Shown here: positions 1 through 64,000 of the stretch, piece after piece
How the letters are laid out: each line of letters starts with the position of its first letter
Numbering within the stretch: position 1 is the stretch's first letter
Assembly (NCBI GenBank): GCA_963971425.1
Contig: OZ020514.1
Location: forward strand, 45,909,527-45,973,526
Direction of reading: 5' to 3'
DNA: 64,000 nt
Source: Bryoerythrophyllum caledonicum
Lineage: Eukaryota; Streptophyta; Bryopsida; Pottiales; Pottiaceae
Position numbers and translations under genes: made by a program
The notes under the pieces: model-generated
Told to the model about the DNA's origin: nothing
Databases searched by the model: none
What the model saw: only the letters and a program-made list of their open reading frames with translations

Positions 1-774
1 GCCTTTCCATGCGCTAATTCTTTAATTAGGAGCCACATTGTGGCAACCAAGAATTTTATGAAGTTAACCAAAAAAATGAATAGAAAGGAAAAAAATGAGA
101 AAAGGTAGAAAAAACAAAAACAATAGAAAAGAAGTAGAAATAGAAGTGGTGGAGAAGAATTTACCTCCTACTGAGTCATGGACCACAATTGGCCACGATG
201 AGGAGATCACGGAAGAAAGAATTAGGAGAAGAAGCGAAATGATGGTGAGGGGAAGGAAAAAAGAAGGAGGCTTAAAAAGCCCTTAAAAAAGTAGGTAAAA
301 AGGTCCAAAAGGCTTGGGCAAACCCTTCACCAATTACTAAGTAAAATTAGGAATTACCCCAAGCAAGGGAAATTCAATCTAGGTAGATTAATTAGATTTA
401 GCATCCTTGGAATTAGCTTAATAGCTCACTTATTGGAGATCATGCGCACCCCATGTGGCATGAAATTAAAGTAGGAGATTTAGATATTCCTTGGTTAGTG
501 GGACACCCACTTTTGTTAATGCAAGGGTGGCACGGAGATTGGTAGTCATAGGTGAATAGTTGTTTTAAGAGGAAAGTCTTTATTGGAAGGTGGAAAAGGC
601 GGCGGGGAACATCCTTGGGAACGCAAGGAGAGCAAAGGCTTGGGGGGTTTACCCCCTGAAGAGGCTCATTTGGTAGTGTGCAAGGAATGTGGTGAGAAGG
701 GAGAACAGGGAGAGAGACTGAGAAACTGAGAGAGAGCCGGAAGCCCCGGCCACGAACAGGAGAAAAATCAGGTT
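1..774. other. A/G-rich noncoding stretch, no gene
   Basis: Purine-rich, lysine/arginine-coding-biased sequence. The only open frame (95-286, 63 codons) is a low-complexity Lys/Glu/Arg run without a recognisable domain, and I do not call it a gene. Together with the minisatellite that follows and a primer-site-like motif near 1,616 it may be part of a long terminal repeat that starts before the window. Confidence 0.4.
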
Positions 775-1440
775 AGGAGCAAAGGTCGAATCACGAGCAA
801 GATCACAAGAGCTGGAGCAAGCACGACGAACAAGAGGAGCAAGATCACAAGAGCTGGAGCAAGCACGACGAACAAGAGGAGCAAGATCACAAGAGCTGGA
901 GCAAGCACGACGAACAAGAGGGTGAAGATCACACAAACTGGAACGGAGCACAATAAGGTCGAATCACGAGCAAGATCACACGAGCTGGAGCAAGCACGAC
1001 GAACAAGAGGGTGAAGATCACGAGAGTTGGAGCAAGCACAAGAAGGCCGAATCACGAGCAGGATCACGAGAGTTGGAGTGAGCACAAGAAGGCCGAATCA
1101 TAAGCAAGATCACACGAGCTGGAGCAAGCACGACGAACAAGAGGGTGAAGATCACACGAACTGGAACGGAGCACAAGAAGGTCGAATCACGAGCAAGATC
1201 ACACGAGCTGGAGCAAGCACGACGAACAAGAGGGTGAAGATCACACGAACTGGAACGGAGCACAAGAAGGTCGAATCACGAGCAAGATCACACGAGCTGG
1301 AGCAAGCACGACGAACAAGAGGGTGAAGATCACACGAATTGGAGCTGAGCACAAGAAGGCCGAATCACGAGCAAGATCACATGAGCTGGAGCTGAGCACA
1401 ACGAACAAGAGGGTGAAGATCACGAGCCGGAGTTGAAGTT
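775..1440. repeat. Minisatellite with 42-bp and 89-bp units
   Basis: Units built on the phrase GAGCTGGAGCAAGCACGACG recur. Three early units repeat every 42 bp (AAGATCAC at 799, 841 and 883). Later units repeat every 89 bp: GAGGGTGAAG starts at 1141, 1230 and 1319. The 89-bp unit is an extended version of the 42-bp one (42 + 47). Several overlapping frames stay open on both strands through the array because the unit is poor in stops; these are by-products of the repeat and not genes. Confidence 0.9.
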
Positions 1441-2220
1441 CAAAGGCGAAGGACGGAGGGTGAACCGAACTAAATCAGGGAGCCTCTCCTCTCCCGTGGA
1501 CTAGTGAACAATTCCTTGTGCATGATAGGAACCCTAATTTTCTAAATACAAAAATCATGCGGAAGCGCTGCCAATTTTTTACTAGCGTTAGGGTTTGCTA
1601 TATGTTCAACCCAACAATTGGTTTAATCGTCATTAGTAAGTGAACGGAGCTGGAGGCTCATGCATGGTGTAAGTTTCGAATAGGATTACTTGTGTAAATG
1701 TATGTGGTGTACACGTGAATGTGTGGTGCATGATCTTGAATAAACGCATATGTTAAGTGTACACTGCTGGTCGTTGGCTGTGGGTCCAGGATTGAGTCAA
1801 ACGGTTAATTAAAGGCTGCCATTGTGTTAAGCAAGAAAAACTAATAAGAATACAAAAAACAAACATAGAAAACGGAGTCACAACCACGAAGATAATGAAG
1901 AATTAAACTTTGGGGATAATAAGAAGAAGCCTGTCTGCTGGCCACTGCTGTCAGGGTCGCACTTAATTCTGGAATTGGTTGTTGAGGTTCTAATCAAGTT
2001 CACAAGGTGGAATTGAACCTATTTGAGCTTTAAAACGTTGAAAATGGAGCTTTGAGGTGGAACTTATGCTTGTTTAAAAGTAGGGTTTAATTTAAGGCTG
2101 GATCTAGCCATCACAGCACTAATCATTGACGAACCTTCTTAAGTGACCACACCTTGGGTCACCGTGCTTGTATGAATGGTTGAAGTATGTTTGAACAAGG
2201 GGCTGCATCCCACACTTAGG
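1441..2220 (+). other. Possible 3' end of an LTR and degenerate primer site
   Basis: The sequence ATGCGGAAGCGCTG at about 1558 is followed by an A/T-rich stretch, then CCCAACA and ATTGGTTTAATCG at about 1607-1626. This resembles the end of a plant-type LTR (…CCAACA) followed by a decayed initiator-Met primer site (consensus TGGTATCAGAGC). The same ATGCGGAAGCGCTG block occurs inverted near 26,860 inside another LTR-type insertion. No coding sequence is recognisable from here to 2,220. The match is short, so this is only a suggestion. Confidence 0.3.
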
Positions 2221-2229
2221 GTCTTGTGT

Positions 2230-4416
2230 TCAAGATAAGCCACCCGTTAGGGGGTGGTTTATTTGGCTCACACCCTTCGCAACACGAACATCAAAGCGAA
2301 TAGCAAACTCATGAACCAGATCCTCATCACAAAGAACGTCGTACTTCTTCACTGCCGACCTGAACTCTGGCGGGGCCTCGTTGGTCGTTGGAGTAATCCC
2401 GTTGTTCCTCCCCTTCAAGAATGCTGAGCGAGCATCAGACTGCTCCAATTCGCGTCGGATGTTATCAAGGGTTTCATCGTTGATACCCTTCTCAGCGGCA
2501 AGCAACGTAAACTGCTCATACGCCTATGGGACATATGCGGACTCTCCAGGCTTCTTCAGTGGATAATCGCGATACTTCAACATCAATTCGTTCTTGATGA
2601 TGTTGTTCATCTTTACATCCTTTACCCACGACTTCATCAACACACCTGTAGCCCCTTTCTCCTTTCCTGCGTTCACCTTAATATACACCTTCTTATCCAG
2701 AATCGCCTTAGCCAGCTTCATGGAGTCCTCATCACGCAGGTTGACGAGGTACGAAAGGTCCGTGTGAGTGATGTCCCGTTGTGGCATTTGTGGAATCTGA
2801 AGAGGAGGTTGACCGTTCTCCTAAATTAATTGACCCATCTGCCAAGCGGTGAAAACCACTTGCCACTTGTTGTAGAGATCATCAGGAACAAAAACAAGGG
2901 GTAGCTTCTGGGTCTCCCCGTCTTTAGCCTTACTTTTAATGACAGTGAGGTGATTCCTGCAAAAATCCTGCAACAATCATGATGAATAGAGTCAGGTTCC
3001 AACACATGTAAGGCTGTCGGCTGCCAGCCGACGGTCAGATACACTGAAGCTACACAACACAATTAACATGAACAAACAAATGAGCAGTAAAAGTACCTTC
3101 CACGCAGCATGGTCTTCAAGCTGGTCAACGCGACCAAGCTCAATCCACCTCTCCCTTATTCTACGAAGTTGGGGAACGTAGGTCTCTTCCGCTTTCTTCT
3201 CGGCAACATCAACGTTCAGGAGGTTCGAAATTTTCACCAAGTCGTCTTGAGTATTCGACCTGAGTACGATAATGTCCCACTCCATGAAATACTTAGCTCT
3301 CGACGATTCGGGGTCCTCCATCTCTCCGAGCTTCTTACACACAGAGTATGTGTGCTGCCCACCAATGATGAACCAATGACAATTTGGTTCTTCATACCAC
3401 TTGTACGTCTGACCGCCGAAATGAACTTGGTCCTCCGTCATTTTGGGCACGCTCCTGCGAAGAAGTTCCATACCCTTTAACTCCTTGCCATCTTGAGCAG
3501 AACCTGGTGGAGCACGCAGAGGAACGCAATATAGTGGCGGTTTTGCCCGCCAAGGACCAACAACTATGTAGATGATTCGAAGCTAGTCGAGGCGCCTTTC
3601 GACGAGTTCACCGTAAACCATTCCATGGGGCGTAAGGTGGATCTTTGACAAATGAATCTTTATTGGCAGAACCTGCTGCCCAAACGGATAACAACGCCCT
3701 AATCCTTTCTCGACGGTGTTGTACATCTCTTCGACCTCCTTACTGTTGGTATTGGATGAGAGGTTGTTCAGATATACCAGGGCTTCGGCCACCGTCTTCA
3801 CCTTCGCAGTTTTCTTAGACGCCCGCTTCTTTCGAGCCGGATCAGGTGCCACAGCAACAATATTCAGCGCAGAACTGCTAGCCTTTTTTGAGGCCCTAGG
3901 CTTCTTTGCAGCTTTACGTCTGCCATTCCCCTCAGATCCGCCATTGAGTGCCACTCTCTGGTCCTTCGCCTGCATAAAACATTCCACCAATCCCGCGCGG
4001 CTCTCTAGGTGCAAGTCGGTAAATTGCATGCCCACCTCCTGTGCTGACGTGCAGAGCTCCTGTGAGCAAAGGGCTCGGCGAATTCGAACAGCATATGACT
4101 CCGGGTCGTCGTCGGCTACTCGAACTTTCACCTTTAGTAGAAGTCAAATACATTCGTCGTCCTCAGGATCTTCCATAATATCCATCACGGCGACAAGGTT
4201 TCTACCAAGAAAACTCTTGCCCAAGTGCTTCCCGTTGATTCCCATTTCAGTCACCTCCCCTAGCCTCCAGGTAATGCCCCATTCGGTCAATTCACGACGA
4301 GCCTCGAATGTGGCATTCGGTACCTGAATAGCGAGCCAGACTACCTCGTCCTCACTAATACAAGGCCCAAATAGCCACTTCAGTTTACTCAACCTGCACA
4401 ACAAAATAGCGAGCAT
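2230..4416 (-). CDS. ParB-like (GGQH-motif) protein of element A
   Basis: Read right to left, the segments are: an N-terminal part with LTEWGITWRL (4,416-4,144); a stretch with basic Lys/Arg/Ala clusters such as KKRASKK, likely nuclear targeting, ending in IKIHLSKIHLTPHGMVYGEL (4,131-3,583); the signature WFIIGGQHTYSV (3,471-2,992); then a C-terminal region with KVYIKV and IKNELMLKYRDYPL (2,787-2,230). A short β-like segment, P-x-x-x-x-x-L, followed by the IIGGQH turn matches the layout of the ParB/sulfiredoxin/DGQHR N-terminal domain (GERR in ParB). All segments align with a second copy in element B. At least one GT-AG intron is visible (about 2,957-3,096). The frame is interrupted in places, so this copy may be decayed. 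Family assignment rests on motif layout only; DNA binding is inferred. Confidence 0.55.
2957..3096 (-). other. Intron of the ParB-like gene carrying a palindrome
   Basis: On the minus strand the reading frame runs …HAAWK and meets GGTACTTTT (donor at 3,096). An acceptor TGTTGCAG lies at 2,968, with a second possible AG at 2,957. The 17-bp palindrome GTCGGCTGCCAGCCGAC (3,016-3,032) sits inside this intron. Splice sites are by eye. Confidence 0.6.
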
Positions 4417-4757
4417 TGCTCGTGAGCCACATCCGAGTAGAACGTCGTCGGCTGGCAGCCAACACTAAAGATTACCATTGGAACAGAGCACAATTGCTAC
4501 AATATATGACATTACTACATTCAATGGAATTAAGAATTGAAAAATCGAAAATATATACAGCTTGCCATCGGCTGGCAGCCGACGATGAAAGAGAATTATA
4601 CCTATCAACTGACGTCATTTTGTCGGCTGCTAGAAAAAACCCGTCAGCTAGTCACTTTGACTCTAGCGCTCGAGCTCCTCCGCCTCGTTCCGCCTGCTGG
4701 ATGCTCCTCCACTGCTTTCTTCAACTTCCGGAAACACTACATCGGCTGGCCGCGGAC
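3016..4757. repeat. Element-A palindromes, left group
   Basis: Copies of one palindrome: GTCGGCTGCCAGCCGAC at 3,016-3,032; GTCGGCTGGCAGCCAAC at 4,447-4,463; ATCGGCTGGCAGCCGAC at 4,567-4,583; and degraded halves near 4,622 and 4,742. The first lies in an intron and the others just upstream of the exon that starts near 4,400. Each has 8-bp arms around one central base. Variants change single positions, so these are related copies and not random matches. Confidence 0.85.
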
Positions 4758-4799
4758 GGATTCAATCCTAAACAAGGAAAAGTCTTACAACCTATTCCT

Positions 4800-6103
4800 G
4801 AAGCTGCTTAACTAAACCTGGAAGAGTAGATTGCAAATGACCCGGTTTGGTGGAAGCCTGACCTTTTATACATCCTCAAATCTTAACGCCGCAACCGTTC
4901 GATCAACTTTTGTCCTTAATCGAAAGGCCATCGAAGCATCTCGGTAGTCTGATTGTCTGATAGTCTCGGTAGTCTGACAGTTTTCATCCAACCGACTAGA
5001 TTTACAGTTGGCATTTTCAATTTCATTTAAATTTATTATTTAATTTTCCAATATTCAGATTTACTTGTCGTTTTTTTGATCTGATGTAACTTTCTTTTTG
5101 ATATTCTAATTCAGATTTTTTTAAATGTCTCTTATATACTCTTTGATTTTTTGAAATTTCTTTTTAGTTTGGCTTTCGGATTCGACTCATTCTTCCTCGT
5201 CATTTATATTTTGTTTTTGATTCTCTGATAAAATCTTTTCAAATTTTGCAAGGAAGTTTTGTGTTGAAATTTCACATTCGATTCCGTTTGAATTTGAATT
5301 TGAAGTCCAAAAATGAACGCGCGCGAATTTCTGGGCGCGAATCCACGAAGGTGTTTCTCGCGCGAAATTTCAAAATCGACTTTCGCGCACATTGTTCAGC
5401 TGAGAGAGGGATATCAACGCATCTATTCCGAATCCTCTGTCATTTCTCGTCTGCTTCTCTTTATTGCACCTGCTCTCACACGCTTTCGTGTAGTATAGTT
5501 ATTGTCTCAGCTTAGATCGTCCTCTTTGAACTTTTCTACACTGGCTATATTTAGCATTCAAGCATTCTACCTGTTGCGCATTGACAAGCACTTTCTGGAA
5601 GTAGGCGTTCATTTATGGTGTAGGCGATCATGTATGGTTCAATTCTATTCAATGCTTTCTCCGGTTAGAGCTCAGATTCCATGTTCAGTAAAATCCGTGT
5701 ATTGTCCTGTAGCTTTCCAGATTTTGAGTCGCAATTTGATACTGTGTAAGTCGACCTTGTTGCCTCACCTTAACGTTGATTTTGCGTTGATCACCTGACT
5801 ACCTGAAGTCTTGATACCCTAATCACTGGAAACCGAATGTGTGTACAAAAGTGCTCCTTCCCAGTTTGTATCTGCATTCCAAGAAATCATGCACATGCTC
5901 TTTCCGAATCACGAATTCCCAAGTCTCATGCAAAAGCACTGAAATCCTTCGGAAGTTCACCCAAAACTCAAAACCCTAATCTTGAATCCTAATCCAAAAA
6001 CCTAATGCATCAGTTTTGACTTTGTGACGCATGCATGCACACACTCCCTATTTGTGAGCCGTTCTCGGGCTGGATTCATAGGTTGATATATTCGACAAAT
6101 TTT
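4800..6103. promoter_or_regulatory. Divergent promoter region of element A
   Basis: About 1.3 kb without a credible gene between the minus-strand ParB-like gene and the plus-strand transposase gene. It is A/T-rich on the left (4,990-5,240) and has a CpG-rich core at 5,315-5,390. Short open frames here (5,204-5,798) have no family features. It probably carries both promoters and 5' leaders; transcription starts cannot be placed. Confidence 0.5.
5320..5388. promoter_or_regulatory. Three E2F-like sites
   Basis: GCGCGAATTT at 5,321, GCGCGAAA at 5,360-5,367 and TTTCGCGC at 5,381-5,388 lie within 70 bp. The second and third are perfect TTTCGCGC in opposite orientation and match the plant E2F/DP consensus (TTTSSCGC). 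Their position in the middle of the divergent promoter suggests S-phase-linked expression of the element. No binding evidence exists here. Confidence 0.45.
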
Positions 6104-6129
6104 GTCAGCTCCCAGCCGACGAAGCCCAG

Positions 6130-9100
6130 TTGGCATTCTGGATCATGGACTGCGGACCCATTTTATCGTTTATGAAGAACGGAAAATCAGGTCGATGGAA
6201 GCCACGTAAAGGTGTTCAAGTCGCCCTAACTCACTCAGGTCTCTATTATGCTGGTCGCGCAGTTGTTCAAAAAATCATTCTGAGGGATCCATGGATTATT
6301 CGTGTCAAGGTAATCAATATTTCCAATTCGATGGAAATGCCCATTCCGTTCCCAATTGATGGACTATCCCTGCTTCGCGAATACTTGGCCGGTCAATCGA
6401 TTGGGATGCGGCTAACCTTCGTCCATTTGCTATCATCGACGAACTCATTGAGGATCCACCGGAATCCATATTGCAACCCGTTGAGGATATCAAACCAGTT
6501 CTGTTGTTTCTGAACCTTCGTGACGGAATGAAGGTTGCCCTCCTTGTTGATGTCATGGGTCACAACTATTGTGCAGGCGTTGGAGTTATCGACGAGTGCT
6601 CACGAAAGGGATCATGGGAAGGGTTCCTAATTCCTCCCAGCTTCTTTCTGGTTGTCCGAGTCTAGACAGTAAATGTTAAGTTCCTCACTCATACTGCGAG
6701 CTCCCTGAGGTGAGCATGCTTGGTGACACGGTGGGTAACCTTGTCCTCTGGAGTGGCTATTGAGTTCGCCCCATGCGTGTCGGTGACGACACTGGATACT
6801 CCTCATCTGATGAATATTCAGTGAGTGAGATGTCAGGCGCTTCGGATGACGATGATCGCGGGGACATGATCTATGATGACAGCACTTTTTAAGTGTCCAC
6901 AGGATTCAATGCGGATTCAGGAAGCGACTCCGAAGTATGTCGAGAGCAATATGAGGACGTTCCGTCGGTTGGCAGCCGACGTTCAACTGATCAACCACCG
7001 ATTAAAGCAACCTTCTCTTCAGGGGTCAATTGTGATCAATTTCAGTATCCGGATCGACCACAATGGAGGAACAATAACTGCCATTTGCTCGACAATAATC
7101 TCGCTTTAGTTGGGCGGGCGATGATTCAAGTTTGTCTCCCGCATGAAGCATGTGATGCGGACATTTTGGGTGACACTGACGTTGGCGTACTCTTTGTTTC
7201 TGAGCATGAGGATCTTCAGATGACGACGCTACACTGGAAGATTTCGCACACGCGCCTTGAAGGTGGTCCGCTGCTGTTAGATTGCCTCATCTACTGCTTT
7301 GAGCACAATCAAGCCACATGTAAAGATGACGGGCTTGAGGGGGTGGCCATGGATCCATACAGAGGTATGAAACGGAAGCTTAAGCAGAAGTGCGATGTTT
7401 CTGTTTCCAAGTTTCGACGCCTCCAGTCCAAAGATTCTTGTCAGCTTGTTAGTTCGAAAAAGTATTGTTCGAGACGATGCTGTCAGATTTTTCTTTGGGC
7501 GGACACTTGTAAAATCCGCCAGCAGTTCTACTCCTCAAGCTTTGAGCAATGGCGTTAAACTGCGTACGCTGTTCAGGGCCAGCTCCACGATGTTCCTGGC
7601 TTCCGGAAACCCTTCATAACTCTACATGGTGTCAACGTTTGCGAAGTTGCGTGGTTTCGCATTCATGGCGTCTCCAAGTCTGCATACTACAAGTATAAAT
7701 CAGATTCATTGAACAGACGCATAAATGGTGGTCATGGAAATGCGGGAATTCTGCACCGTAGGTCTTAGACTGTTCAGGCTCGTGGGACCATTTCCAGAAT
7801 CATCAACGATAATGCAGACCACATGCCAAATGAGTTTCGAGTCATCGGCAACAAGAGGGTTGCATCTCTGATGGTTCTTCCTGCTACGATGAACTGGAAT
7901 CATCTCCGTGACATGTCCAACCTGGTATGGTTCAACATTCTTACTACTTGCACATTTGACTTGCTCATGTAACCCATTGTGTCGGCTGGCAGCCGATGCA
8001 TGTCTTTTTTTGCATCTCATTAATTCTACCTCATTAGTCTTGATCGCTATCTCTTTCGATTCCAGGTGAACTCTGAATGCTGTGTCAAGCCAATTTCGCA
8101 ATCTGCTGTTAGTCGATTGAAACCGAAGTTTTTTTGGAACGTTGAAGTGAAGGCCGTTGGTAGCAACTTTTCGAGATGTACCGAGTGTGACTATCTGGTT
8201 GAGTTTCTAGCCAAATATCCTCGCGGGTCCGACGAATGGCAAGCACTGCATGATGATCGGGCGAGGCATCTCAACTACAAAAGTGCTTGCCGTAATGTGT
8301 ACTCCTGATGGACATCTCAGTCCATTAATTACCCGTCTGAGTTTCTCTGCATTATTCAAGACAAGATGGACACTTCAAAGATGGTCATTCCAAGAATGCA
8401 GCGGATTACGAAGGCGACCGCAGGTCTTGGACAAATTCCTATTTCATGTACTGGCATGCTTACTCACGGTCACGGTCACGGCGACGGTGCGTATGCGCAT
8501 TACTCGACGTCCTTATGGCCTGGGGACTCCAATTTTACAATCTAGTGGATATGTCGTGTGCTTTTAGTTTTAGAGCGCCGCCCTGTGCAAGAGTCTAAGA
8601 AGCTTTTCACATGTCCACGTCAACGTCCATTCTTTGAAGCTCTACTTCGTGGTAAATCCGGATGTAGTTCTTTGATTCCCGAATCTAGGGGCGATCCGCT
8701 CCCAATGGCTTCACTCGCTCAACCGGAAGTTTGGTTTCCTTGGAAGTTGTATCTCCAACTTGATAATTCCGCAAAGGATAACAAGAACCGATTTGTCATG
8801 GCCTTCTACTCTCTTCTCACAACCAGACAAATTCTCAAGGAAGTGATTGTAGAATTCTTGATTGTCAGCCACACTCATGAGGACATTGATGCGCATTTTA
8901 GTTACCTTTCAAAATTCATCAAACGGAAAAACATTTACTGCTTAGTTGACCTCATGAAATCTTTCATGGACTCTCAGAAGACAATGGCCTTTATTCGTGA
9001 ACTTGTTCGAGAGGTTTCTGATTTCAAAAGTTACATTGCTGATTACCATCACAAAGGCAAGAATAAGCTTGTTGGCCTTGGTGAGATGCACCTTTTCAAA

Positions 9101-10246
9101 TTTTACGTTGAAGAGGAAGGTGAAGATGCGGGATGGCCGGTCATGAGATACTAGAGAAGTGCGACGGATTCATCATGGCTCCCTCCGGATGAGGCTCATT
9201 TGTTTCTGACATCGTTCTGTTTGCATTCATTTTCTTCCGATTTTCTTGTTACTTATTTGTTGGCTGCCAGCCAACGGATTTTACCTTTGTGCTTCTTTTG
9301 TCCTTCTTTCCTTCCATTTCATTGCTTTCTTGTTTTTGTCTAACTCTTTTGTATATTGCATTCAAATAAGCCTGTGAAGATGTGGACGGCGGATCAATTC
9401 GGGAATCCTAACCTTCCGATTGGTGATCCAAAACCAATACCCTTCAAGCCGCTTTGGGGTGACGTTGATGTCAACGAATCGAAGCAAAACAAGGAGAAGG
9501 AGGTTGCAAGAGCCACTGGAAACAGCAAGAAGTAGTCCTTTATCAAGAACGGTATTGCAAGGTATATTGAGTTCTGGAGGACGGGCATGGCTCGAGACAA
9601 ACGATATGCCGCGGATATAGAGCCTTTCATTGATTATTGGGAGCATCTTTTACAACTAATATCTGGTCCTCTCCCTCCAAACCCCGACTGTCTACAAGAA
9701 GGATTCTGGCCGAAATCGGACTGGATGCGTGATCATGCTCGCGCAGCGTCACAGCCGGATGCAATAATTTTTGGCTTGGATGTCACACTAGAAGATGAAC
9801 CCGACGCTTACCCTTTCTGCGGCCCCGAGATGAGCCGTCCGAAATTATCCTTCAATCCATTTCGTGATGTTCTTCTTGGTGATTTTGTACTCTGCCGACC
9901 TTGCACTGGGCATTACCTTCCTGTGTGGATGGGCCGGGTAGTGGAGTGCGTCAATCACAGTCCTAGGGATTCCTACGATAACTTTAAGGTTGAATGGTGG
10001 GTTCCACTCACGACCAAGAAAGATTCTAAGAAGATCATCGGGAAGGAGTGCTGGAATAAGCGGTGGGAGCGTGAGCAAAGGGATCCAGATGTTCAGAACT
10101 GCAGTATTGTTCTCTTCTCGCATCGCTACCCGTCTCATAATAAGCGTAGGCCTCCAAAGACCCACCGTATCCCACCTGAAGCAGCGAGCGCTGCAATGGC
10201 TTGTTTGGAGGTAGGTGGCATCGCTGTTCATGGAAGTAGCGAATGA
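6130..10246 (+). CDS. DUF7869-type transposase-like protein of element A
   Basis: A multi-exon gene. The N-terminal part (6,130-6,660) has two similar blocks, GVQVALTHSGLYYAG and GMKVALLVDVMGHNYCAG. The middle (6,893-7,900) has a Cys-rich stretch KYCSRRCCQ, then FYSSSFEQ and a block with SRIINDNADHM. Next come VSRLKPKFF and a FSRCTECDYL Cys pair (8,066-8,308). The catalytic-like core follows: IIQDKMDTSKMVIPR (about 8,352), LQLDNSAKDNKNRFVMAF (about 8,754) and VSHTHEDIDAHFSYLSK (about 8,868). D…DN…HTHEDID is the hallmark I know from proteins catalogued as DUF7869, thought to be transposon-related. The C-terminal part (9,587-10,246) has LGDFVLCRPC and W/E-rich blocks typical of the end of such proteins. 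Some joins between segments are out of frame; some are introns and others may be damage. Confidence 0.65.
7925..8065 (+). other. Intron in the DUF7869-type gene with a palindrome
   Basis: The frame ending …RDMSNL meets a donor GTATGG at 7,925. A pyrimidine-rich tract and TTCCAG end at 8,065, and the next exon reads VNSECCVKPIS. Copy 7,981-7,996 of the element palindrome lies in the middle. The homologous gene in element B has an intron at the same place (ending TTCTGCAG near 59,040), with a B-type palindrome nearby at 58,911. Confidence 0.65.
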
Positions 10247-10751
10247 TTGCATTTTCTTGGTCGGCTGCCAGCCGACGGGTTGATATTCTCTGCAATGTAA
10301 TTCGTTCATCATATATTAATTTGAATGTTGCCTGGAACAGTAGTATCTGCCGATCTTTCGGCCATTGATACATTTTTCAAGTAACTCATCTGACATGATC
10401 TCAGTCTGAGTAGTTGGTGTTATTCTTGTCGGCTGCCAACCAACAGCCTCTATATTTTGCATATGCAGTTCGATCCATTTTTTGTGGTCAAAGTCTTCGT
10501 GCGTGTGAAGGAAAGACTGAAATCTGTAGCACGTGTGTTGCTCGGTATTATAATGACGAGTAGATGGATAGTTGTACATGAGTAATTATTGTTGGTGCGC
10601 AATTTGCGGCAAGTGAATTATAAATTCACGGATTCACTGTATGTGAAGTATCTCATTGTGTTCAGTTGTTTTTGTGTATCTTGGTTTTTATTTGCTACAG
10701 GTTGGAGTGATTTCTTCTTTTCTTAGTTTGATTTTGTCTCCAGCCGACGAC

Positions 10752-11183
10752 ATGGTTGAGACTCGTAGTATGGCGCTTGTCAGGAGAGCGAGAGAGGAAA
10801 GGGGGGAGAGGGAGGCAAATGAGGCCAGAGTTGCCAGGGAGGCAGAGTCTCAGAATAGTATAGTGTCCGTAAACTCTGTGGATAGCACTGTTCCATCGAG
10901 TGACGTTCAGGAGGAGAATTGGAATGAGGAAGATGACGAAGAGGAGTCCAACCACGATGTCGATTCAGACGACGATGGCGGTCAGCATGTCAATGTACAG
11001 TTGGGATGCTCTGATGAAGATGACCTCCATTGCAATGGATCGGACGAGGTGGACTTGTGGGCTACGAGAAACTTTGACAGCGATTCGTTTTCAAGCTTTT
11101 CGGGTAATTCATTTGAAACCGGATGCGACACCGGTTCGGACGTGGACTCCGATATGTACGCTCCTGCATGGCGCAAGAATTGA
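10752..11183 (+). CDS. Acidic small protein of element A (unrecognised)
   Basis: An open frame of about 143 codons from the ATG at 10,752 (MVETRSMALVRRAREERGER) to 11,183; the frame is open further upstream to 10,656. The N-terminus is basic and helical and the rest is Asp/Glu/Ser-rich (ENWNEEDDEEES, DSDDDGG), ending APAWRKN. It follows the transposase-like gene on the same strand and could be a separate small gene or its last exon, since a TTTGCTACAG acceptor-like site lies just upstream near 10,700. I do not recognise the family. Acidic tails of this kind occur in chromatin-associated proteins, but nothing specific can be claimed. Confidence 0.45.
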   Translation: MVETRSMALVRRAREERGEREANEARVAREAESQNSIVSVNSVDSTVPSSDVQEENWNEEDDEEESNHDVDSDDDGGQHVNVQLGCSDEDDLHCNGSDEVDLWATRNFDSDSFSSFSGNSFETGCDTGSDVDSDMYAPAWRKN

Positions 11184-12230
11184 TAGATGTGAAGTGTAGT
11201 TCAGCTTGTAAATAGTCCCTTGCAGTTGCTTTTCTCTAATTGATTTTCCAGGCTGCTGCCATCTATGGGGCACCTCCAAAAGTAACATTCATTTCGACTA
11301 AAATATCGTGCTCTATTCAGATCTTATCCTTAATGTACTTCATTTTAGTCAAGCTTGTTTTTACCTTTCTGTTTTGATGTTGTGCTTTGTAGAATGCTGT
11401 GTGTAATAGAATTTTGTTATCAATGTATTCTCTTCATGGTCGTTTATGGATGTTCAATATTTTACGTGCTGCCAATTGGCAGTCATCTTTTTATGAAACC
11501 CACTTCCTCTTCTATGTTTCTGTCTTTAGATTGATCACCTTTATTACTTTACCCACTTTGTCGGACTTAATTGATGGATGTTTTTTTCACAACATTCTGT
11601 TGGCAAGATTTCATTCTTTTTCATTGAAGTTCTTCTTGTCGGCTGCCATCCGACAACCTTTTTTAATTTCGAGTTTGGAGATCATCTATTTGCCCTTCTT
11701 ACTCGGGCCTTTACTCTCTTAGTGTTTCCCTAATTTTTCAGGAGATCATTCTGCCATCTACTACTATTTTTGCGAGCTGCCTACTAGGAGCCTTCTTTGT
11801 TTGTAGTCTACTAAAGTCTCTGTTGTCCGTCGGCTGCCGGCCGACGTCTGTACTCGTAGGACAAACCACGTTCTTTGTTTTCATGTTGACCACCTCTCAT
11901 TGCTTCATATTTTTGGTTTAATTTCCAAATAATCACCTTATTTTTCATCCCATTTTTTGAATAAATTGTTTGATCATTGAAGTTTTTTTACTTACCTTTT
12001 TTAATCATGAATTTTCTTCTATAAATATATTCGGTGATTCTGATTCCTCCTCTTTCTTTGTCCGCTGGCCTCCGACCTTTAATTCTGTCTTCGAGAATCC
12101 TTAGGGCATATGGAGATTCTTTAGGGTTCAAGGGGAATATTTAGGGTCTGGGAGAATATTTAGGATCTGAGAGAGTATTTAGGGTCTACAGAGAATCTGT
12201 AGGATTTTGGGGAATCTTTAGATTTTGTGG
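11184..12230. other. Noncoding right flank of element A
   Basis: T-rich DNA without a credible gene. It holds two A-type palindromes (11,638 and 11,829) and a separate perfect palindrome CTGCCAATTGGCAG (11,469-11,482). A loose minisatellite at about 12,095-12,225 is built on TTAGGGTCT spaced roughly 20 bp apart. The end of the element is probably close to 12,230. Confidence 0.5.
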
Positions 12231-12493
12231 ATTAACAGCCAACGCTTAAAGTTAAGGATTCTAGTGGTTTTGAAGAGACTATATTATGATATGAGACAGT
12301 TATTATAGTTTTGTGTGGGACAATGTTTGGTGGAACGCAATTTCGAATGTATATGTTTAGGATATAGCCCATATTTTCTTGTTTACTGGTATGATAAAGG
12401 AAATGAAATCCGAGTCTAAGTTTTTTTTTGGTCCATAATTGATCGATTTGTCCATATTTAGTTAAATATCCGTTACATACCAATATAGAAATA

Positions 12494-12760
12494 AATAAAT
12501 CAAGTAGTGAATAGCATGGGAGCTATGGAAGTCCCCATCGAGAACGGATAGTATAAGCCTCGAGTAGAATGTAATGTGCAAGTTCTCTAAATAAATAATT
12601 TAAACACAATTGCCCCACAAAAGAAAAGGAATGTACCACATACCATTAAAGAAAAGAATAAATCAAGTAGTGCATAGCATGGGAGCTATGCAAGTCCCCA
12701 TCCATAACGGGTAGTATAAGCCTAGAGTAGAATGTAATGTCCAAGTTCTCTAAATAAATT
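12494..12760. repeat. Direct duplication, period 163 bp
   Basis: About 105 bp beginning AATAAATCAAGTAGTG at 12,494 recur at 12,657 with roughly ten differences. Both include AGCATGGGAGCTATG and CAAGTTCTCTAAATAAAT. It lies just downstream of the first minus-strand gene of element C. No coding sequence is seen in 12,240-12,820. Confidence 0.85.
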
Positions 12761-12820
12761 GTACCATTACAAACAAAAAACATGTTTAAAATCATTTAAT
12801 GTTCAGAGCAAAAGTATTAT

Positions 12821-13522
12821 TCACAAGATTTTTTTGCTACGTCCTAAACCTTTAAATACTCCTAGTTTGTAGTAACGTTGGTGAAAGGCTCGTTCGGTCC
12901 TCCTCTGCCTACCACGTGCTTGTGCCTTTTTGCTCGCAACTTGGACGTGGGTTCCGTCGAAGTCAGCATCTGAACTCGACGTGTCAGTATCGTCGCTAGG
13001 TGTGTCGTCCATCACAGTCATGAACTTGCCCAATCCACCTTCCAGATACTTGTGCCATCCCATTGGAATTATTCCATATTTTGGGCGAGGAATTTTTACC
13101 CTCCCCGGCATCGACTTCAAAGTGGACCAATCCACTCTCTTGCCCAACTTCACCTCCGCATGAACACCCCGCGCAATGAAGAGATTTACTTCGTTGCGTT
13201 TGACGAATGGGACGTCATACAACACTTGGTAAACTACAATGCATCGGTTTTTGAACGCCTCGTCGACGCAATGTTTCAAGTTTGCCTTGTGGAAGCGCCA
13301 GTGATAGTTGTGTCGCACCTCTGGGAAAGCCTTGTCGATCTGGCACCACTGGATGTAGTTCGCGCAATCATCAAAACTCCATGGCTCCACTACGTCCTCC
13401 CAACCTCGAAAAGCCAACTTCTCGGGATTACGGAGAACGTGCAACCGCTTCCGATGGGCATTCCCCGCTCGTGCACAGGTCTTGTCTCGCTCCTCCTTGG
13501 CCAATTGTCCGGGTGAAGACAT
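12821..13522 (-). CDS. Element C paralog 1, unrecognised protein
   Basis: An open frame of about 233 codons if started at the ATG near 13,522 (MSSPGQLAKEERDK). The frame is open upstream to 13,639, but the paralog at 14,916 starts at the equivalent place, which is why I chose this start. Conserved blocks are RLHVLRNPEKLAF, EPWSFDDCANYIQWCQID, EAFKNRCIVVYQVLYDVPF, KRNEVNLFIARGVHAEV and KLGKRVDWSTLK. The tail is Ser/Asp-rich and then basic (QARGRQRRTERAF), as in a nuclear protein. The family is unknown to me. Conservation between two diverged copies supports past selection on the protein. A DNA-binding role tied to the element's palindromes is a guess. Confidence 0.6.
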   Translation of the reverse strand: MSSPGQLAKEERDKTCARAGNAHRKRLHVLRNPEKLAFRGWEDVVEPWSFDDCANYIQWCQIDKAFPEVRHNYHWRFHKANLKHCVDEAFKNRCIVVYQVLYDVPFVKRNEVNLFIARGVHAEVKLGKRVDWSTLKSMPGRVKIPRPKYGIIPMGWHKYLEGGLGKFMTVMDDTPSDDTDTSSSDADFDGTHVQVASKKAQARGRQRRTERAFHQRYYKLGVFKGLGRSKKIL

Positions 13523-13677
13523 GGTGTGCACGTGTTCTTGCAAAACTATGGAGTGGATGGATGAATGAAGACCTCGCACGACGCCAACATCCAGCTCAAT
13601 GAAGAGATGGATCGATAGGAGTATGCGAGGCGGGGACAAATGAGGAGTGCCTCCATTAAAATAGTTATCCGGTAGGG

Positions 13678-13790
13678 GCGTGGACGTCCCCGCCCTCTAC
13701 CGAGGTTGGGGCAAAGATGTCTCCGCCCTTGCCCTGGTTGGCGGAGACGTCCCTGCCCCTGCCTCGGTAGGGGCGGGGATGTTTGCTTGT
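13678..13790. repeat. Element-C palindromes, first group
   Basis: GCGTGGACGTCCCCGC at 13,678-13,693, GCGGAGACGTCCCTGC at 13,741-13,756 and a half site GGGGCGGGGATG near 13,770, lying between the two minus-strand paralogs. All centre on GGACGTCC. They are joined by CCCTACCGAGG-like spacers, which suggests that the group grew by local duplication. Confidence 0.85.
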
Positions 13791-13910
13791 AAATTTGGGG
13801 GGGGGGTTTGTCCCCACAAAACTCATGAAGTAGGCGTTTGAGGCCATTCTTGCTTGGCCGAGGCACTTCTCATCTCCATGAGGCGGGTGCACAATTAAAT
13901 ATGGGGTGCA

Positions 13911-14916
13911 TTATTTTTGGTTCCGACAAGATCCTAATGCACTTAAAATGGCATGCAGATTATGTCTTTCCCTAGTTCTAGGGAGGAAGGCGAAATGGAA
14001 AGTACAACTTTTGTACTTTGACGCATGCTCTGCAGTAAGGAACACTTTTATTAGCTCCCTATTTGTTTTGGAGCAAACATAAGAGTGTAGGAAATGATTT
14101 CCTTTCAAATTTAAATGATTTCCTTTCAATGACAAGTGTTTTGTCGTCTTTCCTTCCAATTGGTTCAGCAAGGTCTGAATAGTGCTGGCAAAAATAGCAC
14201 CAGTAGAGGCTTCTAACGTTCGATCAACAACCGCGGGGGATTGTACCTGAGCCCCAACTTCATTAACGATATCGTTAACAACTACGTTAACCGTCTGTTT
14301 CGCCTTCCTTCGTTTGGTGCGCGCTTGTGTCCTTTGGCTCCTTGTGATTGGAACGTGGGATCCGTCAGAATCTGTATCCGTGTGTGAGGGATCGGTCTCG
14401 TACGTGTCGACCGGTTCAGTCTTCGCCATCAATTTGCCCAATCCGCCTTCAAGATACCTCCGTGTTGCCATTGGCCGAAGAAGGAACTTTTATGCTATCT
14501 CCCATGGCTTTCAAGGTGGACCAATCCACCCTCTTGCCCAACTTTACCTCCGCATAGACACCTCGCGCAAGGAAGAGAATTACTTCATTGCGTTTGATAT
14601 AAGGGATGTCGTACAAGACCTGGTATACTTCAATGCACCGATTTTTGAACGCCTCGTCGGTGCACTTCCATAAATTTGCCTTGCAAAAGCGTCGGTGATA
14701 ATTGTGTCGCTCCTCTAGGAAAGCCTTGTCGATATGGCACCACTCGATGAAGTTTGCGCAATCCTCGAAACTCCATGGCTCCGGAACTTCTTCCCAACCT
14801 TTAAAAGCCAATATAACAGGATTCCAAAGCACATGCAACCTCTTCCGCTGTTTGTTTCCCAATCGTAGTCGACTCTTGTCTTGGTCTTCTTTATTCATTT
14901 TTACTGGCGTGGCCAT
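13911..14916 (-). CDS. Element C paralog 2, unrecognised protein
   Basis: Starts at ATG 14,916 (MATPVKMNKEDQDK) and aligns throughout with paralog 1: RLHVLWNPVILAF, EPWSFEDCANFIEWCHID, EAFKNRCIEVYQVLYDIPY and KLGKRVDWSTLKAM. The C-terminal half (RYLEGGLGKLM…, then basic QARTKRRKAKQ) continues in a different frame from about 14,470 down to 13,911. Compared with paralog 1, the copy therefore carries a frame change or a short intron near 14,460. It has a longer C-terminal extension than paralog 1, ending in a low-complexity SLKGNHLNLKGNH repeat. Function unknown. Tandem, same-strand spacing of about 0.4 kb points to a local duplication. Confidence 0.55.
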
Positions 14917-15090
14917 GGGTGGGGAAAATCTAAATAATGTATGTGATGCGAATGGATGACGTCCTCACACGACGCCCACAACCAACTCAATTAAGAGGTG
15001 GAAGAAGAGGGAGTATGTGAGGCGGGGACAATTAGGGGTGTGCACGATATTATATAGCCGATAGACGAAGCACTGGTCTAGGGTCCCCAA

Positions 15091-15196
15091 GCAGGGGCGG
15101 GGACGTCTCCGCGGCATGAGCGGGGACGTCCCCGCCCTACCTGAGCAGTGGAGAGATGTCCCCGCCCTACCCAGGCATGGGCGGGGACGTCTTCAC
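15091..15196. repeat. Element-C palindromes, second group
   Basis: GGGGCGGGGACGTCTCCGC at about 15,094, a perfect GCGGGGACGTCCCCGC at 15,120-15,135, a half site GATGTCCCCGCC near 15,157, and GCGGGGACGTCTTC from 15,181. They sit between the divergent starts of paralog 2 (14,916) and the kinase-like gene (15,409), where promoters are expected. Confidence 0.9.
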
Positions 15197-15408
15197 AAAA
15201 AAACTCTAAACCACATAAATCGGGGACTTCTGTCCTTATTCTCTGCCAAGTCCACTGTCTAGGCCTCACGTGTCAGTTCGCTTTGCAGCCTGAAGTGAGT
15301 TTGGTGGGTGATCGGGCTTGGCCCATTTGTTGTACCCAGACTCTTTGCGGTTTTTTTTAAAACCATCAACTTGGAATTTCGACCACGGTAGGGAGTTGAT
15401 TATCACAT

Positions 15409-16975
15409 ATGGCGGGAGAAGGAAGTAGGTCGATGGAGAAGCGCCCAATATTTATGGACTTGGATGATGTTGATGAGACGGTGCTTCTGTCCACCAACAC
15501 GGAGTTGACTTCGGGATCATTGAATCCATCGTCATCGAGCAGGAAGAGGCGGAAGAAGTCACCAAATCCGGACATCCCCCACTCGAATACATGGTTGAAT
15601 GTAGAGGGATTGCCGTTGAGTTTTACAACCGTCGAACGAGACCCGCGTTGATGAGGAGCTATTTGAACCACAACGAAGAGGGATTCCACAAGTTTACAGT
15701 TGACTTGCGACACGAATTAATGTCAAACCTTGATAAATCGGAGAAATTTAATAATTTCTCAGATTATTGGTTGCATTCGGAGTGGTTGGACACACAAGTG
15801 ACCGCACTAACCACCAATATTTTTGCGAATTGGTGTTACGTCACGGGGAAGGAGGATGAAAGCACTTGGAACCCGGAAGAGCGCGCACTAGTGGCAAAGA
15901 TGAGGATGATCCAGGGCTTCATTCAATAGTACTCTTCTTCCCGTAAGAAGAAACTAGCTCCTTGGAAAGCGACTATTGAGGAGCAAATTTTGGCTCACTG
16001 CGTCGGTGGAACTCTCAAGTGGCTTGAAAGTTGAGCTAAGGTGATTCCAATGCCGGGACAGAAAGTGGTGGGTGGCTATGGGGCTGTACGAAAGGTGATG
16101 ATAACTAAATTGGAAAACATTCCAAGTTGGATTTACTTCGCCGGAAAGACTTTGACCAACACCAACGAGAGGGAGAAGCGCCAAGACATCATCAACGAGG
16201 CTAGAGGGTGTCCGGTAGTACATCCAGGGATCATTAGACTTGCGTACATCCACCCGAAAACTTTGGAAGGGTACATGCTCTGGTGGAATTGGGGATCTCT
16301 CCAGAGTTTTTGGTCCAAGTTTAACTCAAAAGTGGACAAAGCATTGCCGTTTGAACGGATTGAGATGCATCCGAATACCGGGTTGTCGATCCAAAGCTTC
16401 GGTGGATAAAAGCTTACCGCCAAAATCGACTGAACCTTGCGCTATTGTTGCTTTTCAATGTGGGGAAATGCCACGACGCGAATTATATATACAATGACAT
16501 CTCTCCATCGAATGTTTTGCTCCACTTTGATGAGTGGAAACCCGATACGGTGTACGTAGGAATTTGCGATTGGGGACTTTTTTGTCGGGTTGTGGAGAAT
16601 GAGCCATCAAGGTATGGTTATGAAGTCAAGGAGCAGCTTCAACTTGAGAGAGAGCGACGACGGTTTGTGGCACCAAAACTGTTCTATGTTTTTGGGCCAC
16701 GGGACTCCCCCAACTCGCTTGAAGTCATGCAACAATCACACCTCTACTCTAAGGCAGCAGATGCATTTGCGGTGGGTTGGATTTGTGAAAAAGTTTGGAA
16801 AGAAGATTGGGACACTTTGTATTTCACCACCAAAAACACGGAGCAGTATGTAAACCTGAAGCTAAAATTTAGAGTGTTGCAAAAAGATCTCGAAGAACGA
16901 TCTTCTATGCCAGATTTTTTAGACTCATTAATGAAACCCCCCCACAATTGGACTATGCCTCTATGTTGTTACTGA
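15409..16975 (+). CDS. Divergent protein-kinase-like gene of element C
   Basis: The N-terminal part (from MAGEGSRSMEKR at 15,409) carries a basic cluster, SSRKRRKKSPNP. A region without a known domain follows (15,591-15,929). The kinase-like region then begins: a glycine-loop-like VVGGYGAVRKV, a candidate lysine in YFAGKTL, and VVHPGIIRLAYIHP. The catalytic-loop-like YNDISPSNVLLHF (about 16,493), a DFG-like GICDWGLF (about 16,560), RFVAPKLF in the place of the APE block, YSKAADAFAVGWI for subdomain IX, and RSSMPDFLDSLM near the end follow in the right order. The catalytic Asp and Asn are present and DFG reads DWG, so it may be active or a pseudokinase. The segments occupy different frames, so introns or damage are present. 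It is transcribed away from paralog 2 across the palindrome cluster. It looks like a host kinase captured by a mobile element. Confidence 0.6.
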
Positions 16976-17140
16976 CAACAATTTTTTGTTAATTAGCTGC
17001 ATTAGTTTTGCATGTGGTGGTTAAGTAGGCAATACGGCATCTTCGTATAAGAGTATATGTACTTGGCAATTGCCATACGTCTCATATAATCAATTTTGGA
17101 TACGTCCAAATGTCGTACCCCAAATTTTAAATTTTTTAAA
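16976..17140 (+). other. 3' flank of the kinase-like gene and left edge of the R1 insertion
   Basis: A/T-rich, noncoding. CCAAATTTTAAATTTT at about 17,120 is nearly repeated as CCAAATCTTAAATTTT at about 21,417, which would fit duplicated target flanks of the R1 insertion between them. Confidence 0.4.
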
Positions 17141-17289
17141 ACTAGTTGCTTAGGAAGGGTATCACCGTACCTCCTTATTAAGTTTAGAAGTAAGTATCCA
17201 CCTAAAAGTGACTCTTAGGGAGAATTAGGGTAGGAAAGGAATAGGATCCTAGGGAGGTGCTAAAGGGGACAAGTTGTGGTTTAACACCG

Positions 17290-17450
17290 GATCCTAACAC
17301 CCTTGTCAAACGGGTGGACCGAGAGCTCGGAGGGGCCTTACCGACAAGGAAGGTCAACCGGCACCGCCAAGGAAGGTCAACCGGCACCACCAAGGAAGCT
17401 CAACCGGCACCGACCCAGAAGGTCAACCGGCACGACAAGGAAGGTACGTC
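17290..17450 (+). repeat. Minisatellite built on GGTCAACCGGCAC
   Basis: AAGGTCAACCGGCACC-type units recur about five times between 17,349 and 17,440 at roughly 18-26 bp spacing, in the leader of the R1 element. A frame (17,257-17,652) stays open across it, but its protein is low-complexity and I do not call it a gene. Confidence 0.75.
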
Positions 17451-17489
17451 TAAGAAGCTCCGAGCTAAGTATAAAGCCCGAACCTCGAG

Positions 17490-17970
17490 TAGGTCCGAGT
17501 ATTCGAGCTCATCCTGGAGAGCCACTGAAGATCCGCAGCTAGCTGAAGAGGAGGATCACGGCGACCAGCAGGACGAGGGCCATCAATACGGTGACCAGGA
17601 GGACGAGGACCAACAGCACGAGGGCGAAGAGCTCAAGACGAGGACAAGATGAGGGCCATCAACACGAGGACCAGCAGGACAAGACGAGAGGACCACCAAG
17701 ATCAGCACCAACACGAGGGTCACTGACACCAGCATAAAGACCAGCAAGACGAGACGAGGATCACGGTGACCATCGAAACAGCACGAAGAGAAGACGAGGT
17801 AGGTCCGAGCTCACACCTGGAAGTAGGTCCGAGCTCATACTTGGAAGTAGGTCCGAGCTCATCCTTGGAAGTAGGTCCGAGCTCATCTTGGAGAGCCACT
17901 GGAGATCCGCAGCTAGCTGAAGGGGAGGATCACGGTGACCAGCAGGACGAGGGCCATCAACACGAGGACC
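17490..17970 (+). repeat. Nested repeats: 24-bp units inside a ~390-bp duplication
   Basis: Four units starting GTAGGTCCGAGCTC lie at 17,799, 17,823, 17,847 and 17,871 (exact 24-bp period). A longer block beginning near CTCATC-TGGAGAGCCACTG and running through GACCAGCAGGACGAGGGCC occurs at about 17,509 and again at about 17,888. Because 24 is a multiple of 3, the array encodes EVGPSSSL repeats in one frame, but nothing shows that this is translated. Confidence 0.85.
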
Positions 17971-18064
17971 AAGAGGACAAGGACTAACAGCACGAGGGTG
18001 AAGAGATCAAGACGGGGGCAAGGGCAGAGAGCTCCCTGTAAGGTAAGCAAGAGTTATAACCACC

Positions 18065-20050
18065 ATGACCTCCACAACGAAGGATGTCTCCCCCACCGTT
18101 CCAAGGGATCCACTTGAACTCACCGAATTGAAGGAAGACCTTCTTCGGATGGGCTGCCTCTCACTCCTGGACTTCTGCTGGAGTTTTTGTGTGGACTCCA
18201 CGGTACGAGAGCTACGACAAGACCCGCTACCCGAGCCAGAGGGGGGTAGCATCCGAGCTTGCCCGGACCGTTGGACCATGGGAAGATGGCAGGAGGTGTA
18301 CGGCTTTCCGCGACAGGGGGCGGGCTTCACAAGTTTGAAGAAGAAAGAGTATGCCAAGAGGCTCTTTGGTACCAAGGACGCCAAGAATGGCTATGCATTG
18401 CAAGATTGCCAAGATCCTCGAGCGAAGAGGGTGTTCGCGTTCCTCGTACCCATCTTGCACCCGGAGAAGCCCACCCGAGTCATGATCACTATGGCTAACA
18501 CCTTGTATAGTGTGTATTTGGGAGAGCGAATGGTGAATTGGGATCTTATCATGAAGGAGGTAGTGATGAGGTTGACGAAGAGCGTCAATAGCACAAGGCG
18601 CTCGCCCATTTGCCCTTACCTCATCCACCTCTATCACCACTTCAAGGAGACCACCTCGGAGGAGGCCATGGCGTACGGCACGCAACTGAAGAAGTTCGAG
18701 GGGACAGAGTCAGAGTCCGAACCCGGATCAGAAGGAGGGAGTAGCTCGTCGCAGTCCGAGGGAGAAACACTCCCACCTCCCAAGCGCCAACGACCGAGCC
18801 ATGGAGGAGCACCTTCCACCCGAACTGGAGCTGCTGCCCGGGCAGCCGCTACGGGATTAGCTCAACTCGGAGGGAAGTCTTACCATGCCTCCGAGTTGGT
18901 AGAGGCTCTTCGAGTGTATGTGGATGATGTGGACAAGACCTTGAGGCAGTTGGGTAGTCTTCTCGGCAATACCTCTTACCAAGGACTGCTTGCAGCGGCC
19001 AAAGAGAAGATGGGAGGAGTCGGTGACCTCCGCCTTATGGAACAGAAGGTGAACCGACTCACTTTGGAGGTGATCAAGATGAAAAGCCAGGCGTTGGAGG
19101 CAGAAAGGAATTGCAAGGAGGCTCTCCTCCAGGCCAATGCCTCGACCTCGGCGTTGCAACAAGTGGAGGAGGCATTACACGTCCCGGCTGAGGCGGTGAT
19201 GAAGGCGAAGATGTTTGATGCGAGATTGGAGAGGGATGGCCACATTTCCAGCAAGAAGGTGATTGCCTTCATGATGGAACAAACCGTGAAGATTGAGGAG
19301 GCATATGCCAACATGAGGTTGTTGGTAAGCAACCTCACCCATATCCTACCCAAGTTTGTGGAGGATTTGGAGGGTTCGGACAAGGATGGTGACTCGGGTT
19401 CGGATGCGGATTCGGAGAAGGATGACCAAGGAATTCTGCCGGGCAAGGGAGTGATTGATCTCGATAGTCCTGTCCTTCCTTCTCAAATTCCCCCTGTGGG
19501 CATTACCGTTTGTCCTTCTCCTTCAGATCTCACCACGCAGGTACAAAGTGGAAGGAAGGATAGCTTGGGTGCTCTGATGGAGCCTCCGCGCACAACTCTC
19601 CTCCGACAGTTTTCCCTTGGAGACCCCGTTCGCGCAACACCGATTGTTACTCCTTTGCAGGGTATGTCTCCGTTTGGGAAGACCACGAGTGAGAGTTCGG
19701 CTTACTTGCACCTTCCAGTACGGGCTGAGGTCAAGTTGGCACACACCTCCGAACCGGAGACCTTCATGGGGACTCCGAGCCTTGTACCGACCCTTCCTGC
19801 CCGGTCCGAGCCCCACCGAAGCACGACTTCCGCGCTACTCACCCCGGGTGGTCCGGATGTCTCCTTGACTTCAATGGAGGCCTTGCCAAGGACATCCGTG
19901 GCCGGATCGGCACCCTCTTCATCAACGAATCTTCTATCACCACTTGTGACACTCGCGAAGGCTGCGGCGCACCCGACTTCCAGCAAGAGTTTGAAGAAGC
20001 GGAAGAGGAGGGAAGAGAAGAGAAGACTTGAGGAGTTGGCCCGAAAGTAG
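18065..20050 (+). CDS. R1 gag-like protein, 661 codons
   Basis: From ATG 18,065 to TAG ending at 20,050, the longest open gene in the window. Residues 15-215 form the conserved domain shared by all R1 copies, with EVYGFPRQG (77-85), ILHPEKP (130-136) and IHLYHHF (187-193). A Ser/Glu-rich linker holds a basic PPKRQRPS (238-245). A long coiled-coil-prone helical region covers about 275-440, followed by an acidic patch with DSGSDADSEKDD. A Ser/Thr/Pro-rich stretch precedes a strongly basic end (KSLKKRKRREEKRRLEELA). No zinc knuckle, protease or polymerase is present. Layout suggests a structural or chromatin-associated element protein; the family is unknown to me. The start is supported by the alignment with other copies beginning just before the conserved domain. 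Confidence 0.7.
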   Translation: MTSTTKDVSPTVPRDPLELTELKEDLLRMGCLSLLDFCWSFCVDSTVRELRQDPLPEPEGGSIRACPDRWTMGRWQEVYGFPRQGAGFTSLKKKEYAKRLFGTKDAKNGYALQDCQDPRAKRVFAFLVPILHPEKPTRVMITMANTLYSVYLGERMVNWDLIMKEVVMRLTKSVNSTRRSPICPYLIHLYHHFKETTSEEAMAYGTQLKKFEGTESESEPGSEGGSSSSQSEGETLPPPKRQRPSHGGAPSTRTGAAARAAATGLAQLGGKSYHASELVEALRVYVDDVDKTLRQLGSLLGNTSYQGLLAAAKEKMGGVGDLRLMEQKVNRLTLEVIKMKSQALEAERNCKEALLQANASTSALQQVEEALHVPAEAVMKAKMFDARLERDGHISSKKVIAFMMEQTVKIEEAYANMRLLVSNLTHILPKFVEDLEGSDKDGDSGSDADSEKDDQGILPGKGVIDLDSPVLPSQIPPVGITVCPSPSDLTTQVQSGRKDSLGALMEPPRTTLLRQFSLGDPVRATPIVTPLQGMSPFGKTTSESSAYLHLPVRAEVKLAHTSEPETFMGTPSLVPTLPARSEPHRSTTSALLTPGGPDVSLTSMEALPRTSVAGSAPSSSTNLLSPLVTLAKAAAHPTSSKSLKKRKRREEKRRLEELARK

Positions 20051-21410
20051 GGTCAGAATCTTAGTTGATAGGTCACTGTTCATTCGCGGACTAGGCCCCG
20101 CGTTGACTTTAGGGTTTTGACTTGGTTTTGCCTTGGATTTTGTGTAATAAGTGACCTTTGACGGTGCACGTCGTGGGAAGTGGCAGCACCGCCGCCAAGA
20201 GTAGTTAATGTCACCGTTTTTAGTTAGAAGGTATCGTTTGGATTTTGGACTCTTGTGTGAGTCCTTCGCAGTATAAGAGAGGAGTCTCGTGGCCTCTCTC
20301 TTCACTGCTTGATGTGTGTATTTTCTTTCAGTTTAATTCTAAACCTACGCTCTGAGAAGACCTTCGATGGTTCGAGAGCTCGGATTGCATACATGACTGT
20401 GAGTATCATTTCAAGTAGTCCACTCCTCAAGTCTATACTAACTGTCTAATCATTGTTTCCTTGTTCCATCAAGTAGACTAGTCGGGGTAGATGGGAATAA
20501 TAGGTGCGGTGAGAAGATAGCTAGTAGGGGCGTGACTTCAATTCTAACCGTACAGTTGTTTCCTTGTTCCATCAAGTAGATTAGTCGGGGTGGATCGGAA
20601 TATCAGGTGAGATTGTATGTCTCTAGAGGAGGACGAGGGGAGAGTGACGGATGTGAAAAGGGTCCTAATGAGTCTTGAGTGACCTTCCGGCGTACCGGTT
20701 GGTGTCGGTTGTGAAGACTCGTATCATCCCCTGAAATATCCTACCTCCAGCTGCAGAGGAAGTGGAGGGAGACTGAGAGGAGGAGGGATAGTGGGCGGGT
20801 AAGCCCCTTGCTCACTTACATTACGCCGCTCGCAGCCTCGGAAACATGGGTCTAACACCCCTTTGGGGGGATCTCAGTGACACCATAACCATCCAAGTGA
20901 GTGAGTAGAGTTAGAAGGAGAGAATGGGAGGTAGAGTAGCTGTTAGTTGTGTCGAACACTAAAATCTCTGCCAGTCCACGGACTACCATCCGTGGTGATA
21001 TAATCTGTATCCGGGTACTCGTGTACCCCGGATGTCTATAGTCTGTATAACTGTAAAGATAACCCCCCCTCCCTTAACCGGGACTAAGTCGAGGTAGGTC
21101 CTTGCCCAAAGGTCCCTACCTTCCGACGAGGTAGGTCCCTACCCGAAGGTCTCTACCTTCCGACGAGGTAGGTCCCTACCCGGGGGAAGCCCTCGTACGG
21201 AGAGCGGGATGGTGGCTGTAGATAACGCTCCGGCGTTGTAATCTAACCCTTTTCCTTTCTTTCCTTTGATGTAATTATTGTGATATAGGTAACCTGGTGT
21301 ACATATAGATGAGTTGTTAGTCGTTGTAGTTCTCGGTGATTCTCTGTGGGAACAATTACCTTAAGGGTATCTTTGTCTTAAGATGTGAATAGTTGCCAAC
21401 ACGTACTACG
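20051..21410 (+). other. Noncoding tail of the R1 element
   Basis: No gene. It contains a duplicated block TTGTTTCCTTGTTCCATCAA at about 20,453 and 20,548 (95 bp apart), a 37-bp tandem repeat (next entry) and the family 3' signature up to about 21,410. The same overall tail is found in the other R1 copies with much sequence change. Confidence 0.6.
21091..21200 (+). repeat. 37-bp tandem repeat with near-palindrome
   Basis: GAGGTAGGTCC starts at 21,091, 21,128 and 21,165, a 37-bp period. Each unit holds GGTAGGTCCCTACC, whose halves GGTAGG and CCTACC are reverse complements. Confidence 0.85.
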
Positions 21411-21429
21411 ACACCAAATCTTAAATTTT

Positions 21430-21895
21430 CAGTCCGAGATTTGCATTTGTTCAAGCACAAATAATTATTGATACACTATTGATACACTAAATGTGCACAA
21501 GTGAAAGAAATAATTTTATTATTTTTACAGAAATTGATACCTAGTGTAGTAAATGGCATTTAGTGTACAGTTATGTCACTACACTAAGTGCCTCATTTGC
21601 AATTGGTGTATCGGTTCACATTTAGTGTATACTACACTAAACATAAATTTTAATGTACCAACATACTGCAACTTTAAACACTATAATCTAACTCTACTAG
21701 TGCGGGGACGTCCCCGCCCCTACACTACTACACGCGGAGACGTCCCCGCCCATTTATGGGCAGAGGCGGGGACATCTGTGCCCCACCTCCTTCTTGGCAT
21801 TAGTCCCCGCCCCTACTCAAACATAACCTTGTCCTACGCGGCAGCGATGTGGTACCAACATGGCTGCCACGTCGCCTATTTTTTACTTAGTGGAT
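21430..21895. repeat. Element C right arm with two palindrome types
   Basis: 21,460-21,665 is rich in TACACTAAA / TTTAGTGTA. Examples are GATACACTAAATG at about 21,481, CATTTAGTGTACAG at about 21,557 and TTTAGTGTATACTACACTAA at about 21,620, which is itself a dyad. 21,702-21,717 is a perfect GCGGGGACGTCCCCGC, followed by GCGGAGACGTCCCCGC at 21,734-21,749 and halves near 21,765 and 21,803. The shared C-type palindrome ties this arm to 13-15 kb. An open frame at 21,553-21,897 runs across it but looks accidental. Confidence 0.7.
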
Positions 21896-23010
21896 AAGTC
21901 AATCCTATGTTGACTGTATCGGACGGGCGAGAGTTCTACCGGACGGGCGATTCGGACGGACGGGCGAACCAGACGTCCGTCCAGTATGACAACCTTGAGT
22001 ACAGGAATGGAGAGATTGGGGTAGGTCGCACCTTCTCCAATCTGGTCAAGTACTTGCTTACCAGTTTCCACACGATGGTTCCTTAGGCCACCTTCCTCTT
22101 GCCGGTGTAAGCTCCCGAGATCGTGTTGGCGAGGGTCGTGGTCGTCTTCGATGGTCGATCCGGATACATGATCTGGAGCAGGAACTCGTACACCCTTCTT
22201 GCCCTCGCGTCCTTGCAGTCCGCCACTGTCAAGCTGTCCTTCGGATCTGCCTTTTGCGCAAACTTCCCATCGACAAAGCATTCCCGGCGTGAGCACATAC
22301 CTTCTCCGCGGATCGAGAATCCGTAGACTATGCTCCACATTGTTGAAGTCCACTTCTTCGGCTTCCCGCGGATTGTACCGTTGAATTCGTTGGAGACTCC
22401 ATCCAGTAGCTACCGGACCATGGCGTCGTCCCTCAAACCCCATGGCTGCTCCCGAAACCCAAAGCATCCCGTCCTCTTCAGGTCCGCATCCAACGCCTTC
22501 CGGTCACTCTCGGATTTGAGAACCACCGGAACCACATTCCAGAGGTTCACGATTGAATCGGTTGGCGCCCTGCTCTTGGTCGCCTTCTTCAACGTCATCG
22601 CAACTACCCTCTCCCTGGATACGAAGCCGGACTCTTCCTAACGGATCCGTAGAGAAATCCGCACTTAAACCCTAACCCGCAAAGGTGGCGCTACCGACTC
22701 ACCAAGCTCACTTTCACCACCCTCAGCTGCACACAATTGCTCGCGTGCCGCTAAACAACCCTGGAGATCACTAAGAAAGATGAGAGGAAGAACCCTGGGA
22801 TTAACTATTTCTTCCCGGTCCGGTAATCATTACCTAAATCCGAACCTGCAGCCGGTTATGGTCATTAAACCCGGGGACGGTTCTGACCGTTAGATCCCGA
22901 TCCTGGTTCCATCTTGCCGAGACTGAAATTGGACTAGAGATGCCCGAATTCTTTCTTAGTGATTTTAGGATTTTTAGTTTTAGGCTACGAGTGCTTGTGA
23001 TAGTTTTTAG
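21896..23010 (-). mobile_element. R1-family fragment, subfamily 2
   Basis: Minus-strand copy of the R1 gag-like region: blocks VYGFSIRGEGMCSR, DPKDSLTVADCKDARARR and FLLQIMYPDRPSK match the 661-codon protein's EVYGF / ALQDCQDPRAKR / LHPEKP region. The upstream part (TLKKATKSRAPTDSIVNL) is shared with the fragment at 44,258-44,805. Truncated and broken; only the front part of the gene and its leader survive. Confidence 0.65.
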
Positions 23011-24985
23011 TAATGTATCTATTTAAAATGGGGATGTTTCCTATTTCCAAAAAATCACCGCCCATTTGCCCTTTACTTACACTAAGACCTTAATTCCATA
23101 TGGCACATACGGTTCCGACACATACAACTAGGTTCCGACACATACGTCCTTGACTTGACGTCTTTGTGAAGCCAAGCTTTGTGAGTGAGTTAGTGAGTGT
23201 TTAGTGAGTTCTTTGCTTGTAAGTGATGGTTTTTCATTAGTAAAGGCTCCGCATTCACTACTTGGTTGCACTCGTTGATTCTACCCTTGTGGAGTGCGTG
23301 TCGCTTGAGTTCTTGTGGAAAACACATGTATCTTTCCTTGAGGGTGTACTACGTATACATTTTTTAGCGTATGTTTTTTGTTTATTTGATGTTGGTTGTG
23401 ATTCTCGATCTGTTGTGTTTAGCGATCTTTGTTTTCACGACAAAGCGGCGACTAACATGGATGGCAATCCCAACGGGAGTTTCCGAGACCTATCCAACCC
23501 TTGAGTCCGGTTACCATCACCCCAGACCAGCGCACCAACAACGGAGGATCCGGAAACTCCTTCTAGACAAAAGGACAAGGAGCCCGAGTCTACGCCTGAG
23601 CCGCCAGCGTCCACTTCGGAGCAGCCACAGGCTAGTGCGGCTGCAAAAGAGGTAACCCCTAGGCGTAAGAGTCTTAGGAAGAAAAACCAAATTACCCCGT
23701 AGTTTGGATCTTTAGTCAGCTAGTTTTAGTAGCAATTAACGATGGAGCTCAGGGTTGCACCTAGCTACCAAACCATAGGCTAAAAAATACCCTACACTAG
23801 TTTATTTGTTAGAAGCGGAAAAATTGGATCTCAGATCCATAAAATCCAGATATGAAATCCATAAAATCTGGATCTGAGTTTTGAATTCCGGATTTTTAGG
23901 GATAAGATCTTTTTAATTTAAAGATAAGATTTCCTAGATTTCAAGCGAGTAAGGTAGGCTTTTAGATTCAGGAATTTAGTTAGTACTTAATGAATGAGTT
24001 TTAGTTAGTTCATCATCTTGTTGTCTCTCATGAAGAGTATTTTCCATCTATCACATTTTCTCTTCTTGAACTTGTGGTGATTAGGTTTCCTTTCCTATGA
24101 GGGAACGGATCCATTGCGGTTGGTGTATTGTGATTCAAGTTCTGGTGTATGAGTGTTAGAAGGGTTGCATTTAGAACGACTAGTTTGGGCTTGCATTGGC
24201 AGATCGCCCGGAAGAGCTGTAGGAGAGATTAGGTAGAGACCTGACAGTCTGCAGAGATCGGAAGTAGCCAAGAGGGAGGAAGGAACGTACTACAGGGTGG
24301 GCCTGGTAGTTCCTAGGGCACGGAATACGCGTGTGAACCTGGATTTTGGTTGAGGCCGGAATTTCTCCTTACCATAGGAAAAAGCCTGATGTGTATATCT
24401 AGAAGGAAGTCTATCTACAAAACAGTAACACTCATTCAATAGAACCACTGTAGTACCAATTGGAATGTCGTTGTAGTCCGGATCAACCTCTGTATGACCG
24501 CATCCGGATAGCCATTCAAATGATGTGAGAGTGTGGGTCAAGTTGTAACAACTATTCACCGGTTAGCGAAGTAGGAGAGTGGGTGTTTAGCCACTATAAG
24601 GTACGAGGCAGTGCATGTCTAGCCACTTTAAGTCACAAGATAGTGGAGAATCCGGCCACTTACACAAAATAGGATCAGTGGCATCCGGCGACTAGATTAA
24701 AAACCCCGGAAGAAACTCCGTCGGAAGTTATCAGCGATCCGAAAGGATCTGGAAACTATTGTAAGACCTCCGGAATCCGAAAGAAACGGGATGGTAGATT
24801 AAGGGATGAATAGGAAAGCTAACCAAGAAAATAATGTTTGGTAATTAGTTAGTTCTTACCTATCGGTTAGGAAAGAAACAATAGGTCTTCGTGGGAACGA
24901 ATTTAGAGCGGATACTTTGGGTACATTTAGCTACAACTAAGTGCTATCTAGAGGAATACCTACTCTACGAACTACGACAAGGGCC
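23011..24985 (+). mobile_element. R1-family 3' region fragment
   Basis: Mostly noncoding. From about 24,180 it matches the tails of the other copies block for block (GATCGCC…GGAGAGCTG, CCATAGGAAAAAGC, CCACT…CCGG spacers). It ends in GAATACCTACTCTACGAACTACGACAA at the R1 3' signature, abutting the RNase H end of the Ty3-type element. Small open frames near 23,262-23,655 have no family features. A truncated fossil. Confidence 0.6.
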
Positions 24986-26163
24986 TTAAATTGGCTTTGG
25001 CCCAAATTGCAGCCAAGGCTTCTCCTTCATAGGACAAAGAGTTGGACTCCGCGTTAATGTTGCTCCTAGAAGCAAAGGCCACAACGTACTCTAGTCCCTC
25101 ATCATCCTTCTGAGTCAACACTACCCCCAATTCCACAACAATATATTCTATGTGCAACTAAAAGGGTCGTGTAGCATCCAGACGCCAAAGCATAGGCGCT
25201 AAACCGAGCTTTAGCTTCAAATTAGCAAACGTCTATTGTTGCTCCCGTCCCCAAGTCCATGGTTGATCCATTCACGAGCAAACGCTTGCTGCACCTCCCG
25301 TCTCCAAGTCCATGGCTGATCCTTCTCCGTGACAATATTCAATGGCTTAGTAATCAAGCTAAAGTTCTTGACAAATCGGCGATAGTAATTTGCGAAGCCA
25401 AGAAAATCTCAAAGCCCTGATACAATGGTTAGCGCAAGAATCTTCTGCAACGCATCTACCTTGGCCTGTTGCACGCCAAGACCCCTTGGAACAATCATAT
25501 GTCCCAAATATGGCAACCAATCGTAGAAGAACTTGCACTTGCCATGGTGCTAGCGCAATCTCCACTGCCGTAACATCTTAAACACCGCCTGACGATGCCT
25601 CACATGCTCATGTGGGCTGCTTCTAAAAATGATAACATCATCAATGAAGCATCAGACAAACGGTAAACCGGTCAACACCTAGTCCATCATCCTCTGAAAC
25701 TCAGCAGATGCATTTTTTAGGCCAAATGGAAGAAATTTCCAATGATAGAATTGATTTTTTCCATCCTGATCAACTTTTGAGAATGCAATCTTCACTTGAT
25801 CATCCACCATCAATGGTAATTGGTGATAACCAGCCCGCAAATCTAGAGTGCTAAATACTCTAGCGTGGCCCACCGCATCAAACAACTCCTTCGGCGTGGG
25901 CATGGGATACCGGTTTGACTTGGTCTTGTGCTTGACCGGCCTTTAATCTCCATACATTTGCTTCTCAGTCCAATTGCCATAGATATCCTTCTTTGATGGC
26001 ATAACCGTGGCACAAGCGTACTCGCCATCAGAGGCTCAATCAAGCTGGCGGCCAACAACTCCTCACAACGAGTTTGAACCCCAACTTTCTCAGAGAGATT
26101 GAGCTTGTACGGTCGTCGGAAGATGGAGTTGTGGTCTTCCAACTCAATGTGAATCGGTTTGCC
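24975..26163 (-). pseudogene. Reverse transcriptase and RNase H remnant (Ty3 type)
   Basis: Recognisable blocks are HIELEDHNSIFRRPYKL (start of RT), MPTPKELFDAVGHARVFSTL and DLRAGYHQLPL, then KIAFSKVDQDGKNQFYHWKF followed by LPFGLKNASAEFQRMMD. RNase H follows with DDEGLEYVVAFASRS and SYEGEALAAIWA. These are standard Ty3/gypsy RT and RNase H blocks. Broken fossil. Confidence 0.85.
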
Positions 26164-26939
26164 TCTGTTGTAAGCCCAAAAATAGACCCCCTAAGATAAT
26201 CAATTTTTAAACCTACAAGGTCCTATTGTTACACCACTTAACCATTCCTTATGCTTAACTGTAGATTCTAATTTTACTGGAGTTGGATCCTGGGCATATC
26301 TATTTATATATTTAGAACTTGATAATACTATTATCTTAACCCAGTTAAGTGAACTCGATTAACCCTTCCATGGAATTTAAACACTTATCTCTGGATAAAT
26401 TAATTAGGTATGAGTAATTATTTAATTATTTGTTATCTAATTATTACGGTTATCATTTATTATGATTATTATTTTTATTATTATTATTTTATTTTATTTT
26501 TAAATTGTTTTTTTTTTTTTTCGGGTTTAGGTCGGCTAATCAGGCCTGATCCAGATCCTGTTTTGTGGCAGCAACTTCAGCAGCACTTATCTCTTGATTC
26601 GGGACTCTGAATCCAAAAAAATTTCCTCTCACAATGATCAGCAACTCATTTCCAACTTGAATGAACCACTTAGAACCAATATCAGCAGGCCGAGGACATA
26701 GAAACTACCATCACAAGAATTTTCCATGCACCAACGATCTCAACACATCATTATGAACCAAAGACGAACTGTTGCATACAAAATAGAGTCAATGGGCTGT
26801 GGACCGGTTCAGCTCTGATGGAACTTGTGGCCAAATACCTAATTCTGGCAAAAATTTACCAGCGCTTCCGCATGAGATTCGGCCACCAGAATTTTAACAC
26901 CTTGCTCCTCGCAGCTCTCTAGCACCTTCTCTCTGGATC

Positions 26940-27930
26940 GCACCGCGCGCGCAGGCTCTTGATCTCTCGCAAAGACGCCCGCAGCTCCGCGACAAGCCGG
27001 GTGACGACCTCCGGCAATTCACACCAGACTCACACTTCGACACAACACCTCTGGTCAGAGGCGTTTACAAACGCCGGCACCCTCCAGATCGATCCTCCTC
27101 CTCGAGTCTTCTCCAGCTCGTGTCAGCTCCTTCGCGCACTCCAGCGCGCTCTCTCAACACAAAAAAAAAATTAAAAATTAAAACGGCTCTCTCTCCCGAG
27201 CTCAGAACCAGACCTTGTGATCAATTCACGGACCCGCAATCCTAGCAGCCACAACACCTATTGCCTCACACACACAAGAAAAAAAAAAAAAGTAAGCATA
27301 TAAAAAAAACCCGCACCTCACACCTCGCGCACACAGGCGCGCAGTCTCCTCACACCTCGGGCACCCTCCAGCGAGCCTCTCCGCGCCGAACAGCTTCCCG
27401 GAACCGAGCCCAGCTCGCGCAAGCTCCTCTCTCTCCGCGCACTCCGCGCGTTCTTCCCCCAAAAAACCACACAGGTCCGCAGCTCGCCCACGCTCGCGGG
27501 AGCTCCTCTCCCACGCACACGATTTTCCTTTGCGCGCCCAGATGCGCACCTCTCCACAAAACAACAGCACGAAAAACCGGAGAGCTCCAGCCTCCGATCC
27601 TCCAGCTCCCCCGCTCGCAGGAGCTCCTTGCTTGCGCGCTCAGCCGCGCACCTCTCCTAACAGCACACAAAAACGAGAGCTCTTGCTCCGATCCTCCAGC
27701 TCTCACACACACAGGTGCCTCTAAAAAAAAAACAAGACACGAAAACAACGAGCTCCAGCTCGCTTGCTCGCAGGAGCTCCTCTCCCACACGCCGATCGCG
27801 GTGCACACACACTCCCACGATTCTCCTTCGCGCGCCCAGCGCGCACCTCTCGAACGGCTCTTCCAAAAACAGAGAACTCCAGCTCTCCTCGCCAGGGATT
27901 CCGCCAGGCTCCTCCCTTCCCCCCCCTTTT
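26940..27930. repeat. Diffuse repeats with GGAGCTCC palindromes
   Basis: C-rich repeated phrases (CTCGCAGGAGCTCC, GCGCGCCCAG, GCGCACCTCTC, CACACACA) recur at irregular spacing. GGAGCTCC occurs near 27,499, 27,626 and 27,773. This lies inside the LTR-type insertion and explains the long spurious frames on both strands. Confidence 0.7.
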
Positions 27931-28059
27931 TTTTTTCTTTTTTTGTTCTCTGCCTATCTCTTTTTCTTCCCCGACAAGACTGGCTTAGTTTTAATGAGGC
28001 AGCCCATGACCTCTCACAGAAGTGCAGGATTGGCTACTTACAGCCATTTTGGCATGGTT

Positions 28060-28791
28060 TAAGTTTATCACGAGCATTAATTTGCCGCTTTGCTCCTGAC
28101 AAGCCGCTCTAAGATTAAATCCATGGTGGCAAAAATCGTCATGTGGCATGTGCATGGAGAAGCACATCCAACCACTTCCTTTTTCTTTTTTTTCTTTTTT
28201 TTTTTCTTTTTTCTTTTTCTTTTGATCTTTTAAATACTATTACACTAGATCTAATACTATCTACTGATGACTTTCAATTTACTTATAAATTCAAAAACTA
28301 ACCACACAGCCGGACTCCCAGCACCCTAGTTAGTCTATCAAAATTTCCTTAGCATTTTTGAAGGTTCGTGAGTATTTTTCCCGAACGGTCAACCCGCTGA
28401 TCCACTAGTCAAACCCTAGAAATAAACAGCAATTCAACTCGGAAAATTCTAGAAATTTTACCACTACTTCTACCTGCTAGGAGACACTCTTCCAATTTTT
28501 CCCATATTTTTTGACCCATTTCTCAAATTTTAGTCATTTTCCAAAGACTTTTCTTTCCATTGTTTATCCTTTTCTTCATTTCCATTCTACTTCCACTACA
28601 CTTTCAAGCATATTAGTAGGAAGGAGGACGAATGGGAAGTTTAATGTCACATCATGGCTCTAGGCCTATTAATCTAGGAATTTGACCCTAATAGATGGGT
28701 TGTCCACCAATTTAACTAAAACTTGGTTAATACTATCAAAAAACTCAAAAAAATGAAGAAAAAGAGTGAGGGCCCACTTTGGCCACTCACA
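28060..28791. other. A/T-rich end of the LTR-type insertion
   Basis: No gene. It contains a pyrimidine tract at about 28,168-28,225 and A/T-rich sequence up to the insertion edge at 28,791. Confidence 0.5.
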
Positions 28792-28796
28792 TCTGT

Positions 28797-30420
28797 AGTC
28801 CTCCAAATCATGGAGACTACAGGCAAAACAACTAGGATACAAAGGTATAAACGCTCGTACACTTCGTGCCTCAGCACCGGTAAGATGTGGCCCCAAATCC
28901 AAAGGCCAATCATCAAACTCCGTGGTCTCCTTCTCCACGGTAGAAGATTGAATCCGTACTGGGTTGGCCAATGATTGCTACTTTGTACAGAGAGGACATT
29001 AATGCCCCCTGATCCCTCATCCACGGGATCTACATTAATTCTTGTGTTGTGATGATAAAGCTGGAAATAGATATCAAGGGCATCCTCTCCATTCAAAGTC
29101 CTTGGCCAAGGCTGCAAAGACACGCTGAGCACGAAGCTCCTCAACTGCATGCCTCTTCCAAAAAAAAAACAACTCCGCTTCCTCGATCTCTATGAGGTGT
29201 GGCACCGCTCCCTCCTGACCATCAGAGTCTGCCCCCAACACGTGTGGATGGTCGCTCAAACAGCGCTGAACAACGAAACATAGGCCACAAACCCAAACGA
29301 GGGTGTTGAGGTCAATGGCTTGTCCCAACAAATAATGACCCTGGCCTTGAAAGAGATTTGGTGCGGCGGTGGTGCCTGTTAAAAACCCCATTGCCCGCTC
29401 CCTCTCATCGGCACAAGGCTCCTCGTAAGTTTGGGAAGATGAATTTTAAACCATAACCTGACCATGTGCCCTAAAGGCAAAAGAGTCGAGATAGCACATC
29501 AACGTGGCAACTGCCCCCGGAGTAAAACCAACGGGGTTCACCACCGCCAATGGTGGTTCATCATCTTTCGTAACCTCCATGGAAACACGAAGGTCGTCCA
29601 AGATGTCATCAGTTGCACGACGCACAGGCCGTTGCACTTGAGCAAGTGCAGAGGTAAGCGTCGCCGATGATGCGATGTTGGTCCAAATCCAACGTGGCTG
29701 ATGGGCGTAAGAATCCAACGCCATGGCATCAACAAAGGTCGGGGTACCAACAAGGTGATGGATGTATGCCCTATCCTCACGCACTTTCATCCGTGTGTCC
29801 TCCAATGGGGATACATTCTTCAAAATGTACCCCAGTGGAGTCGATTGATTGGTAGTCCTCTACAAAATGATTCTCAGCAAATCCGCAAAGAGCCCCGATT
29901 GTGGATTATCTAACCCACGCACACTGTCCGCCCGTGAATAGCCTTGCCAAGGCCATCTGCTAATCACCAAGTCAACATGACCTAACCAGCAAAGATCATC
30001 CTCAATGATCAACGTCACATCACGTGGCAATTGTCAAAATATCCTCGAATTGTAGAAGGTGGTAAATGCTCCAGAGACAACTCCAGACGGCGTTGAATGT
30101 GATGGTTAGCCGCACGGTTGATTGCAAAACTACTATTCACATGGATATACTGACGTACTTTGAGACCGGCCTCCAACACTACCGCGAGTCCTGTACCGAT
30201 TGCGGCAAAAAGCTCCACAAGGGTAATATCCTCATCCGATGCTTGCCACTGAATAGTACAAGCCAACAACAGAGTGGAAGAGCCCACTCAAAAGTGGGGA
30301 GCATCAATAGAATCCACAATCTCCCGACTGCGACGTGTGAGCTCCAACTCAGTCATCCATGGAGAAAGAGGATCCTTGCTATGTGTCGTAGTCAAGTAGT
30401 TCGTTATTCTGAAAATTAAC
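28797..30420 (-). pseudogene. Retroelement-borne C5 DNA methyltransferase-like region
   Basis: From the right: an SAM-site-like block LVELFAAIGTGLAVVLEAGL (about 30,215, C5-MTase motif I), then HVDLVISRW and GLDNPQSGLFADLL (the region of motif IV), ILKNVSPLED (motif VI-like ENV position), and GTPTFVDAMALDSYAHQPRW with WIWTNIA (motif VIII-X region). The linker DLNTLVWVCGLC…SDHPHVLG…GQEGAVPHLIEIEEAE and the pre-RT block YPSCFACSLHDLEDY follow. This order (DNMT, linker, RT) is what I recall for charophyte DNMT-bearing retroelements. It is broken in several places and is very unlikely to be active. Confidence 0.75.
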
Positions 30421-33400
30421 CGAAATTAACCTTAAGCAAGCCCACCTTACCAGATCGTTTCCAGGGATTTTTATCGTGCATCAAACTCTTTAAATCTTAA
30501 CAACAAATCACACATAATACCTCGGCACATCCCGGAGGATGGCTTCCCCGGTACCTTAGTAACCGGTAACAAGTAACCATATGAATTTCAGTTAAACTCT
30601 GTTGAGCGTCAGAGTAGATTTCCGGTAAGTTTTTACAGTGCCCGGAAAGTCACTGCCCTCCATTCTCGCAGTCCGAAGGCCACAATATCCACAATCTAAC
30701 CCTATACCTTGAAAGAGTTATAAAGGTCGTAGCCGGTTCACCGGTCTTCACAATCTACCGAGAACTTGTCCCGGTAAACCGGTCACGCAAGCCCGGGTTC
30801 CAACTACAACCACACCCAATGAATCAAACCAAGAAGATACAAGACTCACAACAAGTTAGTACTAAGCAAATCATATGAGCAAAACAACCTTCCACGGGGA
30901 TCGTCGGAACTCATCCACTGCAAGGGTAATAATTCCGATATTCTCCGGACTCAGGCTTAACCGGGATGTCTCCCGGTGTACCGAGAGAAGGAGGATGTCA
31001 CCCCCTACTCCCCACCAATCCGAACACTTCCCACTTAAGGGAGGCTATCATAAATAGCCGTGGGCTTCCCGGATCCCATCCGATAAAGCAACTCTTCCCG
31101 GTCCCACCGGTGAAAAGTCTAGAGCACAAGTCCCGGACCTCACTCTACCTATCTAACCCGGATATCCTAGCCCCTCGGGATGTCTCTACTCACACTCAAT
31201 CACTTAACACACAACAAGTCACAGCCTTGCACACCTAGCAAAGACACACTAGGAGGACTCAACTCTCTCCCGGTCCACTCACACAAGCTCAACAAAGACT
31301 CTAGACACAAGCAATGAAGGCAAGATACGAGGAGATCAACAAAGAGAAGAGTCCATAACACAAGAGCCCAAGGCCCTTAAGTACACAAAGGCCACTAGCT
31401 ACCCTTCAAAACTAGATCCCCAAAAGGTGGAAATGGCATCTAAAGAGTACACTAAAGTCAATAGTTACGCTCCAAAACTAGACCGCAAAAGGACGAAACG
31501 GCATCTAGGAGGTGCACTAAACTCAATAGCTACCCTCCAAAAGTAGTTCCACTAAAAGACAAAACGGCATCTAGATCCTAAAATCAAGGGTAGCCTAGTC
31601 ACCGGCGGATTACCGGTAGACCGGTAAACTGGAAGACCGGTAGACCGGAAGACTCCCGGTCCGGCGGTCCCGGAACCGGTGAACCATTTCCTAACAAAAA
31701 TAAGCAGCCGGGGAAACCACTCAAGTGGTAGTGACCGGGTGCACAATGGGGCCCCATCGACATCACTACTCTCACCCTAGTGTGTAATTCTAGCAACTTA
31801 AAACGACTTCTCACCAACCGGTGAGGTAAATCAACACATAATATATAACAAAGACTCAACCGGAAGACTCTTCCCGTTGAGACGTATAGAGATTGTCACC
31901 ATGTCTGGAAGTACCAACATGGTCAAGAGAATCCCCCGGGAGGTCGGATGTCTCAACCGGGAGGTCTACCGGTAGATTGAGAATATCCACCGGGAGGTCT
32001 ACCGGTGGAGTGGCGGTGTCCACCGGAAGGTTGGGTGTATCTATAGATACATGCGGAGTCTCTTTAAGCTCGATTAGTATAGCCGCATAGGACTCCACCA
32101 AAGACTCCGAGGTTGAGGAAGGGAGGTCTACCAGTTCCTTCCCGGTAGAAGTTACCAGGAGGCTTTTTTTTCTCTCATAGACCTTCAAGCCCCACCTTTA
32201 GAGGATGGAGAATCCACCTAACTCACCGGAGAGCCATGTTGTCCCGGGTAGACAAAATCCTCAAAATGCCTGTACTTCCACCAATCTCCCTATGAATTTG
32301 TCACAAACTCCGGTCCGGCCCGGAAACACAAGTCTACCGGTCAGCCAGTAGACAACTCCGGAACACTTTGCTACAGTATGTGGATATGGGTGTCTCACAC
32401 ATCTAGCAACATACTAACAACACAAGGTCACATATAATCGTAACGAGGAGAGGACTTTGGAGACAAGGACTTAGAAAGAGGTTCTTCCCGGTTGACCGGG
32501 AAAAAGATAGGAATTGTGGGCAAGACCTAAAATAATAGGAGGAGGGAGACAACTCAAGATAACAACTTGCCACAAGGCTAGGACAATCGACAACAACTAC
32601 ACATGTAAACAACACAATGAGGTCTAGATGAAGTCCCCGGGGGGAACTTTTTCTCTAGACCGCGGAGGATATTACCGGGGAGTCACCCCGGTAGACAAGA
32701 GAGGAAAAGACTCACAAACAAGGAATTCTCACAAACAAAAAAAACCCAACATGGGCAAGAGTCACCTTTGTTGTTGCACCCGCAACCTCTTTCCTTTGTC
32801 TCTTTTATCTTCTCGCTTCGGCCACAAATCTCTTCCACCTCCGCAAACCCTAAAATCTCCACCAAACCCTAGCTTACGCACCTCTTCCACCAAAGCCTAG
32901 CTCGCGCACCTCTTCCACCAAAGCCTAGCTCGCGCACCTCTTCCACCAAATCTCTTGCACTACCTCTTCTTGAAACCTCCTCTTCTTGAAACCCTAGTTG
33001 CATCTCCTTCTTTGCACTTCTTCAACTACTTCTTCAAACCCCAACTCCAGACAAAGACTAAATAGAGAGAGAGGAAGAACCTGTGAGAGAGAGAGAACTA
33101 GATAGGGAGATAGACGAGAGAATTTGAGGGGGAGAAGACAAGATTTTAGAGAAGGAGGGAGAGAGAGGAGAGTTCCAGGAAGAGAAAACAGTTTCTAGAG
33201 AGAAGGGAAATTTCGGGGAGAGAGAAGGTCGGCCAATATGGCTGGAGATACCCGGGCACCCGGGTCTCTGCCCATACCCGCATTGGTACCCGGGCTAGTT
33301 CATACTCGGATTGATACCCGGGTATGTATTTTTTTTTTTTTTTTTAATTTTTTATTTTGGAATCTTTTTTTTTTTTTTTTCTTGTATCTTTTTTTTTTTG

Positions 33401-33790
33401 TCTTTTCTTTTCTTTTCTCTACCACTACTACTAATTCAAACAAGAATTAGCATCTAGAAGAACTCAACTACTTCTAACTACCTTCTAAACTCATCTAGTT
33501 AATTTAGATTTAAGTGGTGATTTTAGACTTACGTCCCGGGATCTCTCCCGGGACTCTTTTGAAATTGTTTCCCGGGACTTAAATTAGTGATTTTAAGACA
33601 CGGTTTTATCACCACTATAAACCTAATTAACTACTTAAGCATTTCTCTATTTTCTCTATTGGCTATCTAATCTAATTTCACGCAATACTAACTAATTTTC
33701 TAGTTAACTAATACTAAAAACCCTATTTTAACTAATTTTTTTGGTAGGGGCGAGCAAGTGGGAGTTTTAGACTCCCACACTATGACGTGC
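30421..33790 (-). mobile_element. R1-like element remnant with ACCGGT and CCCGGG dialects
   Basis: Mostly noncoding on both strands. 30,540-32,345 is dense in ACCGGT (about 12 by eye, against under one expected). 33,240-33,590 is dense in CCCGGG (about seven in 340 bp). Blocks near 30,600-30,990 resemble the inverted 3' tails of other R1 copies (…CGGTCACGCAAGCCC…). A minus-strand frame at 31,856-32,188 encodes repeated PVDLPV units, produced by the CACCGGTAGACC-type repeat. Poly-T tracts lie at 33,330-33,400. Broken; boundaries uncertain. Confidence 0.45.
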
Positions 33791-33849
33791 AAGGATCTCC
33801 ACTAATTTGTGCTCACGTGATTTTGCTACCCGTGACATAAAAGCATATG

Positions 33850-35640
33850 TCTCCTCCTGTCGGAACACGATTGTTGCATGTGCATCCTATTGAGTGTTTT
33901 AAGTGACCAAAACACCCCAAGTGGTGACTCGTGTATTGTTCCTGGGATTCAAGTAAAGCAAGCTAAGTTAGGACAATCCAGTTATGACTCCTTCGTTAAC
34001 TTCCTCTTATTCTTCTCATCCAATCAAGCCCAATCCGGTTATATCACCTATCCGGTTATCCGGATTGCCTTTCCTTACTTTCCTGTTTCCAGTTTTGAAT
34101 CCGGATCCGGAAATATGAAACCACACACACCATTAATCAACTCTAGTTTTTCCTCGTGAGGTTAGCTATTGGAGGACGCGTCCTGTCTAAAGAGTGACGG
34201 CGTACGAAACTCTCCCCTCCTAGATTAGAGTGGCGAAAGACTCCACGATCAATCCTAATCTCCTCTACACATGACAAACACGCGCACCAGTGTGGTGTCT
34301 ACCTCCCCACAACTACAGGGTTGTTTCCCGACAGTCGGTCACGCAAGAGGTATTCCAACCCTCCACTTACTACAATGACGAGAATCCCAGAATATCCGGA
34401 TCCCGGTGTGACCAGTTACGATTTCTAAAGCTTTTGCGGAATCCCAAAGAAACCCGGATCCCTTTCCTTTTCCTCTCCACCCTAATCCAGGCTTCACGAA
34501 GGTTACACAACCATGGGGAATGAGGTACGTTCGTGATAAGGACCACTTTGGAGCTCACACAAAAAGAGATAGATAGGTGTCAAGATAGAAAGACACAAAC
34601 TTAACATTAAAAATGGGCAGCGCATCTCATACAACCTTAAGAAACAACGCCCCGTAGTTGGATGCTTGCAAACTCCCTTCCTAATACTAAGATAACGGGA
34701 ACCGGATTCTAGCTGCAGCAGTGGCCATGCAAGGCGTCCGGCCTACAGACACAAACCCTATGTTGTCTAGGTCCATAATCTTTCCCGCTCTTACAATGAG
34801 GTCAACTAACTAGACCCTAACCGACTTGAAACTAACAACTAAATACCTACCCTTTGGGAGCAAAATACAAAACCAAGAACCCACAATCAAAACGGGTCCT
34901 GACAACTTGTCCGCCACTTCCTAATTAACCTTGACCAGATCCGAAAGTTACGGATCAGATTCATCTTTCCCGGAACAGATTCCGGTTCCGGGTAAAACCC
35001 TGATAACCGGATTAACGCTGTGACCGTTTAACCCTACCACTAAACTCCTTACCTCCTACGGCTAGTTTCTTGCGCACAAGGCAGGGGAGCCATCCTACAC
35101 CTTGCCTTTTTGGTCCTCACCTTCGTCTTCCTCTGATGAATCCGAGAGTTTCACCGTTGACATTCCAACTTGTGGTGAAGCCGATTCCTCCTCTTCGATC
35201 TTGTCCTCCAGCTTCTACACCTCAATCCGCTGGCTTGCAGGTGTCCTCTCCTCTGCCTCACTAGTGATGGTCCGCAAAGCCGACCGGATCTGCCGTATAG
35301 GGGCTTCCTTCTCGGAAACGGACAAGGTCCGCCTCTTGTAGACCGCAAATCCGGCGTGTCGATCTCCACCTTACTCGCCTTTCCCTACCGAACCTTCGTC
35401 TTCAGCTGAGACAACGGAGGAAGCACGTCCCTCCGCTTCTTGGGTTCCGCACCCAAGGTTCGGAATCCGGCCTCTGGATCCGAAACCGCTAGCACTACTG
35501 GAAGCGCCTCCGTCGGCTCCGATTCAGGAGACACCTTTCGCTTACCTTTCCTAACATCCTGGAAGATCCTTGCATGAATCTTCCGGCACTTCTCGAGCAC
35601 CTACTCCATCTTGGAGTAGTACTCCAGTGTGGGACTCCAT
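33850..35640 (-). mobile_element. R1-family fragment (inverted tail and C-terminal gene part)
   Basis: 33,990-34,560 matches the inverted R1 tail (CAGTCGGTCACGCAAG…, GAATATCCGGATCCC, TTTGCGGAATCCC). 35,102-35,600 on the minus strand keeps Lys/Arg- and Ser/Glu-rich pieces of a gag-like C-terminal half, such as KGKRKVSPESEP. TCCGGA and ATCCGGAT sites are frequent. Broken fossil. Confidence 0.5.
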
Positions 35641-35807
35641 TCCCACATTAACAGAAGTTCGGAATAGTCTGTCATCCGGAAATGTCATCCGCTGCTGTCA
35701 CCATCCGCAGTCATCATGAGCCGTACTAACGGCCAGACTACAAAATGCTGCGATGCGAGGAGAAACTCTTTCTTTTCCTTCCTTCTTCGCGTGTTCCACC
35801 CCAACGC

Positions 35808-35880
35808 TCTCTCTCTCTCTCACTCTTTCTCTCTCTCGCTCTCTCTCTCTCACTCTCTCTCTCTCTCTCTCTCTCGTTCT
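35808..35880 (+). repeat. CT dinucleotide microsatellite
   Basis: An almost uninterrupted CTCTCT run with scattered CA and CG interruptions, in the leader of the R1 copy. A weaker inverted GAGAGAGA counterpart lies at about 43,890 in the leader of the inverted copy and another near 45,395. Confidence 0.9.
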
Positions 35881-36010
35881 CCTAACCACTGGCCGTTAGG
35901 GTTTGTAGCTTAGACAGTTAGAACGGACGTGTGTCTGTTAGAGAGGGTTTTTGTGAGGTCGGTGCGTGCAGGTACAACCTTGAGAGAACGTGAGGAAGTA
36001 GGCAGGCTTT

Positions 36011-37750
36011 ATGAAGATGGTCTCTATGCCAAAGAAGAAGAGGACGAATAGGAATGGGCGCAGGAGGCGAGAGGAAGAGCCAGCCGTTGCGCTGCCTCCC
36101 ATGACACGAGTTATTCTAGAAATCCCAGTAGACCCGGACGAGTACAACGTGCTGAAGGAGAGCTTGAAGACCATGAAGTGCGACGACATGCTCAAAGTTG
36201 CCTGGGCCATCCGGGTGGAGGCCTATCTCCGGGAGCTTGTAGGCACTCCGGACGAGAAGTACAAAGATTTGATGCGGGCCCATCCAGAACTCTGGGGAGT
36301 TCCGGAATGGGCACAGGCATACGACTTTTGGGCCAGCCGCACCAAGATGGTGGAACGGCGAGATGAGTTATTGGCGGAGAAATTCGAGGGACAAGCCGAC
36401 CCGCAGGAGGGCTACAACATGCAAGACCTTCGGCACTGGGATGCCCAGTTGGTGCTAGAATTTCTAAACCCTATTTTCCATCCGGAAAAACCAAAGCCGG
36501 TAGTGGCGAAGAGGGCCTGCACTTTTCACGGATCACTCCGAAGAATGATTGTCCAAGACTGGGGGACGCTCATGAGCGAGATGATCAACTGACTCGTAAC
36601 CAACCTCCAAAAGGTGAAGAAATCTGCAATTCCATTGGCCTTTTATGTGGTACATCTCTACTGCCACCATCAACAGCTCATCCAGACAATGCAGAGGCAG
36701 TATGACAAAGTCCTCAGCTTCCAGAAGTACAGAGGTGAGGAGTCAAATGAAGAATCCGGAGGGGCAACGCAACCAATGCCGGAAGCAACCACCGCAGACA
36801 CTCCGGATGAAGGCCGAAGGACCCAAAAGAGGACATGAGGGAAGGAGCCAGTGCCGGAGAGTCTGGACATCCGTAGCTCCTCTGAATCATCCGAGGAAGA
36901 CGAGTCTGGGCCGTCAACGGAAGCTAGCCGGAAGTGGAGGAAGGTTGATCCAGAAGACTTTAAAGCTATGCTGAAGGAGATGGGCGATCTCCTGTGTGAC
37001 GTCGGCAGGAGAGTGGCCACCCTCAAGGAGACCAACTTCATCATTTCCACCGGGGTAGCGCAGGTCTTCCAAGGTCTAGGAGTAAGCCGGCTGGAGGACG
37101 CCATCAACCGAGTAGAGGATCTCCGGAGAAAGGAGGGTGACACGAAGGCGTTGCTCCTTCAAATCTCCACCATGTACAAAGCCAACACGAAGATGGAGAA
37201 GAAGGTAGCGCACCTTTGCTAGGAGACAGTGCTGGCTCTCGTTCCCCAAAAACAGGCGGTGGCAAAGGCCAATGCCTCGACGGCTGCCCTGACGGAGGTC
37301 TGAGAGGCCTTGAAGTTTCCGGTAGTCGTGGTCAACCGGATCTAGCTCTTCACCGAATTGGTGGACAAGGAGATGAAGGTGACCAGGGCCAACATCATCC
37401 GGTTTCTCCTTCATCAAGCGGAGAAGATAGGCCGGACCTGGGAACAGATGCAGCTTCTGGTCGACAACATTACCTAGATCGTTCCGGAAGACCAGGGAGC
37501 CCCAGTACCGGAGGACGTTACAACCCTGGGACGGACCACGGCCCCTTCGGAACCACCACAGCCCAAGTCAACTCCAGCTCCGGGTACCTCAGCGAATCCG
37601 GAGTCCCTTGATACTCCGTCACCTCGGACACCGGCGGACGGCATCGTATCTCCCAACCCTAGTACGGACGAGATACTAAAGAATCTCCCGGATCTGCTGA
37701 CGCCACCGACCATGCACCTGCAAGATCTTCCGGCAGGAGTCGACCCCTAA
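36011..37750 (+). pseudogene. R1 gag-like gene remnant, plus copy
   Basis: Holds the conserved N-terminal domain, an acidic and Lys-rich middle (STEASRKWRKVDPED), a helical region (RRVATLKETNFI, SRLEDAINRVEDLRRKEGD) and a Pro/Ser-rich end, in the same order as the open 661-codon gene. Broken fossil. Confidence 0.7.
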
Positions 37751-39390
37751 GCACCACCAAAGTCCGTGTCTCGGAGATTGGCGCTCGAGCCAAGGAGTCC
37801 CTCCGGAAGCTACAGGGACTTGGTCTAGGAGTCCAGGTCGGCTTCCAAGCCGGAACCACCACCACCTCCAGTTCAGGAAGGTTCACCGAAACAGCCACCT
37901 CCACCTCCAGATTCCAGAACTCCGGTGTCTAGGATTTCTTCAGCGGCCGGATCGTCCACCTGGAAGACCACCATTTTGCTGGCAACAGCGAAGGAGGCCA
38001 AGGGCAAGCAGCAGGCTCCGGTGGAGATCTCCTCCTCACGTAGGAGTGGGAGAAATTGGGCACTAGGTGCTCCGACTTAGGTTAGTTTAGGTGTAGCATT
38101 CTTTTTGGGTTTAGATTCTTGACCAGCAGCGGTTTACGACGGGCTCCAAGTGCACCCGACTGCTGACGGAGTCGATTGCCGGAATTTCTAGTTAGAATAG
38201 GAATTTCGGAGCCAGAAACTATTCCGAGATTATAGAATCTGAGATCCAATCTGGGACTTTTCCGGATTTCTCGGATCGTTTAGATAAGATCTAGTGGATT
38301 TCCATTAGATGCAACTAGGAAGAAGGCTAAGTTTAGAAGGGACTTAGTAGTACTTAGAAGTGAGGTTTTGGGGAAAAACCTTTATCTTGTTCTTCTCACT
38401 CTGAAATATACGTTGCTCCTTTGTACTAAGACTTGCTCCCTTGTTTCTTTGGTGTGGCATGTAAAACTTCGTGAGTGACAGATCCATTCTTGTGTGTGCG
38501 GTTGTGTAAGTATTGTTCCGGAGTAGAGTAATACATTTGTTTTGCTAGAGGGAAACCGGTCAAGATTTGTGTCAAGAGATCGCCAGGGAGAGCTGGAGGG
38601 CTTTTGCAGAGGTGTTCCTGGTAGTCTCCAGGGTCCGGAAGTAGCCAGGAGGGGAAGAGATGAACTGCAGAGGTGTTCTTGGTAATCTCTAGGTCACGGA
38701 AGAATCCGTTTTAAACTGGATTCCAATCAAGGTCGGAGTTTTCCCCCAAGATAGGAAAAAGCTTGATGTGTGGGTCTAGACGGAGTACCCCCTTGCGAAT
38801 GGTAGCATCTGCTCCGGAGATTCGCAACCGTACTTGCCAGAATGTCATCGTAGTCCAGACTTGTCTCTGTGTGACCGTGTCCGGAAGGCCATCCGGATGC
38901 CGTGAGAGTCTAAGTCTAGCAGCAACAATCAAATCACTGGTTAGCAGAGTAGGGAGAGTGGCGTTCGGTCACTTTAAGTTCCGGGCAGTGGGCGTCTAGC
39001 CACTTAAAGTCACAAGGCAGTGAGAAATCCACCCACTTACACAAAACAGGACCAGTGGACCCCGGCCACTCGCTTAAAAACTGCGGAAGACTCTCTGAGG
39101 AGGAACAGAGACAAAGCAAAACTACCCTCCGGACTTTTGGAAACTATTTCCGGAAACCGTTGTACAAATTCCGGACTCTAGAAGGATCCGGATCTGTAGC
39201 AATTATGTGAATAGAATAGCTAGCTAATGAACGATGGTTTTGGTAAAGTTTAGTATTGTGGAATATTAAGAGAAGAATACTAGGTCTCTGTGGGAACAAA
39301 ACTGGAGTGGTTTACTTTGGAAGCATTTAGTGATGATTGAGTGTATTCCAGAGGAATACGGACTCTACGAACTACGACAATAGTCAAAGC

Positions 39391-39840
39391 TGGGTTCATG
39401 TATATACTACTTTGTTTGGAATAAAAGATGAGTTTGCCCAATTGGAAGAATCAAATGAGAAATATGAGTAATTCTGAGAAAGTGAGATAAATAGAGTACA
39501 TCTAATAATTCTCAGGAGGAAAGTGTATTGAATAAAGAAGCAATGAGCAATTAGCAGGAAAGTTGGTTGTGGTCATGTCCCGTGTGTATGTGTATGTGCA
39601 TGTTTAGGTTCAACTTAAGTCAAGTTTGTGTTTGTATAAGTTTGTGTTTGTATGTAAGTATCTATCCAAGCTATGTATGTTGTGTATGTGCAAGTCAGAT
39701 ATGATTGTCTGCTATGCATGTCATGTCTGTCCAAGTTTGATATGCATATCTATCCAAGCTATGCATGTCGTGTCCTTACAAGTTTGAGTGATCAACAAAT
39801 TAAGCCCAATTTTGAAGAAAGACCATTAAAAATGCACAGA
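39391..39840. other. Spacer with short T/G-rich repeats
   Basis: No gene. Tandem-like phrases TATCCAAGCTATG and TGTGTATGTGCAAG repeat between 39,590 and 39,790. It forms the loop between the plus and minus R1 copies. Confidence 0.5.
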
Positions 39841-42800
39841 TTCTACATCCGGTTTCGTATCTTCCTAGCCGTGATCCGCCAACACCTTGGCTGTCTCGTA
39901 GGCGGTCTTCTCGTTGTCGCCCAACAAATCTTTTTGCTCATACAATTGATACAGGAATGGGGAGATTTGGGTAGGTCGCACCTTCCTCAATCTGGTCAGC
40001 AACTTACTTACCAGTTCCTGCACGATGTCTCCTCAGGCCACCTTCCTCTCGCCGGTGTACGCTTCCCAGATCGTGTTGGCCAGAGTCGTGGTAGTCTTCG
40101 ATGGCCGATCTGGATACAGGATCGGGAGCAGGAACTCGTACATCCTTCGTGCCTTCGGATCCTTGCAGTCTGCCACCGTCAAGCCGTCCTTTGAATCTGC
40201 CTTCCGCGAAACCTTCCCGTCAATAGAACATTCCGGGCGCGAGCACATACCTTCTCCGCGAGTCGAGAACCCGTAGACTTCGCTCCCCATTGCTAAAGTT
40301 CACTTCTCGGGCTTCCCTCGGATGGTGCCATTGAACTCGTTGGAGACCCCATTCAGCAGCTCCCGGACCATCGCGTGGTCTCTGAAACCCCAGGGCTGCT
40401 CCTGAAACCCGAAACATTTTTTGCAATTCATAGAGTCACTATTCCTCCGGAATACACCTAATCGTCACTTAATGCTTCCAAAGTAACTGCTCCGGTTTCG
40501 TTCCCACAAAGACCTAATGTTCTTTTTGAAATACTCCTTATTACTAAACTATCACACCGGTCGTTCAAGGGATAGCCACTCTCTTTACTTAGGTATTATG
40601 GAGCAGGATCCTGTCAGAGCCCGGATTCAATACAACGGCTTCCGAAAATAGTTTCCGGAAGTCCGGAGGGTAGTTTAAATTATTTCTGTTGCTCCCCAGA
40701 GTCTTCTGGAGTTTTTAAACGAGTGGCCAAAGTCCACTGATCCTATTTTGTGTAAGTAGCTGGATTTCCCACTGCCTTGTGATTTTAAGTGGCTAGACAA
40801 CCACTGCCCGGAACTTATAGTGGCCGGACATCACTCTCTCTACTCTGCTAACCGGTGATTTGATGGCTCCTACCAGACTTAGACTCTCACAACATCCGGA
40901 TGGCCTTCCGGACGCGGTCACACAAAGACAAGTCCAGACTACAACAACGTTCTGGTAAGTGTGCGTGTGAATCTCCGGAGCCGATGTTACCACACGCCAG
41001 AAGAATTCCGTCTAGACCTACGCATCAAGCTTTTTCTTTTCTTAGGGGAGAATTCCGGTTTTGACCGGAATTCAAGTTAACACGGATCCTAAAGATTACC
41101 AGAATCACCTGTGCAGTTCGTCTCTTCCCCTCTTGACTACTTCCGGACCCTCGAGACTACTAGGCACACCTCCGCAATAGTCCTCCAGCTCTCCCAGGCC
41201 ATCTCCTGACACGGATCCGGACCGGTTCCTCTCTTAGCGAACTAGTTATCACGCCACTCGCGGAGGGTACTAACACAAACACACACACAAGAATGGATTT
41301 GTCACTCACGAAGTCTATACTCCACATCAAGAACACAAGGTAGCAAGTCTAGTGTAAAGGAGCGATGTATATTTCAAAGTGAGAAAGGCAAGATAAAAGG
41401 GTTTCTCCCAAAACCCTACTACTAAGAACTAACTAAATCCCTTCTAAACTTAGCCTTCCTCCTAGCTGCATCTATTGGAAATCTCCTAGATCTTATCTAA
41501 AAGATCCGAGAAATCCGGAAAAGTTCCAAATCGAATCTCATATTCTATAATCTCGGAAAAATTTCCAGCTCCAGAATTCCTATTTTAACTAGAAATTCCG
41601 GCAATCGACTCCTCCAGCAGCCGGGTGCACTTGGAGCCGCATCGCTAATAGCTGCTGACTCGGAATCTAAACCTTGAAATGCTACACCTTAACTAACTTA
41701 AGTCGGAGCACCTGGTGCTCGGTTTCTCTGACTTCCGCATGAGGGGGAGATCTTCACCGTAGCCCGCTGCTTGCCCTTGGCCTTCTTCTATGTTGCCGGC
41801 AAAATGTTGGTCTTCCGAGTCGACAGTCCAACCGTTAGAGAAATCCTGGCCATCGGAGTTCTGGAATCTGGAGGTCGAGGTGGCTATTTCGGTGAACCTT
41901 CCGGAACTGGAGGTGCTGGTGGTTCCGGCTCGGAAGCTGACCTGGTCTCCTAGACCAAGTCCCTGTAGCTTCCGGAGGGACTCCTTGGCCCGAGCGGTAA
42001 TCATCGAGACACGGACTTTGGTGGTGCCTAGGGGTCGACTACTGCCAAAGGATCTTGCAGGTGCATGGTCGGTGGCGTCAGTAGATCCGGGAGATTCTTT
42101 GGTATCTCGCCCGTACTAGGGTTGGAAGATACCATGCCCTCTGCCTGTGTCCGAGATGACGGAGTATCAAGGGACTCCGGATTTGCTGAGGGACTCGAAG
42201 CTGGAGTTGACTTGGACTGTGGTAGTTCCGAAGGGGCCGTGGTCCGTGCCAAGGTCATAACGTCCTTCAGTAGTAGGGTTGCCTGGTCTTCCGGAACGAT
42301 CTTCGTAATGTTGTCGACGTGGAGCCCCATCTGCTCCCAGGTATGGCCCATCTTCTCCGCTTGATCCAGGAGAAACCGGATGATGTTGGCCCTGGTCACC
42401 TTTTTCTCCTTGTCCACCTGTTAAGTGAAGAGTTAGCTCCGGTTGACCACGTCTACCGAAAACTCCAGGGCCTTCAAAACCTTCGTCAGGGCAGCCGCGG
42501 ATGCATTGGCCTTTGCCGCTGCGTGTTTATAGGCCACCACCGCCTGCTCTGCCTCCTGGCAAGCATGCGCTACCTTCTTTTCTATCTTCGTATTGGCCTT
42601 GTGCATGGTGGAGATTTGAAGGTGCAACGCCTTCGTGTCACCCTCCCTTCTCCGGAGATCCTGCACCTGGTTGGTAGCGTCTTACAGCCGGCTAACCCCC
42701 AGACTCTGGAAGACGTGCGCGACACCGGTTGTAACGATGAAGTTGGTCTCTTTGAGGGCGGCCACTCTCCAGCCGACCTCGCTCAGGAGGTCATCCATCT

Positions 42801-44805
42801 CCTTCAGCTTCCGGAGTCTTCCGGATCGATCTTCTTCCTCTTTCGGCAGGCTTTCGTTGAAGGCCCAGACTCGTCTCCTCCGGATGATGCGGATGAGCTA
42901 CTGTTGTCCGCACTCTTTGGCACTGGCTCCTTCCTTGGAGGCCTCTTCTGACTCCTCCGATCTCCTTCCAGAGTATTCGCGGATGTTGGTTTTGGCACGG
43001 GCTCCGCTGCCCCTCCGGATTCTTCCTCTAACTCTTCACCTCTGTGCTTCTGGAGGTTGAGTACTTTGTCATACAGTCTCACCTCCGCCAGAGTGAGTTG
43101 TTGGTGGTGACAATAGAGGTGCACCACATAGGAGGCCAATGGGGTTGCCGATTTCTTCACCTTCTGGAGGTTGGCCACGAAACAATTGATCATCTCGCTC
43201 ATGAGCGTCTTCGAGTCCACGACGATCTTCCCCAGAGTGCTCCAAGGAAAGTGCAGGCCCACTTCGCCACCACCCGCCTTGGCTTTTCCGGATGGAAAAT
43301 AGGGTTTAAAAACCCTAGCACTAGCTAGGCATCCCGGTGAAGTAGGTCTTGTAGGTTGTAGCCTTCCTTCGGATTGGCTTTCCCACCAAATTCCTCTTTC
43401 AAGAATTCGTCTTGCAGTTCCACCACCTTGGTGCAACCGGCTTGGAAATCGTACGCCTAGGTCTATTCTGGAACTCCCTTGCATTCTAGATGGGCTCGTA
43501 GCAACTCTCCGTACTTCGTGTCCGGAGTGCCGATCAACTCCCGGACGTATGTCTCCTCCTGAATGCCTCAGGCGACTTTGAGAAAGCCTTCACAACCCAT
43601 CACCTTCAAGCTCTCTTTCAGCAAGTCGTACTCGACTGGGTCTATAGGGATCTCCCAGAAGAACCGGCGTCAGGGGCGGAAGCGCAGCGGCCGGCTCTTT
43701 GTTTTGTTTCCCGCGCCCATGTCTATCAGTTCTTTTCTTCTTTGCCATGGGGACAGACTTCTTCACGTTATCTCAAGGTTGTCCGTGCATGCACGGACCT
43801 CACACACACCCTTCCTAACGGACGCACGTCCATTCTAACCGTCTAAGTAATCAAACCCTAATGGCCAAGAGTTAGGAGAATCGGAAGAGAGAGAGAGAGA
43901 GAGAGCAATAGAGTAGAAGCACCTCACGCGAAAAAGATAAGAAAAGAAAGAGTCTCTCCTCGCGCCTCAACCCTTTGTACTCTGGCCGTTAGTATGGCTC
44001 ATGATGACAATTGATGGTGACAGCTCCAAATGACAGTTCCGAAGGACAGACTATCCCGGAATTCTGTGAACTATTTCGGTTGTCCGTTTCGCAGCTTTTA
44101 GGCTCCAGTAGGGATTTCAGCCGGGCATCCGTCTTTATTCTTACAACCTGACTATAGGTTTTATTCTAGCACAAACTATCGTAACTACTTAACTTTTTTT
44201 TTGTTTTTGCCGGATTTTTATGTTATTTTCCGGCACTATGTAGGAACAGATTCCCACAACATCTCATCCTCTTCAGATCCGCATCCAATGGCTTCCGATC
44301 ACTCTCGGATTTGGAAACCTCCGGAACCACATTCCGAAGGTTCACGATCGATTTGGTTGGCGCCCTACTGCTGGTCGCCTTCTTCAACGTCATCGCAACA
44401 ACCCTCGTTTTCGATACGTATCCGGATTCTTCCTGAAGGATCGGTAAAGGAATCCGCACTTCAACCCTAGCCTGCAAAGGCAGCGCTACCAACTCACCAA
44501 GCTCACTCACACAACCCTCAGCCGCACACGTTCACTTGCTTGCCACTAACCAACCCTAGAACTCACTAAGAAAGATGAGAGGAAGAACCCTGGGATTAAG
44601 TATTTATTCCCACTCCGGTAATCATTACCTGAATCTGAACCCGCGGCCGGTTAGCACCATTTAATTTGGTGACGGTTCTGACCGTCAGATTCCGATCTTG
44701 GTTCTATCCTGCCGAGATCGGAATCGGGCCAGTGATGCCTGGATTCTTTCTTAGTGACCTTAGGGTTTTTAGTTTTAGGCTACGAGTGCTTGTCATAGTT
44801 TTTAT
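39841..44805 (-). mobile_element. R1 subfamily-2 copy split by another R1 copy
   Basis: Two flanking pieces, 39,841-40,420 and 44,258-44,805, belong to one older minus-strand copy. They share blocks with 21,896-23,010 (TLKKATSSRAPTKSIVNL on one side, EVYGFSTRGEGMCSR on the other). The piece between them is a younger insertion. Broken fossil. Confidence 0.7.
40421..44257 (-). mobile_element. Nested R1 copy with 5-bp target duplication
   Basis: About 3.84 kb on the minus strand, from GTGGGAATCTGTTCC at 44,257 to the 3' end CTATGAATTGCAAAAA at 40,421. Flanks carry AACAT on both sides (40,416-40,420 and 44,258-44,262), consistent with a 5-bp target duplication. The gene region (about 43,700-42,030) shows CRKRKKIDPED and a middle block ANTKIEKKVAHACQEAEQ, then the Pro/Ser-rich end. 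No paired LTRs are visible, so the ends do not look like a standard LTR element. Broken, several breaks. Confidence 0.7.
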
Positions 44806-45775
44806 TTTTTGGCTTCTCCGGGTGGAAGATGGTATTCAGAAATCTTACAAAAATCTGAACGTCTTGATGCCGCAAGTCGTCAGTGCTATACCCTTCCTTT
44901 GGATCAGTTTGCTTCGTGAATTCGTCCCCCAAGATCTCGTCCCTTCGCTCCGCCATCTTCACGTCTCCGCTAGCGTATGTGTAGGTGTGTCACCATTCCG
45001 GTACGCCCCAGGTTTCGGGATGAGCGCGGATCTTGCCGTCGTATTGGTTGTCCGAAGTTCCAACGAGCTCCACCACTAGCTTGACATCCTTCACGCCCCA
45101 TGCGATCTCGAGCAGTCCGCGGCACCCCGTGATGTCGAGGAAGTGCGCGAGAACTGCTAGCTCCTCCGAATCCGTGGGTATCATTGGCGAAACCCGCTTC
45201 ACCGACGGCAGCATCGCAGTACCCTGGATTGCCCGGGAAGATCCCTCTTCCGTTATGTCTACAGAAAGCTCTCTTCCTAACCTCACAGTCCCTCTAGTCA
45301 CACTTACACGCACCAACCACTTCCAAAACACTCCCTACCGAAAAGACTTCAGGACTATTACAACAAGAAGACAAAAAGCAGGTTAGAGGAAGAGAGAGAG
45401 AGACAGAGAGTGAGCAAAGAAGTAGAAGTCGACAAAAATAGACCCCCGCTTTTATATCCTTGTCCGCGTACGGATGATAGTTGGAAGTTGTTGCAGTCAT
45501 GATGGCGTTCCTGGATTTTGGATTGCTCCCGGTTCCGGATGCTTCCGGAGGATTCTGGTCGTGATGGTCTTTCCGGATCCGATTGGATCCGGACCTCTGG
45601 ATTAGACATTCCGTTAGAGATTTTAAGGAACTTTCCAGCCTCCTACATGTCTTGTTTGTTGATTCTACTTTCCTACTGTGTGATTTTGTCTTTCTAACGT
45701 TCGGATGGTAATTTTTTTTGTTTTTGCCGGATTTTTAGGTTAACTTCCGTACCTTTGTGGGGACAGATTCCCACT
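44806..45775 (-). mobile_element. R1-family 5' fragment
   Basis: Begins at the family 5' end GTGGGAATCTGTCCCCAC (45,775, minus strand), followed by a leader and the front of the gag-like gene: IPTDSEELAVLAHFLDITGC, HPETWGVPEW and FLNTIFHPEKPK. It stops at about 44,806 where subfamily-2 sequence begins. Truncated fossil. Confidence 0.65.
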
Positions 45776-46840
45776 GTCCTCAAAATAGAAATTGTCGGAC
45801 ATACTGTACATCACATGGGTGCCCATTTATAAAATCACATGTGTGGTTGGGAAAACTGGGACAGAAATGCCGATAGCAAGTACTCACAATTGATAGAACA
45901 TGCAACCGGATATCTCCGGAAGAATTCAGAGTAAGAGTTCAGTAGTTAATTGTTTCATTATTAAAAAGTGTCATACAATATAAATAGGCTGGCCATTGTT
46001 AACAACCGCGTATAATCTACGGAGAATTGATACAACTATTCTAGTATAAGTGCTTTACAGATGCCCACTATCTAGCCTGTATGGCGTCTCCCAAATGTTA
46101 GATAATGGATTATAGCCTTCCTAGGATTCTTGAATGGTTCTAGATTTGCAACAACGACACATTTAGGCGACAAATAATGCCTTGTTCTAGCATTAAACGA
46201 GGCCTTTCTAATAATGTGAAGAAACCTTATATAGCTAGGCCTTTGAGTATATTTGCTGGCATAGAGAAATAAAATATCTGATAAGGTGTCTGGGGGCAAT
46301 AACACTTGAACAGCCTCCATGAGCCTATCTAGACGTATAGGGGACCAAATTGCAACATTGAAATACTGTAGTAGTACTCGAATAACATCTGCCGTATCAT
46401 CAAAGGAAGGCAGCTGTGCGGAGCCAGATTTGGCCGAGTCTAGGACCTCGTCAGAGGAAAGAGGACCGCGAAGAGATGACTATGACCTGCGAATAGCAAG
46501 GTACGACCATTAAATTAGAAATTAAACATGGGAATGAAGAGAAAATAAGGTGTGAGGTTGCCAAGTGAAAGGAAATCGACCAGAGATCTCCGGGTGCCTA
46601 TCCCAGACCGACGTTCCGTAGTGGAAATGGTCAGGAGAATACTCAATAGTGTTCAAGGATACTAAAAGGTGAAGTTTTGGGGCGAGACATTAACGATAAC
46701 AAATTGAAAGAAGGACCTCAACAAATTACGTTATTCACAACAACATTTATCTTCAAAATTGAAAGGTCAATATCCCACAGACATTCTTGAATTGACATTT
46801 ACAAAGCATAGAGTTTAAAATATCCAGTATATTTCAATGT
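45776..46840. other. Left flank of element B, little recognisable
   Basis: One B-type palindrome variant (CCGGATATCTCCGG, 45,906-45,919) and another, CCAGAGATCTCCGGG, near 46,580. A minus-strand frame at 46,072-46,320 (81 codons, LSDILFLYASKYTQRPSYI…) could be a last exon of the gene upstream, but I recognise nothing in it. Confidence 0.4.
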
Positions 46841-46841
46841 T

Positions 46842-47526
46842 CTAAGGCTCCAAAATTATGCCTGCCACCACGGTGAAGGTCATAGGAAGAGATTTGTCTA
46901 CTTCTGCAAAGCGAAACTTCAGGTGATTTCGTCTAACATAGTCGGGAACATCCTCATTTGACGCTAGCAGTCCGGCGAGCGATGGGAAAAACGTAGAGGT
47001 CAAGAAGGTGTCATTCAAAAACCCAGTCCAAGATGGCGGATGAACTGCTCTGAAAGAATCGTTGAAGACGTTCTTTCGTGGGGTATCGTCCATAAGCAAG
47101 ACATCCTTGGAAGACTTCGGCATTGCCTTGTTGTTATGAATTGTCAGGTCCTTCAGAGAAAATTGGCTTTTTTAGATGGGATGAGAGCATAAACGTTGAC
47201 ATATAGCAATCGGCATGCGTCAGGACTGTGACGTCTTCCAAAATGACAGCACCCTTCTTACGGAACTCCTCAATAATATCCACAATATTTTTCTCCAACA
47301 CACTGCTCCAGAATGAGACAGTAGCCATTTCTCTCATGAAATTAAATAGTTCAGTGCAATCAGGCCTTACTTTGATGTCCCCCGGTTGTCCCTGTTCAAA
47401 TTTCCCCTTGTGCACAAGAACTCCATTTAAGTCAAACACGACATGATAAACCCGTTGTGTTGTTACCTGATCTTTGTTTCTAGGCTCTCGGACATTCCTA
47501 GTAAGCATCTTTGGACCTGAATCCAA
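46842..47526 (-). CDS. FCP1/NIF-type HAD-phosphatase-like domain
   Basis: First block (47,526-47,134): YHVVFDLNGVLVHKGK is a HAD motif I of the plant type, with DLNG in place of DxDG. VRPDCTELFNFM and VSFWSSVLEKNIVDIIEEF match the FCP1-homology (NIF) fold. The second block (47,123-46,842) gives motif III, VLLMDDTPRKNVFND, followed by AVHPPSW. The two blocks lie in different frames about 10 bp apart, so a short intron or a frame change separates them. The family dephosphorylates Ser residues, as in the RNA polymerase II tail; here the first catalytic Asp is present but the second position of motif I is Asn. It lies downstream of the ParB-like gene on the same strand and may be part of the same transcript. 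It has no visible counterpart in element A. Confidence 0.7.
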
Positions 47527-47599
47527 AATACGAGTACGTAGGCTGAGATAAGGAACTTGTAGAGCTTAAAAAAACTACAAATATACATATAGAAGTGTT

Positions 47600-49200
47600 C
47601 TGCATTGACAATCCTGAAATGCTCGGTGGAAGATTGAGCAATATATAGATGATGGCACATAAATATAAATGTACACATGAGGCACTTGGGACAGTAGGTG
47701 AAGTATCCCTAGTGGTTTGAGCTACACCAGCGACTTCTGCAGTCTGCGTGGGGTTACTGTCACCGACATCCTTCGATTGTGCTGATCCTGCCAAAACCTG
47801 AATACCAATAATGAAGTAGTCAAAATACAATCTGTGTAGGGTGAATAGTCCTGAAAACAAGCAAGAAGGTTTGATAGACAAGTAATTCTTCACCTTATCT
47901 TTTCGGGCCCTTCTCCGAACAGGAACTGGAGGAGGAGGTTCTTTTGACACAGGGTTCCTTGCGATTGCCTTCTTCTCTTTTTCAGGCAGTTGTCCCTAAC
48001 AACGCAGAGGGCTGCGCGGAGGGCTCATAACATGTAACTCACGCAATGTTTGTTGCACTGATACCTCATTTACCGTGTGATCGGTGTCACACATTGTTAG
48101 GTCCACGGCACTCATGTTCAGGACGCGTTGTCACAGAGACGTCCTGCGGGAGATCTCCAGCTGCTCTGTGGCTGTCGTCGAAGTGCAGGGGATCAAACAT
48201 TGCCGTGTCATTGTAGAAATCTTGCGATAGGAGACGCTGCCCATCTAAATGGGAATTGGTTTCTTCTAGAGAAGGACGCAATCGAGGGTTCGGAGTAGAG
48301 TTGCTTGTCAAACTAGGGGAATCACGACTGAAAGGATGACGAGGTTCATCATCGTTTAACTCCATGGGGTCAATTGGGGTGCCCGAACCCAGGACCCGCA
48401 CTTTTGCGGCCAAGCACTTAAATCTAAGGTTGCTAATCGTTGATGTAGTCGGTGCATACATCACATCAACATCATGCAGCAAGTCATCCTCCATCTTCGT
48501 CACAGTGACGAAGTCAGTGTGAAAGAAATGAAGATGCAGTAAACAAGGAATCGGCATCATACAGCCGGAGATCTTTGGTTCAACATAGTCCATGTCTACC
48601 AAGCGTACTAAATTTAAACATTACAATGAACGAGATGAGTCTTGAAGTACCGAGGACGTCCTACCATTAACATTTACGACTACCATACCCTCTTTGATGA
48701 TCATCGTAAAGAGCAAATCGAGGACCGAGATCCTCAACTGCGGAACACCGGGCTTCTGCCAGCGCTTGATGGAATCGACATGACCAGTGGCTGAAATGAA
48801 GGCCGACATTTCTCGAGGTGGCCTCTGAAGAGCCTCTTGAATGACTAAGCAAGCTTCTCGCTCGCATCATATTCATACATGAATACATAGTGTATTGTCT
48901 CACTGACATCGATATCTGGGGTCAGAAACCCATCAGCTTGGTGAAGAAAGTAGTAGATCACATGCGTTGACCACAATCTCACCTGGCCCCTGGAATCCCA
49001 CTGCCAAAATATAAGGTACCTCTTCAATTCCAAGTATCCCGCTCCGTCCGTGATAAGAACCGATGGTAATCTGACTCTCGTCTGCTTATCATTCATGTCC
49101 ACTTCAAGACGGTCGAAAATTTTCTTGAAGTCAAAGTGATAGAGGACCTAAGCACGGCATCTCTTGTCTTTCACACGATAGAGGAAATAGAAGGAAAAGT
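47600..49200 (-). CDS. Unrecognised exons between the ParB-like and FCP1-like parts
   Basis: Several minus-strand open stretches: SKDVGDSNPTQTAEVAGVAQ with a Pro- and Arg-rich PPPPVPVRRRARKDK (47,950-47,690); a Ser/Pro/Asp-rich segment beginning MVDMDYVEPKISG with MELNDDEPRHPF (48,602-48,087); and a hydrophobic, Trp/Tyr-rich segment, KRYLIFWQWDSRGQ (49,102-48,845). The stretches are separated by likely introns. I do not recognise a domain. The segment order suggests one long multi-exon gene running from the ParB-like part to the FCP1-like part, but separate genes are equally possible. Confidence 0.4.
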
Positions 49201-49272
49201 GGGGGTCTTTGACATGACGCCACACCTAAATGTCCGGCATAACAAGTACTCGGGCGACCTTGCCTCCATTGT

Positions 49273-51330
49273 CTAGCAAAACCCTACAGGTGTATTTGGA
49301 GTCAAATAAGGATGTGTTATCGCTGGGGGTGGCTTCGGCAGCTGCACCTGGAATGTGTTGATTCCAAATAGACATAAAGACGTTTGGGTGGCGTTGTTGT
49401 CCTTGTTAATCGCCTTCAATTGGCCGTCCAACCACGCTTTACCCTTGGCCGAGTGATTTGTGGCGTCCACCCATGACTCGAGCTGGGGTCGTCCAATATT
49501 CTTCTCTTCTGCAAATTCGTCCCACTCCTCCTTCGTGTATGGGACTAAGTCAGCAGACTTCACGGGAAGGGCGTGCTTCTTGTATTTCAACATGAGTTCA
49601 TTCTTCATGGTTTGGATTCTCTTCTCCCGATTGGCAGCATTTTTGAGAGTCTCGGCCTGCTCCAACATAAAACCTTGGTTCGCCGCTTTGGATGACTTCA
49701 CATAGACCTTATTTGCAAGCACCAAGTCCGCGAGGTAGTCTAGGTCCTCAGCGCGCATTTTTAAAGTGGCTGGAAGTCGTTTTGCACCACAGGTTTCCGC
49801 TTCAGCTTGATAGGGTTGCCCGTCTTCCCGTTCGAGTCTATTAGGAGTCTAGCGACGTACATCTTGTCGATTCGGATCCACTTCTCAACTACCGCATCAT
49901 CCATCTTGAATAGAAGAAGGACCTTTGCATCTTTGGGGTCCGTTTGACCGAGGTGCGTGAAAATCGTAGGCACTACTTTTCGTTGGAACGCCTACAATGA
50001 GATATAATACAATGAGAGAGCGGCCGGAGATCTCTGGTTGAATGATTTGCTTATTGTGAAGAAAGAGCGCATCGATGAAATATTGTTAAGGTCGAAAACT
50101 TAATCTTATTGAAAATGCCTCAGATTGTGGACGACCATATACTTTGGGGGCAACTTTTCCAAACTCAAAGCGCTTCACTTTGCACGTTTGCAGCAGCTCG
50201 GTGAAACTCTACTCCTTTCGCAGACCCGTCAAATCTTGGTTGAGAGCACGCGAGAGTTATAGCAGGGTTATGTCTTTGGGGTCCGGTTTGGTCCAAACCG
50301 GGATGACTGAGAAGTGGGAGATCTCTTCGAGCGACCACGTAGATGGCAATTCGTGTAACAAAATTTGTGCGCCTCCACAGTATGCTGACCACCAATAATG
50401 TAGAAGTGCGTCGAGTTCCTCAGGCAGTCCTCCTTCCTCGGCTTGGTCTCCAAGAACTCCACCTTACTTCCTTCAAGTTTTTTCTTCAACGGCACGACTC
50501 AAATGTGAATCTGAGGTGCAGTCGCCTTTGAAGACGCGCAAATACCGTTGATGAATCCCTTAAGTTGTTCTTTCTGGATGCCCCTGTATACTAATTCCTC
50601 AGGGGAGGCCATGTGCAGGTTGTTGAAATGAACAAGCTTCAGGACATCCTTCTTCGTGACAAGGTCTTCTACTCTCAACGGCTTATTCTTGTGTATGTAA
50701 ACATTTTTGAACGCGTCGTCGAGAACTTTGCCAATAGCTTCCACTTCAATCCGCTTCATTCTCATGAGGTTGACCAGCATGTGTGAAATTCAGGCACTTT
50801 TTGATCGTGAGGCCTGGCTCATTGGCCTTCGCTTTCTTCCCCTTCTCCGTCCGTGACAAGGAACCTGGAGTCAAAGTCTTTAAGGTGGTCTTGCATTTTC
50901 TTCCTGAGGCCGATGCTGGTGCTAGAGACAGAATTGGAGGAGGGTCCGGAACGTGCTTTCAAGCATTTGCTTGTGCTACACTTCCACTACTCCATAATGT
51001 ACTCTAGCGTCCAAATATCACTTGTGGGAGGGGGGAATAGAAAGTTCTCATTCTGGCAGGTCTCCACCAATGCTTCCAAAATCTTAGATGTGTCTAGGAT
51101 CAAGCCGTACATGAGAGCATCGGCGGAAGAGTCCGTGTTCTCCTAGATAACAAGGAGGCAGACCTCGTCATCAAGACTGTGCATCTCGTGAACCTGGAGA
51201 CCAATGTCGGGGTGTCCTCGTCTACCAAGCCTAAGTTAGGGGACGAATTCCCAGGCTCCCTCAAGGGTTTTAATTAGCTTGATGCCCCACTCGGTCATGT
51301 TTGGTCGACATCTGTATATGTAGCCGACAT
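49273..51330 (-). CDS. ParB-like (GGQH-motif) protein of element B
   Basis: Read right to left: MTEWGIKLIKTLEG (about 51,300, the counterpart of LTEWGITWRL in element A); a Lys/Ser-rich segment (51,000-50,800); VLKLVHFNNLHMASPEELVY (about 50,640, aligning with IKIHLSKIHLTPHGMVYGEL of A); FYIIGGQHTVEAHKF (about 50,400, the GGQH turn); then KVYVKS, MKNELMLKYKKHALP and YTKEEWDEFAEEKNIG (49,758-49,273). The last blocks are also shared with A. The conserved order across two diverged elements supports a real protein. As in A, the layout fits the ParB/sulfiredoxin/DGQHR N-terminal fold. The segments lie in several frames, so introns or damage are present. DNA binding to the element's palindromes is inferred. 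Confidence 0.55.
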
Positions 51331-52131
51331 TGTGTATCCCTCTGTAGACGAACTCTGGGAGCTAGTACTTCACAAACGCCCCAAGTTTCTCGGGACGACT
51401 TTCCATCGGAAGTGTGGTTGACCATGAATCCTTGCAAAAAGGTTACATAACAGCACTTGGGTAGTTAGCATTCATTGAAAACATCCAGTCATCTATGTTG
51501 TGTCCGGAGATCTCCGACTATATTCCCAAAGATGGAATACATGGAAGGAGCTTCCACTTCCATGACACAGTGCCAGCAACAGTAGAGTTTGGCACCATTT
51601 TTGAATCTTCAGAAACTCGTGCAGCTAATGATCTCTAATCGCTTGAAGTATCTAGCTCGCGCTACAGTCGGAGATCTCCGGTTCGGTAGCCAAGTTTCGA
51701 AGTCATCGCTAGGCAATATCGCAACTTACTTGAAACATCCGGTGATCTCCGGTTGTGTGTCGGAATGGAAACAACAAGGAAAGGTCTTTTTGTTTCAGGC
51801 GATAGTGGAAGTATCCGGAGATCTCCGGCTAGTAAGTGGAACTCGAGAAAGTCGTCTTAAATAGTACATGTACTGATGAGACGGATCCATTTCACGCGAC
51901 AACCGGAGATCTCCGATTTATGACCCCAAAATTGAGGTTCATGAATCTTCACATCTTCATCAGGGCGTAACTCCACTGCTTTGTAACGTCCAGAGATCTC
52001 CGGCAATGTGCCAGAAAAACCACATCATGAAAGGGAATTTCATGATCCATGATATCGCGAAATCATCGGAAGATCTCCGGTTGATTATTAGAACTCCGGA
52101 TCCAGTTCGGGCAGCTATCGGAGATCTCCGG
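50024..52131. repeat. Element-B palindromes, left cluster
   Basis: Copies of CCGGAGATCTCCGG and close variants at 50,024, 51,503, 51,668, 51,739 (CCGGTGATCTCCGG), 51,815 (perfect), 51,904, 51,990, 52,067 and 52,118. From 51,668 to 52,118 the start-to-start steps are 71, 76, 89, 86, 77 and 51 bp, fairly regular. They lie in noncoding DNA upstream of the first recognised ParB-like exon. Half copies in or near coding DNA occur at about 48,147 and 48,565. Confidence 0.9.
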
Positions 52132-54150
52132 CTGTGACGAGACCAACTTTAAATTGCAACAATTGCATAAGACCATCAAGCATATATTCACAACCATTCA
52201 CAAAAAACTTCGACATATGACCCATTAAAAACGCGGAATGGAACGACTCTACATGGATTTCTCAACTGATGTAGTCAGCAGAGGTCAATCATTGAAGGCC
52301 GCAACATCAAGGTCTCTAATACAAAATTCAGGAAGAATCATCATTCCATCAAGCAAAAATTCATTACCGTCTTCAGTATACTTAAACAAATGAATCAATG
52401 AAACGCCAAAATGTAACGATTCTACATGGATTACTCTTTTCACATTCAAAGTGGACCGGACTCGAAGGACTTAGTATGGAGAAATTCATTCGAACCTTCA
52501 GGAAAAAACCAAAATCAAACGCATGTACATGGATAGATATATAATAATGTTTACGGGACAACAGAAAACCAACCGACCATAGACAAACACACTTTTGTAT
52601 TCTAGTACGCTATTTCTGAGGTTTCTCATAATCATGCAAGTGTTCGACATTGTCATACACCCGGTCCGTAACAAAAGAGCCAATTCTAAAATAATAGAAT
52701 ACCAGAAACCCCACACGGCTGCATAGGATGAGCATAAACAATTCTAAATGGATGACGAACCGGTTACCCTGCCACGACGTCCCACTCGTCGTCCCTGCCA
52801 AAGTAGCCATTTTCCCACTGCCTTCAGCGACTGCTCTACAACATCGCCCAAGCGGCTTTGCAGTACATCAAAATTCCACACCTCAGCACTATAATTTCTA
52901 CAATAACTCAGACGCCCTAGAATTTGAGCTCCAAATTTGGTTGAGAAGAATTCCTTGGATTGAATCACGGCACAACATAAAATGCTCATATATAGCCATT
53001 ATGAACTGAATATAGAGAACACCAAAATCCCTTATTCTATACCCTACAAATCCGATCAAACGACTAACAACATCATTACTATTCGAGTCTATCGTACTCT
53101 AAGAGAGCCCACCGAACCCTACACCCTCTCTCATGACTTTTCTAAGCACTCCGGAGAAAATGCAAAGTCCGGTGACACAATACTTTACAGTTATGCTTAT
53201 CATAGACATTACTTACCTCCTCACTTGCCGAATCGCCGCACCCCTACGTCGTGTCCGTTCGTGTCGACGCCACCCTCAACCGCAACGTCGTTCCCTCTCC
53301 TCTTGTGAACAAGCAGCGCTCTTCCAAATTCTTTCAAGTTCAAACGCTCTCTTCCAATCGTGCACTCCGACATTCAGACGTTCTCCACAAACACCGGGAC
53401 CGCTCCACTCACGACTACCGCTTGGGCTTTTTGGAACTCTCTCTCAACTCAACACAACAATCTCTCGACGGTACGCTCAATGCAGGCACTCAAAACAACC
53501 CTCACCGGTCACACCGACAACCTTTTCCACCGCATACGGCCCGACCTCAAAGCTTCGTTGCCGATTCCGCAAACCGCGCAAAAAAAACCACTCCCGCCAC
53601 TTCCGCTCACTAGCTACGACAGTACAAAGACACAAACCCACAAAAAACAAGAAGAAATGATGCTCTGGAGTTTCAATAACCTGAAGTGGACAAGTTGAAC
53701 TGCTCAAGGATGTGACGGCTCATGATGACATAGGGTGAAGTCACAATCAGCTAAAATCACGTACATATACAACATGTACATTTCACAATCATGACATTGT
53801 CAATGTCGTGAGCATGGGTGACGAGACGTATTGATACGTGGCTTCAGGGGTATTACAAATGACTAGAGTAGATACTCGGATTCACCGGATATTAAAGTAA
53901 TCACTATATTTGAATTTAATACTAAATAAGTGAAAAAGCTATCATAACACAAATTAAACTACATAAGTGAAAATTTAAGTACGTCATTACTATCATTTGT
54001 AATTTTTTCCATGTGGAATTTTATTCATCCACATTTTTCATCCATATCTAACATATCTACTTATGAAGTCATCCATCTTATTCATCCATAATAGATGTAT
54101 TCAACATCGATGCTCATTTTATGCCATATAATTTACCATAAACTTTAATG
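52132..54150. other. Region between the two gene sets of element B
   Basis: No recognised gene. TCTACATGGATT occurs twice (about 52,249 and 52,423). Frames at 52,744-52,989 (minus) and 53,133-53,698 (plus) are open and coincide with a less A/T-rich part, so they could be first exons of the divergent genes. The plus-strand proteins are low-complexity Thr/Ser/Arg-rich, and I do not call them. Confidence 0.35.
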
Positions 54151-55640
54151 GATTGTCCGTGACAACCTCATCTTTTTTATTCATCATCCATAAACTAGAG
54201 ATCTATTATAATAGATCCCTCACTCTCCTTCTCTTACTCTACCTCTCTCCCTTACTCTCTCTCTCTCCCTTACTCTTCCTCTCCCTTACTCTCCTTCTTC
54301 CTTACTCTCCCTCTCTTCCTTACTCTCCCTCTCCCTTACTCTCCCTCAAATTAACTCCCCCTCTCACTTGTCTTTATTTTATTTTTGTTTTGCTCTCCCC
54401 TCCTTCTCCTTCTCCATCTCTTTTCTAATTTTAATTTTCAAATTTTTAGATTTCCCTTGATTTAAATGATAACATATTCTAAAAATAATCAACAACTCTA
54501 AAAACAAATCCCGCACTCTCCCTCTCTTACTCTCCCTCTCCCTTACTCTCCTTCTCCCTTACTCTCTTTCTCCCTTACTCTCCCTCTTCCTTATTCTCTT
54601 TCTCCCTTACTCTCCCTCTCCCTTACTCTCCTTCTCCCTTACTCTCGCTCTCCCTTTCACTCCCTCTCCCTTACTCTCCCTCCCATACTCTCCCTCTCTT
54701 CCTTATTCTCCCTCTCCATCTCTTTTTTAATTTTAATTTTAATTGTTTTTAGATTGCCCTTGATTTGAATAATTACATATTCTTAAAATAATTAACTACT
54801 CTAAAAACAAATCCCGAACTCTCTCTCTCTTACTCTCCCTCACTCTTCCTCTCCCTTACTCTCCCTCTCCCTTACTCTCCCTCACTTACTCTCCCTCTCT
54901 CTTACTCTCCCTCTCCCTTACTCTCCATCTCTCTTACTCTCCATCTCCCTTACTCTCCCTCTCCCTTACTCTCCTTTTCCCTTACTCTCGCCCTCCCGTA
55001 CACTCCCTCTCCCTTACACTCCCTCTCCCTTACTCTCCTTCCTTTACTCTCCCTCTCCATCTCTTTTTGAATTTTGATTTTAGATTCTTTGAGATTGCCC
55101 CTGGTTTCAATAATTACATATTCTAAAAATAATTAACTACTCTCAAAACAAATCACAACCTCTTCTTGTCTTGCTCTCCCTCTCTCAATTACTCTCCCTT
55201 ACTCTCCATCTCTCTTACTCTCCCTATTCCTTACTCTTTCTCTTCCTTACTCTCCCTTTCTATCTCTTTTTTAATTTTGATATAATTTTTTTGAGATTTC
55301 CCTTGATTCAAATTATTACACATTCTAAAAATATAAAGTACTCTTAAAATAAATCCCTCACTCTCCCTCTCTTACTCTCCCTCTCCCTTACTCTCCCTCC
55401 CTTACTCTCCCTCCCTTACTCTCCCTCCCTCACTCTCCCTTCCTTACTCTCCCTCCCTTACTCTCGCTCTCACTTGTTTTTATTTTATTTTACTCTCCCC
55501 TCGTCCTCCCTTTCTATCTCATGTTTAATTTTGATTTCAAAAAATTTACATTGCCCCTGATTTTAATAATAGTGTACTCTAAAAATAATAATCTACTCTA
55601 AAAATAAATCCCTTACCCTCCCTTTCTTCCTTATTCTCCC
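54150..55640 (+). repeat. Pyrimidine satellite with ~300-bp higher-order unit
   Basis: Long runs of TTACTCTCCCTCTCCC-like units, purely pyrimidine on the plus strand apart from the A. They are broken at about 54,420, 54,715, 55,050, 55,265 and 55,515 by an A/T block (ATCTCTTTTTTAATTTT … CTACTCTAAAAACAAATC). The A/T block recurs with spacing of about 215-335 bp, giving a higher-order repeat of about five units. The 91-codon frame at 54,153-54,428 is a product of the repeat. Confidence 0.9.
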
Positions 55641-55829
55641 TCTAACTAAATTATAATGTATCAAGTTTCACATAGTTATTGTTCAATTCTTGCTAAATTC
55701 CCTTATACTCTATTGTATCAAGTTGATTGTTACAGTTATGGTTATCGATAAACTTAAGGTTAGTGTTCATAGTTATTAAATAGTTTTAATTTATAGATTT
55801 ATAAGTGATATAAGCTCTAGACCTTCAAC

Positions 55830-56050
55830 CATGAATTCTAAACCTTCAAATGTGAACTGTGAATCGTGAACCTTGAACATTCAACCGTGAACTGTGAATC
55901 GTGAACCTTGAACATTCAACCGTGAACCGTGAACCCTGAACCTTCAACCGTAAATCGTGAAACCTGAACCCTAAACCGTGAACCAAAAATCCTAAACCCT
56001 AAACTCTAAACCCTAAACCTGAACTCTGAATCCTAAACTCTAAACCGTAC
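55830..56050. repeat. Degenerate telomere-like and 39-bp repeats
   Basis: Units around GAACCTTGAACATTCAACCG and GTGAACTGTGAATCGT repeat at about 39 bp. They grade into AATCCTAAACCCTAAACTCTAAACCCTAAACC (two exact CCCTAAA copies among variants), the plant telomere heptamer. Likely an interstitial, decayed repeat. Confidence 0.75.
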
Positions 56051-57110
56051 ACCATGATGCATAATCCAATCTAAACACAAAAGTTGAATCCGAATTCATA
56101 GTACCAGCTTGTTGTAGTTCTAAAAGCATCTGCTCAGTAATTTGTGCATGTATCTTCTCAAGCATCCATATTACTACTATCAAACTAGGGAATATTGACA
56201 AATATTCTATTAGGTGACGAATGCCGACGTTCTTCTTGTAATGCCAGATGAACATGATTAGTGGGCAGCAGAGGGCCGACTTTTTTCCTGGGATAGGCTA
56301 TAATTTCATTCATAAAGGTGAATACCAAAAGTCCAATGCGATTACATTATATTGTGTTATAGTCTAAGACGTGTTACGCACCTACTGTATACAAAAACAC
56401 ATCATGGTGCATACTTCATCTTTTGTTTCCCAATTAGCAGGACTCTGGGAACTAGATGGTTTCCTTATGATAAGGTCAACCCAAGAGTACGAGCCATTCA
56501 TTATCATGAGTGCAATGTGGCCTTGATCGTGGGCACGTCGAAGAATGCGCAAAATCATGATGGTGTACAACAGTTAGTTCGAACGAGCATGCATGCCCAA
56601 CATCCGTTTTAAATTTGAGCGCCTGAATTTTCCCTCCATGAGGTGTTGGAAAGGGTTGATAAGAGTATCCTTCAACTCAGCTTCATCCTTTTTTGCTCTT
56701 GACGTTTGGTATCCTGTGGGAGTTGAGCGAGTCAGTGAGAGTGTTTGCGTACACAACTTCGTGCTAGTAAAGTGTAGGAAAACGATTTAGCATTATTCCA
56801 GGAATGTTACATATGTTTCCTCGTATGATTTCGTATCCGCTGTCTTTTTGTGAAGATTGGTGAAGAATGTGTTGCATTGTAAACTTTGAGTCGTTTGGCA
56901 GCTGTCGTGTAGTGCTTCACTAACTAATTTGTCTTCGGAGATACTGTCATAGCTTGGAAGCCGATATTTCTTTTCGACTCCGGATTTAAGATGATGTAAT
57001 TGCTTGGCGTGTGCATCTATACTATTGTCCGGCGTTTGCAACTGAATCTCTTTGTCTATTCCGCGAATATTCTGTACAGCACGTGTTTCATTTGAAAGAA
57101 CGAAAGCCAA
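56051..57110 (-). other. Unrecognised minus-strand open stretches
   Basis: Minus-strand frames at 56,040-56,255, 56,382-56,570, 56,574-56,756 and 56,793-57,110 (the last with NIRGIDKEIQLQTPDNSIDA) lie in a row. They might be exons of one gene of element B with no counterpart seen in A, but no domain is recognisable and all are near the length expected by chance. Confidence 0.25.
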
Positions 57111-57111
57111 A

Positions 57112-58924
57112 CAGAGATCTCCGGTTGTTCAAGCCGTGCAAGTTTGACTTCTCCTTAGCTCGTTTGCTTACCACAACTGCTCCCCCGGAAATCGGTGGCT
57201 GTCATTTTGGTCTCATGCACAATATCCGGAGATCTCCGGCTACTGTAGTGTGGAATATTCTACAAAAGTTTGCTCAACAACGTGGTTCTGATTGACCGGA
57301 GATCTCCGGTTAGATACGCCTGGAACTTTAAGCTCCACCCTACTTTGTCGTCCTCGAACAACAAGGCGTGGTTGTAGATCATTCTTCGGTCAACCGGAGA
57401 TCTTCCGCTAGTCCAGCCTTCGATATTGAGCTTGATCATCCAGTTCGTATCCACATCCACTCATACTCTCCTAGAGGGCATCTGCCACCAGCCGAACATC
57501 CACCGATGCAACACGGAAGTATGTCTGACTTTGAGGCGTGGAAGCATGCCCTGGACGACCTTGCCATGGTCGCAGCTCAATGCCTTGATTTTGAACATGT
57601 GAATTATACGGAAGACGATGAACCATCCTAAGAGTCTACAGGAAGTTTGGAGCTTCTACGGTTAGAAATGTCCATGAACCTTAAGAGGCCGGGTTCTAGC
57701 AAAATTGGAGAAGCATCCATTGTTGCGGTTCACTCAGTAGGACAATGGCTTGGAGTCGACATACCAGTCGATTCGAGGGAGTTCGTATTACTTACACCGA
57801 CGGCCATAATGTCCACGGTCGAAGAATTACCACTCATTCCCTTGCAACGCAAATACGATTCACTTGTTCATACATTCCAGCGGACCGTCCTGTGGAGAAG
57901 GGAAAATGTCATGATTCCATCTGGAGATCTTTGATCAGACCATTCCCCATTTGTACCACAAGAGCGTTGGATTGGACTTGAAGTGCAGCGATTGGACGGA
58001 AATGGGTTGTTGCTCTGCTCTAGGAGAATCATGGCCACGTTACCAACGGATCAATTCCGTGGTGGGTGGTTGGGAGAAGATTACATTGGTGTAACGGTCC
58101 TCGACGTTTTAGTTGGGGACACAGTGAGAATTATGAGTCATGAATCGTGGCTCATTCTGGAATGTTGTTTTCCTTCAAGGCGGTCTTTGAAAAGCACAAT
58201 TGATCATTTCGCATCCCGGCCTTTACAACATGATTCTGATGCTCATTTGGGGGGTCATCCAAAGGAGCCATAGCGCTTCATTTCCTGACAGCAGGTCCTA
58301 AACAAGAAGGAATCCTTGTACACCAAGAGGACTACTTACGACGAAATTTGCAAGGTCAGCTCGGAAAGGTGTTGTCCAAAACGTTGCTGCCTGTATTTTC
58401 AATAATCCCGAACTCTTTCTGTTAAACAAAAAATTTATGACAAATCCTTTGAAGATAAAAAGGAGTATGCGATCTCGGTAGGCAGGCAATTTCACTGCAT
58501 TGATGGGGATCCAAAGAGAAGATACGCCACGTTCTTGGGAACGGAGGTCTGCTTCGTTGCATGGTACACTATCCCTAGAATACGGAAATCCACGTTTCAC
58601 ACGTATATAGGACAATTCAACAGAGGAATCATCTATGCTACTCACAGTAACAAGGGCATCAAGCGTCCACTGCTTGCCACTATACAAGCCATGGGGTCAA
58701 TGAAGTCCATTATTAATGACAATGCGGATCAAATGCATCACTAAATGCGGAGTGTTGGGAATGGTCGGATTGACACTCTCAAGTATCTTCCTAAAGGAAA
58801 CAATTGGAAGAAAATACGTGCCAACGTCAAAGATGTACTTAATCAATCCTTGCAAATTGATATGGACTTGTATTCTCCTTCCTTAGTCGTTTCAAGTCGT
58901 TATTTTCAAAGCGGAGATCTCCGG
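57112..58924. repeat. Element-B palindromes, right cluster
   Basis: Copies at 57,112 (CAGAGATCTCCGG), 57,226-57,239 and 57,296-57,309 (both perfect CCGGAGATCTCCGG), 57,394-57,407 (CCGGAGATCTTCCG) and 58,911-58,924 (GCGGAGATCTCCGG). There is a degraded copy near 57,919. The first four sit at the beginning of the plus-strand gene and mirror the left cluster; the last is in or next to an intron. Confidence 0.88.
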
Positions 58925-59228
58925 CTAGGTCTTTGCTGACATGCATGGGCCACTAATTGATGACCTCTATATTTCGTACTGTCTGTTGGATTGTTCTTTA
59001 GAAATACTTCTCTCACTTGGTTATTGTTTCATTCTGCAGACAAACTACTCCTAAGGACTCCCGCCTGTAAGTCAGACTACAGTTAGTAGGGTCCAAAAGG
59101 AATTCTTTGGAAATGTTGCTATCAAGTCATATGGAAGCACCTTTGCAAAATGCACTACCTGCAATGAGTTCAATCAATTCTTACTGACGACTCCAAAGAA
59201 AACGCCCATTAGAAACTATTTGAGGTCA
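57368..59228 (+). CDS. DUF7869-type protein of element B, front part only
   Basis: Aligns with the element A gene: TEVCFVAWYTIPRIRKSTFH and IINDNADQM (58,535-58,744; A has CEVAWFRIHGVSKSAYYKY and IINDNADHM), GRIDTLKYLPKGNNWKKIR (58,745-58,860), then after an intron VSQTTVSRVQKEFFGNVAIK with FAKCTTCNEF (59,060-59,228), the same Cys pair as FSRCTECDYL in A. Upstream stretches (57,368-58,273) are less conserved. The catalytic DN…HTHEDID core is absent: similarity to A stops at about 59,228. This copy could not encode a full transposase-like protein. Its short segments in several frames include introns and probably damage. Confidence 0.6.
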
Positions 59229-59690
59229 TTGGAAGGCCTTTTAGAGCGTCCTTGGGTAGGGTTGACTCTGTGGAATTTTCCGTTGGGCAAGGTGCCAGCT
59301 ACAACTGGGCAACCATTGAGGCGTCTACATCTGATTGTTGCTAGTACCAACCTGGTCCATGTATTCACTCGCGTGTCACTGATGATGCCAAAAGTGAAGT
59401 CATGTCACAATTCTTGTATTGATTAAACTCGCCGCGCTTTGGCTGAAATGGTACGCTTTCCCTTGTTAAACTATTCATCTTTGTCCATAAAGTATTCAGA
59501 GAATTGAAGACTTGATTGGCGCCAATCTCATTGTCAGCTGCCAGCACATGGTTCACACCGAATTCAAAGTTGGCTAGCTCAAGTTGTATTGGCCGGAGTG
59601 TTCTTGGTAAAAGCTCTGTAAGATCCAACGTGGACTTCTTTGTTAGAGTATCCCATTGAGAGTGCTACAGCAACAATTTTGCATGCGTCA
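59229..59690. other. Junction between elements B and D
   Basis: Open stretches on both strands (59,220-59,426 plus, 59,365-59,628 minus) but no recognised domain and no similarity to the element A gene beyond 59,228. I cannot say what this piece is. Confidence 0.3.
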
Positions 59691-62543
59691 ACATGGCGTT
59701 GCGGGATGTGACAAATACCTTGGGAAGCTATTATGTGCCTCAGATTAAGCTGCACCCAAAGTATGCTCCACTTATTCAGAGAGGACAGAAACTAGAAGAT
59801 CAGCCTTGTCTCAAAAGTTTAGAAGAAAGCGGCTAGCAAAACTAATATTGATCTTTGGACATATGGTAGATTGTATCCTTTAGACCCTGCACCTAAGCAA
59901 CCACCAAGCTTTCAAACGACAAAGCAATATATGGAGTATCTCTGTGAGGGAGAGAGTAGTATGCTTGGGTATACAAAGCGGTTGAGTTGTTCTTATGTTG
60001 GTAATGGAGGTAGCATTGGGCAGAATAGTGGAGAGGGAATGAACAATTGCGTGAGCCGAATTCAACGTGAAGTTTCCAATCAAGAGCGTTGAATTATGCA
60101 TCTTCGGATGAATTGCACATCAAAATGGCGCATGCTGAAGCACAACATAGAGAGGAGCGGTTGCAGTTGCAGGCTTACGTGACGGCTTTAGAGATCACGT
60201 GCGCAGGGCTGAGGGAGCGTGTGGTGCACCATGACATGACAGGGGCTGAATCCGAGGAACGCAAAGAGTGAGTTGACGCACTTGAGGTTGAATTGATAAG
60301 GTGTAGAGAGGCCTTTGAGAAGCTGCAGGAAAAAATGAAGAAAATGGTGGAAACGCCTTTGGGCTTTAGGGAACGAGTTTGGAAGATGAAAAGCATGGAT
60401 GAGCTTGCACCCGGATCGGGCCATGCAAAGCGATGGAGAACCGCAGTGAGATGGCAAATTCAGCCATTGACAGTGTAGCAGGTGTAGGAGTTCAACAAAC
60501 AACAAGGGAAGAAGAAGAGGTTGGGGGGTGATGGGACGTCATACAACAACAACCTGCGTGAGCAATAGAGGGTATGTGGCAATGTCCAATGTAGTGAAGC
60601 ATTGGGTTCAATTGGTTGCTCCGTAGTTGAAAGGAGGTCTTTTGCCATCAAGGAATCGTCTAGCGCAGTTGCGCAAGCAGATGAATGAGAAGCTTCCTCA
60701 ATTTATAGGAGACTATTACCATATTGAGGGTCGCCGAATAATTCCCGAGGTCAGAGTTGGGAGGAAGGTTGTTAGAGGGTCAAAAGAAGTGATTCTTGAT
60801 AGCAAAAACAATCTTTTGTACTGAAATTAGACGAAGCAGAGGTTCTGTGGGAGAAAAAGTTAGAACGCGTGAGCTTGACTTTGATGAATCGTGCATTGGA
60901 TCCAATGATTCAACGTAATGATGAAAGATATTTTTCAGTGCATTCTGAACAGGAGATTTGGCGGGTAGGTTGCTTCCAGGTGGACAAGGAGTCTTACGAA
61001 ATTCCCAATTGGGTATTTCAGCACACAAAATTTCCTGAGGTCATTCGGGCTCAAAATGAAGGCCAGCTGTTGGAGGTACCGGGCCGTGGCAACTTCACTA
61101 TTGAGTGGCAAATAAGTGCAGATATGAAGACTATTAAGTGCATGAATGGGCTTCAGCATGGTCCCTCTTGTAAAATGAATTGCATCTACTGTGAGCAAAA
61201 GCACGAGAGAGCAAAGACAGTGACAGCTGCGGATGCCGAACGTATTGCCATGACTAGAGGGAAGGGCCAATGGCAGGGTGGCATGTTTGCCTCTAGGATT
61301 CAAGCTGAACCTGTCAATGTAGCCACGCATCCACGATGGAAACAAGTGCTACCTATTCCTTTTTCACGAATCCACATGTGCACTCTACATGCACTAGTTC
61401 TCATATGTGAGAAAATTCTGCATTTACACTTTATGTTCATTTGGAACATGCAAGACAACGCTAGGAAAGTGGAAGCGATAGATTTCATGGAAAAAACACT
61501 TTCTGCCATTGGAGTTGAATCAAGAAATTGTGTGTTGAAGCAAGATGTGAAGAAGTCTGGAAAGTTTGGTAACGTTGTCATGAAACCAAGCGTGCGCGGT
61601 GGAGTGGCCATTAAGGTATTTCGTTCCAGTTCATGGTCAACTCACACCAGAGTGTGGAAGGACATAAATATGTCTAAGATGAACAACCTAGAGAATGGGC
61701 AAGCTAAGATTAACCGGCAACGAGTGTGGGAAACATTGGAGGAGTTGGTGCCATATTTTACTGGACTAGTTTTGTCATCAGATCATAGTCTCAACTGCAG
61801 AGTTCGCATGGATGCTTTCGGGGCAGCATATGTCACTGCATTTGGAGAAAGTCATGTCACCCACTACATTGTAAGTTTATCCCCACATGTTCATTAAGTA
61901 TTGGAGCTTAAACACTCTTTTCACGCCACAGGTTGTTAAGGCATGTAACACACAGGCGATAGCATTAATGAATCAATTTGCTTTTGGCTTTGTTGTTTGT
62001 CTTGCATGATGCTGAAGCATGATTTGTCCCACTCTAGCATGCTTTCATAAAGCACAGGCCTTGGTTTGTTGAAAAATATGGAGCTGCCAAGGTACGTAGA
62101 AATCCCATCATGTTGCCAAATCATCAAGTTAGGCTCAGTCTCTGCACAGAGGGACAAAGGTTTGCACTAGTGTAGTTGTGCAACAATATGAGTTTTAGTA
62201 TCGGAACATCCAACACAGGTATGATGCAAAGTTGAAGAAGAGAATTGCGGATGTAGAGCTTGGCCTTCCCGAACCAGAGGTATTGGTGGCGAGATCACGG
62301 CGGCTGGACGCTTGGCACACTTCCAATGTAGCTCCTGCTTGTTCTGAATGGCGAGCAGGGCACACACGAGAAGGTAGGCGATATGTGTCTACAAATATTG
62401 AAGAACAACAAGGCGATGTAGACAAAGAGCCTTCACCAAGCTTTGACGACATCCACAGTGGCGACGAGGAACCAACTCCAAGGTCACAATGTCCACGAGG
62501 CAGACAAGATTCTTGTCAATCAATCGGATTACTCTTTCACTAA
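59690..62543 (+). CDS. Element D main gene, unrecognised multi-exon protein
   Basis: A chain of plus-strand segments: VPQIKLHPKYAPLIQRGQ (59,730), a coiled-coil stretch (60,089-60,478, HREERLQLQAYVTALEI and CREAFEKLQEKMKKM), QFIGDYYHIEGRRIIPEV (60,690), and a 342-codon open block (60,869-61,897). That block contains GLQHGPSCKMNCIYCEQKHE, whose CIYC…H may bind zinc, SRIHMCTLHALVLICEKIL and RVRMDAFGAAYVTAF. An intron joins THYI at about 61,870 (GTAAGT) to CCACAG|GTTGTTAAGG (61,932). A last exon from about 62,219 starts YDAKLKKRIADVELGLPEPE and is acidic at its end. A short Cys-pair stretch followed by an LHALV-like block is reminiscent of uncharacterised, transposon-associated proteins of other eukaryotes, but I cannot name the family. 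Confidence 0.5.
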
Positions 62544-63276
62544 TATCACATAGGCATTCTATACAGTGCTACACTCTAAGTCGAAGCGATTACAGACTAT
62601 GCACAAGTGCTTGAGATAGTTACATGTGTTCAAGGCAATCTCAAATGTTATATGATATACAATTTTTACAATTCAGTCTCTTAGTGCAGCGCATGTCATC
62701 CTACTCGTTAAAAGAGCCCTAATACTTGTATATGCAAAGATGTGATGTTGATTGGCTTCTTGAAAATATGTTAAGTCTGAGCTTCAGCTTCTTCTTCCCT
62801 ACTGACAGTGATGCACGCATATAGTACATAGTAATACAAGTAAATAAAACTTCACTGGTGAGAAAGTTTTGTTTTTATAAAATACTTTTGAAAATGCATC
62901 AATCTTGGTTGAATACAGACAAACGTTTGCTGCAAACATTGCGAGCGCAAAAAAACTTAATCAAAGTTATGGACTTCACCACATAAACCTGCGGTGGTCA
63001 TGTTATTGTGAAAAGAAAAGTTCGAGACTTACAACAACTTCACTACCTTGCAATTGCAGAAGATACTATCAATCAAAATTGGTCTAACCAATCAAAAATT
63101 TGCAGATTGACAACGTTCGCAAGTCTAGGGTTCGTGCATGTTCACAAGTGCCTCCAATTCCAAAGCAGTCATGGCCCTCGAACTGCCGTTTTGTCTGCAG
63201 AGAGATCACTGATAGGAGTGTTGTTGTCTTCATCAATGTTTTTGAGGACGGTGCAAAAGGCGTTGCACTCCGAACG
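62544..63276. other. Space between convergent element D genes
   Basis: A/T-rich and without a credible gene. It should hold the 3' ends of both facing transcripts. A minus-strand stretch just after the stop of the RING-like gene (about 63,275-63,170) remains open, so that gene may read further in a related copy. Confidence 0.35.
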
Positions 63277-63925
63277 CTAAGGGTCGTCCAAGACACCGCC
63301 AAGTTGAGCTACCCATGTGGCAACAAGGTAGATCGGTGAGGAAGCAAGGTGGACGTCCTTGCATCGCCTGCAGTGGTAGTTCTGGGTTGCGATGAGCTCG
63401 GTCACACATGCACAATGCTTAAAACAACCACAAGAAGACAACATGGCGGCTTTCTCCACAAACCCTAAATTACAATAAGCACACAATTTGAGACCAGGCA
63501 TGCCTAACGGAGGTACGGATTGCTGCTGTGGATATTCGAAGGCGTGCTTTGGCCGAAGTGTAACTTGAGGACGCCTTGCTTGCACAAGTACAACTTCAGC
63601 GCACGCCAATGCTGCAACTGCCTCCTCATGCTCCCTAAGCTGTTCTACTGTCGATGACTCCAAACCACGAACCACCAAACAAATCGCCTCGTCTTCATTG
63701 CAGAAACGTGTCAGCTTCTCCTGCAAAACCTTTGCTTCCTTAACTTTAGCAAGGTGCTCTTCATCGGAGGCCGCCACGCGAATAAGTCGGCGTGCCTCCT
63801 TTGAGGCAGCACGACGAGCAGCTTCCCGAGAATCCTCTGCGGCGTCGTCAGCCGCATCAAAAATTTCTAAGGCGTCATGAAGTTGCCGGGTGTCTCCGTC
63901 AACGTGGTCGCAACAGCCTCCACTT
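63277..63925 (-). CDS. RING-like zinc-finger protein with coiled coil, partial
   Basis: Minus-strand frame open from about 63,925 to the stop at 63,277. No ATG is seen where the frame opens (the in-frame GTG at 63,777 is not a convincing start), so the gene probably starts further upstream or in another exon. The N-terminal part is Ala/Glu/Arg-rich and helical (REAARRAASKEARRLIR, then LAKVKEAKVLQEKLTRFCNE). The C-terminal part carries CAYCNLGF, SSCGCFKHCACV and YHCRRCKDV, a C-x2-C, C-x-C-x2-H-x-C, C-x2-C arrangement like a RING or RING-related finger. RING proteins often act as ubiquitin ligases. It faces the element D main gene. The helical part plus RING layout is common in plants, so a host gene is possible. 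Confidence 0.6.
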
Positions 63926-64000
63926 TAGCCTTCTAGATGCTTGCCTCCTCGGCAAGGACAATATCTTGCATATTTGGCGTTTCAAGGCAAGAATTAACGT

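Follow-up and report, generated by a model that had tools for sequence, protein, structure and literature searches.

The locus raises the question of whether neighbouring elements can each mark their own DNA with a private palindrome and, if so, which protein would read it. The window (the whole 64-kb stretch of DNA analysed) had been described in the initial annotation as holding three mobile elements, A, B and C, each with a dispersed palindrome of its own that would be recognized by a dimeric factor encoded by that element. All the counts and statements of specificity given here apply within the window, and to one copy each of families A and B.

Palindromic words and their distribution

The A word is GTCGGCTGSCAGCCGAC, a site of 17 bp (by coordinates 3016..3032) called at up to three mismatches, and the B word is CCGGAGATCTCCGG, a site of 14 bp (50024..50037) called at up to two. 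A mismatch scan of the 64-kb window found 13 A sites, all of them in 3016-12076, and 19 B sites, of which 18 lie in 45906-58924 and one outside, at 27577. Element A had been credited with about a dozen copies and element B with about 15; only two A sites and three B sites are exact. In the same window, two extra A matches appear at four mismatches (56890 and 59533) and two extra B sites at three (33242 and 42811). When 200 dinucleotide shuffles were made per region, the expectation was 0.010 for the 13 A sites observed in 2200-12250 and also 0.010 for the 18 B sites observed in 45700-62600, so that both words exceed the shuffle expectation more than 1000-fold within the window. The words hardly mix, as had been claimed: all six cross-tests of the A, B and C words between their regions gave 0 sites, and a control region (22000-45000) contains a single B word and neither of the others.

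The same two words were picked out by an unbiased scan of the element zones within the window for inverted repeats with six-base half-sites and gaps of 0-6. The A word ranks first in zone A with a count of 11 (at most 6 in shuffles), and the B word ranks first in zone B with 17 (at most 6). The A word has no such prominence when the scan is made in fixed blocks of 8 kb: block 1-8000 is led by other words, and in block 8001-16000 its count of 5 is below the shuffle maximum of 9. The A sites are also sparse (13 in about 10 kb). All 13 A sites have G or C as their central base, a position at which the search pattern was itself biased toward G/C. Among the deviations from the A, B and C consensus words, 36 of 54 are C>T or G>A, a raw count taken without a baseline that is compatible with decay by methylation.

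One possibility is that the palindromes arose through the passive spread of a miniature or tandem repeat, and local duplication could indeed yield words confined to one element. Yet the information around the A sites is 0.7 bit at the first flanking base and at most 0.4 bit farther out, and around the B sites it is 0.3-0.9 bit at bases 1-3 (up to 0.9 at the second and third) and at most 0.2 beyond them. Conservation is thus essentially limited to the palindrome in both elements, which indicates that the sites are not copies of a longer repeat; the insertion of an unrelated miniature repeat, named beforehand as a refuting explanation, would have left homology beyond these one to three bases, and none was found in the A and B flanks. 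Since, moreover, A and B sites are irregularly spaced and dispersed, avoid coding DNA and occupy a homologous intron in both elements (see below), passive spread is very unlikely for these two words.

This explanation is true in form for word C, to which the earlier description of all three words as non-tandem does not extend. The C word has nine sites at up to four mismatches in the 64-kb window, seven at up to three and two exact, and in 12800-17000 five sites were observed against 0.025 expected from dinucleotide shuffles. About eight copies had been estimated. The copies form short, degenerate tandem arrays with a repeat of about 30 bp, the spacings being 23-32 bp and once 63 bp. One array (13678..13756) is situated upstream of the first ATG of a minus-strand ORF (13696-12824), another (15097..15196; four sites, spacing 23, 30 and 31) lies between a minus-strand ORF (14964-14452) and a plus-strand kinase-like gene, and a third (21702..21781) has three sites spaced by 32 and 32. 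Promoter minisatellites, as a general kind, fit word C and not A or B. Word C is a weaker case than the other two, and the mobility of its arrays is putative.

Separately from A and B, the window contains a retroelement-like pair with the word TCCGGA, which is among the eight top hexamers of the pair under a first-order model and not under a third-order model. The pair is a hint that mobile elements in this genome may make more general use of private palindromes.

Gene homology and noncoding placement

A and B are probably mobile elements. Both copies seen, one of each family, are broken, and sequence comparison shows them to be homologous through two genes that are divergently transcribed in each. 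The zone of element A (2257..12250, working limits) includes, besides these two genes, an acidic ORF and the full set of 13 A palindromes. Its minus-strand gene (2257..4618), which has a lysine-rich middle and in-frame stops, consists of exon 1 (4618-4602), intron 1 (4601-4394, with sites 4447..4463 and 4567..4583), exon 2 (4393-3097), intron 2 (3096-2968, with the exact site 3016..3032) and exon 3 (2967 to about 2257); a further site with three mismatches (4741..4757) lies upstream of it. The plus-strand gene (6150..10246, approximate 5' limit), also interrupted by in-frame stops, is immediately preceded by a site at 6104..6120. It carries one site in an intron (7925-8065; site 7981..7997), another in a putative second intron with borders set by eye (about 9213-9372; site 9259..9275), and the sole A site in a modelled coding stretch (6964..6980). 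An exact site (10260..10276) is found 3' of its stop, and four more (10428, 11638, 11829 and 12060) occupy the 3' spacer at 10428..12076.

The zone of element B (45906..58924) is defined by the extent of its 18 palindromes. Its minus-strand gene (49276..51431), homologous to that of A, has a broken frame and an intron 2 at 50142-49992 that holds site 50024..50037. Upstream of the exon starting at 51430, eight sites (51504, 51668, 51739, 51815, 51903, 51990, 52067 and 52118) are clustered in 51504..52131, which is either intron 1 or promoter. Four others (57111, 57226, 57296 and 57394, within 57111..57407) precede the plus-strand gene (57497..59423, 5' limit by eye), which is homologous to the A gene on both sides of an intron at 58835-59039. 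This intron, homologous to 7925-8065 in A, contains the site 58911..58924.

The copies had been described as mainly noncoding, and this holds for both elements. In A, one of the 13 sites is in coding DNA in a zone that is 63% coding (p = 6.4e-5), and all four modelled introns, one of them putative, carry a site (p = 4.8e-4). In B, none of the 18 sites is coding under strict limits (p = 0.003 at 28% coding, or 5.1e-5 at 42% with an insert excluded) and two of 18 are under looser coding limits (p = 0.004). The gene-model limits used for these tests were drawn manually and depart from those of the intron comparison by up to three bases.

The shared plus-gene intron has the same position and phase (phase 0) in both elements and is flanked by ungapped matches of 57 amino acids (25 identical) on one side and 45 (20 identical) on the other, but it holds the A word in A and the B word in B. 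Intron 2 of the minus gene probably likewise holds each element's own word. The position is thus kept while the spelling changes.

Alternatively, the palindromes could act as RNA hairpins, in splicing, in stability or as sources of small RNAs. In keeping with this, all six A copies within modelled genes keep six of six sense-strand stem pairs, if G-U is allowed. Nevertheless, the two B copies with a known sense strand each keep four of five pairs, many sites lie outside the modelled genes, and the central base of the same six A copies is three times G and three times C on the sense strand, without strand preference. A role as RNA is highly improbable.

Possible readers of the palindromes

The reading that we favor, at about an even chance, is that the palindromes are family-private cis-acting sites for a dimeric DNA-binding protein, most likely encoded by the element, that marks the element's own noncoding compartments. 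Two-fold symmetry and an element-private spelling fit one dimeric factor per element. Such a protein would mark the introns, promoters and 3' spacers of its own family, most likely to hold off host silencing and so keep them accessible or expressed, in the manner of VANC, which binds its motif and removes methylation in VANDAL elements; simple self-regulation would be nearly as likely. The best candidate would be the minus-strand gene common to A and B. In aligned stretches it is 26-36% identical between the elements, against 44% for the plus gene, and the A protein retrieved no relatives in two protein searches; faster divergence and the lack of found relatives are as expected of a recognizer that co-evolves with its sites.

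Pfam, NCBIfam and PDB sequences gave no significant match of any kind to the minus gene, hence no recognized DNA-binding domain, and a piece of the B gene matched DUF6551 weakly (E = 0.16). The motif IIGGQHT resembles ParB by eye, which we take as a lead only. ParB/KorB-type bacterial operators are dispersed short palindromes too; the minus gene gave no ParB match in Pfam, NCBIfam or PDB sequences, but the copies queried were broken, so that a remote relation is possible. AlphaFold models of a minus-gene piece (mean pLDDT 36.8) and of a DUF7869 relative (38.1) were unusable. Thus, of the dimeric factor proposed for each element, the symmetry, the private spelling and the shared diverging gene speak in favor; against it, no DNA-binding domain was recognized in that gene, and C is tandem and of putative mobility.

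The lack of a DNA-binding domain in the scanned element proteins would be expected if each element had instead adopted sites of a host transcription factor or chromatin protein and encoded no binder, and placement in promoters and introns is normal for such sites. In that case, a shared word would be more natural than what is seen, namely two homologous elements whose words in a shared intron are unrelated and do not mix. Adoption of host sites is accordingly rather unlikely.

The plus gene of A contains DUF7869 (PF25273; Pfam E = 1.4e-32, 113.3 bits, curated cut-off 26), and its relatives align to A at 8108-9556. DUF7869 was present at E <= 0.001 in 245 of 322 candidate proteins, of which 120 were listed. 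Searches with DUF7869 for a second DNA copy in collections of viral contigs and genome contigs found no relatives. The domain is undetectable in B, where similarity to the A gene is confined to the upstream part and no DUF7869 relative matches; the sense frames of B gave a NIF phosphatase match in Pfam. Among the 120 listed relatives, 54 fit a tail pattern reading past a putative splice donor, with 52 distinct tails. Twelve of the 52 could encode GTCGGC-N5-GCCGAC, the half-site of which ranks 9th of 4096 (the tails are related and back-translation is ambiguous), and none could encode the A word with a TGNCA centre, the B word or the C word. This predicted palindrome capacity is suggestive at most.

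The sites could also serve transposition itself, through a transposase or an accessory protein, like the sub-terminal repeats of En/Spm (CACTA) elements, which are bound by TnpA. As in En/Spm, where the motif is read by the element's own protein, many short copies of one motif are present per element. In contrast to Spm, where the motifs are sub-terminal, the sites here are scattered through 9-13 kb of introns, promoters and spacers, and no CACTA-type domain was found in the Pfam-scanned sense frames of A and B. No terminal inverted repeat is prominent in the A and B flanks at the working limits used, where the best inverted matches score 11.5 for A and 14.0 for B (its right arm within an ORF), against 11 for a control pair. 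A function in transposition is improbable.

Comparison with known self-recognition systems

To our knowledge, sequence-specific self-recognition of mobile elements is best documented in VANDALs. If the readers of the palindromes are encoded by the elements, a VANDAL-like form of it would have evolved again, in an element unrelated to VANDALs. There would then be a testable code, with one palindrome per family and a different word at the same intron. Such a code would make it possible to measure across families how a DNA-binding protein and its site co-evolve, and it would be a source of orthogonal palindrome/binder pairs. No description of such a system was found among the matches listed in the open-licence literature, as judged by titles and abstract openings, and no paper on DUF7869 was found in that literature.

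According to the available text of the VANDAL studies, these Arabidopsis elements have family-specific short motifs in introns, upstream regions and other noncoding DNA (Hosaka et al. 2017, PMC5735166), the VANC motifs including YAGTATTAY (PMC5735166). The VANC anti-silencing systems of VANDAL21 and VANDAL6 belong to multi-gene elements, and the motif differs between related families (PMC5735166, PMC10398659). As far as these descriptions extend, the likeness to A and B, seen here within the window, comprises a family-specific motif enriched in noncoding DNA, a multi-gene element and related families with different motifs. In A and B the words are palindromes scattered through the element, whereas the VANDAL motifs described there are tandem, in the same orientation and at high density. 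Also unlike in VANDALs, Pfam found no MULE domain in the sense frames (A, 6000-12250 on the plus strand and 2200-5000 on the minus strand; B, 56000-62601 on the plus strand and 45700-52301 on the minus strand), and the plus gene of A has DUF7869 instead. The parallel with VANDAL/VANC drawn in the initial annotation thus applies to the layout over introns, upstream regions and other noncoding DNA, and not to the type of element or the arrangement of the motif. It is possible, and we propose it tentatively, that a DUF7869-type lineage evolved self-recognition independently of VANDAL, with a fast-evolving dimeric binder and one dispersed palindrome per family in fixed compartments.

Palindromes private to elements A and B

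The initial annotation held that each of three mobile elements, A, B and C, has a dispersed, mainly noncoding palindrome of its own, and proposed that a dimeric factor encoded by the element recognises it. Exact copies are scarce in the window (two of the A word, three of the B word and two of the C word). At up to three mismatches the A word has 13 sites, every one within 3016-12076; at up to two, the B word has 19, of which 18 lie within 45906-58924 and one at 27577; at up to four, the C word has nine. The expectation from 200 dinucleotide-preserving shuffles is 0.010 for the A word in element A (working zone 2257-12250) and likewise 0.010 for the B word in element B (45906-58924), and all six cross-tests of words between the A, B and C regions gave zero sites. 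The claim of private words stands for A and B, on counts that require mismatches and rest on one window and one copy per family.

Both words were recovered without being presupposed. A scan of every inverted pair of 6-bp half-sites (gaps of 0-6, at most two mismatches), with 25 shuffles of each zone as control, ranked the A word first in zone A (11, where shuffles reached at most 6) and the B word first in zone B (17 against 6). The A word is not prominent in fixed 8-kb blocks: other words top 1-8000, and 8001-16000 has 5 where shuffles reach up to 9. Elsewhere, the top counts were 6 against 5 in shuffles (17100-26400), 4 against 5 (26400-30400 and 59424-63990), 9 against 4 (30400-33000; word ACCGGTnnACCGGT, partly owed to an 8-bp tandem repeat), 3 against 3 (33500-35500), 4 against 4 (35600-39700) and 6 against 4 (39701-45690; TCCGGA pairs). 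The stretch 30400-33000 is CCGG-rich, and its 12 ACCGGT against 0.8 expected are again partly due to the 8-bp tandem repeat.

Different words at a common position of homologous elements

Judging by their proteins, A and B are homologous elements. Each has two divergently transcribed genes, and ORF-to-ORF comparison links both the plus genes (7559-8305 in A with 58406-59423 in B, best E 2.6e-12) and the minus genes (2527-2820 with 49276-49848, E 1.4e-5). The plus gene of A encodes the Pfam domain DUF7869 (E 1.4e-32); the similarity of the B gene to it is confined to the part upstream of this domain. The multiplicity of the DUF7869 family (245 relatives detected; of the 120 clusters listed, two exceed 100 members) and its conserved D/H/E residues suggest a transposase function for these proteins and mobility for A and B. 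The predicted fold model of a DUF7869 relative was too poor to back the transposase reading, both copies are broken, and no terminal repeats stood out in either.

Many DUF7869 relatives share a tail bearing GCRRSAD, produced by reading through a putative splice donor; among the relatives listed, its residue variation fits, on our reading, the codons CGG CGG, and the coding of GTCGGC-N5-GCCGAC is compatible with 12 of the 52 distinct tails. An acidic short ORF (10752-11183, +) without significant Pfam match follows the A plus gene on its 3' side, and an A half-site at 10741 closely precedes this ORF. The B zone includes an NLI-interacting-factor-like phosphatase (NIF) domain (about 47232-47448, -; E 1e-5, 25.7 bits, Pfam cut-off 21.8), whose gene is possibly cargo of the element.

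The mainly noncoding placement initially described was borne out for A and B. With hand-set coding limits, which differ by at most three bases from those of the intron alignments, one of 13 A sites lies in coding DNA, in a zone that is 63% coding (p 6.4e-5), and none of 18 B sites does, against 28% coding (p 0.003). For B, the result is 0/18 against 42% without the stretch 52200-56900 (p 5.1e-5) and 2/18 against 43% under looser limits (p 0.0043). All four modelled A introns, of which 9213-9372 is putative, contain a site (p 4.8e-4), and intron 1 of the A minus gene (4601-4394) has two.

A phase 0 intron of the plus gene (7925-8065 in A, 58835-59039 in B) is flanked in both elements by ungapped protein matches, equally far from the junction, of 57 residues before (25 identical) and 45 after (20 identical); it contains the A word at 7981 in A and the B word at 58911 in B. 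Intron 2 of the minus gene (3096-2968 in A, site at 3016; 50142-49992 in B, site at 50024) is only probably another such position, since its flanking matches are weaker (10/38 and 14/50 identical) and the junctions agree only within about 7 residues. A cluster of eight B sites sits upstream of the B exon matching the A minus gene, in a stretch that would be intron 1 or promoter.

Information content is high within the words and drops outside them. In A it is 0.7 bit at the base next to the word and at most 0.4 further out; in B it is 0.3-0.9 bit at flanking bases 1-3 and at most 0.2 further out. The A and B sites are therefore dispersed short sites, as initially described, and not pieces of a longer repeat. 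The centre of the A word is G or C in 13/13 sites, a feature towards which the search pattern is biased.

Word C and other features of the window

The dispersed arrangement did not extend to C. Its word is enriched in 12800-17000 (five sites at up to three mismatches, 0.025 expected from shuffles) and forms three short arrays (13678-13756, 15097-15196 and 21702-21781) with spacings of 23-32 bp and one of 63 bp. ORF starts lie downstream of two of the three, and we treat C as a palindromic minisatellite close to gene starts. The arrays neighbour a pair of ORFs that are paralogues of each other (68% over 150 aa) and a kinase-like ORF (16364-16975, +; Pkinase E 5.2e-6, under the Pfam cut-off); C is at most a putative mobile element.

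The pattern may be wider: relative to a first-order model, the palindrome TCCGGA is the most over-represented hexamer of a retroelement-like inverted pair (35600-46000; copies 79% identical), with 20 occurrences where 1.3 are expected and 27 where 2.3 are (12-15 fold); under a third-order model it falls outside the top eight. It is kept between the copies at 13/20 places, against 42/155 for other central-CG hexamers (Fisher p 0.001), 9/26 for other NCCGGN, 13/38 for other palindromic hexamers and 1157/3810 for all. Codon effects could contribute, some sites lying within long ORFs.

A retroelement at 22000-26500 (-) encodes reverse transcriptase (E 5.7e-23) and RNase H (E 1.3e-14). ORFs 18047-20047 and 36002-36589 are related (31% over 156 aa); the former is, at a guess, gag-like. 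The 364-aa ORF 60803-61897 (+), without match in Pfam or NCBIfam, lies in a zone with neither the B palindrome nor an enriched family of its own and probably represents another element or gene. Repeats resembling TTTAGGG/CCCTAAA, the plant-type telomere word, occur at 12112-12231 and 55950-56050; they would agree with a green-lineage host without establishing one.

Possible use of the sites and comparison with VANDAL elements

The two-fold symmetry of the words suggests a dimer on DNA, and private spelling at a common position would fit a reader changing along with its element. The minus gene is the first candidate for this reader because it diverges more between A and B (26-36% identity in aligned stretches, against 44% for the plus gene) and protein searches found no relative of A's; sequence-domain scans recognised no domain in it. 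A role of the sites as RNA hairpins receives mixed support, from element A but not from element B.

Roles in binding and silencing are inferred. In VANDAL elements, motifs occupy noncoding DNA such as introns and upstream regions (PMC5735166), and their binding by VANC proteins leads to methylation loss (PMC5735166; PMC10398659). By analogy with this system, the likeliest use of the sites would be anti-silencing of the element's own copies, with plain self-regulation almost equally probable. An identity with VANDAL is not supported: the sense frames of A and B that were scanned showed no MULE domain, and the motifs are arranged differently. The two systems may work likewise.
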